Source: Allohoeflea poritis
GTDB lineage: Bacteria; Pseudomonadota; Alphaproteobacteria; Rhizobiales; Rhizobiaceae
Length of the DNA stretch: 64,000 nt
Direction: 5' to 3'
Assembly (NCBI RefSeq): GCF_027889715.1
Contig: NZ_JAPJZH010000005.1
Location: 124,001 to 188,000 of the forward strand
Below are positions 1 through 64,000 of this stretch, in pieces. A model generated the notes under the pieces. That model saw only the letters and a program-made list of their open reading frames with translations, did no database searches and was not told the origin of the DNA. The first letter of the stretch is position 1; each line of letters opens with the position of its first letter. Both the position numbers and the translations under genes were made by a program.

Positions 1-565
1 ACTCGTCCGTCGCCGCCATGATCGCGCCGGTGCAGGTGGCGAATTCGCCCGCCGGCAGGCCGGGCATGTTGTGCATGCCGAACACTTCGTCGATCTCGAA
101 GCGCTCCATCATGCCGTCCTTGACCATCGCGTCGCCGCCACCGCCGCCTTCTTCGGCCGGCTGGAAAATGACTGCCACGCTTCCGTCGAAATTGCGTGTC
201 TCGGAGAGATATTTGGCGGCGCCCAGAAGCATGGCGGTGTGGCCGTCATGACCGCAGGCATGCATCTTGCCGTCGACCGTCGAGGACCAGGGTTTTCCCG
301 TGGTCTCCTTGATCGGCAGCGCGTCCATGTCGGCGCGCAATCCGACCACCCTGCCCGTGCCGCCGTTCCTGCCCTTGATCAACGCCACCACGCCGGTGCG
401 CCCGATGCCGGCCACCACTTCGTCGCATCCGAAGGCTTTCAGCTTCTCCTCGACAAAGGCCGCCGTTTCGTGAACGTCATAGAGAAGCTCCGGCCGGGCG
501 TGAAGATGTCGGCGCCATTCAGTGACTTCTGCCTGCAACTCGGCGGCGCGGTTCAATATCGGCAT
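1..565 (-). CDS. M20 family metallo-amidohydrolase (HipO/AbgB-like), 3'-truncated by window edge
   Basis: Translation of the minus strand from the ATG at 565 begins MPILNRAAELQAEVTEWRRH and stays open to base 1, giving 188 N-terminal residues of a family that normally has about 390. The HACGHDGHT metal-binding motif, an upstream RADMDALP motif and the EEGGGGG stretch with the catalytic Glu pair are all present, as in hippurate hydrolase / N-acyl-amino-acid amidohydrolases that use two divalent metals. The substrate cannot be told from this part. It is divergent from the D,D-carboxypeptidase gene, with about 110 bp between the starts. The amidohydrolase assignment is secure; the specific activity is unknown. 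Confidence 0.9.
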   Translation of the reverse strand, partial: MPILNRAAELQAEVTEWRRHLHARPELLYDVHETAAFVEEKLKAFGCDEVVAGIGRTGVVALIKGRNGGTGRVVGLRADMDALPIKETTGKPWSSTVDGKMHACGHDGHTAMLLGAAKYLSETRNFDGSVAVIFQPAEEGGGGGDAMVKDGMMERFEIDEVFGMHNMPGLPAGEFATCTGAIMAATDE

Positions 566-674
566 CAACTATACCTCGTTCTTGCTAATGTACTGATCAG
601 ATGTATGGCATATAAGGCAGCTTTCGGGTACATACAATTCGTGTCCTTTTCTCCTCTGGGGTTTGAATTCAGCC

Positions 675-1829
675 ATGCGCCTTATGACGAGTGTGCCTGC
701 GACGATCTTTGTAATTCTCCTTGCTTTCGCCGTATCGACGGCCGCATCCCGGGCCGCCGGCCCGACGATGGTGGTCGATGTGGAATCCGGAAAAGTGCTT
801 GAGCACAAGGACGCTTTCCAGCGCTGGTATCCGGCTTCGCTCACCAAGCTCATGACGGCCTATGTCGTGTTCCGGCAGGTACAGGCCGGCGCGATCACCA
901 TGAACTCACCGGTCACGATCAGCAGCAACGCCACCAAGGCGCCGCCGAGCAAGATGCACTTCAAGGCGGGATCGCAGCTGACGCTCGACCATGCGGTCAA
1001 GATCATCATGGTGAAGTCGGCCAATGACGTTTCGATTGCCATCGCCGAGACCATCGCCGGCAGCCACGATTTCTTCGTTGCCATGATGAACAATGAGGCG
1101 GCCCGCCTCGGAATGACGGACACGCGCTTCATCAATGCCAATGGTTTGCCGGGCAAGGGGCAACGCACGACAGCGCGCGACATGGCCGTTCTGGGCGTTG
1201 CCCTGAAAAGGGAGTTCCCGCAGTACAGTCATTATTTCTCGCTCGAAGCGATCACCACCGGCAAGAAGACCTATACGAACTACAATATCCTGATCGGACG
1301 CTTCAGCGGCGCGAACGGCATGAAGACCGGCTTTATCTGCTCGTCCGGGTTCAACCAGGTCTCCTCGGCGACACGCAGGGGGCGGACCGTTGTTTCAGTG
1401 GTTCTCGGCGCGATGGACCAGGAGGAAAGGGCCGTCGAATCCGCCCGGCTCCTGCAAAAGGGACTGACCACGCCCGGCCTTGCGAAACCGTCGCTGTATA
1501 AACTGCGGCCGTACGGTCAGAACCGGCTGCAGATCGTCGACCTGCGGCCCCAGGTCTGCTCGCAGGAAGCACGCAAGAACCGCAATGACGGGCGCGATGC
1601 CAGTGGCCGGCTGACATTGAAGTCGGCCTATATCGCGCCGCTCGGAAGGCAGGCGCGTGCTGCGCGTGTGCGCCTGACGGGCAGCGTGCCCGCAGCGCTG
1701 GCTTCGGGCAGGATCCCGGTGCCCAAACCGCGGCCGAATGGTGTCGGCGATATTGATGGCCCGGTCGCGGTGGTGCGCGAAGAGCCGGCCGCCGATGTCC
1801 CGGTGCCGAGGGCGCGGCCCAGCCTCTGA
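675..1829 (+). CDS. D-alanyl-D-alanine carboxypeptidase (DacA/DacF type, S11 family)
   Basis: A 384-residue serine peptidase that trims the terminal D-Ala from peptidoglycan pentapeptides in the periplasm. A Sec signal peptide is visible (hydrophobic IFVILLAFAVSTAASRA). The three penicillin-binding-protein motifs are in order: SLTK (Ser55, Lys58), SAN near residue 115 and KTG near residue 217. The C-terminal 130 residues are Pro/Arg-rich, a poorly conserved tail typical of rhizobial DacF-like proteins. An in-frame TTG at 663 is possible, but the ATG at 675 places the signal peptide better; a second ATG lies at 684. The next gene starts 6 bp after the stop, so cotranscription with the CobW-type GTPase is likely. 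Confidence 0.9.
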   Translation: MRLMTSVPATIFVILLAFAVSTAASRAAGPTMVVDVESGKVLEHKDAFQRWYPASLTKLMTAYVVFRQVQAGAITMNSPVTISSNATKAPPSKMHFKAGSQLTLDHAVKIIMVKSANDVSIAIAETIAGSHDFFVAMMNNEAARLGMTDTRFINANGLPGKGQRTTARDMAVLGVALKREFPQYSHYFSLEAITTGKKTYTNYNILIGRFSGANGMKTGFICSSGFNQVSSATRRGRTVVSVVLGAMDQEERAVESARLLQKGLTTPGLAKPSLYKLRPYGQNRLQIVDLRPQVCSQEARKNRNDGRDASGRLTLKSAYIAPLGRQARAARVRLTGSVPAALASGRIPVPKPRPNGVGDIDGPVAVVREEPAADVPVPRARPSL

Positions 1830-1835
1830 CCCGAA

Positions 1836-2930
1836 ATGCGCCCGCTTCAACCCATTCCCGTATCTGTGCTGACCGGCTTTCTTGGATCCGGCAAGACGAC
1901 GCTCTTGAACCGTATCCTGAAAGATCCGAACCTGCGCGATACAGCCGTGATCATCAACGAATTCGGGGACGTGGGCATCGACCATCTTCTCGTCGAGCAA
2001 TCGAGCGACGGCGTCATCGAACTTTCCGACGGATGCCTGTGCTGCACGGTGCGCGGCGAACTCGTTGACACGCTCGCCGACCTCGTCGACCGGCTGCAGA
2101 CGGGGCGCATAAAGACGCTGGCCCGGGTGGTGATCGAAACCACCGGTCTCGCCGATCCGGCGCCCGTCCTGCATGCGGTGATGGCGCATCCCGTACTGAT
2201 GCAGAACTACCGGCTGGACGGTGTGATCACCGCCGTCGATGCGGTCAACGGCGAACACACGCTCGACCAACACGAAGAGGCGATCAAACAGGTGGCCGTT
2301 GCCGACAGGATCGTTTTAACCAAAACCGACCTGATCGATCCGGCGTCCAAGGAATTCGCGCTGTTTACGGCGCGGCTGATGCGGCTCAATCCCGGCGCGC
2401 CTCAGATTTCCTCGCATGACGAGGACGAAATCGTGGCGAAACTGTTCGACTGCGGGCTCTACGATCCGGCGACGAAGACGGCCGATGTCGCCCGCTGGCT
2501 GCGGGACGAGGCCTATCACCCGCGCCATGATCACGCACATGATGTGAACCGCCACGACGCGCGGATCAAGGCCTTCACGCTCAAGCACGACAAGCCGATC
2601 GATCCCGGTGCGCTGGAGATGTTCATCGATCTGCTGCGCTCCAGCCAGGGGGAGCAGCTGTTGCGTATGAAAGGGATTGTCGCGCTTGCCGACGATCCCG
2701 AAAGGCCTGTTGTCATCCATGGGGTGCAGTCGATATTCCATCCGCCCGCGCGGCTTCCCGGGTGGCCCGACGCGGATCGCACCACACGGCTTGTAGTGAT
2801 TACCCGTGATCTCGACGAAAGCTATGTCAACCGATTGTTCGCCGCCTTCAGCGGACGCCCGCAGGTCGACACGCCGGACCGGCAGGCGCTGGAAGACAAT
2901 CCGCTGTCCATTCCGGGGCACAAACTCTGA
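1836..2930 (+). CDS. CobW/COG0523 family metal-chaperone GTPase
   Basis: A 364-residue G3E-family P-loop GTPase. It shows the Walker A GFLGSGKTT near residue 14, the metal-binding CxCC motif in DGCLCCTV near residue 67, and a histidine-rich segment (HPRHDHAHDVNRHD) near residue 228, before the C-terminal CobW_C domain (about residues 240-355). Such proteins insert or deliver Zn, Co or other transition metals, often under metal limitation. Nothing here (no Zur box was seen, no adjacent zinc gene) fixes the metal. It may form a unit with the upstream carboxypeptidase (6-bp gap). Confidence 0.88.
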   Translation: MRPLQPIPVSVLTGFLGSGKTTLLNRILKDPNLRDTAVIINEFGDVGIDHLLVEQSSDGVIELSDGCLCCTVRGELVDTLADLVDRLQTGRIKTLARVVIETTGLADPAPVLHAVMAHPVLMQNYRLDGVITAVDAVNGEHTLDQHEEAIKQVAVADRIVLTKTDLIDPASKEFALFTARLMRLNPGAPQISSHDEDEIVAKLFDCGLYDPATKTADVARWLRDEAYHPRHDHAHDVNRHDARIKAFTLKHDKPIDPGALEMFIDLLRSSQGEQLLRMKGIVALADDPERPVVIHGVQSIFHPPARLPGWPDADRTTRLVVITRDLDESYVNRLFAAFSGRPQVDTPDRQALEDNPLSIPGHKL

Positions 2931-2942
2931 CTCAGAGTTTTT

Positions 2943-3182
2943 CTAGCGCCTCTTCTCGATCAGGAAATGGTGGCCGCCGTCGACCGTGCGGGTTTCCACC
3001 AGCCTGTGGCCGTCTTCGCTGCAGAAATGCGGGATATCGACGACCGCCAGCGGATCGGTGGTCTCAACCCATACAAGCGCGCCGGGCTCGAGCGATACCA
3101 TTCTTTTTCGGGTCTTGAGGACGGGCAGCGGGCATTTGAGGCCGCGCAGGTCGTAGCGCGCGGCGATGTCGGAGTCGCTCAT
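2943..3182 (-). CDS. TusA-like sulfurtransferase-fold protein (SirA family)
   Basis: A small protein of 79 residues with the TusA/SirA/YeeD signature DLRGLKCPLPVLKTRK, where the Cys-Pro-x-Pro cysteine is the persulfide carrier. The C-terminal half (GALVWVETTDPLAVVDIPHFC) is typical of the family. The start at 3182 is chosen because it lies three bases after the stop of the upstream transpeptidase gene; an in-frame ATG at 3203 would overlap that gene. Family members move sulfur to tRNA thiolation, molybdenum cofactor or other routes. No partner is visible here, so the sulfur acceptor is unknown. Confidence 0.85.
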   Translation of the reverse strand: MSDSDIAARYDLRGLKCPLPVLKTRKRMVSLEPGALVWVETTDPLAVVDIPHFCSEDGHRLVETRTVDGGHHFLIEKRR

Positions 3183-3187
3183 TGCAG

Positions 3188-4291
3188 CTACCAGACCCGC
3201 CACCAGGATTTCTTGGCGCGGGGTTTTTTCGCTCCGGCGCTGGCGGTATCGGCGGGGGCGGGGATCGGAACGGAGGCGACGCTGTCTGCCTGCGATGCGG
3301 GCGGCGGCGGAAGCACGTTCGCCGATGTTGTGTTGGTTGCCGGCTGCGGAAGTGTCGCGGTATTTTCGATATCGCTCTGTTTCTTCTGCGTGCCGGATCC
3401 CAGGAGCGTTGCGATGGCAGGCGTCATCTTCTGTTTTTCCAGCTGATTGACGGCCTCGACATAGTCCTTTTCATATTGCTTGGAATGCGCGGCGTAGGCC
3501 AGTTGCAGGGATTGCGGCGCCTGTGACGGCGGACAGGCCCGTTGCGCGTGGAATTCGTCGCCTTCTTCCTCCAGCACCTGGTTGAAGACATATCTGCCTT
3601 CGCACACATCGACCTTGGGCGGCTGCTTGGTCAGTTCGAAATGATCGTAGCCGACCTTGATCATCTTCCAGTATTCATAGTGCTCGTGGTCACGATGCCG
3701 CGCCATGTTCTCGGCCGTCATGCGGAACGGGTAGGCCTGTACCTGAAAGGCTTTCTGACCGCCGCGATGGGCCTCACGCGCAAAGGCGTAGATCTCGATC
3801 ATCAGTTCGTCGGTCATGGAATAGCAGCCCGCCGAAGAGCAGGCGCCATGGACCATCAGGTGCGAACCGGTGCGCCCGTGGGCACGGTCATAGGCGTTGG
3901 GAAAGCCCATGTTGAAAGACAGGTAATAGCTGGAATTGGGATTCATCTGGTAGGGCTTTACATGATAGTAGCCCTCGGGCGCCTGCCGGTCGCCCTCCTT
4001 GAATTTCGGACCGAGTTCGCCCGACCACTTGCAGATCTCGTATTCCTTGACCAGCGCGTAGCGGCCGGAGGCTTTCGATTTCCAGACCTCGAGCACGCCC
4101 TCTTCCTTGAAGATGCGCATCATGATCGGCGCGCGCACACGCTGATCCTGGGCTTTCATCTTGTTGACCAGTTTCCGGGGAAGCTCGTATTCGGCCTTGT
4201 TGTCGACGGATTCAAGCACGTCCTGGCAGCCAGCGAGCGCCAGGGACAAAGCCGATACCGCGATTACCGATTTCCAGCCGATCAGACGCAC
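3188..4291 (-). CDS. YafK-type L,D-transpeptidase lipoprotein
   Basis: A 367-residue protein with a lipoprotein signal (hydrophobic AVSALSLALAGC with the lipobox Cys) and a YkuD/L,D-transpeptidase catalytic motif HGACSSAGCYSM near residues 146-158. This places it with the YafK/ErfK group, which cleaves or forms meso-DAP and lipoprotein links in peptidoglycan. The C-terminal 90 residues are Pro/Ala/Ser-rich and probably disordered, ending in a basic-aromatic tail (KKSWWRVW). The start is a GTG at 4291 preceded by a good Shine-Dalgarno (GGAAAGGGG); longer upstream readings would bury the signal peptide. It probably forms an operon with the TusA-like gene. Confidence 0.85.
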   Translation of the reverse strand: MRLIGWKSVIAVSALSLALAGCQDVLESVDNKAEYELPRKLVNKMKAQDQRVRAPIMMRIFKEEGVLEVWKSKASGRYALVKEYEICKWSGELGPKFKEGDRQAPEGYYHVKPYQMNPNSSYYLSFNMGFPNAYDRAHGRTGSHLMVHGACSSAGCYSMTDELMIEIYAFAREAHRGGQKAFQVQAYPFRMTAENMARHRDHEHYEYWKMIKVGYDHFELTKQPPKVDVCEGRYVFNQVLEEEGDEFHAQRACPPSQAPQSLQLAYAAHSKQYEKDYVEAVNQLEKQKMTPAIATLLGSGTQKKQSDIENTATLPQPATNTTSANVLPPPPASQADSVASVPIPAPADTASAGAKKPRAKKSWWRVW

Positions 4292-4489
4292 AGTGCCCCT
4301 TTCCCATCCGTGTGGCGCATACGTTCCCGTCCGTTCAAACCTGTCAACGGACCGCATGCCGGTCACATGCCGCAATCAGCGGCAAACACAAACACCCTAA
4401 GTCGCCCAAAATATGACCGATATGTTTCCGGAATCTTTACCACAATGACGAATGTGCCGGACTTCACAAATTTGTAAACACGCCTGCCG

Positions 4490-5443
4490 TCAGAGGTCGC
4501 GGCCCATGTCCAGAAACTTCTGCCTGCGGTTGCGCCGCAACATGTCGCCGTCGAGCATGCCGAGTTCGGAAAGCCCCCCGGCGATCGCGTCGCCGGTGGC
4601 CGCGATGACGGCGGCCGGGTCGCGATGGGCGCCACCCACCGGTTCCTCGACAATATCGTCGATAACGCCGAGCTGCTTCAGATCCTGGGCGGTGATTTTC
4701 ATGTTCGCCGCCGCGTCTTTTGCCCGCGTTGCGTCGCGCCACAGGATCGATGCCGCGCCTTCGGGCGAGATAACGCTGTAGATCGCATGTTCCAGCATGT
4801 AGATGCGGTTTCCGGTCGCAATGGCGATGGCGCCGCCCGAGCCGCCTTCGCCGATGATCACCGAGACGATCGGCACCCGCACATTCAGGCACATCTCGGT
4901 CGAGCGGGCGATGGCCTCGGCCTGGCCGCGCTCCTCGGCGCCGACTCCCGGATAGGCGCCCGAGGTATCGATCAGTGTTATCACCGGCAGATTGAAGCGG
5001 TCGGCCATTTCGAGAATGCGCACCGCCTTGCGGTAGCCTTCCGGCCGGGCGCTGCCGAAATTGTGTCGGATACGCGATTTGGTGTCGTTGCCCTTTTCCT
5101 GGCCGATGATCGCGACGGCCTCGCCGCGAAAGCGGCCGAGGCCGGCCTGGATCGCCTCGTCATTGGAGAATTTTCGGTCGCCGGCCAGCGGCGTGAATTC
5201 CTCGAAAAGCCCTTCCGCATAGTCGCGGAAATGCGGCCTGGCGGGATGGCGCGCCACTTGCGTCTTCTGCCATGGCGTCAGCTTCGAATAAAGATCGGCG
5301 AGGGTATCCCTTGCCCGGGCCTCAAGCTTTTCGATCTCGGCCGTGGTGTCGATGATCTCATCCTCACCGGCCAGTTTTTTCAGCTCGTGGATTTTGCCTT
5401 CGATATCGGAAAGCGGTTTTTCAAAGTCGAGATAGTTGAGCAT
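4490..5443 (-). CDS. accA: Acetyl-CoA carboxylase carboxyltransferase subunit alpha
   Basis: A 317-residue protein that matches AccA over its full length. It begins [21 protein letters not shown], carries the conserved GRKFSNDEA-like segment ([20 protein letters not shown]), the [21 protein letters not shown] crotonase-fold core and [17 protein letters not shown]. With AccD it transfers the carboxyl from biotinyl-BCCP to acetyl-CoA, the first step of fatty acid synthesis. accA lies about 94 bp downstream of xerD on the same strand. This neighbourhood is common in Hyphomicrobiales. Confidence 0.97.
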
Positions 5444-5537
5444 CTATATTGTTATCTCGGGCTGTTTGTTGGGCGCGTCGGTTCTCTGGCTAAGAGCCAT
5501 TGCATCGCAAAGCAAGCAAAAACGCCAGATCGGCGCT

Positions 5538-6491
5538 CTATGTGCGGTTTTTGTCGGCAATTGCAAGTGGGTGCTTGTCGCTGACCAGACGATGCAGACG
5601 TTCTTCGAGGATATGCGTGTAGATCTGTGTGGTGGAGATATCGGAGTGGCCGAGCAGTTCCTGGACCACGCGCAGATCCGCGCCGTTCTGCAGCAGATGG
5701 CTGGCGAATGCGTGGCGCAGCACATGCGGCGACAGCAATTTCGCCGATATTCCGCAGCGGGCGGCAAGGCCCTTGAGTTCGCGGGCAAAGACCTGCCGGG
5801 ACAGATGTCCGCTGGCGCCGCGCGCCGGAAACAGGAAGGGCGAATTCGCCGTTGTCTCCTGCCGGCCGAGAAGCGCCGCATAGCGCGCCAGCGCGTCGCG
5901 GGCCGTTGTTGAGAGCGGCACAAGGCGCTCCTTGTTGCCCTTGCCGCGCACGATCAGGAAGCGCTTGTCGTCCTGGCTCGCCACGGAGGCCGGCAGGCTG
6001 ACGAGTTCGGAAACGCGTATGCCGGTGGCATAAAGCAGCTCGATTAGCGCCAGCAGGCGTGCGCGGCCAAGCTGTTCATCGTTTTCAAGGCCAGCCTCCG
6101 CGGCCTCGCTTCTGGCGCGGCCGATCAGCATGCCGACATGTTCGACACTCAGGGATTTCGGCAAGGACATCGGTTTTTTCGGCGAATCGAGCACGCCGGT
6201 CGGATCGTCTTCGCGCATGCCCTCGACAAAGAGGAACCGGTAGAACTGGCGCAGGGCCGAAAGGCGGCGCGCCTGGGAACTGGCGGCAAAGCCCCGGTCG
6301 GCGATGTCCTGGAGATAGAAGCGCAATGCGTTGCTGTCTGCCGATGCGAGGCTCGCGCCGCCGCCGCTCAGAAACGCATGGGCGTCCTCAAGGTCGTTGC
6401 GGTAGGACATCAGCGTGTTGGCGGCGGCGCCCCGTTCGGCGCTCATCATCTCAAGAAAGGCCTCCAGATGCGCGAGGCTCAGATCAGCCAT
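5538..6491 (-). CDS. xerD: Site-specific tyrosine recombinase XerD
   Basis: A 317-residue tyrosine recombinase with an N-terminal SAM-like core-binding domain (residues 1-100) and a catalytic domain. The active-site residues are visible: Arg in ATGIRVSEL, Lys in [10 protein letters not shown], His-x-x-Arg in [12 protein letters not shown], His in [15 protein letters not shown] and the nucleophilic Tyr in that last motif. It resolves chromosome dimers at dif together with XerC. Its place between the small membrane protein/aroK and accA matches XerD rather than a mobile integrase, and no att sites or phage genes flank it. Confidence 0.94.
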
Positions 6492-6524
6492 GACGTTCCG
6501 CCGTTTGAAAAGCCCGCGCCGGAA

Positions 6525-6671
6525 TCAGTTCGGATTGACCTTTTCCGTCGGTACGCGGATCGTGATCTCCCGTGGCTTGGGATCGACATAAATGGTCAGG
6601 GCGAACATGGCGCCATATACCAGGCCGGCTATCACCGCGCAGAACACAAGAAACCGGATCAGGGACGGCAT
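6525..6671 (-). CDS. Conserved 48-residue single-pass membrane protein
   Basis: A small gene between xerD and divergent aroK. It encodes 48 residues beginning MPSLIRFLVFCAVIAGLVYG, with one hydrophobic helix (about residues 5-28) followed by a short basic periplasmic or cytoplasmic tail (DPKPREITIRVPTEKVNPN). The ATG at 6671 and stop at 6525 frame it cleanly. Proteins of this size and pattern sit next to aroK in other Hyphomicrobiales and are sometimes mislabelled as histidine kinases; no kinase feature is present. The function is unknown. Being co-directional with xerD (33 bp apart), it is probably transcribed with it. Confidence 0.75.
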   Translation of the reverse strand: MPSLIRFLVFCAVIAGLVYGAMFALTIYVDPKPREITIRVPTEKVNPN

Positions 6672-6832
6672 GCCTCATTCCAATGGTTCGATTCGTCTGC
6701 CCTTTTATGGGCGAGGCACAGGACCGTTGCAAGGCTGGAATCGGACCATGTTGATAAGAGGCTTAACGGGGCGCTGCTTGACGGGGCGGAAACATTTGTT
6801 GATACCGGTCCGATGAAGATGGAAGCGGCCGC

Positions 6833-7417
6833 ATGAACAGCCAGCCGACGGAACCGGGCGGGAACAAGGAGGATAAAGCGCGCGCCTGCCTCGGCAAACG
6901 CACGATCGTCTTTGTCGGGCTCATGGGTGCCGGCAAATCGGTGATCGGCAAGCTGACCGCCCAGGCCATGCAGATCCCGTTCGTCGATTCCGATCACGAG
7001 ATCGAGCAGGTTTCGCGCATGTCGATCGCCGACCTGTTTGCAAGTTACGGCGAGGAGGAATTCCGGGCGCTTGAGGCGCGGGTTATCCGGCGGCTCCTGC
7101 GCGACGGGCCGATGGTGCTCTCCACCGGCGGCGGCGCGTTCATGCAGGAGAAAGTGCGCGCCAATATCAAGCGGCGCGGCCTGTCGGTCTGGCTGAAGGC
7201 GGATCTCGACGTGCTTTGGGAAAGGGTCCGGCGGCGCGGACATCGCCCGCTGCTCAAAACAGAGGATCCGAAGGCGACGCTGGCCGGGCTTCTCGACAGT
7301 CGCTATCCGGTCTATGCACAGGCCGATCTGGTGGTTCAGTCGCGCGACGTGACCAAGGAGACCATCGTCGGCGAAGTGCTGGACGCCATTGTCGGTCACG
7401 AGGCAGACGGCCGATAG
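6833..7417 (+). CDS. aroK: Shikimate kinase
   Basis: A 194-residue P-loop kinase that phosphorylates shikimate to shikimate-3-phosphate in aromatic amino acid synthesis. It shows Walker A GLMGAGKSVIGK near residue 26, a DSDHEIE substrate-binding segment, STGGGAFM in the core, and the lid arginines in RRGHRPLL. A roughly 20-residue hydrophilic N-terminal extension precedes the core. It is followed 21 bp later by aroB, the usual aroKB operon; the CNNM gene then overlaps aroB. Confidence 0.96.
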   Translation: MNSQPTEPGGNKEDKARACLGKRTIVFVGLMGAGKSVIGKLTAQAMQIPFVDSDHEIEQVSRMSIADLFASYGEEEFRALEARVIRRLLRDGPMVLSTGGGAFMQEKVRANIKRRGLSVWLKADLDVLWERVRRRGHRPLLKTEDPKATLAGLLDSRYPVYAQADLVVQSRDVTKETIVGEVLDAIVGHEADGR

Positions 7418-7438
7418 GAAACGCAAGGGATTGAATGC

Positions 7439-8572
7439 ATGACGAAAGCCGTCGCGGCGCCGGACCGGACCTGTGTAAGGGTCGAGCTTGGCGAGCGTTC
7501 CTACGACATCCTGATCGGACCCGGCCTGATTGCGGACGCGGGCGCGCAGATCGCCGCGCGGCTTAACGGGATCAATGCGGCGATCATCAGCGATGAGACC
7601 GTGGCGGAGCTGTATCTGCCCATCCTGCGCGAGGGGCTTGCGCGGGAAGGCATCGAAAGCACCGATATCGTGCTGCCTGCAGGCGAGAAGACCAAGAGCT
7701 TCGAACATCTGATCGAAGCCGCGCACGGTGTTCTGGAGGCGAGGCTGGAACGCGGCGATGCGGTGATCGCGCTTGGCGGCGGGGTGATCGGTGATCTCGC
7801 CGGTTTCGTCGCCAGCGTCGTGCGGCGGGGCATGCGGTTCGTGCAGATCCCCACCTCGCTGCTGGCGCAGGTCGATTCCTCGGTCGGCGGCAAGACGGGC
7901 ATCAATACCGGCCACGGCAAGAACCTGATCGGCGCCTTCCACCAGCCGGCGCTGGTGCTGGCCGACACGGCTGCGCTCGATACGCTGTCGGAACGCGAGT
8001 TCCGGGCCGGTTATGCGGAGGTTGCCAAATACGGCCTGATCGACCGTCCCGATTTCTTCGCCTGGCTCGAAGACAACTGGCCGCAGGTCTTCACCGGCGG
8101 GCCGGCGCGTATCGAGGCCATTGCGACAAGCTGCCGGGCCAAGGCCGATGTCGTCGCGGCCGATGAGCGCGAAAACGGCAAACGGGCACTGCTCAATCTC
8201 GGCCACACATTCGGCCATGCGCTGGAAGCAGCGGTCGGTTATGACGGGCGCCGGCTGGTGCACGGCGAAGCCGTGGCAATCGGCCTGGTGCTGGCGCATG
8301 AGTTTTCGGCGCGGATGAATCTGGCAAGCCCGGACGATGCGCGTCGTGTTGCTGCGCATCTCAAAGCGGTGGGCCTGCCGACCGCGCTGGGCGATATTGA
8401 CGGTGACCTGCCCGCACCCGATATATTGATGCATCACATTGCGCAGGACAAAAAGGTCAAACGGGGCAAGCTGACATTCGTCCTGACGCGGGGGATCGGA
8501 CAGTCGTTCATCGCCGATGACGTACCGTCGTCCGAGGTTCTGGGTTTCTTGAAGGAAAAACACCCACAATGA
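7439..8572 (+). CDS. aroB: 3-dehydroquinate synthase
   Basis: A 377-residue NAD-dependent, metal-dependent cyclase that converts DAHP to 3-dehydroquinate. The NAD-binding glycine loop GGGVIGDLAGFVAS, the PTSLLAQVDSSVGGKTGIN motif with its catalytic Lys and metal ligands, and the later NLGHTFGHA histidine motif are all present. Length is normal for the family. Its stop codon overlaps the start of the next gene in an ATGA, so translation of the CNNM-type protein is coupled. Confidence 0.97.
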   Translation: MTKAVAAPDRTCVRVELGERSYDILIGPGLIADAGAQIAARLNGINAAIISDETVAELYLPILREGLAREGIESTDIVLPAGEKTKSFEHLIEAAHGVLEARLERGDAVIALGGGVIGDLAGFVASVVRRGMRFVQIPTSLLAQVDSSVGGKTGINTGHGKNLIGAFHQPALVLADTAALDTLSEREFRAGYAEVAKYGLIDRPDFFAWLEDNWPQVFTGGPARIEAIATSCRAKADVVAADERENGKRALLNLGHTFGHALEAAVGYDGRRLVHGEAVAIGLVLAHEFSARMNLASPDDARRVAAHLKAVGLPTALGDIDGDLPAPDILMHHIAQDKKVKRGKLTFVLTRGIGQSFIADDVPSSEVLGFLKEKHPQ

Positions 8573-9849
8573 TCGCCGAATACTGGCTGACAATACTCGT
8601 CATTTTGTTTCTGATCGCGCTGTCCGGGTTCTTTTCGGGATCCGAGACGGCGCTGACCGCGGCATCGCGCGCGCGCATGCACCAGCTCGAGGCGAACGGG
8701 CAGAAACGGGCCGGCATCGTGGCGCGCCTGATCGAGCGGCGCGACCGGCTGATTGGCGCTTTGCTGATCGGCAACAACCTGGTCAACATTCTGGCCTCGG
8801 CCCTTGCCACCAGCCTTTTCCTCAACCTGTTCGGTGAGGCGGGCGTCGCCTATGCGACCCTTGCCATGACCGTCATGCTGGTGATCTTCGCCGAAGTGCT
8901 GCCCAAGAGCTGGGCGATTTCGTCGACCGACCGTTTTGCCCTGACCGTGGCGCCGGTCGTGCGTGTCTTCGTGGCCTTCGTGGGACCGCTGTCCATCGCG
9001 GTCAACGCCATCGTGCGCCGGCTTCTCGGCCTGCTCGGCGTGACCCTTTCGACGGAAACCTCGATGCTGTCCGCGCAGGAGGAATTGCGCGGCGCGGTGG
9101 CGCTGCTGCACCGGGAAGGTTCGGTCATCAAGGCGGATCGTGACCGGCTTGGCGGCGTGCTGGATCTCGGCGAACTGGAGGTCTCGGACATCATGGTCCA
9201 CCGCACCGCCATGCGGATGATCAATGCCGACGAGGATCCCGAGACCGCCGTGAAGCAGATCCTGGAAAGCCCCTATACCCGCATGCCCGTGTGGCGCGGA
9301 GAAACCGACAACATCATCGGCGTCATTCACGCCAAGGATGTCCTGCGGGCACTCGCCGGTAGCGGCGGCGACAGGCAGACCGTCGATATCGTCAAGACGG
9401 CGCAGAAGCCCTGGTTCGTCCCCGATACCACCAATCTGAAGGACCAGCTCAACGCCTTCCTGCGGCGCAAGGCGCATTTCGCCGTCGTGGTCGACGAATA
9501 TGGCGAGGTCGAAGGGCTGGTGACGCTGGAAGATATCCTTGAGGAAATCGTCGGTGACATCGCCGACGAACACGATCTCGATATCAGGGGCGTGCACCAG
9601 GAGGCTGACGGTTCCGTTGTGGTCGACGGCAGCGTACCGATCCGCGATCTCAACCGGGCGCTCGACTGGGATCTGCCGGACGAGGAGGCAACAACGGTCG
9701 CCGGCCTGGTGATTCACGAATCGCAAATCATTCCCGAGGAACGTCAGGCATTCACCTATCATGGCATGCGGTTCATCGTGCTCAAGCGCGTCAAGAACCG
9801 AATCACCAAGCTGCGCATCCGGCCGCTTTCGGCCGCGAGCGGCGGCTGA
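8569..9849 (+). CDS. CNNM/CorC (HlyC-type) transporter-associated membrane protein
   Basis: A 426-residue protein with the standard three-part plan: an N-terminal DUF21 membrane domain of three to four helices (residues 1-150, including SGFFSGSETALTAASRAR and EVLPKSWA), a tandem CBS pair (about 190-330, including RMPVWRGETDNIIGVIHAKD and AHFAVVVDEYGEVEGLVTLEDILEEIVGDI), and a C-terminal CorC_HlyC domain (about 340-420). The family is linked to Mg2+ or Co2+ export. The gene overlaps aroB by 4 bp, a pairing common in Hyphomicrobiales. Confidence 0.93.
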   Translation: MIAEYWLTILVILFLIALSGFFSGSETALTAASRARMHQLEANGQKRAGIVARLIERRDRLIGALLIGNNLVNILASALATSLFLNLFGEAGVAYATLAMTVMLVIFAEVLPKSWAISSTDRFALTVAPVVRVFVAFVGPLSIAVNAIVRRLLGLLGVTLSTETSMLSAQEELRGAVALLHREGSVIKADRDRLGGVLDLGELEVSDIMVHRTAMRMINADEDPETAVKQILESPYTRMPVWRGETDNIIGVIHAKDVLRALAGSGGDRQTVDIVKTAQKPWFVPDTTNLKDQLNAFLRRKAHFAVVVDEYGEVEGLVTLEDILEEIVGDIADEHDLDIRGVHQEADGSVVVDGSVPIRDLNRALDWDLPDEEATTVAGLVIHESQIIPEERQAFTYHGMRFIVLKRVKNRITKLRIRPLSAASGG

Positions 9850-9855
9850 TCGGCG

Positions 9856-10152
9856 CTACCAGCGGACTTTCTCGTCGGGCGCGGCCGGTTCGATCGCCAG
9901 CGCGTGGACGCCGTCGCGCAGCTCGTCGCCGAGCAATTCGTTGACCGCTCGGTGGCGCGCAATGCGCGGCATGCCGGTGAATGCGGACGAAACAATGCGG
10001 ACCCTGAAATGGGTTTCGCCGGTGCCGTCGAAACTCTCCTGATGGCCTGCATGCAGGTGACTTTCGTTGATGACCTCCAGCCGCTGCGGCGAAAACGCCT
10101 CACGGAGTTTTTTTGTCATGCGTAACTCAATTGAACCGTTTTGCCCTGTCAT
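9856..10152 (-). CDS. bolA: BolA family protein
   Basis: A 98-residue protein with the BolA class II KH-like fold: LEVINESHLHAGH followed by ETHFRVRIVSSAFTGMPRIARHRAVNELL. The conserved His and the helix-turn-helix-like segment are visible. BolA proteins pair with monothiol glutaredoxins to handle Fe-S clusters and affect cell shape and stress responses. It is convergent with the CNNM gene (6 bp apart) and divergent from the J-domain gene, an arrangement conserved in rhizobia. Confidence 0.93.
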   Translation of the reverse strand: MTGQNGSIELRMTKKLREAFSPQRLEVINESHLHAGHQESFDGTGETHFRVRIVSSAFTGMPRIARHRAVNELLGDELRDGVHALAIEPAAPDEKVRW

Positions 10153-10298
10153 GACAGCTCTTTCCTGCTATGCTACCGCGCCCCGGACCGAGGCGGATGA
10201 ATCGCGATCCCGTGCGACTCGGTCCGATCCCGATAATAGGGCAATTTGCGACAAGTCAATTCTTGTTCGCGTTGCCGGCACACATCATAATTGAGCAC

Positions 10299-10940
10299 AT
10301 GAAACTGGATTCGAAATATTTTGACAGCATTCGTTCGTCCAAACGCAAGGGCAAGGGAAAGGCCGGCGCCAAGGCGAAGGAGGAAACGCCCATCTGCCAG
10401 TGGGACGGCTGCGAGAAAAAGGGCGAGTTCCGCGCGCCTGTCGGACGCGATGCGGAGGGAGAATATTTCCTGTTCTGCGCCGAGCATGTGCGCGAATACA
10501 ACAAGGGCTACAATTATTTCTCCGGATTGTCCGACAGCGAGATCGCCCGCTACCAGAAGGAAGCGCTGACCGGCCATCGGCCGACCTGGACCGTGGGGGT
10601 CAACAAGTCGTCGACGGCGCGGCCCAATCCGCAGCAGTCGCAGGCGCGCTCCGGCAGCGCGGCATCCTACGCCAATATGCGCGATCCGTTCCGGCTTTTC
10701 GAGGAGCGTCAGGCGGGGCGGCCGCAGCCGCGCAGGCGCAAGCTCAAGACGCTGGAGGCGAAGGCCTTCGACACAATGGGCCTTGCCGCAAATGCGACAT
10801 CCAACGACATCAAGACCCGCTACAAGGAGCTGGTAAAGCAACACCATCCCGACGCTAATGGCGGCGACCGGGGATCAGAAGACCGGTTTCGCGAGGTGAT
10901 ACAGGCCTACCAATTGCTGAAGCAGTCCGGTTTCTGCTAG
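10299..10940 (+). CDS. J-domain (DnaJ-like) co-chaperone, C-terminal J domain
   Basis: A 213-residue protein with the J domain at its C-terminus (about residues 158-213: LEAKAFDTMGLAAN, then KELVKQHHPDANGGD with the HPD motif, then FREVIQAYQLLKQSGF). The N-terminal part has a basic Lys-rich segment and a CxxxGC/FCAEH pattern that could bind a metal. J proteins stimulate DnaK ATPase activity; the client is unknown. The ATG at 10299 is chosen because upstream in-frame sequence lies in the promoter zone and lacks coding character. This gene commonly precedes cobS in Hyphomicrobiales. Confidence 0.88.
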   Translation: MKLDSKYFDSIRSSKRKGKGKAGAKAKEETPICQWDGCEKKGEFRAPVGRDAEGEYFLFCAEHVREYNKGYNYFSGLSDSEIARYQKEALTGHRPTWTVGVNKSSTARPNPQQSQARSGSAASYANMRDPFRLFEERQAGRPQPRRRKLKTLEAKAFDTMGLAANATSNDIKTRYKELVKQHHPDANGGDRGSEDRFREVIQAYQLLKQSGFC

Positions 10941-11163
10941 GTCGGAAAAATGCTCAAGTTTGAACATCCGACCGCGTTGACCTCGGACATCGATGGGTTT
11001 ACACCTCGCAGCGGCTCGCCGTGTCAGCAGCCGAATTCGCCGCGGTCAACGGATCAAACCCAAGCATTCCTTGCTCCGGATCATGCCTGCGGATAAACAG
11101 CTCACGGACAAAAACGGCGCTCGGATGCGCAAGACGGCTGAACGGAAAGGCCGCGTTGGAGAC

Positions 11164-12156
11164 ATGATGAACAAGATTGACCTCGATATTTCCGATCTGC
11201 CGGATACGACTGTATCGGTGCGGGAAGCTTTTGATATCGACACCGATCTGACGGTGCCGGCCTATTCGCAGGCCGACGCCTATGTGCCGGATCTCGATCC
11301 GGACTACCTCTTCGACCCCGACACGACGCGGGCGATCCTGGCGGGTTTTGCCCATAACCGCCGCGTCATGGTTTCCGGCTATCACGGCACCGGCAAGTCG
11401 ACCCATATCGAGCAGGTCGCGGCGCGGCTCAACTGGCCCTGCGTGCGCGTCAATCTCGACAGTCATGTCAGCCGTATCGATCTCGTCGGCAAGGATGCGA
11501 TCGTGCTCAAAGAGGGCCAGCAGGTCACGGAGTTCCGCGACGGCATCCTGCCCTGGGCCTATCAGCACAATGTCGCACTGGTGTTCGACGAATACGATGC
11601 CGGCCGGCCCGATGTCATGTTCGTCATTCAGCGGGTGCTGGAATCATCCGGCCGCCTGACGCTGCTCGACCAGAGCCGCGTTATCCGCCCGCATCCGGCG
11701 TTCCGCCTGTTTGCCACGGCCAATACAGTCGGCCTCGGCGACACGACCGGTCTCTATCACGGCACACAGCAGATCAACCAGGCGCAGATGGACCGCTGGT
11801 CGATCGTGACGACGCTCAACTACCTGCCGCACGACAACGAGGTCAATATCGTGCTTGCCAAGGTCAAGAGCTTCGATACGGAAGAAGGCCGCGACAGGGT
11901 GTCCAAGATGGTCCGGGTGGCCGACATGACGCGCGCCGCCTTCATCAATGGCGATCTGTCGACCGTCATGAGCCCGCGAACGGTCATCACCTGGGCCGAG
12001 AATGCCGAGATATTCGGCGATCTTGCCTTCGCATTCCAGCTGACCTTCCTGAACAAGTGCGATGAGCTGGAACGTGCCCTGGTGGCCGAACAATATCAGC
12101 GCGCCTTTGGCGAGGAGCTCAAGGACAGCGCCGCGAACATCGTCCTGGATTCGTAG
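11164..12156 (+). CDS. cobS: Aerobic cobaltochelatase subunit CobS
   Basis: A 330-residue AAA+ ATPase subunit of the CobNST complex, which inserts Co2+ into hydrogenobyrinate a,c-diamide in aerobic cobalamin synthesis. Walker [10 protein letters not shown] lies near residue 75, Walker B in [10 protein letters not shown], and the MIDAS-partner region is intact. Length matches Pseudomonas denitrificans CobS (about 332). The start is the first of two adjacent ATGs, 4 bases after a GGAG-type ribosome site. cobT follows 6 bp downstream. No cobalamin riboswitch was seen in the 220-bp leader. Confidence 0.96.
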
Positions 12157-12162
12157 GTTCCG

Positions 12163-14055
12163 ATGGCGGGACGCGGTGACAATTCGAGGGCGCCCTCCCG
12201 TCCGCCGGTCGATTCCGAGCCGTTCAAGCGCGCTCTGACCGGCTGTGTCCGCTCGATCGCCAATGACCACGAGCTTGAGGTCGTTTTCGCCAATGACCGT
12301 CCGGGCGTAGCCGGAGAACGCGCCCGCATACCCGATCTTCCCAAGCGGCCGACGCGCGGCGATATCGATATCACCCGCGGCTTCGGCGATTCCATGGCGC
12401 TTCGCAAGGCCTGCCATGACAGCGCGATTCATAACGCCATGGCACCGCAGGGCGAGGATGCGCGGGCGATTTTCGATGCGATCGAACAGGCGCGGGTCGA
12501 GGCGATCGGCTCCAACCGCATGGCCGGTGTCGCCGAAAACCTGACAGCCGTCCTGACCGACCGCTGCGCCAAGGCCGGTTACCGCAATGTCACCGACCGC
12601 TCGCAGGCGCCGCTGCACGATGCGCTGTCGCTGATGGTGCGCGAGAAACTGACGGGCCAGGCACCCCCGGAAACCGCCGGTCCGGTTCTCGACCTTTGGC
12701 GCGAGTTCATCGAAGACAAGGCCGGCGATGACATGACGCATCTGGGCGAAGTGCTGGAGGACCAGCAGAAATTCGCCCGGCTGGTGCGCGACATGCTGGC
12801 CCATATGGAGGTCGCCGAGGAATTCGGCGAGGACCCCGAGCAGCAGGATCAGCAGGACAATTCCGACGACGATGACCAACCGCGCTCCGAGGAGGAGAAC
12901 GATCAGTCTTCGGAAGAAGAAGCCGGATCGGACGCCGCTCCCGCCGAGGAAAACGAATCCGCCGACGAGCAGATGGAAGACGGCGAGATGGACGGCGCCG
13001 AGGTCACCGACGAGGACATGCTCGACGATGACAATGAGGACGCCGAAACGCCGGGCGAGACGCGCCGGCCGAACCTGCCCTTCGACGATCTCGGCCAGAA
13101 GGTCGACTATGGTGTCTTCACCGAGCAGTTCGACGAGACGGTTGCCGCCGAGGAATTGTGCGAGGAGGCGGAACTGGATCGCCTGCGCGCCTTCCTCGAC
13201 AAGCAGCTCTCGCATCTGCAGGGCGTTGTCGGGCGGCTCGCCAACCGCCTGCAGCGGCGGCTGATGGCGCAGCAGAACCGGGCCTGGGAGTTCGATCTCG
13301 AAGAAGGCTATCTCGATTCGGCGCGGCTGGTGCGGCTCGTCATCGATCCGATGCAGCCGCTGTCCTTCAAGATGGAGCGCGACACCAATTTCCGCGATAC
13401 GGTCGTCACGCTGCTGATCGACAATTCGGGTTCGATGCGCGGCCGCCCGATCACGGTTGCCGCAACCTGCGCCGACATCCTTGCCCGCACCCTGGAGCGC
13501 TGCGGCGTCAAGGTGGAGATCCTCGGCTTTACCACCAAGGCATGGAAAGGCGGGCAGGCGCGCGAGAAATGGCTCGGCGAGGGCAAACCGGCCAATCCCG
13601 GCCGGCTCAATGATCTGCGCCATATCATCTATAAATCCGCCGATGCGCCATGGCGGCGGGCGCGGCGCAATCTCGGCCTGATGATGCGCGAGGGGTTGCT
13701 GAAGGAAAATATCGACGGCGAGGCGCTGATCTGGGCGCATAACCGGTTGCTCGGACGGCCCGAGCAGCGCCGTATCCTGATGATGATCTCGGACGGTGCG
13801 CCGGTCGATGATTCGACGCTTTCGGTCAATCCCGGCAACTATCTCGAACGGCACCTGCGGGCCGTGATTGAAGAGATCGAGACGAAATCGCCGATCGAAT
13901 TGCTGGCGATCGGCATCGGCCATGACGTGACGCGCTACTATCGCCGCGCGGTGACGATCGTCGATGCCGAGGAGCTTGCGGGCGCGATGACGGAACAGCT
14001 TGCGTCGCTGTTCGAGGAGGAATCCGGCGGCGCCATGATGCGCAGGGCCGGGTAG
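12163..14055 (+). CDS. cobT: Aerobic cobaltochelatase subunit CobT
   Basis: A 630-residue partner of CobS. It has an N-terminal CobT domain (about residues 1-215), a long very acidic linker (about 225-300, rich in Asp/Glu) and a C-terminal von Willebrand A domain with the MIDAS motif DNSGSM near residue 421. CobS and CobT together act as the chelatase ATPase that remodels CobN, analogous to BchI/BchD. The length is that of known CobT proteins. cobN is not in this window. Confidence 0.96.
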
Positions 14056-14065
14056 GTAAGGCATT

Positions 14066-15082
14066 ATGGATATCCGGGCTGCAATGGCTCTCGCCGCTGT
14101 TCTCGCGGCCGTTCCGGTCTCCGCCGGGGCGAAGGATGAAAAGCTGCATCAGATCTCCGTCGAAGCCACGCAAATACCGAAATTCAAGGTGCGCTCCAAC
14201 CAGACGGTCTTCGGCGATCTTGAATATCTCGGCGGCATCGAGATTTCTTCGTCGGAAGATATCTTCGGCGGTCTGTCGGCGCTTCGGCTTCTGGGTGATC
14301 GCTCCCGGTTCATCGGCGTTCTCGACACGGGCCACTGGATCGCCGGCCGCCTCGAGCGCGACAGTGAGGGGCGTCTGTCGGGGATTGCCGATCTGCGCGC
14401 GGCCGCTATGCGCGACAAGGCCGGGCGCGTGATCGAGGCGCGCTGGCGTGCCGATGCCGAAGGGCTTGCGGTTGACGGCGAGGATGTCTTTGTCAGTTTC
14501 GAGCGCCGGCACCGGATCGAGCGCTACCGCCTGGACGCTGTGCCGCTGGCCAGCCCGGTTGCCGATGTTCCGCAACCGATCCCGACCCATGAATTCCGCA
14601 ACAATCGCGGTCTGGAAGCACTGGCCAGGGCACCCGCCGGATCGCCGCTGGACGGCGCGCTGGTCGCGGTAAGCGAGAAGAGCCTCGACAAGAAAGGCGA
14701 TATCTTCGCGGCGATTGTCACCGGCCCGGAAAAGGGTGTGTTTTTCGTTCGCCGTTATCCGCCTTTCGACGTGACCGACGGCGATTTCCTGCCCAATGGC
14801 GACCTGCTGCTGCTGGAGCGGCGTTTTTCCATCGCCGAGGGCGTCGGCATGCGCATCCGCCGCATCGCAGCGGAAGATGTCGCGCCCGGCAAGACCGTGG
14901 ACGGGCCGGTGCTGATCGAAGCCGATTTCGGTGAGCAGATCGACAATATGGAAAGCCTGGACGTGTTCGAGGCCTCCGATGGCGGAACCCGAATCCTATT
15001 GGCGTCGGACGACAATCACTCGATCCTGCAGCGCAATCTCATTCTCGAGTTCGCGCTGGTCGAGGAAGAGAATGCGAACTAG
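14066..15082 (+). CDS. Secreted esterase-like-activity-of-phytase family protein
   Basis: A 338-residue exported protein with a signal peptide (MDIRAAMALAAVLAAVPVSAGA) and the beta-propeller-like fold of the phytase-esterase-like domain (PF13449 type): GGLSALRLLGDRSRFIGVLDTG near the start, NNRGLEALARAP in the middle and DNMESLDVFEASDGG near the end. The true substrate of this family is uncertain. It follows cobT by 10 bp, a conserved pairing, though no link to cobalamin is known. Its last bases overlap the convergent queuosine-precursor transporter gene. Confidence 0.82.
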   Translation: MDIRAAMALAAVLAAVPVSAGAKDEKLHQISVEATQIPKFKVRSNQTVFGDLEYLGGIEISSSEDIFGGLSALRLLGDRSRFIGVLDTGHWIAGRLERDSEGRLSGIADLRAAAMRDKAGRVIEARWRADAEGLAVDGEDVFVSFERRHRIERYRLDAVPLASPVADVPQPIPTHEFRNNRGLEALARAPAGSPLDGALVAVSEKSLDKKGDIFAAIVTGPEKGVFFVRRYPPFDVTDGDFLPNGDLLLLERRFSIAEGVGMRIRRIAAEDVAPGKTVDGPVLIEADFGEQIDNMESLDVFEASDGGTRILLASDDNHSILQRNLILEFALVEEENAN

Positions 15083-15744
15083 CCGTTCTGCCCGGCCGGA
15101 CGATGCAGCCGGAACAGCGACAGAAGCACCCGGTAGGGCGCCAGCATCATCAGCGAGACCAGCAGCTTGACGCTGAGGTCGCCGAGCGCCCAGGACATCC
15201 AGCGCGGCACTTCCACGGAAAAGAAGCCGACGAGCGGCGCCGCTTCGATGGCGAAGGCATCATTGGCTCCGAGCACGGCGAAGCTGGCCGCGAAGGCAAG
15301 CGAGAAGAACAGGACCGTGTCGAGGATCGAGCCGAGCACCGACGAAAGCAGCGGCGCATGCCACCAGTGGGAGTGGCGCAGGCGGTCGAAGATCGAGACA
15401 TCCAGCAGCTGCGCGACGAGGAATGCCGTGCCGGAGGCGATGGCGATGCGCGGGGTCGCGACATAGACCGAGATGCCGACAGCGAGGACAAAACCGGCCG
15501 TTACCACGAGACGCGCCTTTGCCGGGCCGAAATGCCGGTTGGAAAGGTCGGTCACCAGAAAGGCGATCGGATAGGTGAATGCGCCCCAGGTCAGAAGGTC
15601 TTCGAGGATGAACGGTCCCAGCGTGTACATGACCGGGAACTGGACGAGATAGTTCGACGCGATGACCACCAGGGTCATGGCAAGCATATAGGGATAGATG
15701 CGGGAAATCGCGCCAAAGGCGGTGCGTGCGGATTGAACGAGCAT
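15079..15744 (-). CDS. yhhQ: Queuosine precursor transporter (YhhQ/VUT family, COG1738)
   Basis: A 221-residue integral membrane protein with about six helices. The family signature LLTWGAFTYPIAFLVTDLSNRHFG lies near residue 50, and SHWWHAPLLSSVLGSILDTVLFF later. YhhQ imports preQ0/preQ1 for queuosine tRNA modification. The start at 15744 (MLVQSAR) is preferred to an upstream ATG at 15831, because it is preceded by AGGA and an A-rich tract and because the start codon lies inside a preQ1-I-like pseudoknot. That site makes the substrate assignment stronger than homology alone. Convergent with the phytase-like gene. Confidence 0.9.
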   Translation of the reverse strand: MLVQSARTAFGAISRIYPYMLAMTLVVIASNYLVQFPVMYTLGPFILEDLLTWGAFTYPIAFLVTDLSNRHFGPAKARLVVTAGFVLAVGISVYVATPRIAIASGTAFLVAQLLDVSIFDRLRHSHWWHAPLLSSVLGSILDTVLFFSLAFAASFAVLGANDAFAIEAAPLVGFFSVEVPRWMSWALGDLSVKLLVSLMMLAPYRVLLSLFRLHRPAGQNG

Positions 15745-15770
15745 TTTTTTATCCTGGGTGATGCCACCAG
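15741..15770 (-). promoter_or_regulatory. Probable preQ1-I riboswitch covering the yhhQ start codon
   Basis: On the minus strand a compact H-type pseudoknot can be drawn. P1 is CUGG (15770-15767) with CCAG (15757-15754). The loop carries GCAU, which can pair with AUGC formed by the yhhQ start codon and the next base. A C lies immediately before the 3' P1 strand, where preQ1-I aptamers keep their specificity cytosine, and an A-rich tail (GAUAAAAAA) follows P1. Ligand binding would hide both the AGGA ribosome site and the AUG, so control would be translational. Simple hairpin alternatives (GGUG/CACC) exist. Confidence 0.6.
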
Positions 15771-15854
15771 CGAGGCCCGAACCGGAAACCGGCCGGCCAC
15801 AAGAATACGGGCCGAATTGCCGGCCCGCCACTACATAATTTTCACGTCAGCCGT

Positions 15855-16148
15855 TCAGGCCGCCGTTTCGGCAATCTTCTTGGCAACCTGGCGCTTCAGC
15901 AGGCGGGCGCGCATCGAGAGTTCTTTCTCGCTGGCCTTGAGCAGGAACGCGTCGAGACCGCCGCGATGCTCTACCGTACGCAGAGCCGCCGCGGAGACGC
16001 GCAGGCGGTAGCGCTGGCCGAGCGCATCGGAGATCAGCGTGACGGCGTGCAGGTTCGGCAGGAACTTGCGGCGCGTCTTGTTGTTCGCGTGGCTCACATT
16101 GTTGCCCGACTGGACGGCCTTGCCGGTCAATTCGCAACTGCGGGACAT
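15855..16148 (-). CDS. rpmB: 50S ribosomal protein L28
   Basis: A 97-residue protein matching alphaproteobacterial L28: [20 protein letters not shown] at the start, then [17 protein letters not shown] and [16 protein letters not shown]. It is a component of the large ribosomal subunit. The start is taken at MSRSC (16148) as in relatives; an in-frame ATG three codons upstream is unlikely. A gap of about 110 bp separates it from yhhQ on the same strand, where the riboswitch lies. Confidence 0.97.
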
Positions 16149-16368
16149 GGGTTTCACCTTCGTGTTTATTGGGCCTTGGGAATACGTCCGCGGTGCCGTG
16201 CCCGGCCGCAGCGTCCTGACCTGTCATTGGAAAGTCGCGGTTCTATAGTCTCAGCCGGGGCGTGCGTCAAGTCGGAATGGACTCTTCGCTAGCGTGTCCG
16301 CGGCGAATAAGCTAGATAATCCGGCGCCCGGGCCGATCCCGCCCATCAGATCGCGAAAGACGGAATTC

Positions 16369-17250
16369 ATGCAGGCAACGCTGATCGGATTTAGCGCCAT
16401 CATCATGTGGTCGCTGCTGGCGCTGCTGACGGCGTCGTCGGGCAATGTGCCGCCCTTCCAGCTTGCCGCCATGTGCTTTTCCATCGGCACGGTCATCGGC
16501 CTGGTTGCGCTGGCGTTCCGCCCCTCGGGCCTTCGCGCCCTGCGCCAGCCGCTGCCGGTCTGGCTGCTCGGCGTCGGTGGCCTGTTCGGCTATCACTTTC
16601 TCTATTTCACGGCGCTGCGCAACGCACCGGCCGTGGAGGCGGGCCTGATCGCCTATCTGTGGCCGCTGCTCATCGTTGTCGGGTCGGCGATGCTGCCGGG
16701 AGAACGTCTCGGGTGGCAGCACATCGCCGGCGCATTTGCCGGTCTTGTGGGAACGATCCTGATCGTGTCGCGCAACGGGCTTTCCTTCGACGACCGGTTC
16801 GCTTTTGGCTATGGCGCCGCGCTTCTGTGCGCCTTTACATGGTCGGGCTACTCCCTGCTGTCGCGTCGTTTCGGCGCGGTTCCGACCGATGTGGTGACGG
16901 GCTTCTGCGCCATGACGGCCGTGCTTTCCCTGGTCTGTCATCTGTTCCTGGAGCAAACCGTGTGGCCGGCCGGAGCCGGGCAGCGGCTGGCGGTCGCCGG
17001 GCTCGGCCTGCTGCCTGTCGGCGCGGCTTTCTATGCCTGGGACTACGGTGTCAAGCGGGGCAATATCCAGGTCCTCGGCGCGGCCAGTTATGCGGCGCCG
17101 CTGCTTTCGACGCTGATCCTGATTGCAGCCGGCGCAGGACGCCTGGACTGGCGCATTGCCGCCGCCTGCCTGCTGATCACCGGCGGAGCGGCGCTCGCCG
17201 CCAAGGATCTCCTGTTCGTGCGCGCGCCGCAAAAACGGACGGAACAGTAG
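16369..17250 (+). CDS. EamA-type DMT superfamily exporter (YddG-like)
   Basis: A 293-residue membrane protein with about ten helices in two EamA repeats. It includes GLFGYHFLYFTALRNAPAVE and GLIAYLWPLLIVVGSAML in the first repeat and AFYAWDYGVKRGNIQVLGAASY in the second, a pattern closest to YddG-like aromatic amino acid exporters. The ATG at 16369 opens the first helix directly; a GTG at 16294 would add a hydrophilic leader without support. The stop abuts the start of the YhhN gene, so the two are cotranscribed. The substrate is not certain. Confidence 0.85.
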   Translation: MQATLIGFSAIIMWSLLALLTASSGNVPPFQLAAMCFSIGTVIGLVALAFRPSGLRALRQPLPVWLLGVGGLFGYHFLYFTALRNAPAVEAGLIAYLWPLLIVVGSAMLPGERLGWQHIAGAFAGLVGTILIVSRNGLSFDDRFAFGYGAALLCAFTWSGYSLLSRRFGAVPTDVVTGFCAMTAVLSLVCHLFLEQTVWPAGAGQRLAVAGLGLLPVGAAFYAWDYGVKRGNIQVLGAASYAAPLLSTLILIAAGAGRLDWRIAAACLLITGGAALAAKDLLFVRAPQKRTEQ

Positions 17251-17916
17251 ATGCCGATCTTCGAATACGGTATCGACTCGCCGCAACTCGGCAGTCTCCT
17301 GTTTTCAGCCGCTGCCGCGTTTCTTTATCTGTTCATGGTCGAAAGACCGCCATCGGCGCGGCGGACCGGCGCCAAGACCTTGTCCGTGGCTCTGCTTGCG
17401 GCCCTGTCGGTCATTGTCGGCGGGCCGATCCTGCTGACAGCGGCGCTGCTTTTGTGTGCAGCGGGCGACGCATTCCTTGCGCAAGACGATGAACGGGCCT
17501 TTCTGATCGGGTTAGCGGCCTTTCTCGTCGGGCACATTCTATATGCCGTGCTTTTCCTCGGCCTTGGTTCGTCGGAGGTCGTGGTCGCACAGCCCTTGCG
17601 GTTCGGGATCGGTGCGGCGATCGTCCTTGCCGCAATGGTTGCTTCGGTGCGCATCATTCCGGCGGCAGGGCCTATGGGGCCAGCCGTTGCTGCCTACATT
17701 GCCGTTATCGTCGCCATGGGTCTTTCCGCGCTTTTGATTCCCGGATGGGGTGTTGTTGCCGGTGCGCTGCTCTTCATGGCATCGGATACGGTGCTTGCCG
17801 CACAGAAGTTTCTCCTGGGCCCCGAGGACGCGCCGTTCCTTCGTGCGCGTTTCGTGTGGGTCAGCTACTATTTTGCCCAGGTTCTGATCACCCTTTCCAC
17901 GTTGCAGCTGATCTGA
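17251..17916 (+). CDS. YhhN family membrane protein (lysoplasmalogenase-like)
   Basis: A 221-residue membrane protein with about eight helices and the conserved acidic motifs of the YhhN/TMEM86 family: LLCAAGDAFLAQDD, FLVGHILYAVLF and a late ASDTVLAAQKF motif, followed by VWVSYYFAQVLI. Animal relatives hydrolyse lysoplasmalogens. The bacterial role is not settled, so the enzymatic name is by family only. It starts on the base after the stop of the EamA gene. Confidence 0.85.
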   Translation: MPIFEYGIDSPQLGSLLFSAAAAFLYLFMVERPPSARRTGAKTLSVALLAALSVIVGGPILLTAALLLCAAGDAFLAQDDERAFLIGLAAFLVGHILYAVLFLGLGSSEVVVAQPLRFGIGAAIVLAAMVASVRIIPAAGPMGPAVAAYIAVIVAMGLSALLIPGWGVVAGALLFMASDTVLAAQKFLLGPEDAPFLRARFVWVSYYFAQVLITLSTLQLI

Positions 17917-18114
17917 CCGGCATCGCGTTTTCGCCGCGGTTCCTGCCCCTTTCGCTTTTCAGATCGGTCGATTGCACGGCACAACAACCACATTTCAGCG
18001 GGCAAATCGGACTATCAACTGAGAGTTGCTTTTCGGCTGGTCGCATTATCTTAAGTAAATTCGTTTATTGGTGTTGTGATTGTCGTGACCAGGTACTGAT
18101 TGCTGAGTATTATT

Positions 18115-20781
18115 ATGCGTTTCTCTCCGGCAACCCGGCGACGTGCCATCGCTTCTATTTTGAAGCCGACCCGTGTTTCTACGGCGATTGCTTTGGTGGT
18201 CATCGTGATTTGCGGATACTTCGCGGATATGCTCAATCAGCGGGTTATTGAGCGCCACTTGCGTTCCGAAGTGTTGAGCGAGGCGAACTTAATTCGCACC
18301 AAGCTTGAAGGAAACATCAACAGCAATATTCAAATGGTTCGCGGTCTGGTCGCGACCATTGCAACCGAACCCGACATGTCGCAGAACCGGTTTGCTGAAC
18401 TCGTCGGATCACTTCTGAAAAAACGCTCTCAGTTGCGCAATATCGCCGGCGCCCCGGACCTTGTCATTTCGCTCATGTATCCGCTGGAGGGGAATGAAAA
18501 GGCGATCGGTCTCGATTATCGACGCAATCAGGCGCAGCGCGACGCCGCACTGAAAGCACGGGATCTCAATGAGCTGATCCTTGCCGGACCGGTTAACCTG
18601 GTGCAGGGCGGTCAGGGGTTCATCGGGCGGCTGCCCGTTTTTATCGATGGTGAGAACGGTGCAAGCACATTCTGGGGCATCGTTTCCGCTGTCGTGGATG
18701 TCGAGAAGCTCTACCGTGACAGCGGACTTCTGGACACGAATCTGCCGATTGACATAGCCGTATTCGGAACGGATGGACTCGGCCTGGACGGCGAACAGTT
18801 TTACGGTCCCGATCACGTCAGAGATTCTGACCCGGTCAGCGTCGAGATTTCCCTGCCGTGGGGGTCATGGGTGCTGATGGCCACGCCAAAGGACGGGTGG
18901 GCCGCGCCAGCGGCAGAAGTCTGGTGGATGCGTCTGGCGATTGTGATTTCCGGCATCCTTATCATGGTTCCAATCCTGGTGACCGGCAGGCTGATCGAGG
19001 AAAGACAGCGCCACGCCACGGAAGCCCGCAGAAGCAAGGCCGAACTGATGCGCCTGTCGCGGCGCCTGGAACTGGCGCTCGATGCCTCCAAGGTCGGTGT
19101 CTGGGAACTGGATCTTGTCACCAACAAGCTCGTCTGGGATGCCAGGATGAACGAGCTTTACGGCTATCCGGATGATGACGGGGAACGCACATATGAGCAT
19201 TGGCGCGACGCCCTGCATCCCGATGATGTGGCCAAGGCAGAGCAGGAGTTCAGCAAGGCAATTGACGTCAAGGGACGGTATTACTCGAATTTTCGCGTCA
19301 AGCATCCCGGCGGCGGCATCCGCAATATCCGCGCCATTGGCGCGGTCTATGAGGAATCGGACGGCTCATCCCGGATTGTCGGCGTGAACTGGGACGTGAC
19401 CGCAGATGTTGCGCTCAATGAGGATCTTCGCCGGGCCAAGCAACTGTCAGATGCGCGCAATGCTGAACTGGAAGCGGCCAAGGCTCATATCGAATACAAT
19501 TCCCTGCATGATCCGCTCACCGACCTTCCGAACCGGCGATACCTGGACAACGAACTGAGCGGAGCCGGCAACTCGTACTCCGCCAATTCGGCCATGTTGC
19601 ATATCGATCTTGACCGCTTCAAACAGATCAATGACACGCACGGACACAGCGCCGGCGACGCCGTCCTGGTGCATGCTTCGAAAGTTCTGAAATCGAATAG
19701 TGCGGAGACCGATTTCGTTGCCCGGATCGGTGGAGACGAATTTGTCATCTTCTGCCGCGCGGCACATAGCAAGGAATACCCGATAGAACTGGCCGAGCGG
19801 ATCATCGAGGAGATGAAACGTCCCATTTCCCATGACGGGCACCAATGCCGGGTCGGTGTCAGCGTCGGGATCGCACGCAACGAGGAAAACCTCTTCTCTC
19901 CACACCAGCTCCTGATCAATGCCGACATCGCATTGTACCGGGCTAAGAATCTCGGCCGCAACCGCTATGAAGTCTTCACGCCTTTGCTGCAGATAGAAAC
20001 CATCCGCAACAAACGCATTGCAGATGAAATCCTGTACGGCATCGAGCGCAACGAGTTCGTTGCCTATTTCCAGCCGCAGTTCGACGCGCAGTCTCTTGAG
20101 CTGGTCGGGGTTGAGGCGCTGGTGCGCTGGCATCACCCGACCGAAGGTCTTCTCGCGCCGGGCTACTTCATGAAAATCGCCGAGGAATTGCATGTCATTT
20201 CACAGATCGACAGGTCTGTACTGCTGCAATCGACCCGGCTGTTCAAAATGTGGAAGGCTGCCGGCATGACGCTGCCGAAGGTCTCTGTCAACGTGTCATC
20301 AAAGCGGTTGCACGACGAGGGACTGATCGAGGAAATCAAAGGCATCGAATTCGAACCGGGGACCGTATCGTTCGAACTGGTGGAATCCATCTTTCTCGAC
20401 GATTGCAATGATGTTGTGAAATCGAACATCGATCAGATAAAGAAACTGGGCATCGACATCGAGGTCGATGATTTCGGAACCGGTCACGCGTCGATCGTCA
20501 GTCTGCTGCAGTTGAAACCGCGCCGGTTGAAGATCGACAGGCAGTTCGTTGATCCGATCGTCAGTTCGAAAGCGCAGCAGAACCTGGTCGCTTCAATCGT
20601 CGATATCGGCCGCTCCTTCAACATCGAAGTGGTTGCCGAAGGCGTGGAGACGATGGAGCATGCAATGATCCTGCGCGACCTGGGTTGCAATATTCTACAA
20701 GGCTATGCCTTTGCGCCCGCCATGCCGCCGGACGATCTGATCCGCATGTTGCGGGACCAGAAATTGGCCCATGTGTCCTGA
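18115..20781 (+). CDS. CHASE-PAS-GGDEF-EAL cyclic-di-GMP signalling protein
   Basis: An 888-residue inner-membrane sensor. Order: a transmembrane helix (about residues 20-40), a periplasmic CHASE domain (about 60-260), a second helix (about 278-298), a PAS domain (about 310-420), GGDEF (about 455-615; intact RIGGDEF near 539) and EAL (about 635-885). The EAL domain keeps its catalytic motifs: EALVRW near 667, DDFGTG, LKIDRQFV and VAEGVET. It is therefore a competent phosphodiesterase, and the cyclase site also looks intact. The ATG at 18115 is preferred to a TTG five codons upstream. It stands alone between the YhhN gene and gloB. Confidence 0.93.
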   Translation: MRFSPATRRRAIASILKPTRVSTAIALVVIVICGYFADMLNQRVIERHLRSEVLSEANLIRTKLEGNINSNIQMVRGLVATIATEPDMSQNRFAELVGSLLKKRSQLRNIAGAPDLVISLMYPLEGNEKAIGLDYRRNQAQRDAALKARDLNELILAGPVNLVQGGQGFIGRLPVFIDGENGASTFWGIVSAVVDVEKLYRDSGLLDTNLPIDIAVFGTDGLGLDGEQFYGPDHVRDSDPVSVEISLPWGSWVLMATPKDGWAAPAAEVWWMRLAIVISGILIMVPILVTGRLIEERQRHATEARRSKAELMRLSRRLELALDASKVGVWELDLVTNKLVWDARMNELYGYPDDDGERTYEHWRDALHPDDVAKAEQEFSKAIDVKGRYYSNFRVKHPGGGIRNIRAIGAVYEESDGSSRIVGVNWDVTADVALNEDLRRAKQLSDARNAELEAAKAHIEYNSLHDPLTDLPNRRYLDNELSGAGNSYSANSAMLHIDLDRFKQINDTHGHSAGDAVLVHASKVLKSNSAETDFVARIGGDEFVIFCRAAHSKEYPIELAERIIEEMKRPISHDGHQCRVGVSVGIARNEENLFSPHQLLINADIALYRAKNLGRNRYEVFTPLLQIETIRNKRIADEILYGIERNEFVAYFQPQFDAQSLELVGVEALVRWHHPTEGLLAPGYFMKIAEELHVISQIDRSVLLQSTRLFKMWKAAGMTLPKVSVNVSSKRLHDEGLIEEIKGIEFEPGTVSFELVESIFLDDCNDVVKSNIDQIKKLGIDIEVDDFGTGHASIVSLLQLKPRRLKIDRQFVDPIVSSKAQQNLVASIVDIGRSFNIEVVAEGVETMEHAMILRDLGCNILQGYAFAPAMPPDDLIRMLRDQKLAHVS

Positions 20782-20824
20782 CTGACCTTCGCCGGTCCGT
20801 CCCGGCCGGGCATGTCCAGCTCGA

Positions 20825-21595
20825 TCAGAATCTGTCCTTGCGATGGCGGATCTCGGTGAAGACCTCGGCGTCCGAGGCGTCAACCATGCCGAGATGCGCG
20901 CGGATTGCCGCATCGTCCGGGCGCAGGAATGGATTGGTCGCCTTTTCCAGGCCGAGGGTGGTGGGCAATGTCGCCATGCCGGCATCGCGTAGCCGGGCGA
21001 TTTCCTCGGCCCGGCGTTCAAGCGCCGCGTTCTGCGGATCGACCGTGACCGCAAAGGCCGCATTGGATGCGGTATATTCGTGCCCGCAATAGACGATCGT
21101 GTCGTCAGGAAGGGCGGCAAGGCGCTGCAGCGACATGTGCATCTGTTCGGGAGTGCCCTCGAAAAGGCGGCCGCAACCAAGCGCGAACAGCGTGTCGGCG
21201 GCGAAGAGCACGCCGGCTTCCGGCATGTAGTAACAGATATGGCCGAGCGTGTGGCCCGGCGTTTCGATGATTTCGACGCGCAGGTTGCCGAAATGAAAAT
21301 GGTCACCGTCGGACAGGGCCTCGTCGATGCCGGGTATCCTGGCGGCCTCGGAGGCCGGGCCGAAGACATTGGCGCCGTAGCGTTGCTTCAAGGCCGGAAT
21401 GGCCTCGACATGGTCAAAATGATGGTGGGTGACAAAGATGTGGTTCAATCCCCAGCCCTTGCTCTCCAGCACGTCGATGATCGGCGCTTCCTCGGGCGCG
21501 TCGATGGAGGCTGTCACGCCGGTTTTCGGGTCGTGGACGAGGACGCCGAAATTGTCCTCGCGGCACGGAAACTGCTCGATCTTGATCTCTGCCAC
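20825..21595 (-). CDS. gloB: Hydroxyacylglutathione hydrolase (glyoxalase II)
   Basis: A 256-residue metallo-beta-lactamase-fold hydrolase that splits S-lactoylglutathione to D-lactate and glutathione. The metal motif THHHFDH is at residues 56-62, followed by [41 protein letters not shown] and the C-terminal glutathione-binding domain (NPFLRPDD). Length is normal. It is divergent from the adjacent methyltransferase gene; this gloB/methyltransferase pair is frequent in rhizobia. Confidence 0.95.
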
Positions 21596-21727
21596 TTTTT
21601 TCTCCCGGTTTTGTGTGTCGGGTTTTCTACAACAAAGGCTCGCGGTCCGTTAACGTCAATTGGAACCAAACCGGATTTGAGGTCCGCAACGCTTCAAATC
21701 AAGCGCATCACGCACTAGGTTTGCCGA

Positions 21728-22489
21728 ATGCATACCGATATCGTCGATTTGCGGCAGTTTTACCATACCCGGCTTGGAAAGCTGGCGCAGGAAGCCATCG
21801 CCATGGCGGTGTCGTCCCTGTGGAGCGATCTGCCCGGCGAGCGGCTTATGGGTCTCGGATATGCGGTTCCCTATCTCGACCGGTTCCGGGCCGACGCGGA
21901 ACGCACATTCGCCTTCATGCCGGCCGGCCAGGGCGCCATCAACTGGCCGACGCTGGAAGCGTCCGCGACGGCGCTCGTCTTTGATGAGGAACTGCCGCTG
22001 CCGGACGCTTCGCTCGACCGGATCCTGATGATCCACTCACTGGAATATGCCGAAAATCCGCGCGAGACGCTGAAGGAGGCATGGCGGGTGCTGGCACCGG
22101 GCGGGCGGCTGGTGATTGCCGTGCCGAACCGGCGGGGTGTGTGGGCGCGGCTCGAACACACGCCATTCGGTTCCGGAACGCCCTATTCGCGCAACCAGAT
22201 CACCGGTCTGCTTCGCGATGCGAGTTTTACGCCGGGCGCCTTTGCGGAGGCGCTGTTCTTTCCGCCGTCCCGGCACAAGGCCATCCAGAGCATGGCACGC
22301 ACCACCGAACGGCTCGGCCGGCGCTACTGGCCTTTCTTCAGCGGGCTGGTGATCGTTGAGGCCCAGAAGCGTCTTTACCAGGGTTTGCCGGTCGCCGAAC
22401 GGGCATCGCGCCGGGTTTTCGTACCGGTGCTCGCGCCGCAGGGCGCGTCGCGAACCAGCCGCGTGGGGCTTAGAGCAATTCTGAGTTAG
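21728..22489 (+). CDS. Class I SAM-dependent methyltransferase
   Basis: A 253-residue protein with a methyltransferase fold in the first 150 residues: LGYAVPYL in place of the usual glycine motif I, LPLPDASLDRILMIHSLEYAENP at motif II/III and LAPGGRLVIAVPNRRGVWAR at motif IV. The substrate is unknown. Relatives sit next to gloB in Hyphomicrobiales. The last seven codons (LRAILS plus stop) lie inside a palindromic repeat that begins at 22471, so the native C-terminus may have been replaced when the element arrived. Confidence 0.85.
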   Translation: MHTDIVDLRQFYHTRLGKLAQEAIAMAVSSLWSDLPGERLMGLGYAVPYLDRFRADAERTFAFMPAGQGAINWPTLEASATALVFDEELPLPDASLDRILMIHSLEYAENPRETLKEAWRVLAPGGRLVIAVPNRRGVWARLEHTPFGSGTPYSRNQITGLLRDASFTPGAFAEALFFPPSRHKAIQSMARTTERLGRRYWPFFSGLVIVEAQKRLYQGLPVAERASRRVFVPVLAPQGASRTSRVGLRAILS

Positions 22490-22683
22490 CTTGAAGCATT
22501 TGATTTTCCCCACCCTCGAAAGGACGTTCGTTTTGAAGATCAAAGACGAATGGGCCGGGCGATATTGGTCTCTGGCGTCGTTGGCTCGCACTTGTGGTGG
22601 GACGCACCACGGCGCACAACCCGCCTAGCCAGAGACCAATATCGCCGCGGTCAAATGATCCAAGCTAACTCAGAATTGCTCTA
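22471..22683. repeat. 213-bp palindromic MITE-like element
   Basis: Terminal inverted repeats of 33 bp (22471-22503 and 22651-22683) match at 31 of 33 positions and begin TAGAGCAATTCTGAG. Inside is a perfect 19-bp inverted repeat (22558-22576 and 22628-22646), and in the centre a GTGGTG/CACCAC hairpin. No open frame of any size is present. Such a structure fits a non-autonomous miniature element or a bacterial interspersed palindrome. It lies between the methyltransferase and phaR genes and overlaps the end of the former. Related single ends are found at 62739 and 63770. Confidence 0.8.
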
Positions 22684-22702
22684 GGCGCTGAGGCACACAG
22701 TA

Positions 22703-23293
22703 TTAGCCGTCCATCGAGTCGAGCTTGTCCTGAAGCGCCCGCAACTGGTCCTTGAGCTCTTTCAGATCCTTGCTTTCGGTCTTCGGCTTTTCATCCTCGG
22801 CCGGCTTGGAATCGGTTGCCGCGAAGGGCGAGAACATCTGCATCGCCTGCTGGAACATCTCCGTGTTGCGGCGCACCTGTTCTTCCATCATCTGCATCGG
22901 CATCTGCATGTTTCGGGCCATCGGCGTTTCCCCGAACGCCTTGGTAATCTGCTCGCGCATCTGGTCCTGCTGAGCGGTGAAGGCCGTCATCGAATGTTCC
23001 AGGTAGCTCGGAAGCAGCATCTGCATCTGGTCGCCGTAATAGGAAATCAGTTGCCGCAGAAACGACACCGGCAGCAGTGTGTTGCCCGTCTTCGATTCCT
23101 GCTCGAAGATGATCTGCGTCAGGACGGAATGCGTGATGTCATCGCCTGACTTGGCATCGAGGACGACGAAGTCGTCTCCGTTCTTCACCATGACCGCCAG
23201 ATCGTCGAGCGTCACATAGGTGCTGGTACCCGTATTGTAGAGCCGACGATTGGCGTATTTCTTGATGACGATTTGCCCATCAGACTTGGCCAT
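22703..23293 (-). CDS. phaR: Polyhydroxyalkanoate synthesis repressor PhaR
   Basis: A 196-residue regulator with the PHB accumulation regulator DNA-binding domain at the N-terminus (KKYANRRLYNTGTSTYVTLDDLA) and two PHB_acc repeats in the middle (ILTQIIFEQES, SYYGDQMQMLLPSYLEHSM). The C-terminus is a charged coiled-coil-like segment (LKDQLRALQDKLDSM). PhaR represses phasin and PHB genes and binds PHB granules. It is divergent from phaA, with a 345-bp shared upstream region. Confidence 0.95.
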   Translation of the reverse strand: MAKSDGQIVIKKYANRRLYNTGTSTYVTLDDLAVMVKNGDDFVVLDAKSGDDITHSVLTQIIFEQESKTGNTLLPVSFLRQLISYYGDQMQMLLPSYLEHSMTAFTAQQDQMREQITKAFGETPMARNMQMPMQMMEEQVRRNTEMFQQAMQMFSPFAATDSKPAEDEKPKTESKDLKELKDQLRALQDKLDSMDG

Positions 23294-23638
23294 GCATGCT
23301 ACCTCCCTGCCGGCATATGCTGGGTTGTCGTCCCGGTCGGACCTTGCCTGGTCGGACGTTTCCGATGGGAGACATTATACTTTTTGCCCCGAAGCCGACA
23401 TCAAAAAAACCGTGTAGTATCCCCGATGCGAAACAAGATGATCATGAGTGCGGGAAAAAGTATAGCATTATTTCTAACGCTTTGTGCAATGCGGCGAGCT
23501 CGGCGCTTCAAAGCGGCGCGATAGGCGCAGGACAAGGAATTGCGGTTATGCTGCAGGTGCGTTTGACTTCCGCAGCAACCTGCTTCAATTTCATTGGCGA
23601 CACGATCCCGGATCACATTCAACCTTCAGGGAAGAGCA
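23294..23638. promoter_or_regulatory. Divergent phaR/phaA intergenic region
   Basis: A gene-free 345 bp separate phaR and phaA. It includes TGC/GCA-rich stretches (for example CTGCAG near 23551 and TTGTGCAATGC near 23483) of the kind PhaR proteins bind in other alphaproteobacteria, and TA-rich segments around 23370 and 23460 that could be promoter -10 regions. AGGGAAGAG before 23639 is the phaA ribosome site. No operator can be fixed from sequence alone. Confidence 0.4.
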
Positions 23639-24820
23639 ATGACAAATTCACCAATCGTTATAGCCAGCGCGGCCCGCACGGCCGTCGGTTCCTTCAACGG
23701 GGCCTTTGCAAATGTCCCGGCACACGAACTCGGCGCGACGGCGATCTCGGGCGCCCTTGAGCGCGCCGGCGTCGATCCCGCCGACGTGGATGAAGTGATC
23801 ATGGGCCAGATCCTGCAGGCCGGCGAAGGGCAGAACCCGGCCCGCCAGGCGGCCATGGCCGCCGGGGTGCCGCAGGAAGCAACGGCCTGGGGCCTCAACC
23901 AGCTTTGCGGCTCGGGCCTGCGCGCCGTTGCCGTGGGCATGCAGCAGATCGCTACCGGCGATGCGTCGATTGTCGTTGCCGGCGGACAGGAGTCCATGTC
24001 CATGGCGCCGCATTGCGCGAACCTGCGCGCCGGACAGAAGATGGGCGATCTGAAAATGATCGACACGATGATCAAGGACGGCCTGACGGATGCTTTCTAC
24101 GGTTACCACATGGGCAACACGGCCGAGAACGTCGCCCAGCGCTGGCAGCTTACGCGGGAAGAGCAGGATGCGTTTGCGGTGGCCTCGCAGAACAAGGCGG
24201 AAGCGGCCCAAAAGGCTGGCCGGTTCAAGGACGAGATCGTTCCGTTCACGGTAAAGACGCGCAAGGGCGACATTGTCGTCGAGGATGACGAATATATCCG
24301 TCACGGTGCTTCGCTCGAGCAGATGGCCAAGCTCCGCCCGGCCTTCTCCAAGGAAGGCACGGTTACGGCAGCCAATGCTTCCGGCATCAATGACGGCGCG
24401 GCGGCCGTGGTTTTGATGAGCGAAGAGGAAGCGAACAAGCGCGGCATTACGCCGATGGCGAAGATCGTTTCCTGGGCGACCGCCGGCGTCGATCCGCAGA
24501 TCATGGGCACCGGCCCCATTCCGGCCTCCAAAAAAGCGCTTGAAAAGGCCGGCTGGTCGGTTTCCGACCTCGAACTTGTCGAGGCCAATGAGGCGTTCGC
24601 GGCGCAGGCCTGCGCGGTCAACAAGGATCTCGGCTGGAGTTCCGAGATCGTCAATGTCAATGGCGGCGCCATCGCCATCGGCCACCCGATCGGCGCCTCG
24701 GGCGCGCGCGTTCTCAACACGCTGCTCTTCGAGATGCAGCGCCGGGGCGTCAAGAAAGGTCTTGCCACCCTTTGCATCGGCGGCGGCATGGGCGTTGCCA
24801 TGTGCATCGAGCGGCCTTGA
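23639..24820 (+). CDS. phaA: Acetyl-CoA acetyltransferase (beta-ketothiolase)
   Basis: A 393-residue thiolase that condenses two acetyl-CoA to acetoacetyl-CoA, the first PHB step. The nucleophile Cys lies in [11 protein letters not shown], the catalytic His in [11 protein letters not shown] and the second Cys in [11 protein letters not shown]. The ATG at 23639 follows an AGGGAAGAG ribosome site; upstream in-frame sequence belongs to the leader. phaB follows 60 bp later after a hairpin terminator that is probably partial. Confidence 0.96.
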
Positions 24821-24832
24821 TACCATCAATGG

Positions 24833-24858
24833 AAGGCGGCCATCGGGTCGCCTTTTTT
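24833..24858 (+). terminator. Hairpin terminator between phaA and phaB
   Basis: An inverted repeat AAGGCG (24833-24838) / CGCCTT (24849-24854) with a 10-base loop is followed by a T run. It lies between two co-directional genes, so it may weaken rather than stop transcription into phaB, or phaB may have its own promoter in the 22 bp before its start. Confidence 0.65.
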
Positions 24859-24880
24859 CCTAAGCATCGGGGGAGATGTC

Positions 24881-25606
24881 ATGAGTAGAGTTGCAATCGT
24901 AACCGGCGGAACGCGCGGCATTGGCGCGGCGATCTCGGTCGGTCTGAAAGAGGCCGGATACAATGTCGCGGCCAATTATGCCGGCAATGACGAGAAGGCC
25001 AATGCCTTCAAGGACGAAACCGGCATTCCGGTCTATAAATGGGATGTGTCGGACTACCAGTCCTGTGTCGACGGCATTGCCAAGGTGGAGGCCGATCTGG
25101 GGCCGGTCGAGGTGCTGGTCAATAATGCCGGCATTACCCGGGACACGATGTTCCACAAGATGACGCCGGAAAACTGGACCGACGTGATCAACACGAACCT
25201 GACCGGTCTCTTCAACATGACCCATCCGGTCTGGCCGGGCATGCGCGATCGGGGCTTCGGCCGCGTGATCAATATCTCGTCGATCAACGGCCAGAAGGGC
25301 CAGATGGGCCAGGTCAACTATTCATCCGCCAAGGCCGGCGATCTCGGCTTCACCAAATCGCTGGCGCAGGAAGGCGCGGCAAAGGGCATTACGGTCAATG
25401 CCATCTGCCCCGGCTATATCGGGACGGAAATGGTGCGTGCCGTGCCCGAAAAGGTGCTCAACGAGCGCATCCTGCCGCTTATTCCGGTCGGCCGCCTGGG
25501 CGAGCCCGAAGAGATCGCCCGTTGCGTCGTCTTCCTGGCATCGGATGATGCCGGCTTCATCACCGGCTCGACCATCTCCGCCAATGGCGGGCAGTATTTC
25601 ATCTGA
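24881..25606 (+). CDS. phaB: Acetoacetyl-CoA reductase
   Basis: A 241-residue short-chain dehydrogenase that reduces acetoacetyl-CoA to (R)-3-hydroxybutyryl-CoA with NADPH. It has the TGGTRGIG nucleotide motif near residue 8, NNAGITRD, and the Ser-Tyr-Lys triad in NISSINGQKGQMGQVNYSSAKAG. Length and the position after phaA match PhaB. A strong terminator follows. PHB synthase is not in the window. Confidence 0.96.
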   Translation: MSRVAIVTGGTRGIGAAISVGLKEAGYNVAANYAGNDEKANAFKDETGIPVYKWDVSDYQSCVDGIAKVEADLGPVEVLVNNAGITRDTMFHKMTPENWTDVINTNLTGLFNMTHPVWPGMRDRGFGRVINISSINGQKGQMGQVNYSSAKAGDLGFTKSLAQEGAAKGITVNAICPGYIGTEMVRAVPEKVLNERILPLIPVGRLGEPEEIARCVVFLASDDAGFITGSTISANGGQYFI

Positions 25607-25632
25607 TTGTCCGAACAATCCATCCATTCAGG

Positions 25633-25659
25633 GCGGCGTCCGACGGGCGCCGCTTTTTT
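25633..25659 (+). terminator. Rho-independent terminator after phaB
   Basis: GCGGCG (25633-25638) pairs with CGCCGC (25648-25653) around a 9-base loop and is followed by six T. It closes the phaA-phaB unit. Confidence 0.8.
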
Positions 25660-25845
25660 GTTTTCCGATTCGGGAAATCGGCGCGCGCGCCTGTGCCCGG
25701 TTGGAACTCGATCGCCATGATTTTCCCGTTCGTTAACGTTTTGACGGCTTTTTCGCGAAACGTGGCGGTTCGTTCTCCGGCTAATTGGTATCTCCGGCTT
25801 GATGCCGCACCAGATATTGTGAGAACAAATCAAAAACACGGGCCG

Positions 25846-25873
25846 GTCAGCGATTCGTCGCCGATTCGTTCCG
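25846..25873. repeat. 28-bp direct repeat, copy 1
   Basis: The 28 bases starting GTCAGCGATTCGTCG and ending GATTCGTTCCG recur without mismatch at 26130-26157. Each copy contains two GATTC sites 11 bp apart. The two copies are 284 bp apart, in the same orientation, and lie only in this gene-free region within the window. Confidence 0.9.
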
Positions 25874-25922
25874 CTTTTGGTCGGTTCCTTAACGGATCCG
25901 GCGATTTTTGACGATGGGCCGA

Positions 25923-25937
25923 TTAACGGTCTGTTAA
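25923..25937. promoter_or_regulatory. CtrA-type box (TTAA-N7-TTAA)
   Basis: TTAA (25923-25926), seven bases, TTAA (25934-25937) is an exact match to the CtrA consensus of alphaproteobacteria. A second weaker site, GTAA-N7-TTAA, follows at 25951-25965. CtrA is the cell-cycle master regulator in this class. The sites are about 300 bp upstream of the helicase start. Binding is inferred, not shown. Confidence 0.45.
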
Positions 25938-26129
25938 AAATTCGTGTTCGGTAACAATTGCTTAACCATGGCCGTCATGCGCCAGGGCGACATGCCGACG
26001 GCGCGTTAACGATTTGCGCCGATTTCCAGCGTCGAGACACATGGGCAGGCCCGGCGCGATTCAGCATATTGTGTCTTGCGGGAGACAATGGGGAACATTT
26101 TGCCGTGAACAAAACCTGAATCACCTTGA

Positions 26130-26157
26130 GTCAGCGATTCGTCGCCGATTCGTTCCG
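26130..26157. repeat. 28-bp direct repeat, copy 2
   Basis: Exact second copy of 25846-25873, located about 100 bp before the helicase start. It is immediately preceded by GAATC and overlapped by GAGTC, so this copy sits in a cluster of four GANTC sites within 34 bp. Confidence 0.9.
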
Positions 26158-26258
26158 TCCCTGTTCCAAATCTTAACGGCGGCCATGAAAATTGCGGTGT
26201 TCAGCACCATCTGACGTGTTATGAGAGCACCAATCAGTCCCGAGATGTTTCCCTTTTG

Positions 26259-29200
26259 ATGCGCCAGAATTCCATTTCTCAAAACCAGCCCCTGGTCCTC
26301 AGCGGCCGTGGCGTCACAGCCGTGCTGGGCCCCACCAATACCGGCAAGACCCACTATGCGATCGAACGCATGGTGGCGCACAGGAGCGGGGTCATCGGCC
26401 TGCCGCTGCGGCTGCTTGCGCGCGAGGTCTATGAGCGCATCTGCGTGAAGGTCGGCTCGGCGAATGTCGCTCTGGTCACGGGCGAAGAAAAGATCGGCCC
26501 CAAGGATGCGCGCTACGCGGTGTGCACGGTCGAGGCGATGCCCAAGGAGACGGATGCCGAATTCGTCGCGATCGACGAGGTGCAACTGGCCGGCGATCTG
26601 GAGCGCGGCCATGTCTTTACCGACCGGATCCTGCATCTGCGCGGCCGCGAGGAGACACTGCTTCTGGGCGCGGCTACCATCAGGGGCATACTGGAAAAAC
26701 TGCTGCCGGGTCTGACCGTCGTTTCACGCCCGCGGCTTTCGCATCTCGCCTATGCGGGCTCGAAGAAAATCACGCGGCTGCCGCGGCGCTCGGCCATCGT
26801 GGCGTTCTCCGCCGACGAGGTCTATGCCGTTGCCGAACTGATCCGCCGCCAGCGCGGCGGTGCGGCTGTCGTGCTCGGAGCGCTGAGCCCGCGCACGCGC
26901 AATGCGCAGGTGGCGCTCTACCAGCAGGGCGATGTGGAATATCTGGTGGCGACCGACGCCATCGGCATGGGCCTCAATCTCGATGTCGACCATGTCGCTT
27001 TCGCGCAGGACCGCAAATTCGACGGCTACCAGTTCCGCAGTCTCAACCCGGCCGAAATCGGCCAGATCGCCGGACGCGCCGGCCGGCATATGCATGACGG
27101 GACCTTCGGCGTGACCGGCCGGGTCGATCCGTTCGGCGAAGAGCTGGTGGAGCGGGTCGAGGCGCACGAGTTCGAGCCGTTGAAGGTCCTGCAATGGCGC
27201 AGCAAGCAGCTTGATTTCAGTTCCGTGCCGGCACTGTGCGCGAGCCTTGACGAAGCGCCGAGGCTTGCCGGCCTCAGCCGGGCGCTGCCGGCAGTCGACC
27301 GCCAGGCGCTCGACCATCTGGCGCGCGATGCCGATGTTGGGGGGCTTGCGACGGACCGGCAGTCGGTGGAGCGGTTGTGGGATGTGTGCGCATTGCCCGA
27401 CTATCGCAAGATCACGCCGGCCCAGCATGCGGATCTGATCGCGACCATCTATGGCGATATCATCCGGCACGGCAGCGTGCGTGAAGACTATGTGGCCGAA
27501 CAGGTGCGGCGGGCCGACCGGACCGACGGCGAAATCGACACGCTTTCGGCGCGCATATCGCAAATCAGGACCTGGACCTATGCGTCGCACAGGCCGGGAT
27601 GGCTGGCGAATCCGTCACACTGGCAAGAAAAGACGCGAGAAATCGAGGATCGGTTGTCGGATGCGTTGCATGAAAGGTTGACGAAACGCTTCGTTGACCG
27701 CAGGACATCAGTGCTCATGAAGCGGTTGAGAGAGAACGCGATGCTTGAAGCTGAAATTGGTGTTGACGGCGATGTCTTTGTCGAGGGGCATCACGTGGGA
27801 CAACTGAACGGATTCCGTTTCACGCCGGACGCAAATGCCGAGGGGCCCGACGCGAAGGCGGTGTTGGCCGCAGCGCAGAAATCCCTCGCGCTTGAATTCG
27901 AGGCGCGTGCCGCGCGCCTGCATGCATCCGGCAATGGCGATTTCGCGCTCGGGTCCGACGGTTTCGTGCGCTGGCTCGGCGATCCGGTCGCCCGCCTGAC
28001 GGAAAGCGACGAGGCCTTGAAGCCGCGCACCTTGCTGCTTGCCGACGAACAGCTCTCGCAACAGGCGCGTGACGTCATAAATGCCCGTATCGAACGCTTC
28101 GTCGGATTTCACATCAGTTCGATCCTCAAGCCGCTGGAGGATCTTGCCACCGCGGAAGACCTGGAAGGGCTGTCAAAGGGGCTGGCCTTCCGGCTGGTGG
28201 AGGGTTTCGGTATTCTGTTCCGCCGCGATGTCGCCGCCGACGTCAAGGCGCTGGATCAGGATGCGCGCGGATCGCTGCGCCGTTACGGGGTGCGCTTCGG
28301 CGCTTATCATGTGTTCATGCCGGCGCTGCTGAAGCCGGCGCCTGCCGAACTGATCACGCTGCTGTGGTCGCTGCGCAATGACGGCTTCGACAAGCCGGGC
28401 TATGGCGAGATCACAGGCGCGCTCGCGGCCGGCCGCACATCGATCGTCACGGACCCCACCTTCGAGCGGGAGTTCTATCGGCTGGCGGGCTTCCGGTTCC
28501 TGGGAAAGCGCGCGGTGCGCATCGACATCCTCGAGCGGCTTGCCGACATCATCCGGCCGCTGCTGCAATGGAAGCCGGAAACCGGTCCGCGCCCCGACGG
28601 AGCCTATGACGGACGCCGCTTCGTGACGACACCGGCAATGCTGTCCATTCTCGGCGCAACGCCGGACGATATCGAGGAGATCCTCAAGGGTCTCGGCTAC
28701 CGGGCCGATGAGGCCAGCGCCGAGGACGTCGCGGTCCATTTCGCGGAACTGGACGCCAAGGCGGCCGAAAGCGGCGAAAAGGCGGACGAGGCGGCAAAGC
28801 CGGATGAGACGGCGCAGGCCGCCGCGGATGCGCAGCCGGAAAAAACCGCTGACGACGCGGTCTCCGATAACGAGCAGCCGCAGGCCGAAGCGCAGGAAGC
28901 TTCCGAACAGAAGGCGGCCGAAAAACCGGCCGAAGCGGAAGCACCGGCAGCGGACGGAGCCAGTGACGCCGCGCAGAGCGGCGGAGAACAGGCTGCTCCC
29001 GAGGCTGGTTCCGAGGAGCAGGGTGAGCCGGAGCCGCCGAAGCCCGTGCTTTTGTGGCGCCCGGCTGGCCGTTCCGATGGCAATCGTGGTCGCGGTCGCC
29101 ATCAGCAGCCGCACAAGCAAGGCGCGGGGCGCGGCAAGAACCGCGGCCATCAGCGCGATGGCGAGCGTGGCGGCTACAAAGGCAAGGGCGGTTTCAAGGG

Positions 29201-29324
29201 TAAACCGAACAAGTCGGGCAAGGCCGGCGGTTTCTCGGCGCGTCCCCCGCGCAAGGACAAGCCCGTCGATCCGGATTCACCCTTCGCCAAACTCGCTGCG
29301 CTCAAGGAGCAGCTCAACAAGTGA
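26259..29324 (+). CDS. Suv3-like DEAD/H-box RNA helicase with disordered basic tail
   Basis: A 1021-residue superfamily II helicase of the SUV3/MgpS group. Walker A GPTNTGKT is at residues 24-31 and the DEVQ box in FVAIDEVQLAGDLERG. The helicase C domain carries LVATDAIGMGLNLDVDHVAF and IGQIAGRAGRH (motifs V and VI). After about residue 820 the protein becomes Ala/Glu/Lys low-complexity (to about 920) and then Gly/Arg/Lys-rich (about 930-1000), probably an RNA-binding tail. The ATG at 26259 is used; a TTG just before it is possible. It is followed closely by hslR, which also binds RNA. Confidence 0.9.
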   Translation: MRQNSISQNQPLVLSGRGVTAVLGPTNTGKTHYAIERMVAHRSGVIGLPLRLLAREVYERICVKVGSANVALVTGEEKIGPKDARYAVCTVEAMPKETDAEFVAIDEVQLAGDLERGHVFTDRILHLRGREETLLLGAATIRGILEKLLPGLTVVSRPRLSHLAYAGSKKITRLPRRSAIVAFSADEVYAVAELIRRQRGGAAVVLGALSPRTRNAQVALYQQGDVEYLVATDAIGMGLNLDVDHVAFAQDRKFDGYQFRSLNPAEIGQIAGRAGRHMHDGTFGVTGRVDPFGEELVERVEAHEFEPLKVLQWRSKQLDFSSVPALCASLDEAPRLAGLSRALPAVDRQALDHLARDADVGGLATDRQSVERLWDVCALPDYRKITPAQHADLIATIYGDIIRHGSVREDYVAEQVRRADRTDGEIDTLSARISQIRTWTYASHRPGWLANPSHWQEKTREIEDRLSDALHERLTKRFVDRRTSVLMKRLRENAMLEAEIGVDGDVFVEGHHVGQLNGFRFTPDANAEGPDAKAVLAAAQKSLALEFEARAARLHASGNGDFALGSDGFVRWLGDPVARLTESDEALKPRTLLLADEQLSQQARDVINARIERFVGFHISSILKPLEDLATAEDLEGLSKGLAFRLVEGFGILFRRDVAADVKALDQDARGSLRRYGVRFGAYHVFMPALLKPAPAELITLLWSLRNDGFDKPGYGEITGALAAGRTSIVTDPTFEREFYRLAGFRFLGKRAVRIDILERLADIIRPLLQWKPETGPRPDGAYDGRRFVTTPAMLSILGATPDDIEEILKGLGYRADEASAEDVAVHFAELDAKAAESGEKADEAAKPDETAQAAADAQPEKTADDAVSDNEQPQAEAQEASEQKAAEKPAEAEAPAADGASDAAQSGGEQAAPEAGSEEQGEPEPPKPVLLWRPAGRSDGNRGRGRHQQPHKQGAGRGKNRGHQRDGERGGYKGKGGFKGKPNKSGKAGGFSARPPRKDKPVDPDSPFAKLAALKEQLNK

Positions 29325-29344
29325 CAGCGCAATTCTAGGCATCG

Positions 29345-29734
29345 ATGGTCGAGGGCCGGCAACGCATCGACAAATGGCTGTTTTTCGCGCGGATCGTCAA
29401 ATCGCGGTCCCTGGCCGCGAAGCTCGCCCAGTCCGGCCGCGTTCGAAAGAACGGGGACAAGGTCGACCAGCCGAGCACAATGGTGTCGCCCGAAGATGTG
29501 CTGACGGTGACGCTGGATCGAAAGGTTCTGGTGCTGAAGGTGCTGCAGCCCGGCACACGGCGCGGACCCTATGACGAGGCACGGCTGCTCTATGAGGATA
29601 TGAGCCCGCCGCCTCCGGCCCGTGAAAAGGGGCTATCGGCCCTGGCCCCCTTTCGCGAAGCCGGCAGCGGCAGGCCGACCAAGCGGGAACGCCGGCAGAT
29701 GGACAAGTGGAAGTCAGGCGGCGACGATCACTAA
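29345..29734 (+). CDS. hslR: S4-domain RNA-binding protein (Hsp15-like)
   Basis: A 129-residue protein with an S4 RNA-binding domain at the N-terminus: QRIDKWLFFARIVKSRSLAAKL, then GRVRKNGDKVDQPS. The C-terminus is basic (RPTKRERRQMDKWK). Hsp15 binds free 50S subunits carrying nascent chains and recycles stalled ribosomes after heat shock. It lies 20 bp after the helicase gene, so the two are probably one unit. Confidence 0.9.
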   Translation: MVEGRQRIDKWLFFARIVKSRSLAAKLAQSGRVRKNGDKVDQPSTMVSPEDVLTVTLDRKVLVLKVLQPGTRRGPYDEARLLYEDMSPPPPAREKGLSALAPFREAGSGRPTKRERRQMDKWKSGGDDH

Positions 29735-29962
29735 TCCGGCCGCTGGTGCGACAATTTGTAACAGAAGCAAGCGCGTTTGCGAGCGGCCCCCCAGGCAATA
29801 GTGATTTGTTCACCGGGCACGGGAAATTAGAACGTCTTTTCTGGAAGAAAGGCCTCAGCGCGGCACTATATGCGTTGAGGTCGCGGCAGTCTTGCCAAGG
29901 GAAAACAAAGCCGCTACCTGAACGTCTGATCAACAGAGCCGAACACCGCACCGGAGCCGTCC

Positions 29963-30301
29963 ATGACATATATCGTCAACGACAATTGCATCAAATGCAA
30001 ACACACGGACTGCGTCGAAGTCTGTCCGGTGGACTGTTTCTATGAAGGCGAGAACATGCTCGTCATCCATCCCGATGAATGCATCGATTGCGGCGTCTGC
30101 GAGCCAGAGTGTCCGGTCGAAGCCATCAAGCCGGACACCGAGCCGGGCCTCGAGAAATGGCTTGAGATCAATACGAAATATGCGGAGATATGGCCCAATA
30201 TCACCATCAAGAAGGATGCGCCTGCCGACGCGGCGGAATATGACGGCATGGAAGGCAAGTTCGAGAAGTTCTTCTCGCCCGAGCCCGGTGAGGGCGACTG
30301 A
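29963..30301 (+). CDS. fdxA: Seven-iron ferredoxin FdxA
   Basis: A 112-residue ferredoxin. The first cluster ligands lie in [18 protein letters not shown] and the second in [15 protein letters not shown], the pattern of a [3Fe-4S][4Fe-4S] protein. The C-terminal half ([21 protein letters not shown]) matches the FdxA-type extension. It carries electrons, but the partner is unknown. fdxA followed by carD is common in Hyphomicrobiales. Confidence 0.95.
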
Positions 30302-30714
30302 GCGGATCAGGTCCTCCGCCGGGCTGTTTCCACGCTCCAATCGGGGCTGCCTTGAAAATGTTCATGAATTAACCAATATTGTGATTGGTGCTTGCCGCAC
30401 CATTGTGCAAGTGCGGCAAATTATTGATTCGCGCTGTTTTTTGTGGTACTTATATAGGACTGACCATAAGCAGGTTCGATGAGCCTGTCGGGATTGCCAC
30501 GATCACGGAAGAAAAACATCCCCGCGAACCGACGTTCTAATGACAGCAGCGCGATTGTTCGGCTGTCAGTTGTGGACGGATGTTGATTTCCAGGTGCGCA
30601 GCGGCGCCAGTCGATCGGATGGGTGGACCGCGGATACCGGCCCGGCCCTGATCTCAGTCCATCAGTACCCAACCCGGCGTTCTCCGGGACTGTAATAGGG
30701 AGTATAAAAAACGT
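30302..30714. promoter_or_regulatory. fdxA-carD intergenic region
   Basis: This 413-bp stretch holds two tandem hairpins (30372-30419, listed separately), a TGACAGC/GCTGTCA inverted repeat (30540-30566) and a TATATAGG element near 30452 that could be a -10 region. A 51-codon open frame from the ATG at 30540 has no recognisable product and a poor start context. A long leader or a small RNA is possible; no known RNA family was recognised. Confidence 0.45.
30372..30419 (+). other. Two tandem perfect hairpins after fdxA
   Basis: ACCAAT (30372-30377) / ATTGGT (30384-30389) is followed at once by TTGCCGCAC (30392-30400) / GTGCGGCAA (30411-30419), the latter a perfect 9-bp stem with a 10-base loop. 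No T run follows directly. They could mark the fdxA 3' end, an mRNA-stability element, or part of a small RNA. Confidence 0.6.
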
Positions 30715-31299
30715 ATGACAACCCAGCAGAAAAAGTCTTCTCAGCGTCAGGGTTTCAAGACCAACGAGTACATAGTCTATCCGGCTCATGGAGTCGGCCA
30801 GATTGTGGCTATTGAAGAACAGGAAGTGGCTGGGCACAAGCTCGAGCTTTTTGTTATCGATTTCGACAAAGACAAGATGCGGCTCAAGGTTCCGGTTGCG
30901 AAAGCGTCCTCGATCGGCATGCGCAAGCTCGCCGAGACGGATTTCGTCGACCGTTCGCTCAAGGTTGTCCAGGGACGCGCGCGCATCAAGCGCACCATGT
31001 GGTCCCGTCGGGCACAGGAATACGATGCCAAGATCAACTCCGGCGACCTGATCTCGATCGCCGAGGTGGTTCGCGACCTTTACCGCGCCGACAACCAGCC
31101 GGAGCAGTCCTATTCGGAGCGCCAGCTCTATGAAGCTGCGCTCGACCGGATGGCGCGCGAGATCGCGGCAGTCAACAAGCTTTCCGAAACGGAAGCTGTC
31201 CGGCTGATCGAGACCAATCTGAACAAGGGTCCGAAGCGCGGCAAGGCAGCCGATGACGACAGCGCCAATGACGGCGAGACGCAGGAAGCGGCTGCCTGA
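30715..31299 (+). CDS. carD: CarD-family RNA polymerase-binding transcription regulator
   Basis: A 194-residue protein with the CarD/CdnL/TRCF RNA-polymerase-interacting domain at the N-terminus (FKTNEYIVYPAHGVGQIVAIEEQEV, then LELFVIDFDKDKMRLKVPV) and an all-helical C-terminal DNA-binding part that includes KRTMWSRRAQEYDAKINSGD. CarD stabilises open promoter complexes, notably at rRNA promoters. The C-terminus is an acidic-Ala tail. A strong terminator follows about 80 bp downstream. Confidence 0.94.
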   Translation: MTTQQKKSSQRQGFKTNEYIVYPAHGVGQIVAIEEQEVAGHKLELFVIDFDKDKMRLKVPVAKASSIGMRKLAETDFVDRSLKVVQGRARIKRTMWSRRAQEYDAKINSGDLISIAEVVRDLYRADNQPEQSYSERQLYEAALDRMAREIAAVNKLSETEAVRLIETNLNKGPKRGKAADDDSANDGETQEAAA

Positions 31300-31376
31300 G
31301 CAGCCGGTTTGCCCGGGTTCACCGGAAAGTGAACTCGGTGTTCCCGTGAGGGAATATCCGTCAGAATGATGCAAAG

Positions 31377-31400
31377 ACCCGGTTTATGACCGGGTTTTTT
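31377..31400 (+). terminator. Rho-independent terminator after carD
   Basis: ACCCGGT (31377-31383) pairs with ACCGGGT (31389-31395) around a 5-base loop and is followed by a run of T. A classic strong intrinsic terminator. Confidence 0.92.
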
Positions 31401-31617
31401 GCCTTTTTCAGTCATGTTTTCTTTATTTGGGAACGATTGGTTCCAAATCGTGAACACAGCGTTTCCTTGTAATTGCGGTGATCCGCACACACGATTGTTA
31501 CGTAAAGATAGTGCGTTTGCCCGTATTAATAGTGGGGCGTAACGGGTCCGCATATCTCCGGCCCATCGGGAAACACAGGTTTTGCGTTTTTCGAATTCTT
31601 TCAATCAGGAGTGCGAT
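31401..31617 (+). promoter_or_regulatory. rpoH2 upstream region with nested inverted repeat
   Basis: The leader carries ACGATT / AATCGT arms around GGTTCCA (31433-31451), itself nested in a TTTGG...CCAAA near-palindrome. It lacks a T run, so it is more like an operator or attenuating hairpin than a terminator. A convincing EcfG-type promoter (GGAAC-N16/17-CGTT) was looked for and not found with correct spacing. The ribosome site is CAGGAG just before 31618. Confidence 0.45.
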
Positions 31618-32478
31618 ATGAGCGGAGTTCGTGCTGGAAATGACATGATCAAGGCGGCCATGGCGGCGCCTTATCTCGACCGCGAAGAGGAGCACGAGCT
31701 TGCGGTCCTTTGGAAGGAAAAGAGAGATCAGGAGGCCCTGCACAAGATCGCAACGGCCCATATGCGGCTCGTCATCTCCATGGCCGCGAAATTCCGAAAT
31801 TTCGGCCTGCCCATGAACGACCTTATCCAGGAAGGCCATGTCGGCCTGCTGGAAGCGGCCGCGCGGTTCGAGCCTGAGCGCGATGTGCGTTTTTCGACAT
31901 ATGCCACGTGGTGGATCCGCGCCTCGATCCAGGACTATATCCTGCGCAACTGGTCGATCGTTCGCGGCGGTACGAGTTCGGCGCAGAAGGCGCTCTTCTT
32001 CAATCTGCGGCGGCTGCGGGCGAAGCTTTGGCGCAGCAATGAGAATATGGGCGAAAGCGCAATCCACCAGGAGATCGCGCTGGCTGTCGGCGTGAACGTC
32101 AAGGATGTCGCCGTCATGGATGCGCGCCTGTCCGGTGCGGACACATCGCTCAACGCGCCCGTCTCCGATTCGGAATCGCCCGGTTCCGACCGGATCGAAT
32201 TCTTGAAGAGCGACGATCCGCTGCCGGATGAGCAGGTCGGCATCATGATCGATCAGGAGCGCCGCTCCGAATGGATCAAGTCGGCGCTCGGCAAGCTCAA
32301 TCCGCGCGAGATGAAAATCATCCAGGAGCGGCGGCTGAGCGAGAACGGCGCGACGCTGGAAGCGTTGGGCATCAGTCTCGGGATTTCCAAGGAGCGGGTG
32401 CGGCAGATTGAAAACCGTGCGCTGGAAAAACTGAAAATCGCGCTTGAGAAGGACGCGCCGGCCATCACCACGCTCTGA
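31618..32478 (+). CDS. rpoH2: RNA polymerase sigma factor RpoH2 (sigma-32 family)
   Basis: A 286-residue heat-shock type sigma factor. It has the region 2 core DLIQEGHVGLLEAAARFEPE and FSTYATWWIRASIQDYILRN, the RpoH box QKALFFNLRRLR diagnostic for this class, and a region 4 helix-turn-helix (ATLEALGISLGISKERVRQIE). Its place next to carD and its sequence fit the second RpoH of rhizobia. The ATG at 31618 is chosen for its AGGAG site; an upstream ATG at 31582 has none. A terminator follows. Confidence 0.93.
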   Translation: MSGVRAGNDMIKAAMAAPYLDREEEHELAVLWKEKRDQEALHKIATAHMRLVISMAAKFRNFGLPMNDLIQEGHVGLLEAAARFEPERDVRFSTYATWWIRASIQDYILRNWSIVRGGTSSAQKALFFNLRRLRAKLWRSNENMGESAIHQEIALAVGVNVKDVAVMDARLSGADTSLNAPVSDSESPGSDRIEFLKSDDPLPDEQVGIMIDQERRSEWIKSALGKLNPREMKIIQERRLSENGATLEALGISLGISKERVRQIENRALEKLKIALEKDAPAITTL

Positions 32479-32511
32479 ACGGATCGGCATATCCGCGCGA
32501 TGAAACAACCG

Positions 32512-32541
32512 CCCCTGCCTTGCTGAAGGTGGGGGTTTTTT
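32512..32541 (+). terminator. Terminator after rpoH2
   Basis: CCCCTGCCTT (32512-32521) pairs with AAGGTGGGGG (32526-32535), including two G-T pairs, and is followed by a run of T. The T run overlaps the stop of the convergent GntR gene, so the structure separates the two converging transcripts. Confidence 0.88.
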
Positions 32542-33205
32542 ACTGGAAAAGGTGCGTCTTTATCCTGGCGTATCCATATCCTATGTGAACGCGCTGTATA
32601 TGGCCGACGGCAGCAAGGTCCCCATGCCGAAGCGCCGTGCACAAATCATCAAGCTCATCGACAAGGGAACGCGCCACCTCCGGACCGACTTTCTCGGCGA
32701 CCTGATACCAGGTGCTTGCGGCCTGATAGTAGGTCTGGCGCCAGAAGGACTGTAGCACCGCATTGCCGATCAGATCGGTGATCAGCTGATTGAGCCTGTG
32801 GTTGATCACCACATAGCGCTTCTCGTCGAACCGTTCGGCCAGTTGCCTGGCTTCGTCGAGCAGGGCATCGGCCCGTTCGATATGCGTGTCCTGAACCTCG
32901 GTCGGGCTGACGGTGCCGATCAGCGGAGCAAGCTGCAGGCGCATCTCGTAAACCTGCGCAATCTGCCTGTCGGAAAGCGTGATCACGACGGTGCCGACAC
33001 CGTTGCGCGATTCGATCAGCCCCAGATGGCTGATACGGCTCAGCGCATCGCGAACCGGCGTGCGGCTTGTACCGAATTCGGCGGCGAGATCTGCCTCGCG
33101 CAACTGGTCGCCCGGCTGGTACTGAAGGAAACAGATGCGTTCGAGGATGATGTCCTGCAGATCGGCGGCGGCGGGGCGTCCATCCTTCTTGTCCGGCATA
33201 TCCAT
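32540..33205 (-). CDS. GntR-family regulator, FCD (FadR-like) subgroup
   Basis: A 221-residue repressor-type protein: winged helix-turn-helix at the N-terminus (LREADLAAEFGTSRTPVRDALSRI, then GVGTVVI) and an all-helical FCD ligand domain (about residues 85-215) with the metal-binding Asp/His positions typical of the subgroup. It probably controls the neighbouring racemase-like, M24 and nitrilase genes; two TGTACA-centred palindromes lie in the divergent promoter region between them. Ligand unknown, likely the pathway substrate or an acid product. Confidence 0.88.
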   Translation of the reverse strand: MDMPDKKDGRPAAADLQDIILERICFLQYQPGDQLREADLAAEFGTSRTPVRDALSRISHLGLIESRNGVGTVVITLSDRQIAQVYEMRLQLAPLIGTVSPTEVQDTHIERADALLDEARQLAERFDEKRYVVINHRLNQLITDLIGNAVLQSFWRQTYYQAASTWYQVAEKVGPEVARSLVDELDDLCTALRHGDLAAVGHIQRVHIGYGYARIKTHLFQ

Positions 33206-33226
33206 GCAGGTTTTTCCTTTTTCAGT

Positions 33227-33970
33227 TCACGGCTGCCGGCCATCGGCCAGCAGGCTGCCATATCCCGTCACCGTGTCGTTCAGACCGGCGAGGCCCAGCA
33301 TGTCCCACATCAGCGCCTGGTTCGAACAGATGACCGGCTTGGAGAGACGCTGTTCCAGTGCGCCGACGATATCGAGACTGCGCAGAGCGCCGCAACTGAT
33401 GAACAGCGCGTCGGCATCGGATGTGTCGGCATCGGCGGCGAACTCCATGATGTAATCCGGGCGCACGCGGATCATGTCGCTGTCTTTTTCAAGCCCAAGG
33501 CCGACGATGTTGGTGATTTCGAAATCGCGCCGCGAAAGATAGTCATACTCCCGGCGATTGATTTCGTCGAGATAGGGTGTCGCGATGGCCAGTTTGCGTG
33601 CGCCGATATGATGCAGTGCCTTGATAACGGAGGTGATCAGCGATGTCGGTTCTGCACCCGGCGCGCCCTTGTGCAGCAGCTCGAAGACACGGTCCTCGCC
33701 GATGACGAGACTGCCCGACGTGCAGGCATAGGCGATCACGTCTAGGCTGCCGTCGGGAAGCAGCGTGGAGGCGGCTGCGGCAAGCGCGTCCGCCTGGGCC
33801 GAAAGGCTTGCGACCGTGATGCTGTCGGGAATTGGAGCGCGCGTGAAGTGCAGCCCGACGCCCTCGGGGCACAGGCGGAACATGTTTTCCTCGATGGTCT
33901 GTTCCGTCGCCAGCAGGACGAAGCCCAGCTTGGCCCGGTGGTGCTGTCCGTTGTCGAATATGTCTGTCAT
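33227..33970 (-). CDS. Asp/Glu racemase superfamily enzyme (maleate isomerase / EutA-like)
   Basis: A 247-residue protein of the maleate isomerase / arylmalonate decarboxylase branch. Both catalytic cysteines are present (Cys83 in AYACTSGS and Cys193 in ISCGALRS), so a two-cysteine isomerase or racemase is likelier than a one-cysteine decarboxylase. It sits 21 bp upstream of the GntR gene on the same strand and is divergent from the M24 gene. The start at 33970 is the best-supported; ATGs at 33994 and 34090 would put the operator inside the gene. EutA of ectoine use is a relative with a similar neighbour set. Confidence 0.8.
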   Translation of the reverse strand: MTDIFDNGQHHRAKLGFVLLATEQTIEENMFRLCPEGVGLHFTRAPIPDSITVASLSAQADALAAAASTLLPDGSLDVIAYACTSGSLVIGEDRVFELLHKGAPGAEPTSLITSVIKALHHIGARKLAIATPYLDEINRREYDYLSRRDFEITNIVGLGLEKDSDMIRVRPDYIMEFAADADTSDADALFISCGALRSLDIVGALEQRLSKPVICSNQALMWDMLGLAGLNDTVTGYGSLLADGRQP

Positions 33971-33983
33971 ATGAGGCGCTATT

Positions 33984-33993
33984 GCTGTGTACA
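33984..33993 (-). promoter_or_regulatory. Putative GntR operator, site 1
   Basis: On the minus strand TGTACACAGC repeats the core of site 2 at 34044-34059. The TGTACA centre is typical of FCD-GntR operators. It lies about 15 bp before the start of the racemase-like gene, so binding would block its expression. Confidence 0.5.
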
Positions 33994-34043
33994 TTAATTC
34001 TATGTAGTGCGGAAAAGTCAAATAATAATTCCGTTTGACAGTA

Positions 34044-34059
34044 TAGCTGTACACAGCTA
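34044..34059 (+). promoter_or_regulatory. Putative GntR operator, site 2
   Basis: TAGCTGT-AC-ACAGCTA is a perfect 7-bp-arm palindrome in the divergent promoter region, 55 bp before the M24 gene start. It shares the 10-mer TGTACACAGC with site 1 in the opposite direction. This pairing supports binding by the adjacent GntR protein. Confidence 0.6.
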
Positions 34060-34113
34060 GATGTCGAGCCTCAAGCAGAAAGCGACACATATGCTGAAAC
34101 CGGAGTTTTGAGG

Positions 34114-35271
34114 ATGCTGGAAGAGGCCCGGGAACGGACGAAAACGCTGCAGCACCGGATGCGGGAACGCGGCATTGCCAAGGCGATCTTCACCGATGAG
34201 AGCTCGATTGCCTATCTGGCCGGTTTCTGGGGCTATCTGGGTATCGAGTTCGGCCGGCCGACGATGCTGGTGGTCGATGCAAACGAACCGCCGGTGGTCA
34301 TAACGCCCCTGATGGAATCCGAAATGGTGGGCGCAATGACCTGGGTCGAAGACATCAGGGTGTGGGAGGATGCCGGCCAGCGCAGCTGGGGCCGCGCCCT
34401 TGGCGAGGCTGTCGGGGACAATCCGAAGCAGCTCTGGATCGAGCGCAATCACATGCCGGCCATCGTGCGCAATTATCTCGACGAGGCCTATGCCGGTTCC
34501 GAACTGTGCGATATCTCGCCCGTGCTTGGCGAAATGCGGATGATCAAGTCCGACTTCGAGATCGGGATCATGCGGCAGGCAGGGGCGATCGCCGGCGCCA
34601 TGATGGAGGCCGCGCATGGCTCGCTTGCGGAAGGGGCACATGAATATGAGTCGGCCATCGCCGTCATCGAAGCCGGCTCGCGTGCCGCGGCAATCTTCCT
34701 GACGGACCGGGGCTGGGACCGCTTCGTCTCGCCGATGATCCACAATCTGCAGATCCTGCAAAGCGGATCGGACACATCCATGGTCCACCGGCGTGCAAGC
34801 GTCAGGGCTTATGAGAAGTTCGACCCGGTCTATTTCTGTTTCTGCAACATGGCGCAGTTCAAGCAGTACAAGCTGGGCTTCGACCGCATGTTCCATATTG
34901 GCGGCGTCACGGACGAGGCGGCGCGTGTCCAGGAAGCCGCGATCGCGGCGCAGCAGGCGGCGATCGCCGCGATCCGGCCCGGCGTGGCGGCCGAAGACGT
35001 GGCGGCGGCGGCCAATGCGGTCTACCGCGATCGCGGCTATGAAACCGGCTATCGCACCGGGCGTTCCATCGGTGTGGCCTATCTCGAGGCACCGGAACTG
35101 AAGGCCGGGGACCGGACGGTCCTGAAACCGGGCATGACCTTCGCCGTCGATGGCGGCATCTCCGTCGACGGCGTGACGGCGGGGCGGATCGGGGATTCGG
35201 TGGTCGTTACCGAAAACGGTGCCGACTACATCACCGACTATCCCCGGACAATCCTTCTCAGCCACGGATAG
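34114..35271 (+). CDS. M24-fold (creatinase/ectoine hydrolase-like) protein lacking metal ligands
   Basis: A 385-residue pita-bread-fold protein with the creatinase-type N-domain (about 1-130) and the M24 domain (about 140-385). The usual metal ligands are all replaced: the two Asp of the DxG...SD motif by Cys/Gly (CFCNMAQ and LGFDRMF), the His of GHGIG by Arg (GRSIGVAY), and the two Glu by Asp and Gly (AVDGG and AGRIGDS). This is the state seen in metal-free creatinase and ectoine hydrolases rather than aminopeptidase P. The ATG at 34114 follows GGAG. The nitrilase gene starts 3 bp after its stop. Confidence 0.85.
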   Translation: MLEEARERTKTLQHRMRERGIAKAIFTDESSIAYLAGFWGYLGIEFGRPTMLVVDANEPPVVITPLMESEMVGAMTWVEDIRVWEDAGQRSWGRALGEAVGDNPKQLWIERNHMPAIVRNYLDEAYAGSELCDISPVLGEMRMIKSDFEIGIMRQAGAIAGAMMEAAHGSLAEGAHEYESAIAVIEAGSRAAAIFLTDRGWDRFVSPMIHNLQILQSGSDTSMVHRRASVRAYEKFDPVYFCFCNMAQFKQYKLGFDRMFHIGGVTDEAARVQEAAIAAQQAAIAAIRPGVAAEDVAAAANAVYRDRGYETGYRTGRSIGVAYLEAPELKAGDRTVLKPGMTFAVDGGISVDGVTAGRIGDSVVVTENGADYITDYPRTILLSHG

Positions 35272-35274
35272 GTC

Positions 35275-36072
35275 ATGCAGGAAATGCTCAATGTCGCGGT
35301 CGCCCAGAGCCCGGGCGCCCTCCACGGACCCGATGAGCGCCTGACCTGGCTCTCCGACACCGTGGAAGGTATCAAGGATCGCTCAGTCGACCTTCTCGTC
35401 CTGCCTGAACTCTTCCTGTGCGGCTACAATATCGGCGATGCGGTCGGCGAACGGGCCGAGAGACCCGACGGTCCCGCTTTTCGGAAGATCGGCCGGCTGG
35501 CGCGCGAAGGCGGCGTGGCGATTGCTTTCGGCTATGCGGAAGAAGCACAGGGACGGGTCTACAATTCTGCCGCCTGTATCGCGAAAGACGGATCCGTGGT
35601 CGGCACCCACCGCAAGCTGCTGCTTCCGCCCGGCTTCGAGAGCGATCATTTCGACCGCGGTTCGGACTGCTCCCTGTTCAGGCTCGGTGCGTTCAATGTC
35701 GCCTTCCTGATCTGCTATGACGCCGAGTTCCCGGAAGCCTTCCGCCGCGTCGCAGCGGCTGATCTCGTGCTTGTTCCGACAGCGCTTGCCGCTCAGTGGG
35801 GCGTGGTCGCGGAGCGGGTCATTCCGGCGCGGGCATTCGAGAACGGCGCTTTCGTGTGCTACGCGAATCATTGCGGCACGGAGAACGGCCTGAAATATCT
35901 CGGAAGCAGCTGCATCGTGGCGCCCGACGGCACCGACATGGCGCGCGCTGGCGACGCAGAGGCACTGATATCGGCGCAATTGCAGCGCAGCCGGGTCGGG
36001 CAGGCGCGAGAAAGGCTGCCCTATCACGCGGATCGTATGAAATTTCCCTGGGGTGTTACATCCGCGCTGTAA
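35275..36072 (+). CDS. Carbon-nitrogen hydrolase (nitrilase superfamily)
   Basis: A 265-residue amidase-type hydrolase with the Glu-Lys-Cys catalytic triad in order: Glu in LLVLPELFLCGYN, Lys in THRKLLLP and Cys in FLICYDAEFPE. Relatives cleave carbamoyl or simple amide bonds. It is transcribed with the M24 protein, so the two presumably act on successive C-N bonds of one nitrogenous substrate. Which substrate cannot be read from sequence. Confidence 0.88.
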   Translation: MQEMLNVAVAQSPGALHGPDERLTWLSDTVEGIKDRSVDLLVLPELFLCGYNIGDAVGERAERPDGPAFRKIGRLAREGGVAIAFGYAEEAQGRVYNSAACIAKDGSVVGTHRKLLLPPGFESDHFDRGSDCSLFRLGAFNVAFLICYDAEFPEAFRRVAAADLVLVPTALAAQWGVVAERVIPARAFENGAFVCYANHCGTENGLKYLGSSCIVAPDGTDMARAGDAEALISAQLQRSRVGQARERLPYHADRMKFPWGVTSAL

Positions 36073-36081
36073 TGCGGCGCA

Positions 36082-37656
36082 TCAGCGGTCCGAGATGATC
36101 TTGACCTCCTGCCCGACAGACAGGCTCGCTCCGGGCGAAAGCGCGTTCAATAACTTGAAAAGTTCGAGGCGCCGGTTTGTGCCGCGCATCCGCCCCGCGA
36201 CCGATGCGACCGTATCGCCGGCCTTCACGGTGTAGAGCCGAACCCTCAGGGGTTTCAGGGAGGCAACTTCCGACAAGGACATCTTGCGGAAGGAATTGCG
36301 GACGATCTGAGCGGTCGGCTCCAGATTCGGGCTGCCCTTGGGCGCGGCGGTCAGCAGCCGGTAAATCCGGTTCTTTACCCGGATGACGGTTACGTCGAAA
36401 TCCCATTTGCCGGCGGAGGCGCGTGCCGTGGCCGCATCCAGACCGTTAATCTTCAGCGGTCGGATCGTCGATGGCAGGAGGCCGCTGACCCAGCCGCTGG
36501 CGATGTAGTTGGTCAGCGGTGTGCGGCGTTTGTCGGTAACGCCGTCAAAACGGATCGCGATGTCGCCCGGACCCGTCGCCAGAACCGCCTGCGCCGTATT
36601 GTCGATCTGGAACCCCTTGGGGACGCTGAAACGTATCCCGAGATTGGGGTGAAGAAAGGTCAGGCCGCGCACATAGCCTTCGTTCGGACTGTCGCCATAG
36701 AGCAGGCCATCGACGCCCTTGAGATACATGTCGCGGTCGCGGACACCCGTTCCGGGCGGGCCGAAAGCACGCGCATGCCGTTCGGCCAACTCAAGCCGTT
36801 TCGGCGCATCCGGATGGCTGGAAAGAAAGTCGAGGCTCTGATCGGCATTGGCGTCTCCGGCGCGAAACTTGCTGTAAGCTTCCATCGAGCGCAGGAAACG
36901 GGCGGCGGCGTATGCGTCGAAACCGGCCTCGCCCAGCATCCGCACGCCGATCACGTCGGCTTCCAGTTCCTGCTGGCGCGAGAAGGCCGCGAGGCGCAAC
37001 TTGCTGCGGGCGATCACCTGCTGGCCGTCGATCTTGTTGGACAGCACTTCCGCGGCCACCCGGCTTGCCAGGATCTCCGCTTCCTCGGCGCGTTTGCGCT
37101 GCAGGCCGTGATTGGCGGTGACATGCGCCATTTCATGGGCGATGACGGCAGCGACCTCGGAGGAATCATTGGCAAGGGCCAGCAGGCCGCGCGTCACATA
37201 GAGATAACCGCCCGGCAGGGCGAATGCGTTGACGGCCGGTGAATTCAGGATGGTGATGCGGTAGGTCTGTTTCGGGTTCTCCGAAACCAGCGTCAGCGCG
37301 CCGACGATCCTGGCCAGCATCCGCTCGACTTTCGGATCGCTGAACTCGCCTCCGTAGCTGGCGACGATGCGCGGGTGTTCCTGGGCTCCGAGGCGGGCGC
37401 GGGGATCGTTCTTCTGCAACCGCTGAACCGTCTGCGGATTGTCGGACGGTCCGACCGTCGGCGAATAGGTTTCGTTGAGAAGCGTCTGGCAAGCGGCAAG
37501 CCCAAGGCACAGCAATCCCGTGCACACAATCCGCGCCACCGTTTTTCGCGGCGAATTGCGCCTTGGCGTCAAGCCGAGGGACCCGTCGATTTTATGCGCC
37601 TGTGAGATGAATCTGCGCCTTGTCGGTTCGCCGCACGTGAAACGGGTTGATGTCAT
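36082..37656 (-). CDS. M48 family metalloprotease lipoprotein with C-terminal LysM-like domain
   Basis: A 524-residue BepA/YfgC-like peptidase. A lipoprotein signal (CTGLLCLGLAAC) is followed by the M48 domain with the zinc motif HEMAH (in AAVIAHEMAHVTANHGLQ) and the third ligand Glu in QQELEADVIG. The last 55 residues (YTVKAGDTVASVAGRM to SVGQEVKI) resemble a LysM peptidoglycan-binding domain. It acts in the periplasm, probably in envelope protein quality control. The ATG at 37656 is used because the next one upstream (37734) overlaps thiQ. A TTG within about 30 codons of the lipobox is a possible shorter start. Confidence 0.88.
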   Translation of the reverse strand: MTSTRFTCGEPTRRRFISQAHKIDGSLGLTPRRNSPRKTVARIVCTGLLCLGLAACQTLLNETYSPTVGPSDNPQTVQRLQKNDPRARLGAQEHPRIVASYGGEFSDPKVERMLARIVGALTLVSENPKQTYRITILNSPAVNAFALPGGYLYVTRGLLALANDSSEVAAVIAHEMAHVTANHGLQRKRAEEAEILASRVAAEVLSNKIDGQQVIARSKLRLAAFSRQQELEADVIGVRMLGEAGFDAYAAARFLRSMEAYSKFRAGDANADQSLDFLSSHPDAPKRLELAERHARAFGPPGTGVRDRDMYLKGVDGLLYGDSPNEGYVRGLTFLHPNLGIRFSVPKGFQIDNTAQAVLATGPGDIAIRFDGVTDKRRTPLTNYIASGWVSGLLPSTIRPLKINGLDAATARASAGKWDFDVTVIRVKNRIYRLLTAAPKGSPNLEPTAQIVRNSFRKMSLSEVASLKPLRVRLYTVKAGDTVASVAGRMRGTNRRLELFKLLNALSPGASLSVGQEVKIISDR

Positions 37657-37702
37657 CAATGCCGCCTGGCCCGCAGAACAGGGCGATTCGGCGATTTTCG
37701 CC

Positions 37703-38422
37703 CTATTGTTCTCCCTGACCAAGATAATCGGCAAGACCTTTTACGTCGTCGCGCTCAAAAAAACCATCCGCCGGGCCGGTGGCGACGGTTCTGCCCTTGT
37801 CCAGGAATATGATCGTGTCTGCAATCGCGGCAGCCTCTTCGGGCTGGTGCGTGACGATCAATACGGTCATTCCTGTCTCGACCTGCAATTGGCGCACCAA
37901 TAACAGCATATCGCGGCGTAATCGAGGCCCCAGAGCGGCGAAGGGCTCGTCGAGCAGCAGGACCGGCCTGCGGCGCACGACGGCGCGGGCGATGGCGACG
38001 CGCTGGCGCTCGCCACCCGAAAGGCTGCCGGGCATGCGGGCTTCGAACCCGGCAAGTCCGACCCGGCTGAGCGCCTCGGTCACCAGCGCCCGGTCGGACG
38101 GATCCGTGGTCAGCCGGGGCCGGATGCCAAGGCTGACATTGGTGGCCACATCAAGATGCGAAAACAGATTGTTTTCCTGGAAAACCATCGTGACCGGCCG
38201 TTCGGACGGCTCGGCATCCGTAACATCGGCATTGCCGATGCTCAGCCGGCCGCCATCGGGCGTTTCAAAGCCGGCAATCAGGTTAAGCAGTGTCGATTTG
38301 CCGGCGCCGGAGGGGCCGATGATTGCGGCAATGGTTCCGGCCTCGACTTGCGTGTCGAATCGCATGTCAAAGGTCTCGCGCCTCAAAGTGACCGCGTCGA
38401 GTTTCAGCGTTTCACCGATCAT
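37703..38422 (-). CDS. thiQ: Thiamine ABC transporter ATP-binding protein
   Basis: A 239-residue ABC ATPase with Walker A GPSGAGKST near residue 35, the Q-loop VFQENNLFSHLDV, the LSGGERQRVAIARA signature and Walker B LLLDEPFAALGP. It energises thiamine / thiamine-phosphate uptake through ThiP. Its start overlaps the thiP stop in an ATGA, and a frame longer than this one runs on in the wrong reading of thiP. Confidence 0.94.
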   Translation of the reverse strand: MIGETLKLDAVTLRRETFDMRFDTQVEAGTIAAIIGPSGAGKSTLLNLIAGFETPDGGRLSIGNADVTDAEPSERPVTMVFQENNLFSHLDVATNVSLGIRPRLTTDPSDRALVTEALSRVGLAGFEARMPGSLSGGERQRVAIARAVVRRRPVLLLDEPFAALGPRLRRDMLLLVRQLQVETGMTVLIVTHQPEEAAAIADTIIFLDKGRTVATGPADGFFERDDVKGLADYLGQGEQ

Positions 38423-40053
38423 AGCTGGGCTCCGGCTGCCGCGCGCTGGCGTCCGCCATCGGCAAGCACCATGAGAAGCAGGCACACCAGCCCGAGCAGC
38501 AACGCGATCCCGGCGGCGTCGTCCGTCCTGTAGCTGCCCATGCGCTGCAAAAGCAGATAGGGCAGCGTGATGACGTCCTGGCTGCCGAACAGGGCGATGG
38601 CGCCGAGATCGCCGAGCGACAGCGCCATGGCGAAGGCGATCGCCAGCAGAAAGGCCCGGCGAAGGCCCGGCCAGTCGATGAGGATGAACCGGTTCAAACC
38701 GGATATGCCCAGCGATGCGGTCAGACGGGCCGTGCGGGCCATATGTGTCGTATGGGCGGGCTCCAGAACACGCACAACGAAGGGAAGCGCCATGAGCGCA
38801 TTGACGGCGATGACAATCAGCGGTGCGATGGCGAAGACATTCACGTGCCCGCGCAACAGAACGAACCAGCCGGCACCCAGCACGATGGGCGGCACGAGAA
38901 GCACCAGGCTCGAGCCGGAGGCGGCGGCCGCACGAAAGCCCCGCGCCCAGCCATGCCGTTGCTCCAGTGGCAGGGCGGCATAGCGTGCGCGGACCAGTGT
39001 CATCGCCATAATGACCGACAGAAACGCCGCGGCAATGGCGATCAACAGGCTGGTCGTGATGGCCCGCCACACGATCGTTTCGCCGAGCAGGCGGCCGAAA
39101 TCGGCAAGCAGACCGGCAATCGCGATTGAAACAAGCGGCGAGACCAGGAACAGCGCCGCAAGGACAATCAGGCCGAAATCGGCGAAAAACGCACCGGAGC
39201 CCCGCCCGGGGTGGCGCCGGATCGCATGACCGACGGTGGCGCCTTCCTCCGGCGCTCCGCCAAGCAGCGAAAGCGCCAGCAAGAGCGCCGCTGTCGAAGA
39301 CAATTGCAGGAGCGCCAGTATGACGGCGCGCTGCGGATCGAAGTCGAAGCGCAGTGCCTGGTAGATCGCCACTTCGATCGTTGTCGCGCCCGGGCCGCCG
39401 CCAAGCAGCAGGACCAGGGTGAAGCTGGTGATGCACAGCATGAAGACAAGGCCGCAGACCGGGGCCAGGTGGCTGCGCATGAAGGGCCACTCGATCAGCC
39501 GGAAGACGGTCCAGGGGCTGAGGCCGAGCTGCTCCGCGTTGCGCCACTGCTCGGACGGCACGCGCTCGAGCTGGGCGAGCAGCAGGCGGGCGGACAGCGG
39601 CATGTTGAAGAAGACATGCGCCAGCAGGATCCCGGCCAGCCCGTAAATGGAGACGGGCTGCTCCAGCCCGGCTGCTAGCAGCGCCGAGTTGACGATGCCC
39701 TGACGCCCCCAGATCTCGATCAATCCGAGGGCGGCAACGATCGGCGGCAGGCCGATGGGTACGGCCAGCAGGCGCAGGAGCCAGCGGCGGCCTAGGAAGG
39801 ATTGGCGGCGGGCAATTGCGCGCGCCAGCGGAATTGCGAAGGCCACCGAAAGAAAGGTCGACAAGACAGCCTGCAGCAGGGTGAATTGGGCGACTTTCCA
39901 GATATAGGCGGAAAACACCGGTCCGCCGTCGGCCGGAAGCGTTGCCGCCGCCAGCAACAGGGCCAGGACGGCAGCGCCGATCAGAAGCGCCATGCCGCCA
40001 AGGACGACACAGCCCGCACCGATGCTGAAACGCGTCTGCCGCCTGCCCAGCAT
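38419..40053 (-). CDS. thiP: Thiamine ABC transporter permease
   Basis: A 544-residue double permease with about twelve helices and two ABC permease EAA-type loops (EQLGLSPWTVFRLIEWPFMRSHL and LGISGLNRFILIDWPGLRRAF). This fused arrangement is the ThiP pattern. It forms an operon with thiB upstream (5-bp gap) and thiQ downstream (overlap), under the TPP riboswitch. Confidence 0.95.
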   Translation of the reverse strand: MLGRRQTRFSIGAGCVVLGGMALLIGAAVLALLLAAATLPADGGPVFSAYIWKVAQFTLLQAVLSTFLSVAFAIPLARAIARRQSFLGRRWLLRLLAVPIGLPPIVAALGLIEIWGRQGIVNSALLAAGLEQPVSIYGLAGILLAHVFFNMPLSARLLLAQLERVPSEQWRNAEQLGLSPWTVFRLIEWPFMRSHLAPVCGLVFMLCITSFTLVLLLGGGPGATTIEVAIYQALRFDFDPQRAVILALLQLSSTAALLLALSLLGGAPEEGATVGHAIRRHPGRGSGAFFADFGLIVLAALFLVSPLVSIAIAGLLADFGRLLGETIVWRAITTSLLIAIAAAFLSVIMAMTLVRARYAALPLEQRHGWARGFRAAAASGSSLVLLVPPIVLGAGWFVLLRGHVNVFAIAPLIVIAVNALMALPFVVRVLEPAHTTHMARTARLTASLGISGLNRFILIDWPGLRRAFLLAIAFAMALSLGDLGAIALFGSQDVITLPYLLLQRMGSYRTDDAAGIALLLGLVCLLLMVLADGGRQRAAAGAQL

Positions 40054-40058
40054 TCAGG

Positions 40059-41075
40059 TCAATTGCTCATGACCGCCAGCCACTCATCGACCCAGGCCTT
40101 GCGGTTTTCAGAAACCTCGTCGGGGCTGAACAAAAGTGTCTTGTCCGGCTGCACGAGTTCGCCGAAAGCGGCCGGAAGCGGCTCCGATGTCTTGCCCGCC
40201 GGGAACATCCAGTTGGTCGTCGGGATCGCGTTCTGGAAATCCGGTCCGGTCATGAATTCCAGGAACTGCCGGGCGAGCTCCTTGTTCTGCGAGGACTTCA
40301 CCAGTCCCGCCACCTCGATCTGCAGGTAATGACCTTCCTCGAAGGAAGCGGCCTGATAGCGGTCGGTGTCCTCGGCGACCATGTGGTAGGCCGGGGAGGT
40401 GGTGTAGGAAAGAACCATCGGCACCTCACCGGAGGTGAAAAGGCCGTAGGCCTCGGACCAGCCGGGCGTGACCGTCAGAACCCGTCGTTTCAGGCTCTCC
40501 CAGGCCTGCGGCGCCTCGTCGCCGTAGACGGCCTTGACCCACAGGAGCAGGCCGAGGCCCGGCGTCGAGGTGCGCGGATCCTGGATGGCGATCTTCTGGT
40601 TCGCATCGCCTTCGACCAACTCCCTGAGGCTTGCCGGCGGATTGTCCAGCGCATCCGTGTCGTAGACAACGGCGAAATAGCCGTAATCGTAAGGAACGAA
40701 GACGTCGTCGCTCCAGTTGCCGGGGACGGCGACATTCGACTGGTCGATGCCGCTTGGCTCGAACAGTCCGGTGTTTTTCGCCTCGGTGACGAGATTGGTG
40801 TCGAGGCCGAGCACAATGTCTGCCTTGGTCGCGTCACCCTCAAGTTTCAGCCGGTTCAGCAGGGCAACGCCGTCGGCGATGCCGACCCAGTTGAGTGTGC
40901 AGTCGCATTTGGCTTCGAAAGCCTCCTTGACCACGGGGCCGGGGCCCCATTCGGCCACGAAGCTGTCATAGGTATAGACCGTCAGTTCACGGTCATCGGC
41001 AAGTGCAACGGTCGCTGCGGATATGCCGGTCAATGCCGCAAGAGCAGCGGCAAGCAGAGTCGTTCTGGCGGGCAT
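40059..41075 (-). CDS. thiB: Thiamine ABC transporter substrate-binding protein
   Basis: A 338-residue periplasmic protein with signal peptide ([22 protein letters not shown]) and the ThiB family pattern: [60 protein letters not shown] and NWMFPAG. It binds thiamine and its phosphates. The ribosome site AAGGAGG is ideal. It leads the thiBPQ operon, with a TPP riboswitch 50 bp upstream. Confidence 0.96.
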
Positions 41076-41124
41076 GTGCGCCTCCTTCGTTTGAACTCTT
41101 CGGGAAAAAGGCGCTTTGCGGCGT

Positions 41125-41212
41125 CTAATCCCTCCGCCGGTACGAGCCGGATCAGGTTCTTCGGGTTGGCATGAGCCTCTCAGCCGTCCGCACGCGCGGC
41201 CGGCACCCCGTT
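41125..41212 (-). promoter_or_regulatory. TPP (THI-box) riboswitch upstream of thiB
   Basis: The minus strand has all THI-box landmarks in order: GGGGTGCC (41209-41202), GGCTGAGA, ACCCGAAGAACCTGATCCGG and GCGGAGGGATTAG (to about 41125). These form the two arms that bind thiamine pyrophosphate. In proteobacteria the usual effect is to shut down translation of thiB when TPP is plentiful. It lies between divergent thiB and thiN. Confidence 0.97.
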
Positions 41213-41284
41213 AGAGCGACAACCGTCTTAGTCCGGCTGTTCGGCGCTGGCAAGTGCGGAAAAAGCTGCTATGTGCTTCCGGCA

Positions 41285-41938
41285 ATGCACACAGAGACGA
41301 CATTTCTGATCCTGCTCGGCGGGAATCTGGAGATCACGGCGCGGCTGCGTGATCAGATCGCCGGCGCGCGGGTGATCGCCGCCGACGGCGGAATGCTCCA
41401 TGCGCGCGATTTGAAGCTCGATCCGGAAATGTGGGTCGGCGATTTCGATTCCTCGCCCCCGGACTTGCAGGACCGGTGGCCGCATACACCGCGCAAGCCG
41501 TTTCCGGCCGAAAAGAACCTGACCGATGGCGAGTTGGCCGTCGAAGAGGCGCTGGCGCTCGGGGCGCGGCGGATCATCCTTGCGGGCGCGCTCGGCGGCG
41601 AGCGCAGCGACCATGCCTTCTTTCACATGGTTCTGGCCTGTGCGCTCAAGGCCCGCGGCATCGACGTATTGCTGACATCGGGATCGGAAGAAGGATGGCC
41701 GCTCGGCGCGGGATCGCGCACTTTCGATCTGCCGCCCGCGTCGCTGTTTTCCATCCTCAATTTCGGCAACGTCTCGGCGCTTGATATCGAGGGCGCGCGC
41801 TATCGTCTCGAAGACTACGATCTTGAATTCGGTTCCTCCCGGACGATATCCAATGTCGCGGAGGGGCCGGTGACGGTGACGCTCGGCTCAGGAACCGCGC
41901 TGTTGCTGGCGCGCCCGTTCGATCTTTCGGGTGAATGA
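41285..41938 (+). CDS. thiN: Thiamine diphosphokinase
   Basis: A 217-residue enzyme that transfers pyrophosphate from ATP to thiamine. It shows the ADGG motif (IAADGGMLHA), the WVGDFDSSPP aspartates, the KNLTDGELAVEEAL segment and GALGGERSDHAFFH. The ATG at 41285 is used; upstream in-frame sequence overlaps the riboswitch. It is divergent from thiBPQ, so salvage and pyrophosphorylation of thiamine are linked. The ABC-F gene follows 3 bp later. Confidence 0.93.
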   Translation: MHTETTFLILLGGNLEITARLRDQIAGARVIAADGGMLHARDLKLDPEMWVGDFDSSPPDLQDRWPHTPRKPFPAEKNLTDGELAVEEALALGARRIILAGALGGERSDHAFFHMVLACALKARGIDVLLTSGSEEGWPLGAGSRTFDLPPASLFSILNFGNVSALDIEGARYRLEDYDLEFGSSRTISNVAEGPVTVTLGSGTALLLARPFDLSGE

Positions 41939-41941
41939 GCC

Positions 41942-43765
41942 ATGGCGCCGCCGATCCTCAAGCTTGACGATATCCATCTGACATTCGGCGGCACGCCGTT
42001 GCTGGATGGCGCCGCGCTTCAGATCGAGGCCGGCGACCGTATCTGCCTGGTCGGCCGCAACGGATCGGGCAAATCGACGCTGATGAAAATCGCCGCCGGC
42101 ATTGTCGAGCCGCAAGCAGGAACCGTGTTCACGCATCCGGCCACGACGGTTCGCTATCTGGAGCAGGTGCCCGATTTCGAGGGCCACGCAACCGTCCGCG
42201 CCTATGCCGAGGCGGGTCTCGGCCCGGGCGACGATCCGCACCGGGTGAGCTACCTTCTGGAGCATCTCGGTCTTTCGGGCGACGAGAACCCGGACAATCT
42301 CTCGGGCGGCGAGGCACGCCGTGCGGCGCTGGTGCGCGTGCTTGCGCCGCAGCCGGACGTGCTGCTGCTTGACGAGCCGACAAACCATCTCGACCTGCCG
42401 GCGATCGAATGGCTTGAGAAAGAGCTGGCGCGGGGCCGTGGCGCTCTGGTCGTCATCTCCCATGACCGGCGCTTCCTGGAAAATGTCTCGCGCGCAACCG
42501 TCTGGCTTGACCGGGGCATGGCCCGGCGCCTCGACCAGGGCTTTGCGGGTTTCGAGGCGTGGCGCGACAAGGTCCTCGAAGAGGAGGAGCGCGAGCAGCA
42601 CAAGCTCGGTCGCGCAATCGTGCGCGAAGAGCACTGGCTGCGATACGGCGTCACGGCGCGGCGCAAGCGCAATATGCGACGATTGTCCGAACTCAAGGAC
42701 ATGCGGGCGCGTTTTCGCGGCCATCGGGGGCCGGAGGGCACGATCGAGGCCACGGCCGCAACGGCGCGCGATTCGGGCAAGCTGGTCATCGAAGCGCAAA
42801 CCATCGAAAAATCCTTCGGCGGGCGCAAGATCGTCGCGGATTTCTCGATGCGCATTCATCGCGGCGACCGCATTGGTCTGGTCGGTCCCAATGGTGCCGG
42901 CAAGACGACGCTGCTTAAATTGCTGACCGGTGAACTCGCACCGGATGCCGGAACGGTGCGGCTGGGAGCCAATCTCGAAATCACCACGCTCGACCAGCGG
43001 CGCTCGGCGCTCGACCCGGACGAGACGCTGGAGCATTTCCTGACGGACGGTCGCGGCAGTTCGCTGATCGTCGACGGTCAGCAGCGGCATGTCACCGGCT
43101 ACATGAAGGATTTCCTGTTTCAGCCGGAACAGGCGCGCACCCCGATCCGCGAGCTTTCGGGCGGCGAGCGCGCGCGGCTGATCCTTGCCCGCAACCTGGC
43201 GAAGCCCGCCAACCTGATCGTGCTCGACGAGCCGACCAACGATCTCGACATGGAAACGCTGGATCTGTTGCAGGAGATCGTCTCCGGCTTCGCCGGTACC
43301 GTGATCCTGGTCAGCCACGACCGCGATTTCCTCGATCGCACGGTGACCTCGACCATCGCGCCGGCCAACACCGATGCACCGGACGGGCGCTGGATTGTCT
43401 ATGCCGGCGGCTACAGCGACATGCTCGCGCAGAATAAGCAGACCGGTACGGTTTCTGCCGAAAAACCGAAACGCGAAAAGGCGGCGGCCGCAAAGAATGC
43501 GAAAGCGCCGCCGCCAAGGAACAAGCTTTCCTACAAGCAGAAATTCGCGCTCGAGACGCTGCCGCAGAAATTGCAGGAGGCCGAGACAAGAGCGGAAGCA
43601 TTGGAAGCCCGCATGGCCGATGCGGATCTGTTTTCCCGCGATCCGGACGGTTTCCAGCGCCTGGCGGATGAGCTGTCGGGCCTGCGCGCGCGCATTACGG
43701 CCATGGAAGAGGAGTGGCTGGAGCTGGAAATGCTGCGCGAGGAACTTGAAAAAGATGCGTCCTGA
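41942..43765 (+). CDS. ABC-F family ATPase (Uup-like)
   Basis: A 607-residue soluble protein with two ABC domains and no membrane part. Walker A copies are GRNGSGKST near 36 and GPNGAGKTT near 320; signatures are LSGGEARR and LSGGERARL. The linker and the C-terminal coiled coil (about residues 525-605, KLQEAETRAEALEARMAD onwards) place it with Uup. Such proteins act on ribosomes or branched nucleic acids. Confidence 0.92.
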   Translation: MAPPILKLDDIHLTFGGTPLLDGAALQIEAGDRICLVGRNGSGKSTLMKIAAGIVEPQAGTVFTHPATTVRYLEQVPDFEGHATVRAYAEAGLGPGDDPHRVSYLLEHLGLSGDENPDNLSGGEARRAALVRVLAPQPDVLLLDEPTNHLDLPAIEWLEKELARGRGALVVISHDRRFLENVSRATVWLDRGMARRLDQGFAGFEAWRDKVLEEEEREQHKLGRAIVREEHWLRYGVTARRKRNMRRLSELKDMRARFRGHRGPEGTIEATAATARDSGKLVIEAQTIEKSFGGRKIVADFSMRIHRGDRIGLVGPNGAGKTTLLKLLTGELAPDAGTVRLGANLEITTLDQRRSALDPDETLEHFLTDGRGSSLIVDGQQRHVTGYMKDFLFQPEQARTPIRELSGGERARLILARNLAKPANLIVLDEPTNDLDMETLDLLQEIVSGFAGTVILVSHDRDFLDRTVTSTIAPANTDAPDGRWIVYAGGYSDMLAQNKQTGTVSAEKPKREKAAAAKNAKAPPPRNKLSYKQKFALETLPQKLQEAETRAEALEARMADADLFSRDPDGFQRLADELSGLRARITAMEEEWLELEMLREELEKDAS

Positions 43766-43855
43766 GCCAGTTCCGGCGTAACGCTTCGCAAGAACTGTTC
43801 CCATTTGAACAAAACCCGCCTAATGTCCCGGCGAAATCATGCGAGAGACAAAAAT

Positions 43856-44698
43856 ATGCAGTTTGAAGGCACAAGCGCCTATATTGCGGAAAAAGACCTA
43901 AAGGTCGCGGTCAATGCGGCGATCACCCTGGAGCGGCCGCTGCTGGTCAAGGGCGAGCCGGGTACGGGCAAGACCGAGCTTGCCAAGCAGGTGGCCTCGG
44001 CGCTCGGTCTGGACCTGATCGAATGGCACATCAAGTCGACGACCAAGGCGCAGCAGGGCCTTTATGAATATGACGCCGTCTCGCGCCTGCGTGACAGCCA
44101 GCTCGGCGACGACCGGGTCAACGATGTGCGCAACTACATCAAGCGCGGAAAGCTCTGGGACGCCTTCGCCGCGCAGGAGAAGGTGGTCCTTCTGATCGAC
44201 GAGATCGACAAGGCCGATATCGAGTTCCCGAACGATCTGCTGCAGGAACTCGACAAGATGGAGTTCTTTGTCTACGAGACCGGCGAGACGGTGAAGGCCG
44301 TGCAGCGGCCCGTCGTCATCATCACATCGAACAATGAGAAGGAACTTCCGGACGCTTTCCTGCGCCGCTGTTTCTTCCACTACATCAAGTTTCCGGATGC
44401 GACGACGCTGCAGAAGATCGTCGACGTGCACTATCCGGGCATCAAGCAGGAGCTGGTGAGCGCGGCGTTGACGCAGTTCTACGAGATCCGCGACGTGCCA
44501 GGGCTGAAGAAGAAGCCGTCCACATCCGAGGCGCTGGACTGGATCCGGCTGCTTGTCTCGGACGATGTCGCGCCCGCCGACCTGCGCGGCAGCGCCAAGA
44601 ACGCACTGCCCCGATTGCATGGTGCTTTGCTGAAGAACGAGCAGGATGTGCACCTGTTCGAACGTCTGGCATTCATGGCACGGCGCGACGGCGCCTGA
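43856..44698 (+). CDS. MoxR-family AAA+ ATPase
   Basis: A 280-residue AAA+ ATPase with Walker A GEPGTGKTE near residue 38, Walker B VLLIDEIDKAD, sensor 1 VVIITSNNEKELPDAFLRRC and an arginine finger there. MoxR ATPases work with von Willebrand A proteins as chaperone-like maturation factors. The VWA partner is two genes on, with metA between. The ATG at 43856 follows GAGAG. Confidence 0.93.
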   Translation: MQFEGTSAYIAEKDLKVAVNAAITLERPLLVKGEPGTGKTELAKQVASALGLDLIEWHIKSTTKAQQGLYEYDAVSRLRDSQLGDDRVNDVRNYIKRGKLWDAFAAQEKVVLLIDEIDKADIEFPNDLLQELDKMEFFVYETGETVKAVQRPVVIITSNNEKELPDAFLRRCFFHYIKFPDATTLQKIVDVHYPGIKQELVSAALTQFYEIRDVPGLKKKPSTSEALDWIRLLVSDDVAPADLRGSAKNALPRLHGALLKNEQDVHLFERLAFMARRDGA

Positions 44699-44750
44699 TA
44701 AAAACGTACTCCGTTTTCCATGAAGTCCATGCAATCAGATCGACAGTTCC

Positions 44751-45677
44751 ATGCCCATCAAGATTCCAGACCAGTTGCCCGCGCGAAAAACGCTTGAAGC
44801 AGAGGGCGTGACGGTCATGACGGAGACCGCCGCGATCCGCCAGGACATCCGGCCGCTGCAGATCGGGCTGCTCAATCTGATGCCCAACAAGATCCGCACC
44901 GAGGTGCAGATGGCGCGGCTGCTCGGCGCGACGCCGCTGCAGGTGGAACTGACGCTCGTGCGCATTGGCGGCCACAAGGCCAAGAACACGCCGGAGGAAC
45001 ACCTGCTGGCGTTCTATCACACCTGGGACGAGATCAAGCACCGCAAGTTCGACGGTTTCATCATCACCGGGGCGCCGATCGAACTGCTTGAGTTCGAGGA
45101 GGTCGCCTATTGGGACGAGATGACCAGTATCCTCGACTGGACGGTGCACAATGTGCATTCCAGCCTGAATGTCTGCTGGGGCGCGATGGCGGCCATCCAC
45201 CATTTCCACGGCGTGCCGAAATATTCGCTGAACGAGAAGGCTTTCGGGGTCTACCGACACCACAATCTCAATCCGGCGTCGCCCTATCTCAACGGCTTCT
45301 CGGATGATTTCCAGATTCCGGTGTCCCGCTGGACGGAAGTGCGCGACAGCGACATCGATCCGGCCTCGGGGCTTGAGGTGCTGATGAAGTCGGACGAGAC
45401 GGGTGTGTGCCTGGTGCACGAGGCGTTCTGCAACCGCCTCTACATCTTCAATCACATCGAATATGATTCCTTTTCGCTCGCCGAGGAGTATCAGCGCGAT
45501 GTCTCGCAGGGAAAGCCGATCCACATCCCGCACAATTACTTCCCTGAGGACGATCCGCGCAACGAGCCGCAGAACCGGTGGCGCAGCCATGCGCATCTGC
45601 TGTTCGGCAACTGGATCAATGCGCTTTATCAGTCGACTCACTACGATATGTCGCTGATCGGGTCGGACAGGGGCTAG
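44751..45677 (+). CDS. metA: Homoserine O-acetyltransferase of the MetA family
   Basis: A 308-residue MetA-fold enzyme of methionine synthesis. The catalytic Cys142 sits in LNVCWGAMA, and the later His and Glu are present. Residue 111 is Glu ([17 protein letters not shown]), where the succinyl-specific E. coli enzyme has Gly. In the MetA family Glu111 marks acetyl-CoA specificity, so the acetyl name is preferred to O-succinyltransferase. It lies between the MoxR and VWA genes. No SAM-II riboswitch, often found before metA in this class, was recognised in the 52-bp leader. Confidence 0.93.
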
Positions 45678-45697
45678 AGCCGGAAAGGGAGACGCGC

Positions 45698-46882
45698 ATG
45701 TTCATACCCTTCTTTCTGGAGCTGAAAGCGGCAAAGATCCCTGTTTCGCTGCGCGAATATCTGACGCTTCTGGAAGGCATGGATGCGCGTCTTGTGCCCT
45801 ATGACGTCGAGGGATTTTACTATCTGGCGCGCTCGGCCATGATCAAGGACGAACGTTTCATCGACCGGTTCGACCAGATCTTCTCGCAGGTCTTCCGCGG
45901 CGTCGAGGCGGTCTCGGGCGAGGCCGGGCCGGAAGCGGTCGAACTGCCGGAAGAGTGGCTGCGCAAACTTGCCGAGAAGCATCTGAGCGAAGAGGAAAAG
46001 GCGCTGATCGAAAGCCTCGGCGGTTTCGACAAGCTGATGGAAACGCTGAAGAAGCGCCTGGAGGAGCAGAAGGGCCGGCACCAGGGCGGCAGCAAGTGGA
46101 TCGGCACCGCCGGGACCTCGCCCTTCGGCGCTTACGGTTACAACCCGGAAGGCATACGCATTGGCCAGGACGGCAGCCGCAACCGGAGCGCGGTCAAGGT
46201 CTGGGACAAGCGCGAGTTCCGCAATTTCGACGATTCGGTTGAACTCGGCACCCGCAACATCAAGGTGGCGCTGAAGCGGCTGCGGCGCTGGATCCGCGCC
46301 GGGGCGGACGAGGAACTCGACCTTAACGGCACCATCCGCTCGACCGCCGAGCATGGCTATCTCGACGTGCAGACGCGGCCCGAAAGGCACAACGCCATCA
46401 AGCTTTTGATGTTCTTCGATGTGGGCGGCTCGATGGACGGCCATATCAAGGTCGTCGAGGAGCTGTTCTCGGCGGTCCGCACCGAGTTCAAGCACATGGA
46501 ATATTACTACTTCCACAACTGCCTCTATGAGGGCGTGTGGAAGGACAACCGGCGCCGCCACAGCGAGGTTTTGCCGACCTACGAGGTTTTACGCACCTAC
46601 GGTTCCGATTACCGGGTCATCTTTGTCGGCGATGCGTCGATGAGCCCATACGAGATCGTCTATCCGGGCGGTGCGGTCGAGCACTGGAACGAGGAAGCCG
46701 GCGAGGTCTGGCTGCGCCGCGTCCTCGATCATTTCGGCAAGGTCGTGTGGATCAATCCGACGCTTGAGAAGCATTGGGGCTATACCCATTCCATCGGATT
46801 GATCCGGGAAATCTTTTCCGAACGCATGTATCCCTTGACCCTGGCCGGGCTGGAATCGGCAACCCGCGAGCTTTCGCGATGA
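45698..46882 (+). CDS. von Willebrand A domain protein (CoxE-like)
   Basis: A 394-residue protein with an N-terminal helical part and a VWA domain whose MIDAS motif is degenerate (DVGGSMDG in place of DxSxS, near residue 250). The conserved segments RHNAIKLLMFFDVGGS and VIFVGDASMSPYEI are visible. It is the usual partner of a MoxR ATPase, here two genes upstream. The ATG at 45698 follows AAAGGGAGA. Its stop overlaps the next gene by four bases. Confidence 0.88.
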   Translation: MFIPFFLELKAAKIPVSLREYLTLLEGMDARLVPYDVEGFYYLARSAMIKDERFIDRFDQIFSQVFRGVEAVSGEAGPEAVELPEEWLRKLAEKHLSEEEKALIESLGGFDKLMETLKKRLEEQKGRHQGGSKWIGTAGTSPFGAYGYNPEGIRIGQDGSRNRSAVKVWDKREFRNFDDSVELGTRNIKVALKRLRRWIRAGADEELDLNGTIRSTAEHGYLDVQTRPERHNAIKLLMFFDVGGSMDGHIKVVEELFSAVRTEFKHMEYYYFHNCLYEGVWKDNRRRHSEVLPTYEVLRTYGSDYRVIFVGDASMSPYEIVYPGGAVEHWNEEAGEVWLRRVLDHFGKVVWINPTLEKHWGYTHSIGLIREIFSERMYPLTLAGLESATRELSR

Positions 46883-47895
46883 CGGTTGAACCAAGGCTGT
46901 TCGGGACGACGGATGACGGGCAGGACGTTCACAGCCTGACCATCAGCGGCGGCGGTTTGACGGCCGACCTGATGAGCTGGAGCGCCGGTATCCGGGATCT
47001 GCGCCTGGAGGGGCATGAAGTGCCGCTGGTTCTCGGTTTCGAGGACTTTGCGCACTATCCGGCCCATTCGCCCTATTTCGGCGCCACCGCAGGGCGCTAT
47101 GCCAACCGCATCGCCCATGGCCGGTTCCGGCTCGACGGTGCCGATTATCAACTCGACCGCAACGAGAACGGTGTGAGCCATCTGCATGGCGGATCGCGCG
47201 GCATCGGCAAGCGCGTATGGTCCATCTCGGATTACGGGGCGGATTATTGCCGCTTTGAAATCAGCGATCCGGACGGCCATATGGGCTATCCCGGAACCTG
47301 CTCCATTTGCTGTACCTACCGCCTGAAACCCGGAGGCGTGCTCTCGGTGGAACTGGAGGCCGAGACCGACCGCCCGACCCTGTGCAACCTTGCTCATCAC
47401 AGCTATTTCAACCTCGACGGCAGCGCCGATATTCTCGATCATGAGGCGATGATCGCCGCCGATCACTACCTGCCGGTCGATGATACGCTGATCCCGACCG
47501 GAGAGGTCCGGTCCGTCGACGGCACGGCGTTCGACTTCACCGAGATGCGGCCAATTCGTTTCGACGACAACGGTGCACCCTTCGCCTACGACCACAATTT
47601 CTGCCTTTCGGACCGGCGCGGACCGAAGCGCGCGGTAGCGCTTGTGCGCAGTCTGAGTTCGGGCGTTGCCATGGAAGTGTGGACGGGAGAGCCGGGTCTT
47701 CAGTTCTATACGGGCTTCAAGCTCGATGTTCCGGTAGCTGGCCTTGACGGGCGGCGCTACGGCGCATTCGGCGGCTTTTGCATGGAGAGCCAGGTTTGGC
47801 CCGATTCCCCCAATCATCCACAATTTCCGAGCGCTATTCTGCGGCCCGGTGAGCGTTTGCGGCAGGAAACCGACTATATTTTCTCGCGCGGCTGA
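46879..47895 (+). CDS. Aldose 1-epimerase (mutarotase family)
   Basis: A 338-residue mutarotase-fold protein with the substrate His in NLAHHSYFNLDG, an upstream GRYANRIAHGRF motif and a late Glu in GFCMESQVWPDSPN. It interconverts anomers of a free sugar. By position it ends just before the sulfosugar transporter and could be a sulfoquinovose mutarotase (compare YihR), but its start overlaps the VWA gene and the regulon palindrome lies after it. A general galactose mutarotase is therefore equally possible. Confidence 0.86.
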   Translation: MTVEPRLFGTTDDGQDVHSLTISGGGLTADLMSWSAGIRDLRLEGHEVPLVLGFEDFAHYPAHSPYFGATAGRYANRIAHGRFRLDGADYQLDRNENGVSHLHGGSRGIGKRVWSISDYGADYCRFEISDPDGHMGYPGTCSICCTYRLKPGGVLSVELEAETDRPTLCNLAHHSYFNLDGSADILDHEAMIAADHYLPVDDTLIPTGEVRSVDGTAFDFTEMRPIRFDDNGAPFAYDHNFCLSDRRGPKRAVALVRSLSSGVAMEVWTGEPGLQFYTGFKLDVPVAGLDGRRYGAFGGFCMESQVWPDSPNHPQFPSAILRPGERLRQETDYIFSRG

Positions 47896-48000
47896 CGCAA
47901 TAATTCGCAACGAATTCAGATGATTATGACCCGGTCGGGTGCAACGGGGCGCAATGATGCGCGTGCAGGCAGCTTGACAGCGCGCTCAGAGTAAGGCCCA

Positions 48001-48021
48001 TTAATATATATTATATAAGAC
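48001..48021. promoter_or_regulatory. Regulon palindrome, copy 1 (before dctQ)
   Basis: The right half ATATTATATAAGAC is identical to the best copy at 53251-53271; the left arm is weaker (AATAT instead of TCTTG). It lies 76 bp before the transporter start. See 53251 for the consensus. Confidence 0.7.
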
Positions 48022-48096
48022 TCTGCGGCGGCGATGTCCCGTTTGGGAGGACATGACATCCGAGCGGCCTGCGGACGCATTATGCGGGGGAGGATC

Positions 48097-48684
48097 ATGG
48101 CTGCCATCGTTGCCATCATAAGACCGCTGGCATGGGTTAACACCATGCTCCTGCGCATCGGGCGCAACATCGCCTGGGTGGCCATGGGGCTGATGGTGCT
48201 GATCATCGTGCTCCAGGTCGTGTTCCGTTACGTGCTGAATGACGCGCTTTCCTGGTCGGAGGAAGCGGCGCGCTTCCTGATGTTGTGGATGACCGGCCTC
48301 ATCGCCCCGAGCGCCTATCGCTGGGGCGGCTTCGTGTCGATCGATCTGGTCCATGACATGCTGCCGAAGCGTCTCGGCAACATCCTCGTCCTGATCCTGC
48401 TGCTGATCAGCCTCGCCGTCCTCGTTGTTGCGCTGCAGCTCGGCTACAAGCACGTCAATTCCGGATGGCGGTTCGATTCGCAGACGCTGAAAGTGTCACT
48501 CGATTTCATGGGATACGGCATCGTCCGTGCCAAGCAGGCGTGGATGTATATGTCGCTGCTGGTCGGCGTATTCCTGCTGCTGCTGGTCAATATCGAGCTC
48601 ACCCTGAAAACGATCGTCGGTATTGTCGACCCGTCCATTGAAGTGCCTGCGGACCAGGATCACCTGGTTATCACAGCGGAGTAG
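48097..48684 (+). CDS. TRAP transporter small membrane subunit (DctQ)
   Basis: A 195-residue protein with four hydrophobic helices and the DctQ-type motif VVFRYVLNDALSWSEEAARFLMLWMT. With DctM it forms the Na+-driven membrane part of a TRAP importer. The ATG at 48097 is chosen for its GGGGGAGGATC site. dctM follows 5 bp later. Given the neighbours, the cargo is probably sulfoquinovose, its glycoside, or sulfolactate. Confidence 0.88.
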   Translation: MAAIVAIIRPLAWVNTMLLRIGRNIAWVAMGLMVLIIVLQVVFRYVLNDALSWSEEAARFLMLWMTGLIAPSAYRWGGFVSIDLVHDMLPKRLGNILVLILLLISLAVLVVALQLGYKHVNSGWRFDSQTLKVSLDFMGYGIVRAKQAWMYMSLLVGVFLLLLVNIELTLKTIVGIVDPSIEVPADQDHLVITAE

Positions 48685-48689
48685 ACCAG

Positions 48690-49979
48690 ATGCTTTTTTT
48701 CTTTCTTCCGCTGTTCCTGATCTTCCTGATGATCGGCCTGCCGGTGTTCTTCGCTCTGCTCGCGGCGCCAGGGATCCTGCTGTGGCTGGCCGATCAGCCG
48801 CGCGACTTCGCGTTGCTCTACAAGAATGTCTACAACGGCATGAATTCCTTTCCGCTGATGGCCATCCCGTTCTTCATGCTGGCGGGCGAACTGATGAACC
48901 GGGGCGGCATCACGCTGCGGATTGTCGAGTTCAGCCAGTCGCTCATGGGGCATCTGCGCGGCGGTCTGGCACATGTGAACATTCTGTCGTCCATGCTGTT
49001 TGCCGGCCTTTCCGGGTCGGCGGTGGCCGACACATCGGCCCTGGGATCGATGCTGATCCCGGCCATGGAGAAGAACGGCTATACGCGCAAATTCGCGGCG
49101 GCGATCACGGCGGCCTCATCGGTGATCGGGCCGATCATCCCGCCGTCCGGCATCATGATCATCTACGCCTATGTCATGGGCGAGTCGGTGGCGGCGCTTT
49201 TCCTGGCCGGCATTGTGCCCGGCGTTCTGGTCGGCGTCGGGCTGATGCTGATGACCGCCTATCTGGCGAAATCCAACGATTTTCCCGCGGCGGCCGAGCG
49301 CGCCACCTACCGTCAGCGAGGGCAGTCGTTTGTGCGGGCATTCTTCCCGCTGATGACCCCGGTGATCATCCTCGGCGGTATCCTTGCCGGTGTCTTCACG
49401 CCGACCGAAGCCGCGGCCGTGGCGGCGGTCTATGCGTTCATCGTGTCGATGTTCATCCTGCGGACCATGGTCTGGGCCGATCTGCCGCGGGTGCTGATCA
49501 AGGCGTCGCTGACGACATCCGTCGTGCTGCTGCTGGTCGGCGCGGCGATGGCCTTCAAGACCGTGGTCAGCCTCAGCCACGCGCCGGAGATCCTGGCCGC
49601 TTTCATCCTGAATCTGACGGAAAATCCCTATCTGCTGCTGTTTCTCATCAATGTGCTTCTGTTCATTGTGGGCATGTTCCTGGATGCCGGTCCGGCGATT
49701 ATCATCCTGGGGCCGATCCTGGCGCCGATTTTCACCGATCTTGGCGTCCATCCCGTGCATTTCGCCATCATCATGAGCGTCAACCTGACCGTCGGCCTGG
49801 CGACGCCGCCCATGGGGCTGGTGCTGTTCGTGGCCTCCAGCGTCTCCGGCGTGAAGGTGGAAACGATCGCCCGCACGATCCTGCCGTTCCTTGCGGTGGA
49901 GATCCTGGTGATCTTCCTCATAACCTATATTCCGGGGATCTCCATGGCGGTGCCGGAGTTTTTCGGCTTCATCAAATAA
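48690..49979 (+). CDS. TRAP transporter large membrane subunit (DctM)
   Basis: A 429-residue protein with about twelve helices and the DctM signature sequences: NSFPLMAIPFFMLAGELMNRGG, SGSAVADTSALGSMLIPAM and ASSVIGPIIPPSGIMIIYAYV. Length is standard. It is in an operon with dctQ; the binding-protein gene follows after a separate regulon palindrome. Confidence 0.93.
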   Translation: MLFFFLPLFLIFLMIGLPVFFALLAAPGILLWLADQPRDFALLYKNVYNGMNSFPLMAIPFFMLAGELMNRGGITLRIVEFSQSLMGHLRGGLAHVNILSSMLFAGLSGSAVADTSALGSMLIPAMEKNGYTRKFAAAITAASSVIGPIIPPSGIMIIYAYVMGESVAALFLAGIVPGVLVGVGLMLMTAYLAKSNDFPAAAERATYRQRGQSFVRAFFPLMTPVIILGGILAGVFTPTEAAAVAAVYAFIVSMFILRTMVWADLPRVLIKASLTTSVVLLLVGAAMAFKTVVSLSHAPEILAAFILNLTENPYLLLFLINVLLFIVGMFLDAGPAIIILGPILAPIFTDLGVHPVHFAIIMSVNLTVGLATPPMGLVLFVASSVSGVKVETIARTILPFLAVEILVIFLITYIPGISMAVPEFFGFIK

Positions 49980-50058
49980 GCGGGGCGGAAACCGCGAAAA
50001 TTGAACCACCAGGCGCGCGGCAGGGTCTGCGCGCTTGACAAGCGAATGCCAGTCTTTA

Positions 50059-50079
50059 ATCTTTTATCTTATATAAGAC
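50059..50079. promoter_or_regulatory. Regulon palindrome, copy 2 (before dctP)
   Basis: ATCTTTTATCTTATATAAGAC differs from the best copy at three or four positions. It lies 31 bp before the dctP start and gives this gene its own controlled promoter within the transporter locus. Confidence 0.75.
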
Positions 50080-50110
50080 TTGCCGTGCGATTGACTTCGG
50101 GAGGATCCAA

Positions 50111-51205
50111 ATGATCGCGAAAAGGACTGCAAATATTCTGGGCGCTTTTGCGCTCGGGCTGTCGATGACCGCCGTGTCCACGTTGACGGATGGCGCCATG
50201 ACGGCTGCTGAAGCGGCGGACTACAAGCTGCGCGCGACGGCCAATTCGAACGAAAACGACGAGGACTATGACGGTCTGATCGTTTTCAAGGACTATGTCG
50301 AAAAGGCATCCAACGGGGCCATCGAAGTCGAGCTGTTCATCGGAACGCAGCTCTGCTCCAACGGCGCGGAATGCCTGCAGGGCATTTCCGACGGTACCAT
50401 CGACATCTACATTTCGACCTCCGGCGGCGCTTCGGGCATCTTCCCTTACGTGCAGGTCCTCGACCTTCCCTATCTGCTGCGCGACGACCGCATTGCCGAG
50501 GAAGTGTTGAGCGAAGGCACGTTCACACGCGCCATTCGCGACCTGGCGCTCAATGATTCCGGCGGAACCATCCGCCTGATGACCATCGGCAACACCGGCG
50601 GCTGGCGCAACTTCGCCAACACCAAGCGCCGCGTTCAGGCACCCGGCGACATGGAAGGCCTGAAGATCCGTACCGTGGTCGCCGACCTGCCGCAGGAACT
50701 GGTGAAGGCGCTCGGCGCGTCTCCGACCCCGATTCCGTGGCCGGAGCTCTTCACCTCTTTCCAGACCGGCGTGGTCGAAGGCTCGAAGAACGGCATCACC
50801 GATATCATGGGCATGAAGTTCCCGGATGCCGGCCTGAAATATGTCACCCTCGACGGACACGCCTATATGGGCGCCCTGTGGTGGATGAGCAATGACACCT
50901 TTATGTCGATGCCTGAAGACATGCGCCGTGTCGTTGTCGACGGCTTTGCCGCCCTGCAGCAGGCGACATTCGCCTCGCCCAAGCGCAAATCCATTCAGGC
51001 CTATTCGGACTTTGTCGCCGAGGGCGGCGACCTCTACGTGCCGACGCCCGAGGAAAAAGCCGCTTTCAAGGAGGCTGCGGCCCCCGTCTATGAGTGGTTC
51101 AAGGCCAATATCGACAATGGCGATGCTGCATTCACGGCCCTGACCGACGCGGCTGCCGGTGCCGAAGCAAAAATTGACGGCAATGCCGCAATGGATGTCA
51201 AATAG
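50111..51205 (+). CDS. TRAP transporter solute-binding protein (DctP)
   Basis: A 364-residue periplasmic protein. After a signal peptide (up to about AAEA, residue 36) it has the DctP pattern YKLRATANSNENDEDYDGLIVFKDYVEKASNGAIEVELF and the conserved Arg in GLKIRTV, which in this family pairs with the acidic group of the ligand. A sulfonate could take that place. The GGAGGATCC site is strong. A perfect hairpin follows the gene. Confidence 0.9.
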   Translation: MIAKRTANILGAFALGLSMTAVSTLTDGAMTAAEAADYKLRATANSNENDEDYDGLIVFKDYVEKASNGAIEVELFIGTQLCSNGAECLQGISDGTIDIYISTSGGASGIFPYVQVLDLPYLLRDDRIAEEVLSEGTFTRAIRDLALNDSGGTIRLMTIGNTGGWRNFANTKRRVQAPGDMEGLKIRTVVADLPQELVKALGASPTPIPWPELFTSFQTGVVEGSKNGITDIMGMKFPDAGLKYVTLDGHAYMGALWWMSNDTFMSMPEDMRRVVVDGFAALQQATFASPKRKSIQAYSDFVAEGGDLYVPTPEEKAAFKEAAAPVYEWFKANIDNGDAAFTALTDAAAGAEAKIDGNAAMDVK

Positions 51206-51254
51206 GCGGACTCTTCCGATTTCGGCCACCGGCTGAATCGGACCGACGAAAGAA

Positions 51255-51278
51255 GAGGCCGCACGGTTGTGCGGCCTC
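51255..51278 (+). terminator. Strong hairpin after dctP
   Basis: GAGGCCGCAC (51255-51264) pairs perfectly with GTGCGGCCTC (51269-51278) around a 4-base loop. The T run is short, but the stem is very stable. It separates dctP from the convergent Sel1-like gene. Confidence 0.75.
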
Positions 51279-51302
51279 TCGCATTGAGCGGGATGTGATC
51301 CG

Positions 51303-51794
51303 TCAGCGAAAAGGATACATCCAGGGTTTGTAGTCGTTGATGAGGATCTGCGCGTGCTCAATCTGATCAGGCGTCATTTTCTTGACCACCTCCTCAAGGC
51401 TGATCGCCGCATCGGGGTCGCCGCCGATCGCCGAAAGCACGTACCACATATAGGCGCGTACCAGATCGGGCTCCGGCATGCCGCGGCCGATCTCGTAGTA
51501 CCAGCCGACACCCGACTGGGCGCCCGGGTGGCCCTTCATCGCCGAGCGCAGATACCATTCGAAGGCACGCACATCGTCGCGCGGCACGCCAAGGCCCATG
51601 GCGTACATGATGCCGATCAGCTCTTCCGCGTCGGCATTGCCCGAGCGGGCCGCCGGAAGCAGTTCCTGCATCGCCTCCTCGAAACGGCTTTCCTCCATCA
51701 GGTCGCGGGCGGTCTCTATCTCGGCAAGCGCCGGCGAGCCGCAAACAAGACCGGCAAAAATCAGCGCCGCAACAAACCTGGCCGAATAACCCAT
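51303..51794 (-). CDS. Exported Sel1-like (TPR) repeat protein
   Basis: A 163-residue protein with a signal peptide (FVAALIFAGLVCGSPALA) and Sel1-type repeats: AEELIGIMYAMGLGVPRDDVRAFEWYLRSAMKGHPGAQSGVGWYYEIG and a third degenerate copy. Such proteins make protein-protein contacts in the envelope. The ATG at 51794 follows AGAGGA. Divergent from the cytochrome c peroxidase gene; both sit between two halves of the sulfosugar regulon without carrying its palindrome. Confidence 0.82.
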   Translation of the reverse strand: MGYSARFVAALIFAGLVCGSPALAEIETARDLMEESRFEEAMQELLPAARSGNADAEELIGIMYAMGLGVPRDDVRAFEWYLRSAMKGHPGAQSGVGWYYEIGRGMPEPDLVRAYMWYVLSAIGGDPDAAISLEEVVKKMTPDQIEHAQILINDYKPWMYPFR

Positions 51795-51835
51795 ATATTC
51801 TTGTCCTCTCTTCGTGTCGGTCCCGGAGGGATACC

Positions 51836-53203
51836 ATGTTGAAAACGAAGCATAGCAACCGCCGGCGCATGGGCAAGGTCTGCGTGATTGTCGGCGCCTT
51901 TGTTGCGGGGTGGTGTCCGGCGCTGGCGCTCGCCGACGCGATAACGCTGCCGCAGGCGCTGTCGGAAGCAGATTTTCTTCCGTTCGACGAAAAGAAGGCG
52001 GCACTCGGCCGGCTCCTGTTTTACGACCCCGTCCTGTCCGGCAACCGCAATATCTCCTGCGGCACGTGCCACCATCACGACCTGGCCAGCGCGGACGGGC
52101 TGGCGCTCGGTGTCGGCGAAGGCGGCGAGGGCATCGGTGATGAGCGCACAACGGGCGCCGGCCGCGACAGGATCGACCGCAGGGTGCCGCGCAATGCGCC
52201 GGCGCTGTTCAATATCGGTCACAAGGACATACGCCATCTGTTCCATGACGGACGGCTGAGCATCGACGATCTTTACGGCAATGGGTTCAATTCGCCGGCG
52301 GAGGAATATCTGCCGCAGGGGCTGAACAGCCTGGCGGCGGCGCAGTCGCTTTTCCCGATCACATCGGAAACGGAAATGGCCGGTCATTCCGAGGAAAACG
52401 CCGTCGCCGGCGCACGCAACGACCGGATCGATCATGCGTGGCGGCTGATTGCGAAACGCGTCAGCGTCGTTCCCGCCTACGGACCCTTGTTCGCGGACGC
52501 CTACCCGGACGTGGGCGGCCCGGCGGACATCACGATCGTGCATATCGGCAATGCGATCGGGGATTTTGTCAACTCCGAGTGGCGTTCCCACGACAGCCCG
52601 TTCGACCGCTATCTGAGTGGCGAGCCGGGCGCGCTGAGCGAGGAAGCGCGAGCCGGGATGGATCTGTTCTACGGGCAGGGCGGCTGCTCATCCTGCCACA
52701 GCGGCGCTCTGTTCACCGACCAGGAGTTCCACGCGCTGGCCCTGCCGCAATTCGGGCCGGGCCGCACCCGCATGTTCGACCTCATGCAGCGCGATGTCGG
52801 GCGCATGGTGGAGACGGACCGGCTTGAGGATGCCTATCGTTTCCGCACGCCTTCGCTGCGCAACAGCGCCCTGACGGGACCCTACGGCCACAACGGCGCC
52901 TATGAGACGCTGGAGGGCATTGTCCGGCATCACCTCGATCCCCAGGCGGCGTTCGATCGCTGGAGCCGCGAGCAGGTATCGCTGCCGGCGGCCGAGCATC
53001 TTTCGGAAGCCGATTTCGCGCCGCTGCAGGACAGGCGCGAACGGGCGCGTGTGCGCAATGCGGTTGACATCGAGCCGGTTGCCCTGGAGGACCGGGAGGT
53101 GCAGCAGCTTATCGCATTTCTGAACGCGCTGACGGGCGACAAAAGTGTCAAGGGCCGGCTTGGCAGGCCGGACAGCGTGCCCAGCGGATTGCCGGTCGAC
53201 TGA
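51836..53203 (+). CDS. Di-heme cytochrome c peroxidase / MauG-family protein
   Basis: A 455-residue exported protein with two c-type heme motifs: CGTCH near residue 74 and CSSCH near 284, plus a signal peptide at the start. The segments ALGRLLFYDPVLSGNRNISCGTCH and RTPSLRNSALTGPYGHNGAYETLEG are typical of the CCP/MauG family. It may remove peroxide or modify a partner. It lacks the regulon palindrome and its link to sulfosugar use is open. Confidence 0.9.
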   Translation: MLKTKHSNRRRMGKVCVIVGAFVAGWCPALALADAITLPQALSEADFLPFDEKKAALGRLLFYDPVLSGNRNISCGTCHHHDLASADGLALGVGEGGEGIGDERTTGAGRDRIDRRVPRNAPALFNIGHKDIRHLFHDGRLSIDDLYGNGFNSPAEEYLPQGLNSLAAAQSLFPITSETEMAGHSEENAVAGARNDRIDHAWRLIAKRVSVVPAYGPLFADAYPDVGGPADITIVHIGNAIGDFVNSEWRSHDSPFDRYLSGEPGALSEEARAGMDLFYGQGGCSSCHSGALFTDQEFHALALPQFGPGRTRMFDLMQRDVGRMVETDRLEDAYRFRTPSLRNSALTGPYGHNGAYETLEGIVRHHLDPQAAFDRWSREQVSLPAAEHLSEADFAPLQDRRERARVRNAVDIEPVALEDREVQQLIAFLNALTGDKSVKGRLGRPDSVPSGLPVD

Positions 53204-53250
53204 CTGTTCAGGAGCGGTTTTTTCCGCCCGGCGCATTTTGCGCTCCTGTT

Positions 53251-53271
53251 GTCTTGTATATTATATAAGAC
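53251..53271. promoter_or_regulatory. Regulon palindrome, copy 3 (before the kinase); best copy
   Basis: GTCTT (53251-53255) and AAGAC (53267-53271) are inverted arms around an AT-rich core (GTATATTATAT). Matching sites stand at 48001, 50059 and 59216. All four are followed by CT or CTTG. The site also resembles a -10 region, so a bound repressor would block RNA polymerase. The likely protein is the UTRA-GntR regulator at 58418-59152. Confidence 0.82.
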
Positions 53272-53312
53272 TTGATAGATTGCACGAAAACTGGAGACCT
53301 AACCACTCCGTC

Positions 53313-54209
53313 ATGCCCACTGTTCTTGCTGCCGGCGCCGCCGTCGTCGACTTCGTTTTTCAGCTTGATGAAGCCCCTTCCCGCTCGGAAAAACACCGGG
53401 CGCGCGATGCGGCGATCGTCGGTGGCGGCTGCGCTGCCAATGCGGCGGTCGCGGTGGCGCGGCTTGGCGGAAAGGCGGTGCTGGCCGCCCGGCTAGGCAA
53501 CGACGTTATCGGCGACATGATCATTACGGATCTGGAAAAGGAAGATGTCGACTGTTCGCTGGTCAAGCGGATCGAAGGCCGGCGATCGTCCTACTCGTCG
53601 GTGCTTGTCGACCCGCAGGGCGAACGCAGCATTGTCAATTTCCGCGACCGCGATATCGATGCCGGCGGCAGCTGGCTGGACAAGCTCGAATTGCCCTCCT
53701 TTGACGTGGCGCTTGCCGATACGCGCTGGCCGGACGGTGCGCGGGTGACGATGGCGGCAGCCCGGCAGCGCGGCGTGCCTGGTGTCATCGATGGCGAAGC
53801 GCCTGTGCGCGAGGCCCAGGAAGCGCTGAGCAGCGCCACGCATATCGCCTTTTCGCGCGCCGGCCTGCAGGATTTCGACGGCGGCGACGACATCGGGACA
53901 GCGCTGAAGCGCGCCGCCGAAGAAACCGGCGCCTGGGTCTGCGTGACGCAGGGCGCCGAAGGTGTCCACTGGCTGGAGGGCGGCGCCATGAAGCATATGC
54001 CGGCTTTCGAGGTCGCGGTGGTTGACACGCTGGGCGCCGGCGATATCTGGCACGGTGCCTTCGCGCTTGGATTGGCGCAGGGCAAGAGCGAAGAGCAGGC
54101 GATCGTTTTCGCCAGCGCCGCCTCGGCGATCAAATGCACCCGTTTCGGCGGCCGTATGGGTACGCCGTCCGAAAGGGACGTTGAACAATTCCTCAAGGAG
54201 AATTCCTGA
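53313..54209 (+). CDS. yihV: Sulfofructose kinase, YihV/SqiK type (PfkB family)
   Basis: A 298-residue ribokinase-fold kinase, the same length as E. coli YihV. It has GGGCAANAAVAVARLGG early and the catalytic DTLGAGDIWHGAF late. The protein keeps Asn109 (SIVNF) and Arg138 (ADTRWPDG) at the same numbering as the residues reported to hold the sulfonate in YihV, and the flanks match YihV closely (ADxRWxDGA, HxAFSxxGL, VTQGxxGxxWLE, KCTRxGGRxGxP). So 6-deoxy-6-sulfofructose is the likely substrate. Starts 42 bp after the palindrome; its stop overlaps the aldolase start. Confidence 0.87.
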   Translation: MPTVLAAGAAVVDFVFQLDEAPSRSEKHRARDAAIVGGGCAANAAVAVARLGGKAVLAARLGNDVIGDMIITDLEKEDVDCSLVKRIEGRRSSYSSVLVDPQGERSIVNFRDRDIDAGGSWLDKLELPSFDVALADTRWPDGARVTMAAARQRGVPGVIDGEAPVREAQEALSSATHIAFSRAGLQDFDGGDDIGTALKRAAEETGAWVCVTQGAEGVHWLEGGAMKHMPAFEVAVVDTLGAGDIWHGAFALGLAQGKSEEQAIVFASAASAIKCTRFGGRMGTPSERDVEQFLKENS

Positions 54210-55252
54210 TGCAGCTTTCACCGGGTAAATTGTGGGGCCTGCGGCGCATGGCCGACGATGCCGGACGCTTCAAGATGACCGCTGTCGACCAGCGTCCGCC
54301 GATCAAGAACCCGATCGCCGCCCATTACGGGGCGGATGAGGCGCCTTATGACGATGTGGCGCGCTTCAAGGCACTGCTGATCGAAATGCTGCAGGAACAA
54401 TCCTCGGCGATGTTGCTCGATCCGCACTACGCCGTCCCGCGCGGTATTGAATTCCTGTCTCCGACAAAGGGACTGATCGTCACGCTCGAGGATTCGCTTT
54501 TTGAAGAGACGTCCGGCGGCCGCCTGTCATCGGAGATCGATGACTGGTCGGTGGCCAAGATCAAGCGCATGGGCGGCGATGCGGTCAAGGTGCTGGCCTG
54601 GTACCGGCCGGATGCATCGGCTTCGGTCAATGGGCATCAGAAGGATTTTGTCAAGCGCATCGGCGAGGCCTGCGCGCGCTACGACATTCCGTTCCTGTTC
54701 GAGTTGCTGGTCTATCCGCTGTCGAGCGACGCGCACCAGACGACCGACTATATCGAATTGCAGGGCAAGAAGGCCGACGACGTGCTGGCCTCCGTCGAGG
54801 AATTTGCCGGCGCGGATTACGGCGTCGATGTCTTCAAGCTGGAAAGCCCGGTCAATGCGGACGATGTGCCCGGCGTCGGCAATGACGGCTGGGAGGCGGT
54901 CCAGAAGGTCTATGACGAGATGGGCCGTCTGGCCGGCCGTCCCTGGGTGATGCTGTCGGCGGGCGCCGGCAAGCCGCAGTTCCGCAACATCCTGACCCAC
55001 GCCTACCGCGCCGGCGCGTCGGGCTATCTTGCCGGACGGGCGATCTGGCTCGACGCTTTCGCGCAGTTCCCGGACTGGGATCTTGTCCGCGCCGGTCTCG
55101 GCGGTGAGTCAGTTGACTATATGAACGATTTGAACGCTCTGACCGACGCCGAGGCCGCGCCCTGGCAGTCGCATCCTGCCTATGGCGAAGGCGGTGCGCG
55201 TTTCGCTCCCAACGACGCCAGCTTCCGGCACGGCTATGGAGATTTTGCCTAA
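54209..55252 (+). CDS. Class I aldolase, YihT/LacD type (candidate sulfofructose-1-phosphate aldolase)
   Basis: A 347-residue TIM-barrel aldolase. The Schiff-base Lys is Lys210 in VDVFKLESPVN; FKMTAVDQR, KVLAWYRPD and WVMLSAGAGKPQF, then AGASGYLAGRAIW match YihT and tagatose-1,6-bisphosphate aldolase. It would split sulfofructose-1-phosphate to DHAP and 3-sulfolactaldehyde. It is longer than YihT (292) and nearer to LacD or the sulfo-EMP2 aldolase. Start overlaps the kinase stop. Confidence 0.82.
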   Translation: MQLSPGKLWGLRRMADDAGRFKMTAVDQRPPIKNPIAAHYGADEAPYDDVARFKALLIEMLQEQSSAMLLDPHYAVPRGIEFLSPTKGLIVTLEDSLFEETSGGRLSSEIDDWSVAKIKRMGGDAVKVLAWYRPDASASVNGHQKDFVKRIGEACARYDIPFLFELLVYPLSSDAHQTTDYIELQGKKADDVLASVEEFAGADYGVDVFKLESPVNADDVPGVGNDGWEAVQKVYDEMGRLAGRPWVMLSAGAGKPQFRNILTHAYRAGASGYLAGRAIWLDAFAQFPDWDLVRAGLGGESVDYMNDLNALTDAEAAPWQSHPAYGEGGARFAPNDASFRHGYGDFA

Positions 55253-55278
55253 TGACGGCTTGGCTTGCACAGCCGGAA

Positions 55279-55869
55279 CTAGTCCAGCAGGAGGCGGGCG
55301 GCTACCTCCAGCGCCGGCCCTTCCGAACCGCTGTTGCGCGCCGGTGCGACGATAACCGCCTCTCCCTGCCGCGGAAGGATGCCGGTCAGTGCCTCGACAT
55401 TCTCCGGGTGGGTGACCATGACCTGATTGCCCGGCCCGCGAAACTGGCGGATGATCTCGATAACCTCTTCATTCCTCTTGGCAAGCAGGTCCGGATCGTC
55501 CTCGACGAGGTCGAGCGCCTCCAGCGGTTCGGCCTCGACATCGCGGAAGGCGTTCTGCGCCGTTTCAAGCGTGCGGCACCACTGGCTGGAATAGATCCGG
55601 GAAATCGATACCGCGCGCGCCGCAAAACGAACGCCGCGCCGGCGCGCCTGCTGGCGTCCGCGATCGGAAAGATTGCGCTGGGTCGTGCAGTCGTCGAGCT
55701 CGAAAAAAGGTGGATCGCCCACACCCGGCGCGAGGGCGTGCGTCAGCAGGATCGTATAGCCGCCGGTCGCCAGCCGTGCCCATGCCGCCTCCGTTGAACC
55801 CGCCTTGGACGCAACAAATGAAAACACCAGCACAAGAATGGCGGCAAAGGCAGAGGGACGTCGTTTCAT
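55279..55869 (-). CDS. Exported histidine-phosphatase fold protein with altered active site
   Basis: A 196-residue protein with a signal peptide (AFAAILVLVFSFVASKAGS) and a histidine phosphatase fold: LLTHALAPGVGDPPFFELDDCTTQRNLSDRGRQQARRRG, RIYSSQWCRTLETA and VMVTHPENVEALTG. The first catalytic motif has Thr where the family has Arg (THA for RHG/RHA), so normal phosphatase activity is doubtful. It is antisense to the surrounding genes, between aldolase and isomerase. Confidence 0.82.
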   Translation of the reverse strand: MKRRPSAFAAILVLVFSFVASKAGSTEAAWARLATGGYTILLTHALAPGVGDPPFFELDDCTTQRNLSDRGRQQARRRGVRFAARAVSISRIYSSQWCRTLETAQNAFRDVEAEPLEALDLVEDDPDLLAKRNEEVIEIIRQFRGPGNQVMVTHPENVEALTGILPRQGEAVIVAPARNSGSEGPALEVAARLLLD

Positions 55870-55913
55870 GCAGCGGCTCCAATACCCGTTAAGTTTAGGA
55901 GTTTAATCGGCAA

Positions 55914-57311
55914 ATGAAAGAGGTACAGACATTAGGTGTGCTGCCGCTCGGTCGACCGACATTCGATGTCGCCTTTGCCGAAGAAAAACTCGCGGCCATG
56001 TTGAACGCTCTTTCCGCCACGGGCAAGACGCTGATTGGCCCGGGCAGATTGCTGATGGACGGCGAGGAGACGGAAGCAGCCATAAGAGACGTCGCGGCAG
56101 CCGGCCCGGATGCGGTGCTGATCCTGCAGGTCACATTCACCGACGCGGTCGCGACAATGCGCATCGCCAGTGCCTTCGACAAGCCGATCGCCATCTGGGC
56201 GGTGCCCGAACCGCGGCTCGGCGGACGCCTGCGGCTCAATGCGTTTTGCGGCCTTAACCTGGCGTCCCACGCGCTCGGACGCGCGGAGCGTGCGTTTTCG
56301 TGGATCTATGCGGATCCCGCAGAGGCACGCATCGGTTCCGAGCTTGCAGCGTTGTTTGACGGCGCGCGGCAGGTCTCGCCGTTGACGGGAACGCCGCCAT
56401 CCGGCGATAGCCAGGCCGGGCAGCGTATCGCCGAGGGTCTTGACGGCAAGCGCATCGGCCGGCTGGGCGCGCATCCGGACGGTTTCGATACCTGCCGTTA
56501 TGACGCAAAAAAACTGAGCGGGCTCGCCGGCATCGAGGTCGAGGAACTGGCGCTCCAGGGACTTTTCGACAGGGCGGGAGAGGTCCCGGATGCGGCGCTT
56601 TCGGGCATTCGCCAGACGGCGGAAGCCGAGCTTTCGGGGCTGGGCGACGTCGATCAGGACCAGCTCGACCGGTCCTTGCGCCTCAAGGCGGCCATCGACG
56701 CGATCAGGCAGGACGGCGGCTACGACGCCTTCGCCATTCGCTGCTGGCCCGAGACATTCACCGAATATGGCGGCGCCGTATGCGGCCCGGTGTCGATGAT
56801 GGGCGAGGCGCGTGTGCCGTGCGCCTGCGAGGCGGATGTCTATGGCGCGGCCACGCAACTGCTTTTGCAGGCGGCGGCCGATGCGCCGGTGTTTCTTGTC
56901 GATCTGGTCGACATGGATGCGGACGACAATACCGGTGTCGTCTGGCATTGCGGCCAGGCGCCGGTCTCGATGGCCGATCCCGCAACGAAACCGACCGCCA
57001 CGATCCACACCAACCGCAAGATGCCGCTGCTTTACGAGTTCAAGCTGAAGCCCGGACCGGTGACATTCCTTCGCCTCAGCCAGGCGCGGGGCCGCCATGC
57101 GATGATCATTGCCACCGGCGAGATGATCGATCGGCCCATGGCCTTTACCGGAACGTCGGGCGTCGTGCGTTTCGAGCGTCCGGTCGCGGACGTTCTGCCG
57201 GACATCATGAATTGCGGGCTCGAACACCACATGGCGCTGGCCTATGGCGATCACGGCGAAAAACTGCTGGATGTGGCATCGGCGCTCGACCTGCCCGTCA
57301 TAAGACTTTGA
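55914..57311 (+). CDS. Fucose/arabinose isomerase-like protein (candidate sulfoquinovose isomerase)
   Basis: A 465-residue protein of the L-fucose isomerase C-terminal superfamily. Metal-ligand-type motifs are FAIRCWPETFTEYGGAVCGPVSMM and CACEADVYGAAT, and a late His in GLEHHMALAYGDH. In the sulfo-EMP2 route a fucose-isomerase-type enzyme (SqvD), unrelated to YihS, makes sulfofructose from sulfoquinovose, and this gene holds the matching position. It is 13 bp before the Gfo/Idh/MocA gene. No palindrome is seen before it; it may rely on read-through or on a promoter not recognised here. Confidence 0.72.
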   Translation: MKEVQTLGVLPLGRPTFDVAFAEEKLAAMLNALSATGKTLIGPGRLLMDGEETEAAIRDVAAAGPDAVLILQVTFTDAVATMRIASAFDKPIAIWAVPEPRLGGRLRLNAFCGLNLASHALGRAERAFSWIYADPAEARIGSELAALFDGARQVSPLTGTPPSGDSQAGQRIAEGLDGKRIGRLGAHPDGFDTCRYDAKKLSGLAGIEVEELALQGLFDRAGEVPDAALSGIRQTAEAELSGLGDVDQDQLDRSLRLKAAIDAIRQDGGYDAFAIRCWPETFTEYGGAVCGPVSMMGEARVPCACEADVYGAATQLLLQAAADAPVFLVDLVDMDADDNTGVVWHCGQAPVSMADPATKPTATIHTNRKMPLLYEFKLKPGPVTFLRLSQARGRHAMIIATGEMIDRPMAFTGTSGVVRFERPVADVLPDIMNCGLEHHMALAYGDHGEKLLDVASALDLPVIRL

Positions 57312-57324
57312 GAGTAACGCACAG

Positions 57325-58410
57325 ATGAGCACACTACGCTACGGCATTATCGGTTCGGGCATGATGGGGCAGGAGCACATCAGGAACCTGGCGCTGATCG
57401 ACGGCGCGAAAGTCAGCGCCGTCGCCGACCCGAACGGCGATATGCGCCGGCAGGCGGCGGAACTGGCCGGGCCCGATTGCCGCATGTTCGACGACCATGA
57501 CGCGCTGATTAAATCCGGCGGCTTCGATGCGTTGGTCATTGCCGCGCCAAACCACCTGCACCGGCCGATCCTCGGCGATGTGCTGAAGGTCGACGTGCCG
57601 CTGCTTGTCGAAAAACCGCTCGGCATCGACGGGCTGCAATGCCGCGAGATCATGGCGACGGCGAATGGCCGGCGCGCGCCAGTCTGGGTGGCGATGGAAT
57701 ATCGGTACATGCCGCCGATCGCCCGCCTGCTCAAGGAAGTGCATGCCGGGGCAACGGGCACGCCCAGGATGATCGCCATACGCGAGCACCGGTTTCCATT
57801 CTTGAGCAAGGTGGGCGACTGGAACCGTTTCCAGGACCAGACCGGCGGCACGATGATCGAGAAATGCTGCCATTTCTTCGACCTGATGCGGCTTGTCTCC
57901 GGTTCGGAGGCCGTGCGGGTTTTTGCTTCCGGCGGCATGGATGTGAATTTCCGCGACGAAACCTTCGGCGGCCGCAAGGCCGACATTCTCGACAATGCCT
58001 TTGTCATCGTCGATTTCGAGAACGGCATGCGGGCCATGCTTGATCTGTGCATGTTTGCCGAAGGCGCCTACTGGCAGGAAACGGTCAGCGTGACGGGCGA
58101 CAAGGCGCGCATCGATGCCTATGTCCCCGGCCCGGCGCGCTTCTCGCCGGATGGGCAGGAGCGGCATGCGAAGCTGGTAATCTCACCGCGCGAGACCAAA
58201 ATGCCGGTCAGCGAGGACATCAAGACCGACGAGGCGATCCTGTCCGCCGGTGATCATCACGGCTCGACCTTCTATCAGCACCAGAAATTCGCACAGCTGA
58301 TCCGCGAGGGCGGCGCGCCGGAGGTGACGATGGATGACGGTACGCGGGCGGTCGAAATCGGCGCCGCGGCAGAGGAATCGGTGAAGACCGGAATGCCGGT
58401 TCGTCTCTAA
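57325..58410 (+). CDS. Gfo/Idh/MocA-fold protein (candidate NAD-dependent sulfoquinovosidase, GH188-like)
   Basis: A 361-residue protein with the Rossmann motif GIIGSGMMGQEH at the N-terminus, the EKP motif (LVEKPLGIDG) and GGTMIEKCCHFFDLMRL in the catalytic part. Sulfosugar clusters of other bacteria carry Gfo/Idh/MocA-fold sulfoquinovosidases (GH188) that use NAD in an oxidation-elimination route. Position and the intact NAD and Lys-Pro motifs support that role. A simple sugar dehydrogenase cannot be excluded. Convergent with the regulator gene, 7 bp apart. Confidence 0.7.
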   Translation: MSTLRYGIIGSGMMGQEHIRNLALIDGAKVSAVADPNGDMRRQAAELAGPDCRMFDDHDALIKSGGFDALVIAAPNHLHRPILGDVLKVDVPLLVEKPLGIDGLQCREIMATANGRRAPVWVAMEYRYMPPIARLLKEVHAGATGTPRMIAIREHRFPFLSKVGDWNRFQDQTGGTMIEKCCHFFDLMRLVSGSEAVRVFASGGMDVNFRDETFGGRKADILDNAFVIVDFENGMRAMLDLCMFAEGAYWQETVSVTGDKARIDAYVPGPARFSPDGQERHAKLVISPRETKMPVSEDIKTDEAILSAGDHHGSTFYQHQKFAQLIREGGAPEVTMDDGTRAVEIGAAAEESVKTGMPVRL

Positions 58411-58417
58411 TTGGTTC

Positions 58418-59152
58418 CTAAGGCAGGCTGACCGTGTAGTGCATGGCATCCGTCAGGCAGCGCGAGGATCGCAGTTCCACCGCATTGCCCTCAAGATCGC
58501 GGGCGATGCGGGTGATCAGAAGCAGCGGCTCGCCGACACCGCAGCCAAGCTCGGCCGAATCGCGCGCGTCGCACAGGATGGCCTTGAGCTTCTCGTCGGC
58601 CTTGGCGATGGTGATGCCCCAGCGCGTCGAATAAAGCCGGTAGATGTTGTTGGGTATTTCCGAAAGCTCGTCGAACCCGGGATAGATGGCGCTCGGAATG
58701 GTGATCGTCTCGGCCAGGACCGAACGGCCCGCGAGCATGCGCACGCGCTCTATGCGCCAGACCTGGTCTTTCGGATCGATGGCCAGCGCCCGGGCTTCCG
58801 CCCCGGTTGCCGGTTCCAGCGACCAGTTCACAAGGCGCGAATTCGGGAAGCTGCTTTCATCGGTCTTTTCATCCGACGCCAGGCGGAAAAACTGGAACAG
58901 GATACGCGAATCCTCAGGCTCGGCGACAAAGGTGCCACGGCCCTGCTGCCGCACAAGCAGACTTTCGGCCGTCATGGCGTCGAGCGCCTTGCGGACGGTG
59001 CCCTGGCTGACCTTCAGCTCGCGGGCGAGATCCTGTTCGCTTGGAATATTGGTGCCCGGTTGCCACGTGCCGTCGACAAGGCGGCGGATAAGCTGATCCT
59101 TGACCTGAGCGTAAAGCGGTTTGAAACCGATATTCGTATCTGTCTCTTGCAA
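58418..59152 (-). CDS. GntR-family regulator, UTRA (HutC) subgroup
   Basis: A 244-residue protein: GntR winged helix (IPSEQDLARELKVSQGTVRKALDAM, QGRGTFVAEP) and a UTRA ligand domain (about residues 90-240). HutC-type proteins are repressors released by a small ligand. It lies in the middle of the sulfosugar regulon and a palindrome (59216-59236) stands 64 bp before its start and 45 bp before suyA. It probably controls itself and the four palindrome-bearing units. Confidence 0.88.
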   Translation of the reverse strand: MQETDTNIGFKPLYAQVKDQLIRRLVDGTWQPGTNIPSEQDLARELKVSQGTVRKALDAMTAESLLVRQQGRGTFVAEPEDSRILFQFFRLASDEKTDESSFPNSRLVNWSLEPATGAEARALAIDPKDQVWRIERVRMLAGRSVLAETITIPSAIYPGFDELSEIPNNIYRLYSTRWGITIAKADEKLKAILCDARDSAELGCGVGEPLLLITRIARDLEGNAVELRSSRCLTDAMHYTVSLP

Positions 59153-59215
59153 AGGCGGTCCCTTGATTCTTCCCTCCTGTTTACCGCGATCCGGTTGACA
59201 AAGCCAGCATATTGT

Positions 59216-59236
59216 ATCTTATATAATATATAAGAC
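59216..59236. promoter_or_regulatory. Regulon palindrome, copy 4 (between gntR and suyA)
   Basis: ATCTTATATAATATATAAGAC is the most symmetric copy: TCTTATATA and TATATAAGA are perfect inverted arms. It serves the divergent gntR and suyA promoters and so links the sulfolactate module to the sugar-side genes. Confidence 0.82.
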
Positions 59237-59280
59237 TTGGCGCGCATGCGCCGACTTTCCAACCCATATTGGAGGCAAGC

Positions 59281-59568
59281 GTGAGTATCCCGCAACTGCT
59301 GGTGCACGACCACAAGGACAATGTCGGTGTCGTTGTCGTCGAAGACCTGACTGCCGGCACGAACATGACCTGTGTCGTGACCGAAGACGATTCCGATTTC
59401 GAGCTGACATCCAACGACGATGTTCCCATCGGCCACAAGGTGGCGCTGCAGGATTTTGCGGTTGGCGACACGGTGATCAAATATGGCGAGGACATCGGCA
59501 AGGTGGTCGCGCCGATCAAAAAGGGCGCGCATGTCCACGTCCACAATCTGAAAACCAAGCGCTGGTAG
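59281..59568 (+). CDS. suyA: (2R)-sulfolactate sulfo-lyase subunit alpha (SAF domain)
   Basis: A 95-residue SAF-domain protein: [53 protein letters not shown], then [15 protein letters not shown]. The small separate SAF subunit is the SuyA arrangement; altronate dehydratase UxaA has both parts fused. With SuyB it releases sulfite from (R)-sulfolactate, giving pyruvate. GTG start at 59281 after TTGGAGGCAAGC. suyB follows 10 bp later. Confidence 0.88.
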
Positions 59569-59578
59569 GAGGCTGATC

Positions 59579-60745
59579 ATGTCACGAAAGATTATGGCGT
59601 ACCGGCGCGAGAACGGCCGGGTCGGCGTCCGCAATCACGTTGCCATCCTGCCGCTGGACGATATTTCGAACGCGGCCTGCGAGGCCGTGGCCAACAATAT
59701 CAAGGGCACGATGGCGCTTCCGCACTCCTATGGCCGGCTGCAGTTCGGCGAGGATCTGGAGCTGCATTTCCGTACGATGATCGGCACCGGCGCCAACCCC
59801 AATGTCGCGGCCGTCGTCGTCATCGGCATCGAGCCGGAATGGACGAAAGTCGTCGTCGACGGCATTGCCGAGACCGGCAAGCCGGTCACCGGCCTTTCCA
59901 TCGAGCAGAACGGCGATATCGCCACCATCGCGTCGGCATCGCGTGTCGCGAAGGAATATGTGCATTGGGCGACGGAACTGCAGCGCGAAGAATGCGACAT
60001 CTCCGAATTGTGGATCTCGACCAAGTGCGGCGAGAGCGACACGACCACGGGCCTTTCTTCCTGCCCGACCGTCGGCAACATGTATGACAAGCTTTTGCCA
60101 GGCGGCATTTATGGCTGTTTCGGCGAGACGTCGGAAATCACCGGCGCGGAGCATCTTTGCGCCGAGCGTGCGGCCACGCCGGAAGCCGGCGAGAAATTCA
60201 TGCGCATCTGGCAGGCCTATCAGGATGACGTGATCGAGGCGCACAAGACATCCGACCTCTCCGACAGCCAGCCGACCAAAGGCAACATCCTGGGTGGTCT
60301 GACCACGATCGAGGAAAAGGCGCTTGGAAACCTTGAAAAGATCGGCCGCACGTCCCGCTATGTCGATGCGCTCGGTCCCGCTGAAAAGCCGCAGATGGGC
60401 AACGGGCTCTATTTCATGGACACTTCGTCTGCCGCGGCCGAGTGCGTGACGCTGATGGCTGCTGCCGGTTATGTCATCCACACTTTCCCGACGGGGCAGG
60501 GCAATGTCATCGGCAATCCCATCGTTCCGGTCATCAAGATCTCGGGCAATCCGCGCACGCTGCGCACGATGAGCGAGCATATCGATGTCGATGTGACGGG
60601 CGTCTTGCGGCGCGACATGACCATCGATCAGGCGGGCGATGCGCTGATCGACATGATCGCGCGCACGGCGAATGGCCGCAGCACGGCGGCCGAGGCGCTG
60701 GGGCACCGCGAATTCGTCATGACCAAGCTTTACCGCAGCGCCTGA
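59579..60745 (+). CDS. suyB: (2R)-sulfolactate sulfo-lyase subunit beta
   Basis: A 388-residue protein of the UxaA C-terminal family and the length of SuyB. It has [66 protein letters not shown] and [20 protein letters not shown]. The Cys residues at CGESD and SSCPT are likely Fe or cluster ligands. The sequence and the split gene pair point to sulfolactate rather than altronate or galactarate. It is the step that frees sulfite. Confidence 0.88.
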
Positions 60746-60798
60746 TTTATGGAAGGGTCGTCCTTCATCCAAATTGGCGCTGAAAACCGGTAGAACTG

Positions 60799-61737
60799 AT
60801 GTCCAAGATTGTCATCACAGAATTCATGGACGACGCGGCCGTGGCCGCGTTGTCGCAGGGGCATGAGACCCATTACGATCAGGGGCTGGCGGACCGCCAG
60901 GAAGAAATTGGCCCACTGATTGCCGATGCCGCTGCGCTTATCGTGCGCAATCGCACGCAGGTGAACCAAGCACTGCTGGACGCCGCACCCGGTCTCAAAT
61001 GCGTCGGACGCCTGGGTGTCGGTCTCGACAATATCGACATGGATGCCTGCAAGGCGCGCGGTGTCGCGGTCTATCCGGCGACGGGTGCGAACAATGCCAG
61101 TGTCGCCGAATATGTGATTGCCAATGCCATGCTGCTACTGCGGGGTGCCTATCAGTCGACCGGCGCGATGCTGCAGGGGGACTGGCCACGCCAGGCGCTG
61201 ATGGGTCGCGAGCTGGCGGGCCACACGCTGGGCCTGGTCGGCTTCGGCGCGATCGCACGCGAGGTCGCGGTGCGCGCCGGCGTGCTCGGCATGGATATCG
61301 TCGCTTACGATCCGCATCTGATGGCGGACGATCCGGGCTGGCAGCTTGCCCGCAATGTGTCGCTGGACGGCGTTCTGGAACTGGCCGATGTCGTCAGCCT
61401 GCACACGCCGCTCAACGACAGGACGCGGCACATGATCGATGCGGATGCCCTTGCGAAAATGAAAGAGGATGCGGTGATCATCAATGCCGCGCGCGGCGGT
61501 GTCATCGACGAGGAGGCGCTTGCGGCGGCTCTGGCACAGGGACGGCTGGGGGGCGCTGCTCTGGATGTCTTCGAGACCGAGCCATTGACCGCCGAGGCCG
61601 CGATGAAATTCAGCGGCCTGAACAATCTGGTTCTGACGCCGCATATCGCCGGCGTGACCGTGGAATCGAACATTCGCGTCAGCGCGCTGACCGTACAGAA
61701 TGTTCTCAACCATCTGGCGGGGACGGACGGCCGATGA
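60799..61737 (+). CDS. slcC: (S)-sulfolactate dehydrogenase, SlcC type (D-2-hydroxyacid dehydrogenase family)
   Basis: A 312-residue NAD-dependent dehydrogenase. The nucleotide motif GLVGFGAIAREVA lies near residue 145, catalytic Arg in INAARGG, Glu in DVFETEPL and His in LTPHIAGVT. The N-terminus (KIVITEFMDDAAVAAL) and its position after suyAB match SlcC, which oxidises (S)-sulfolactate to sulfopyruvate. Together with ComC it turns the S- into the R-isomer that SuyAB uses. Overlaps comC by 4 bp. Confidence 0.85.
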   Translation: MSKIVITEFMDDAAVAALSQGHETHYDQGLADRQEEIGPLIADAAALIVRNRTQVNQALLDAAPGLKCVGRLGVGLDNIDMDACKARGVAVYPATGANNASVAEYVIANAMLLLRGAYQSTGAMLQGDWPRQALMGRELAGHTLGLVGFGAIAREVAVRAGVLGMDIVAYDPHLMADDPGWQLARNVSLDGVLELADVVSLHTPLNDRTRHMIDADALAKMKEDAVIINAARGGVIDEEALAAALAQGRLGGAALDVFETEPLTAEAAMKFSGLNNLVLTPHIAGVTVESNIRVSALTVQNVLNHLAGTDGR

Positions 61738-62741
61738 CACAGGCGGGCGAACGGATGAGCGCCGATGCGGTGCATGCGCTGATATGCGGCGCGCTGGAAC
61801 GCAGCAACACATCGCCGCAAAATGCGGCCAGCGTCGCCGATGCGCTGCTTGCTGCCGAACTTGCCGGCCAGAGGGGCCACGGCCTGCGCCGGGTCCCGAC
61901 CTATGCGGCGCAGGCTGCCGTCGGCAAGGTCGACGGTCATGCCGTGCCCGGCCTCGAACAGCACCGGCCGGCGGCGGCGCTGGTCGATGCCGCAAACGGC
62001 TTTGCCTATCCCGCCATTGTGCTCGCGCATGACTGGCTGGCCAGGACCTGCCCGGAACAGGGGATCGCCATTGCGGGCATCACCCGCTCGCATCATTGCG
62101 GCGTTGCCGGTGTCATCGTCGAGCAGCTCGCCGAGCAGGGTCTTGCTGCCATGCTCTTTGCCAACACGCCGGCGGCGATGGCGCCGTGGGGCGGCAAGCG
62201 CGCGCTTTACGGCACGAACCCGATCGCCTTCTCCGCGCCGCTTGCCGATGGCGATCCCGTGACGGTCGACATATCGCTTTCACGGGTCGCGCGCGGCAAG
62301 ATCATGGCCGCGAACCAGAGCGGCGATGCCATTCCCGAAGGTTGGGCCTTCGATGCGGACGGCCAGCCGACCACCGATCCCGCGGCGGCGCTCGCGGGCA
62401 CCATGGCGCCGCTCGGCGATGCCAAGGGCACGGTGCTGGCACTGATGGTCGAGTTGATGTGCGCCGGTCTCACGGGTGCCAACTACAGCTATGAGCAGAC
62501 CTCGTTCCTCAACGCGGAAGGCGGGCCGCCGGGCGCCGGACAGACACTGATCGCCTTTGACCCCGGTCTTTTCGGCAGCGACGGGCGGGCGCGCTTCGCG
62601 GCCATGGCGCGGATGATCGAGGAGACGGAGGGCGCCAGGCTGCCGGGACGGCGCCGGCAATCGCTGCGACATGACCTCAGCGCCAACGGCATTCCCGTCG
62701 ATATGAAGCTGATCGCGGATATCGAGGCGATCGGTCTTTAG
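61734..62741 (+). CDS. comC: (R)-sulfolactate dehydrogenase, ComC type (Ldh_2 family)
   Basis: A 335-residue malate/L-lactate dehydrogenase-family enzyme with GQRGHGLRRVPTYA, the catalytic His in GITRSHHCGVAG, MAPWGGKRALYGTNPIAFSAP and a late C-terminal substrate helix. ComC reduces sulfopyruvate to (R)-sulfolactate. Start ATG at 61734 overlaps the slcC stop. A frame that seems to start near 61000 is the wrong reading of slcC and is not coding there. The stop codon is the first three bases of a repeat end. Confidence 0.85.
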   Translation: MTQAGERMSADAVHALICGALERSNTSPQNAASVADALLAAELAGQRGHGLRRVPTYAAQAAVGKVDGHAVPGLEQHRPAAALVDAANGFAYPAIVLAHDWLARTCPEQGIAIAGITRSHHCGVAGVIVEQLAEQGLAAMLFANTPAAMAPWGGKRALYGTNPIAFSAPLADGDPVTVDISLSRVARGKIMAANQSGDAIPEGWAFDADGQPTTDPAAALAGTMAPLGDAKGTVLALMVELMCAGLTGANYSYEQTSFLNAEGGPPGAGQTLIAFDPGLFGSDGRARFAAMARMIEETEGARLPGRRRQSLRHDLSANGIPVDMKLIADIEAIGL

Positions 62742-62771
62742 AGCGTGTCTGGCTTAGCTTCAAGCATTTGA
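62739..62771. repeat. Repeat end related to the 22471 element
   Basis: TAGAGCGTGTCTGGC... for 33 bp matches the left end of the 22471-22683 element at 27 of 33 positions, including the last 8 bases GCATTTGA. Only one end is present here. Its first three bases are the comC stop codon. Confidence 0.75.
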
Positions 62772-62851
62772 TGGCGGGTCGGTGTTCCTTCCCTTGTCAT
62801 GCGTTTTTCATAGTTTAAAGGCATGGAGGTCCGGATCGATGCGAGGCCTTC

Positions 62852-63772
62852 ATGACAGACAGCATGTTTTCGGCGCCCGGCCGATTCTTCCGGGGAAATC
62901 TGCATACCCACAGCAACCGCTCCGACGGTGCCCTTGAGGCGGAGGAAGTGTGCCGGCGTTACAAGGCGGAAGGTTACGACTTTCTGGCGCTGACCGATCA
63001 TTTTGTCGGGTTGTACGACTATCCGATCACCGACACGGCGCCCTTTCGGGACAATCAGTTCACGACAATTCTCGGCGCCGAGCTGCATTCGGGCGCCATG
63101 GCCAATGGCGAGCTGTGGCATATTCTCGCCGTCGGGTTGCCGGAGGATTTCGAAGCGCCGAACGCGCCGCATTTCAAGCCGGTCGAAGAACAGGAAAGCG
63201 GCGCCGAGATTGCCCGCCGGGCGCGCGAGGCCGGTGCCTATGTGGCGATTGCCCACCCGCAATGGTCGGCACTGACCATGGAGGATGCGCGCACGATCGA
63301 CGCGGCGCATGCGGTCGAGGCCTATAATCACGGCTGCGCCGTCGGCGCCGACCGCGCGGACGGCTTCCATACGCTTGACCTGCTCTTGTCGGAAGGCCGC
63401 AGGCTCGATCTTTGCGCAACGGACGACGCCCATTTCACCGAACCCGACTATTTCGGCGGCTGGGTCATGGTCAAGGCGCAGGAAAACCGCCCGGAAAGTC
63501 TTTTGGAGGCGCTCAAGGCGGGCCACTACTATTCGAGCCAGGGTCCCGATTTCGTCAATATCTCATGGGGCGAGAAGTCGGTGGATATCGAAAGCAGCGC
63601 CGTTTCCTCGGTGATTGTCCAGGGACAGGGCTCGGCGGCGGTCGCCGTGCATGGCGAGGCGATGACCAAAACGCAGGTGCCGCTGATCCGTTTCACCGAT
63701 TCACCCTGGCTGCGGGTAACGATCGTCGACCGCGCCGGCAAGCGTGCCTGGTGCAATCCGGTCTGGCGATAG
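62852..63772 (+). CDS. PHP-domain metallohydrolase (CehA/McbA-like)
   Basis: A 306-residue protein with the PHP signature: GNLHTHSNRSDGALEAEEVC (His-x-His and Asp), LALTDHF, ILGAELHSG and CATDDAHFTEPDYFGGW. It is a metal-dependent hydrolase, similar to CehA/McbA carbaryl hydrolases. It follows the sulfolactate genes, but a role with a sulfosugar ester or glycoside is conjecture. The stop codon is again the start of a repeat end. Confidence 0.85.
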   Translation: MTDSMFSAPGRFFRGNLHTHSNRSDGALEAEEVCRRYKAEGYDFLALTDHFVGLYDYPITDTAPFRDNQFTTILGAELHSGAMANGELWHILAVGLPEDFEAPNAPHFKPVEEQESGAEIARRAREAGAYVAIAHPQWSALTMEDARTIDAAHAVEAYNHGCAVGADRADGFHTLDLLLSEGRRLDLCATDDAHFTEPDYFGGWVMVKAQENRPESLLEALKAGHYYSSQGPDFVNISWGEKSVDIESSAVSSVIVQGQGSAAVAVHGEAMTKTQVPLIRFTDSPWLRVTIVDRAGKRAWCNPVWR

Positions 63773-63790
63773 AGCGTGTCCGGTTCAGCC
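63770..63790. repeat. Truncated repeat end
   Basis: TAGAGCGTGTCCGGTTCAGCC matches the 62739 copy at 17 of 21 positions. It starts in the stop codon of the PHP gene and runs into the stop of the convergent response regulator. Confidence 0.55.
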
Positions 63791-64000
63791 CTCCGGGTCA
63801 TAGACGTAGCCGATGCCGCGGACCGTCTTGATGACCGAGGGTTTTTCGGGGTTGCGCTCGATCTTGCGGCGCAGGCGCGAGATGCGGATATCGATGGACC
63901 GGTCGAACGGGTCCCAGCTTCGGTCATGTGCCTGTTCGAGAATCTGGTCGCGGTTGAGAACCCGGCCCTTGTTTTCGGCGAATGCCTTCAGGAGATTGAA
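63785..64000 (-). CDS. OmpR/PhoB-family response regulator, C-terminal part (5'-truncated)
   Basis: The last 71 residues of a winged-helix DNA-binding domain run to the window edge: LLKAFAENKGRVLNRDQILEQ, WDPFDRSIDIRISRLRRKIE and IKTVRGIGYVYDPEG. This is the effector domain of an OmpR-type two-component regulator; the receiver domain lies outside. Its partner kinase and signal are unknown. Convergent with the PHP gene. Confidence 0.9.
   Translation of the reverse strand, partial: FNLLKAFAENKGRVLNRDQILEQAHDRSWDPFDRSIDIRISRLRRKIERNPEKPSVIKTVRGIGYVYDPEG

Follow-up and report, generated by a model that had tools for sequence, protein, structure and literature searches.

Gene content of the cluster

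The window, by which we mean the whole stretch of 64,000 nucleotides that was analysed, contains one block of about 15 kb that brings together sugar-processing, transport and sulfolactate genes. The preliminary description had listed a kinase, an aldolase, an isomerase, a Gfo/Idh/MocA protein, a TRAP transporter and suyA-suyB-slcC-comC, and each of these genes was found at or near the position given there. Beyond that list, the block holds genes for an aldose-1-epimerase, a MauG-like di-heme protein, a Sel1-repeat protein, a histidine phosphatase and a GntR-UTRA regulator. The features are as follows:

about 46879..47895, + strand: aldose-1-epimerase family protein, candidate sulfoquinovose (SQ) mutarotase (Pfam PF01263, 264 bits)
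48011..48022: operator-like site, copy 1, before dctQ, exact TTATATAAGACT
48034..48684, + strand: dctQ, TRAP small permease (PF04290, 79 bits)
48690..49979, + strand: dctM, TRAP large permease (PF06808, 392 bits; TIGR00786 above cut-off)
50069..50080: operator-like site, copy 2, before dctP, exact TTATATAAGACT
50111..51205, + strand: dctP, TRAP solute-binding protein (PF03480, 178 bits)
51303..51794, - strand: Sel1-repeat protein (PF08238, 54 bits; N terminus signal-peptide-like by eye)
51836..53203, + strand: MauG/CCP-like di-heme protein (PF03150, 115 bits; two CxxCH motifs)
53261..53272: operator-like site, copy 3, before the kinase gene, exact TTATATAAGACT
53313..54209, + strand, start approximate: PfkB kinase, candidate sulfofructose kinase of the YihV type
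54209..55252, + strand: class I aldolase, LacD/DeoC family, candidate sulfofructose-1-phosphate aldolase (PF01791, 81 bits)
55279..55869, - strand: histidine-phosphatase family protein (PF00300, 30 bits)
55914..57311, + strand: aldose-ketose isomerase, SftI/SqvD type (NF048012, sulfoquinovose isomerase, 291 bits, below the cut-off of 700)
57325..58410, + strand: predicted GH188 NAD+-dependent sulfoquinovosidase, SqgA (8qc3, 385 bits over residues 2-361)
58418..59152, - strand: GntR-UTRA regulator (PF00392 and PF07702)
beginning at 59217: weaker near-copy of the operator-like site, overlapping copy 4, two mismatches to a 13-base pattern
59226..59237: operator-like site, copy 4, between gntR and suyA, one mismatch
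about 59269..59568, + strand, start codon uncertain: suyA (N-terminal part of the galactarate dehydratase model, 42 bits)
59579..60745, + strand: suyB, (R)-sulfolactate sulfolyase large subunit (PF20629, 273 bits; PF04295, 116 bits)
60799..61737, + strand: slcC, 2-hydroxyacid dehydrogenase, candidate (S)-sulfolactate dehydrogenase (PF02826 and PF00389; named from gene order)
61734..62741, + strand: comC, Ldh_2 family, candidate (R)-sulfolactate dehydrogenase (NF040650, 185 bits, below the cut-off of 500; named from gene order)
62852-63772: PHP-domain gene, not counted with the cluster (found in 1/55 long loci)

Enzymes of the sugar half

The kinase had been called YihV-like, and YihV (7ag6) is indeed its nearest solved PfkB enzyme, with 232.7 bits against 172 for the next PDB match, a gap of 60 bits. 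The protein is 41% identical to YihV and keeps the equivalents of K27, N109, R138 and D244. The first three, which we take to be essential or sulfonate-pocket residues, are present in 60/60, 55/60 and 60/60 homologs, respectively.

The aldolase fits its earlier label of YihT/LacD type in part. The equivalents of YihT K193 and R253, presumably the Schiff-base lysine and a second essential residue, are kept in the window protein and in 60/60 homologs. However, the other YihT positions examined (131, 242 and 243) differ, overall identity to YihT is 26%, and among solved enzymes 8tnf (320 bits) and LacD (136 bits) are nearer than YihT (about 67 bits). The enzyme appears to work like YihT and is not filed as a YihT ortholog.

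The isomerase, described previously as fucose-isomerase-like, has a fucose/arabinose isomerase fold and is better specified as SqvD/SftI-like, not YihS. Its sole NCBIfam match is the sulfoquinovose isomerase model, at a score under the curated cut-off. The predicted structure (pLDDT 89.8) matched arabinose and fucose isomerases in Foldseek (E 1.9e-20 to arabinose isomerase and 6.9e-15 to FucI), at a TM of about 0.5-0.6 and an rmsd of about 23 A over whole chains, the placement of the domains not being matched. The aldose-1-epimerase is 22.8% identical to E. coli YihR and is present in 30 of the relatives' 55 long loci.

A predicted GH188 sulfoquinovosidase

The gene reported as Gfo/Idh/MocA is present, and the identity of its product is corrected here to a GH188 sulfoquinovosidase. 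Its best PDB matches were 8qc3 (385 bits), 8zn9 (382 bits) and 8qc2 (376 bits), which carry oxidoreductase labels in the table and are presumably SqgA enzymes; the next match scored 82 bits. The active-site residues were read by hand from the 8qc3 alignment, using a constant offset of 13 and a motif, with the residue list and roles taken from PMC10755693. Eight of the nine were placed and kept, namely the sulfonate contacts Arg166, Leu170 (backbone) and Lys172 and the catalytic residues Lys107, Tyr136, Glu189, His193 and His321; the equivalent of Glu163 falls one position off a glutamate in the alignment. According to the same source, FlSqgA, a GH188 enzyme, hydrolysed SQ glycosides but left the tested glucosides and glucuronide uncleaved (PMC10755693). 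Given this gene in the cluster, the substrates likely include glycosides such as sulfoquinovosyl glycerol.

The sugar half might instead act on sulfofucose or sulforhamnose via sulfotagatose, with the rest of the pathway unchanged. The aldolase belongs to the same family as tagatose-bisphosphate aldolase, and in Paracoccus wurundjeri, where sulfofucose catabolism is linked to SlcC/ComC/SuyAB, there are also PfkB and LacD-family genes, which were not induced (PMC12421959). We consider such a substrate quite unlikely, since the cluster contains a GH188 gene with kept residues, its importer is shared with SQ-monooxygenase-type genes, the kinase keeps the YihV residues, and a scan of 29 frames around the cluster found no match to sulfofucose-enzyme families. 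Sulfofucosides are not mentioned beside the SQ glycosides cleaved by FlSqgA in the text available from PMC10755693.

The sulfolactate half and the sulfolactaldehyde step

The genes for SuyA and SuyB (GD_AH) form a pair, as they do in relatives, and stand beside slcC and comC; SuyAB is predicted to cleave the C-S bond. ComC is nearer to 1wtj (198 bits) than to the L-sulfolactate dehydrogenase 2x06 (130 bits). The cluster had been proposed to take SQ all the way to sulfite and pyruvate, and both halves of such a route are present; however, no gene for the step from sulfolactaldehyde to sulfolactate lies in the cluster, so the complete conversion would depend on an enzyme encoded elsewhere. A scan of 29 frames from 43.8 to 63.9 kb revealed no aldehyde dehydrogenase, and the idea that the cluster hides one was dropped. 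When the cluster-linked dehydrogenase of one relative (L082) served as query, the window's own genome returned 28 matches, all outside the window; the top two (55%) lie on other contigs, and one of these adjoins a GABA-aminotransferase-like gene (by eye). These unlinked GabD paralogs are the best candidates for the sulfolactaldehyde dehydrogenase. Across relatives, a linked sulfolactaldehyde dehydrogenase is found in 33 of 80 named loci; among the 12 SuyB-encoding loci only 3 have one. Contig C51 carries the gene for one Mo-co_dimer protein, of the sulfite-oxidase type.

The missing linked dehydrogenase would also suit a cell that uses the SQ half and then reduces sulfolactaldehyde or excretes sulfolactate, keeping SuyAB-SlcC-ComC for external sulfolactate. 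In another relative (L033), a tripartite tricarboxylate-type transporter lies between suyB and slcC, which fits sulfolactate uptake there. For the present cluster we regard this division as unlikely: the frames scanned between gntR and comC in the window include no transporter, the genome encodes two GabD-like proteins outside the cluster, and units of both halves have the operator-like site in front of them.

An operator-like site shared by both halves

In the 5.58-Mb genome there are three exact copies of the core TTATATAAGACT, each of them within the cluster, and none of its reversed control. Allowing up to one mismatch raises the count in the window to five, where shuffling predicts 0.02; four of the five lie within the cluster. 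When two mismatches were allowed, the search returned 23 matches (9 in the cluster) and the reversed control 42, so that only the cluster's matches with zero or one mismatch stand out; the weak matches outside the cluster were discounted. About 250 bases beyond one of these (C44:91378), an ORF resembling an ABC permease by eye starts.

The core TTATATAAGAC is present in 14/14 named relatives' loci with a GntR more than 55% identical, compared with 3/66 others, two of the latter three carrying it about 70 bases before the kinase gene. A common operator-like site heads the dctQM, dctP, kinase and suyA units and tracks the regulator across genomes. The GntR-UTRA protein is predicted to bind it, at GTCTTATATAAGAC sites. 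The proposal that the sugar and sulfolactate halves are joined under one regulator is thereby supported as far as the shared site goes; we infer the contact between regulator and operator, the inducer and the extents of the transcripts. No copy lies immediately upstream of the genes for the epimerase, MauG, Sel1 or the phosphatase, for which reason the epimerase is only a presumptive member of the regulon.

Conservation in related genomes

Among 17 stretches around the isomerase gene in related genomes, 15 contain the aldolase and 14 the kinase, two (L038 and L041) having neither. In 80 named loci the kinase was found 71 times, the aldolase 70 times and the GH188 gene 68 times, with the run kinase-aldolase-isomerase-GH188 on one strand in 57. 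Because these genes accompany the isomerase across relatives' loci, their grouping is not due to chance. The histidine phosphatase gene occurs in 13/80 named loci, every one of which has a close GntR.

SuyB is encoded in 12 of the 55 long named loci, and ComDE takes its place in 14/80. The join of the sugar half and SuyAB is not unique to this genome: a regulon joining the kinase-aldolase half to sulfite release was seen in Hoeflea, Nitratireductor and two further genera, which we take to be Rhodobacterales. Xsc was tried as a separator of the ComDE and SuyB downstream types and discarded, as it scored above cut-off in most genomes of both (12/12 of the genomes supplied for the 14 ComDE loci, and 9/12 SuyB genomes). 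In 101 genomes the isomerase was present in 18 (at least 41% identity) and the monooxygenase in 10 (at least 72%), and mutual exclusion of the two was not significant (P 0.13).

Generic family names alone (PF00294, PF01791, PF02952) would suit a route for a non-sulfonated tagatose- or fucose-type sugar that merely adjoins a separate sulfolactate operon. This is very improbable in view of the join conserved in 12/55 long loci, the operator-like site common to units of both halves, the sulfoquinovosidase within the sugar half, and the putative sulfonate-pocket residues in the kinase.

The TRAP importer and its companions

A TRAP importer had been thought uncommon in this setting, a view contradicted by the DctP homologs in 45 of the 55 long loci. 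DctP, which is predicted to bind SQ or sulfoquinovosides, is 82-83% identical in four genomes with sulfo-SMO-type (SQ-monooxygenase-type) genes (G002, G005, G046 and G019). In two of these, the same-genus G002 and G005, the 83% identical DctP adjoins genes of that type instead, so SQ or its glycosides are likely the substrate common to the importer of both pathway types.

The Sel1-repeat protein is conserved in 59 loci, some of them one genome counted twice, and the MauG-like protein in 39/55 long loci. All 12 related genomes with a MauG homolog of at least 53% identity carry an SQ-pathway marker (P 2.6e-8), as do 5/5 outside the genus (P 3e-4), although the 53% and marker cut-offs were chosen after the matches had been seen and the statistics ignore kinship. 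Adding the next tier (46-49%) gives 13/14, the exception (G070) having neither pathway marker. In G099 the MauG homolog lies away from the cluster with no TRAP genes near, and in G088 it has TRAP and Sel1 genes as neighbours, but the isomerase gene is on another contig; MauG is not strictly cluster-linked. At the locus of the same-genus G006, TRAP, Sel1 and MauG are absent and the catabolic genes are kept.

We tentatively suggest, as one possibility, that TRAP-Sel1-MauG is a dedicated sulfosugar-uptake module in which a periplasmic MauG-like enzyme is needed for SQ use. The enzyme would then most likely mature Sel1 or the binding protein oxidatively and, less likely, act on the sulfolipid or its glycoside. 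Kinase-aldolase and monooxygenase routes, whose chemistry is unrelated, would have exchanged the module whole, and the desulfonation genes further down the pathway would be interchangeable as well, as SuyAB or ComDE-Xsc. If so, alphaproteobacterial SQ mineralisation would be a set of interchangeable modules. No recognition of such a sulfosugar-uptake module was found in the literature searched.

Proposed route and relation to known systems

The cluster is best read as an SQ or sulfoquinovoside regulon. DctPQM would import SQ or sulfoquinovosyl glycerol, and SqgA would free SQ in the cytoplasm. The SqvD-type isomerase would convert SQ to sulfofructose, the YihV-type kinase would form sulfofructose-1-phosphate, and the LacD-type aldolase would split this into DHAP and (S)-sulfolactaldehyde. 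A GabD-like aldehyde dehydrogenase encoded elsewhere would yield (S)-sulfolactate, which SlcC and ComC would invert via sulfopyruvate to (R)-sulfolactate, from which SuyAB would release sulfite and pyruvate. This scheme assigns no role to MauG, Sel1 or the histidine phosphatase. We consider it likely that the regulon, under GntR control, serves the aerobic use of SQ glycosides, with all their carbons and sulfur, through the GabD-like enzyme, SlcC/ComC and SuyAB.

SQ, a sulfosugar of plants and algae, is produced at an estimated 10 billion tons or so each year (PMC12890257, PMC10755693). The common account of sulfoglycolysis (PMC9594981, PMC13372026) has it end in a C3 sulfonate, which another organism has to mineralise; both halves in one bacterium are termed unusual in PMC12421959, and PMC12890257 notes that some SQ degraders carry desulfonation genes too. 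The joined regulon in several genera suggests that single-organism mineralisation may be commoner than described. The operator provides a DNA signature for finding joined SQ-to-sulfite regulons, and the sulfolactaldehyde oxidation step and the MauG-Sel1 partner become directly testable in cultured species. Cultured relatives that carry the complete cluster include Nitratireductor sp. XY-223, Hoeflea halophila and H. alexandrii; mauG, sel1 and dctP are present in H. halophila and H. alexandrii DSM 16655.

The cluster resembles the E. coli yih sulfo-EMP system in its PfkB kinase and its class I aldolase, predicted by analogy to give DHAP and sulfolactaldehyde. It differs in its SqvD-type isomerase, GH188 glycosidase, TRAP importer and added desulfonation genes, and YihS, YihQ, YihU and YihO had no match among the window proteins. 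An SqvD-type isomerase replacing YihS beside sulfo-EMP1-type enzymes recalls sulfo-EMP2 and the hybrid EMP1/2 clusters already described (PMC12890257, PMC9594981). Unlike those systems (SqiK, SqiA), the present cluster has a YihV-type kinase and a class I aldolase, is alphaproteobacterial and has SuyAB attached. A GH188 SqgA gateway with sulfo-EMP enzymes is shared with Arthrobacter; strain AK01, however, yielded only sulfolactate in its medium (PMC10755693), whereas here the sulfolactate genes have the common operator-like site. The extended sulfo-TAL clusters of Thermotogae and Chloroflexi likewise hold a sugar half and SuyAB in one cluster, but use a transaldolase route where we find a kinase-aldolase route with SlcC and ComC (PMC9594981). 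The tandem pathway of Paracoccus wurundjeri also combines a sulfosugar half with SlcC/ComC/SuyAB and has no identified sulfolactaldehyde dehydrogenase either, but it runs through an Entner-Doudoroff sulfofucose route with an ABC transporter (PMC12421959). The sulfo-SMO-type clusters of G002 and G005 share the TRAP-Sel1-MauG importer module and a GH188-type gene, and carry an alkanesulfonate-monooxygenase-like enzyme, an aldo-keto reductase and a flavin reductase in place of the isomerase, kinase and aldolase.

Gene content and distribution of the cluster

The Allohoeflea poritis genome comprises 5.58 Mb in 54 contigs, with the window on contig C50, and the cluster occupies 46.9-62.7 kb of the window with the following genes.

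46.9-62.7 kb, plus strand: aldose-1-epimerase, dctQ, dctM, dctP (TRAP importer), MauG-like gene
46.9-62.7 kb, plus strand: PfkB kinase, LacD/DeoC aldolase, SftI/SqvD-like isomerase, Gfo/Idh/MocA protein
46.9-62.7 kb, plus strand: suyA, suyB (sulfolactate sulfolyase), slcC, comC
46.9-62.7 kb, minus strand: Sel1-repeat gene, histidine-phosphatase gene, GntR-UTRA regulator

Every cluster gene named in the preliminary description was located, namely those for the kinase, aldolase, isomerase, Gfo/Idh/MocA protein, TRAP importer and suyA-suyB-slcC-comC. The proposed path from sulfoquinovose (SQ) to sulfite and pyruvate held in part: the SQ route and desulfonation are joined by a shared operator-like site, but the window cluster contains no sulfolactaldehyde dehydrogenase. 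With corrections, the cluster is well supported as a GH188-gated, TRAP-fed, kinase-aldolase SQ route plus sulfolactate desulfonation with a common operator-like site, and is a new variation on already known pathways.

A scan of genome contigs gave 224 isomerase relatives, the best 80 of which were kept and studied (named loci); the nearest named relative found was Nitratireductor sp. XY-223 (isomerase 81% identical). Among the 55 named loci of at least 19 kb (long loci), the sugar side was represented by the kinase in 49, the aldolase in 50, GH188 in 50 and GalM in 30, the importer side by DctP in 45, Sel1 in 40 and MauG in 39, and the sulfolactate side by SlcC in 42, SuyA in 12, SuyB in 12 and ComC in 11, together with GntR in 12 and the histidine phosphatase in 10. 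The window's histidine phosphatase (55279-55869, minus strand) looks exported and lies between the aldolase and isomerase; it occurs in 13/80 named loci, all 13 with a close GntR. A second cluster (L024) lies ~70 kb away on contig C50 (about 249.6-254.1 kb), and its homologs are all distant (aldolase 33%, GntR 28%, isomerase 26%).

Sugar half and sulfoquinovosidase

Among solved structures, the kinase best matches E. coli YihV (41% identity; 232.7 bits, against 172 for the runner-up). YihV residues K27, N109 and R138, which we take to form the sulfonate pocket, are kept in the window kinase and in 60/60, 55/60 and 60/60 homologs, respectively. The aldolase shares 26% identity with YihT, retains K193 and R253 (60/60 homologs), presumably the key functional residues, and differs at YihT positions 131, 242 and 243. 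Because it is closer to 8tnf (320 bits) and LacD enzymes, it was not filed as a YihT ortholog; from its sequence, we read it as an enzyme that would work like YihT. The sole NCBIfam match of the isomerase was sulfoquinovose isomerase SftI (291 bits versus a cut-off of 700), and sequence comparison with solved structures at E 0.001 gave no relative; its confident structural model (pLDDT 89.8) had arabinose and fucose isomerases as best folds. The sugar half combines sulfo-EMP1 with sulfo-EMP2, a type of hybrid already noted in the available text of two reviews (PMC12890257, PMC9594981).

One related genome (G059) has eight isomerase matches on several contigs, two of them near full length at 43%. 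In another (G040), locus L034 (5521-14424) combines an isomerase of 59% identity with kinase and aldolase homologs of lower identity (42-47%) and, by eye, ABC transporter-like genes.

The Gfo/Idh/MocA protein of the preliminary description was relabelled as a predicted GH188 sulfoquinovosidase, since it matched three solved chains at 376-385 bits over nearly the full length, and no other solved relative scored above 82 bits. These chains are taken to be SqgA enzymes, and we infer that the 8qc3 entry belongs to the PMC10755693 work, the available text of which supplied the ArSqgA residues compared. In the alignment, Lys107, Tyr136, Arg166, Leu170, Lys172, Glu189, His193 and His321 of ArSqgA are identical in the window protein, and Glu163 falls one position away from a glutamate. 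The motifs, checked by script, are kept in three stretches from relatives (L146, L147, L148) too.

Sulfolactate half

SuyB carries both GD_AH domains and is paired with its small subunit, SuyA. The slcC product belongs to the 2-hydroxyacid dehydrogenases. ComC, of the Ldh_2 family, has L-sulfolactate dehydrogenase as its best NCBIfam model, with a score below cut-off, and the solved protein closest to it is an enzyme other than a sulfolactate dehydrogenase. The putative assignments of SlcC and ComC follow, by analogy, the gene order reported for Chromohalobacter and Paracoccus (PMC9594981, available text).

SuyB occurs in 12/80 named loci and the sulfopyruvate decarboxylase ComDE in 14/80, with no overlap; among the 42 long loci with SlcC, SuyB was found in 12, ComE in 11 and neither in 19, and loci broken at contig ends may hide further desulfonation genes. 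This distribution indicates that the sulfolactate end can be served by either of two modules, ComDE presumably providing a second desulfonation route via sulfoacetaldehyde and Xsc. ComDE lies near the same isomerase in L047 and 13 other named loci, and the L047 pair (15830-16887) passes its NCBIfam cut-offs. In one relative (L033, 15828-18862), a tripartite tricarboxylate-type transporter, which likely serves sulfolactate, lies between suyB and slcC.

A shared operator-like site

The intergenic regions upstream of dctQ, dctP, the kinase gene and suyA contain TTATATAAGACT, or a version with one mismatch, which is part of the palindrome GTCTTATATAAGAC. At up to one mismatch, the window has five copies versus 0.02 expected, four being cluster sites and one, at 30450, lying outside the cluster; the whole genome has three exact copies, all in the cluster, and the reversed control gave 0. 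The 11-base core TTATATAAGAC was present in 14/14 named loci with a GntR >55% identical to the window's and in 3/66 without. In two of these three exceptions (L105, L110) the site lies about 70 bases before the kinase gene, with no GntR match in the sequence covered, and in the third (L074) it follows the GH188 gene. L108 and L120, which have SuyB and a GntR only 37% identical, lack such a site.

The 14 loci carry sites before the kinase gene and in the gntR-suyA gap (in L093, a degenerate version only), and also before dctQ and dctP where close-form genes are covered. Same-genus genome G006, without TRAP, Sel1 and MauG at the locus, retains the kinase and gntR-suyA sites. The earlier proposal that one regulator controls both halves is upheld as far as the site shared by the dctQ, dctP, kinase and suyA units; the GntR protein would contact this site, and kinase to GH188 would form one transcript. 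A DeoR-family gene (one member checked by Pfam) lies upstream in 37/80 loci.

Candidate sulfolactaldehyde dehydrogenases

A linked GabD/SlaB-like aldehyde dehydrogenase is present in 33/80 named loci, among them 11 ComDE loci and 3 SuyB loci. In same-genus genome G001 (L129), this gene lies between the VWA gene and GalM; in the window, GalM directly follows the VWA gene. The two nearest homologs in the A. poritis genome are unlinked and 55% identical to a relative's cluster-linked dehydrogenase (L082); both score above the cut-off for succinate-semialdehyde dehydrogenase, and so did 2/3 cluster-linked enzymes tested. Because GabD is named among the classical sulfolactaldehyde dehydrogenases in the available text of PMC12421959, which describes the same step as unsolved in P. 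wurundjeri, the most probable candidate for it here is a GabD encoded outside the cluster. In G001 (L029, 13930-16744), the sulfoquinovosidase and gntR genes are separated by genes encoding one molybdopterin-binding and one 2Fe-2S protein.

Importer and substrate

The TRAP-Sel1-MauG module recurs in the same-genus genomes G002 and G005 and in G046 and G019, where DctP shares 82-83% identity with that of the window. Beside it, both L146 (G005) and L147 (G046) encode a Gfo/Idh/MocA protein and a protein resembling alkanesulfonate monooxygenase; L147 adds genes for an aldo-keto reductase, a flavin reductase and a GntR protein. Inspection by eye showed this gene order in G002 and G019 too. This gene set resembles the SQ monooxygenase (sulfo-SMO) route, in which the part played by each gene is our assumption; key enzymes of the route are named in PMC12890257 (Table 1, available text). 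No kinase, aldolase or isomerase turned up in stretches L137-L140, and the isomerase had no match in G046 and G019 and only distant ones (about 30%) in G002 and G005. The A. poritis genome gave no match to the sulfo-SMO-type monooxygenase at E 1e-60. Because two chemically different routes use the same importer and type of glycosidase, SQ or its glycosides are the likely substrate.

Relation to described pathways

No title among the matches listed in the literature search concerned a TRAP importer of SQ, and no paper found joined sulfoquinovosidase with a TRAP transporter and sulfolactate. For MauG, peroxidase, Sel1 or TRAP, the sole match on SQ was a gut taurine paper, and for SQ with sulfopyruvate decarboxylase the sole match was a gut paper. 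The available main text of PMC10755693 gave no match for TRAP, transporter or SuyA; its Figure 5 shows alphaproteobacterial clusters and may already draw parts of the window's gene order. The lack of an earlier description is only as strong as the literature searched, which leaves out the Roseobacter SQ paper. Novelty is reduced because the available texts already describe related joins or sulfate traces: some C-C-cleaving SQ degraders also carry C3 sulfonate genes (PMC12890257), SuyAB occurs in sulfo-TAL clusters (PMC9594981), and a Klebsiella is cited as releasing traces of sulfate (PMC12421959).

MauG and Sel1 partners of the importer

The importer's MauG-Sel1 partner is the most novel question raised by the cluster. 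Close DctP, MauG-like and Sel1 genes occur together in 39 of the 55 long loci; 4 have close DctP alone, 1 close DctP and Sel1, 1 a distant DctP without Sel1 or MauG, and 10 none of the three. A MauG homolog of at least 53% identity was found in 12/101 related genomes, all 12 with an isomerase or monooxygenase homolog, itself present in 28/101 (P 2.6e-8; outside the genus 5/5, P 3e-4; 13/14 with the next identity tier), statistics for which cut-offs were picked after seeing the matches and kinship was ignored. By eye, the MauG-like and Sel1 proteins look exported.

In the window (51303-53203) and in L137, L138, L139 and L140, the TRAP importer is accompanied by genes for the Sel1-repeat protein and the MauG-like di-heme protein, and this pairing was found in both sulfo-EMP-type (kinase-aldolase) and sulfo-SMO-type clusters.
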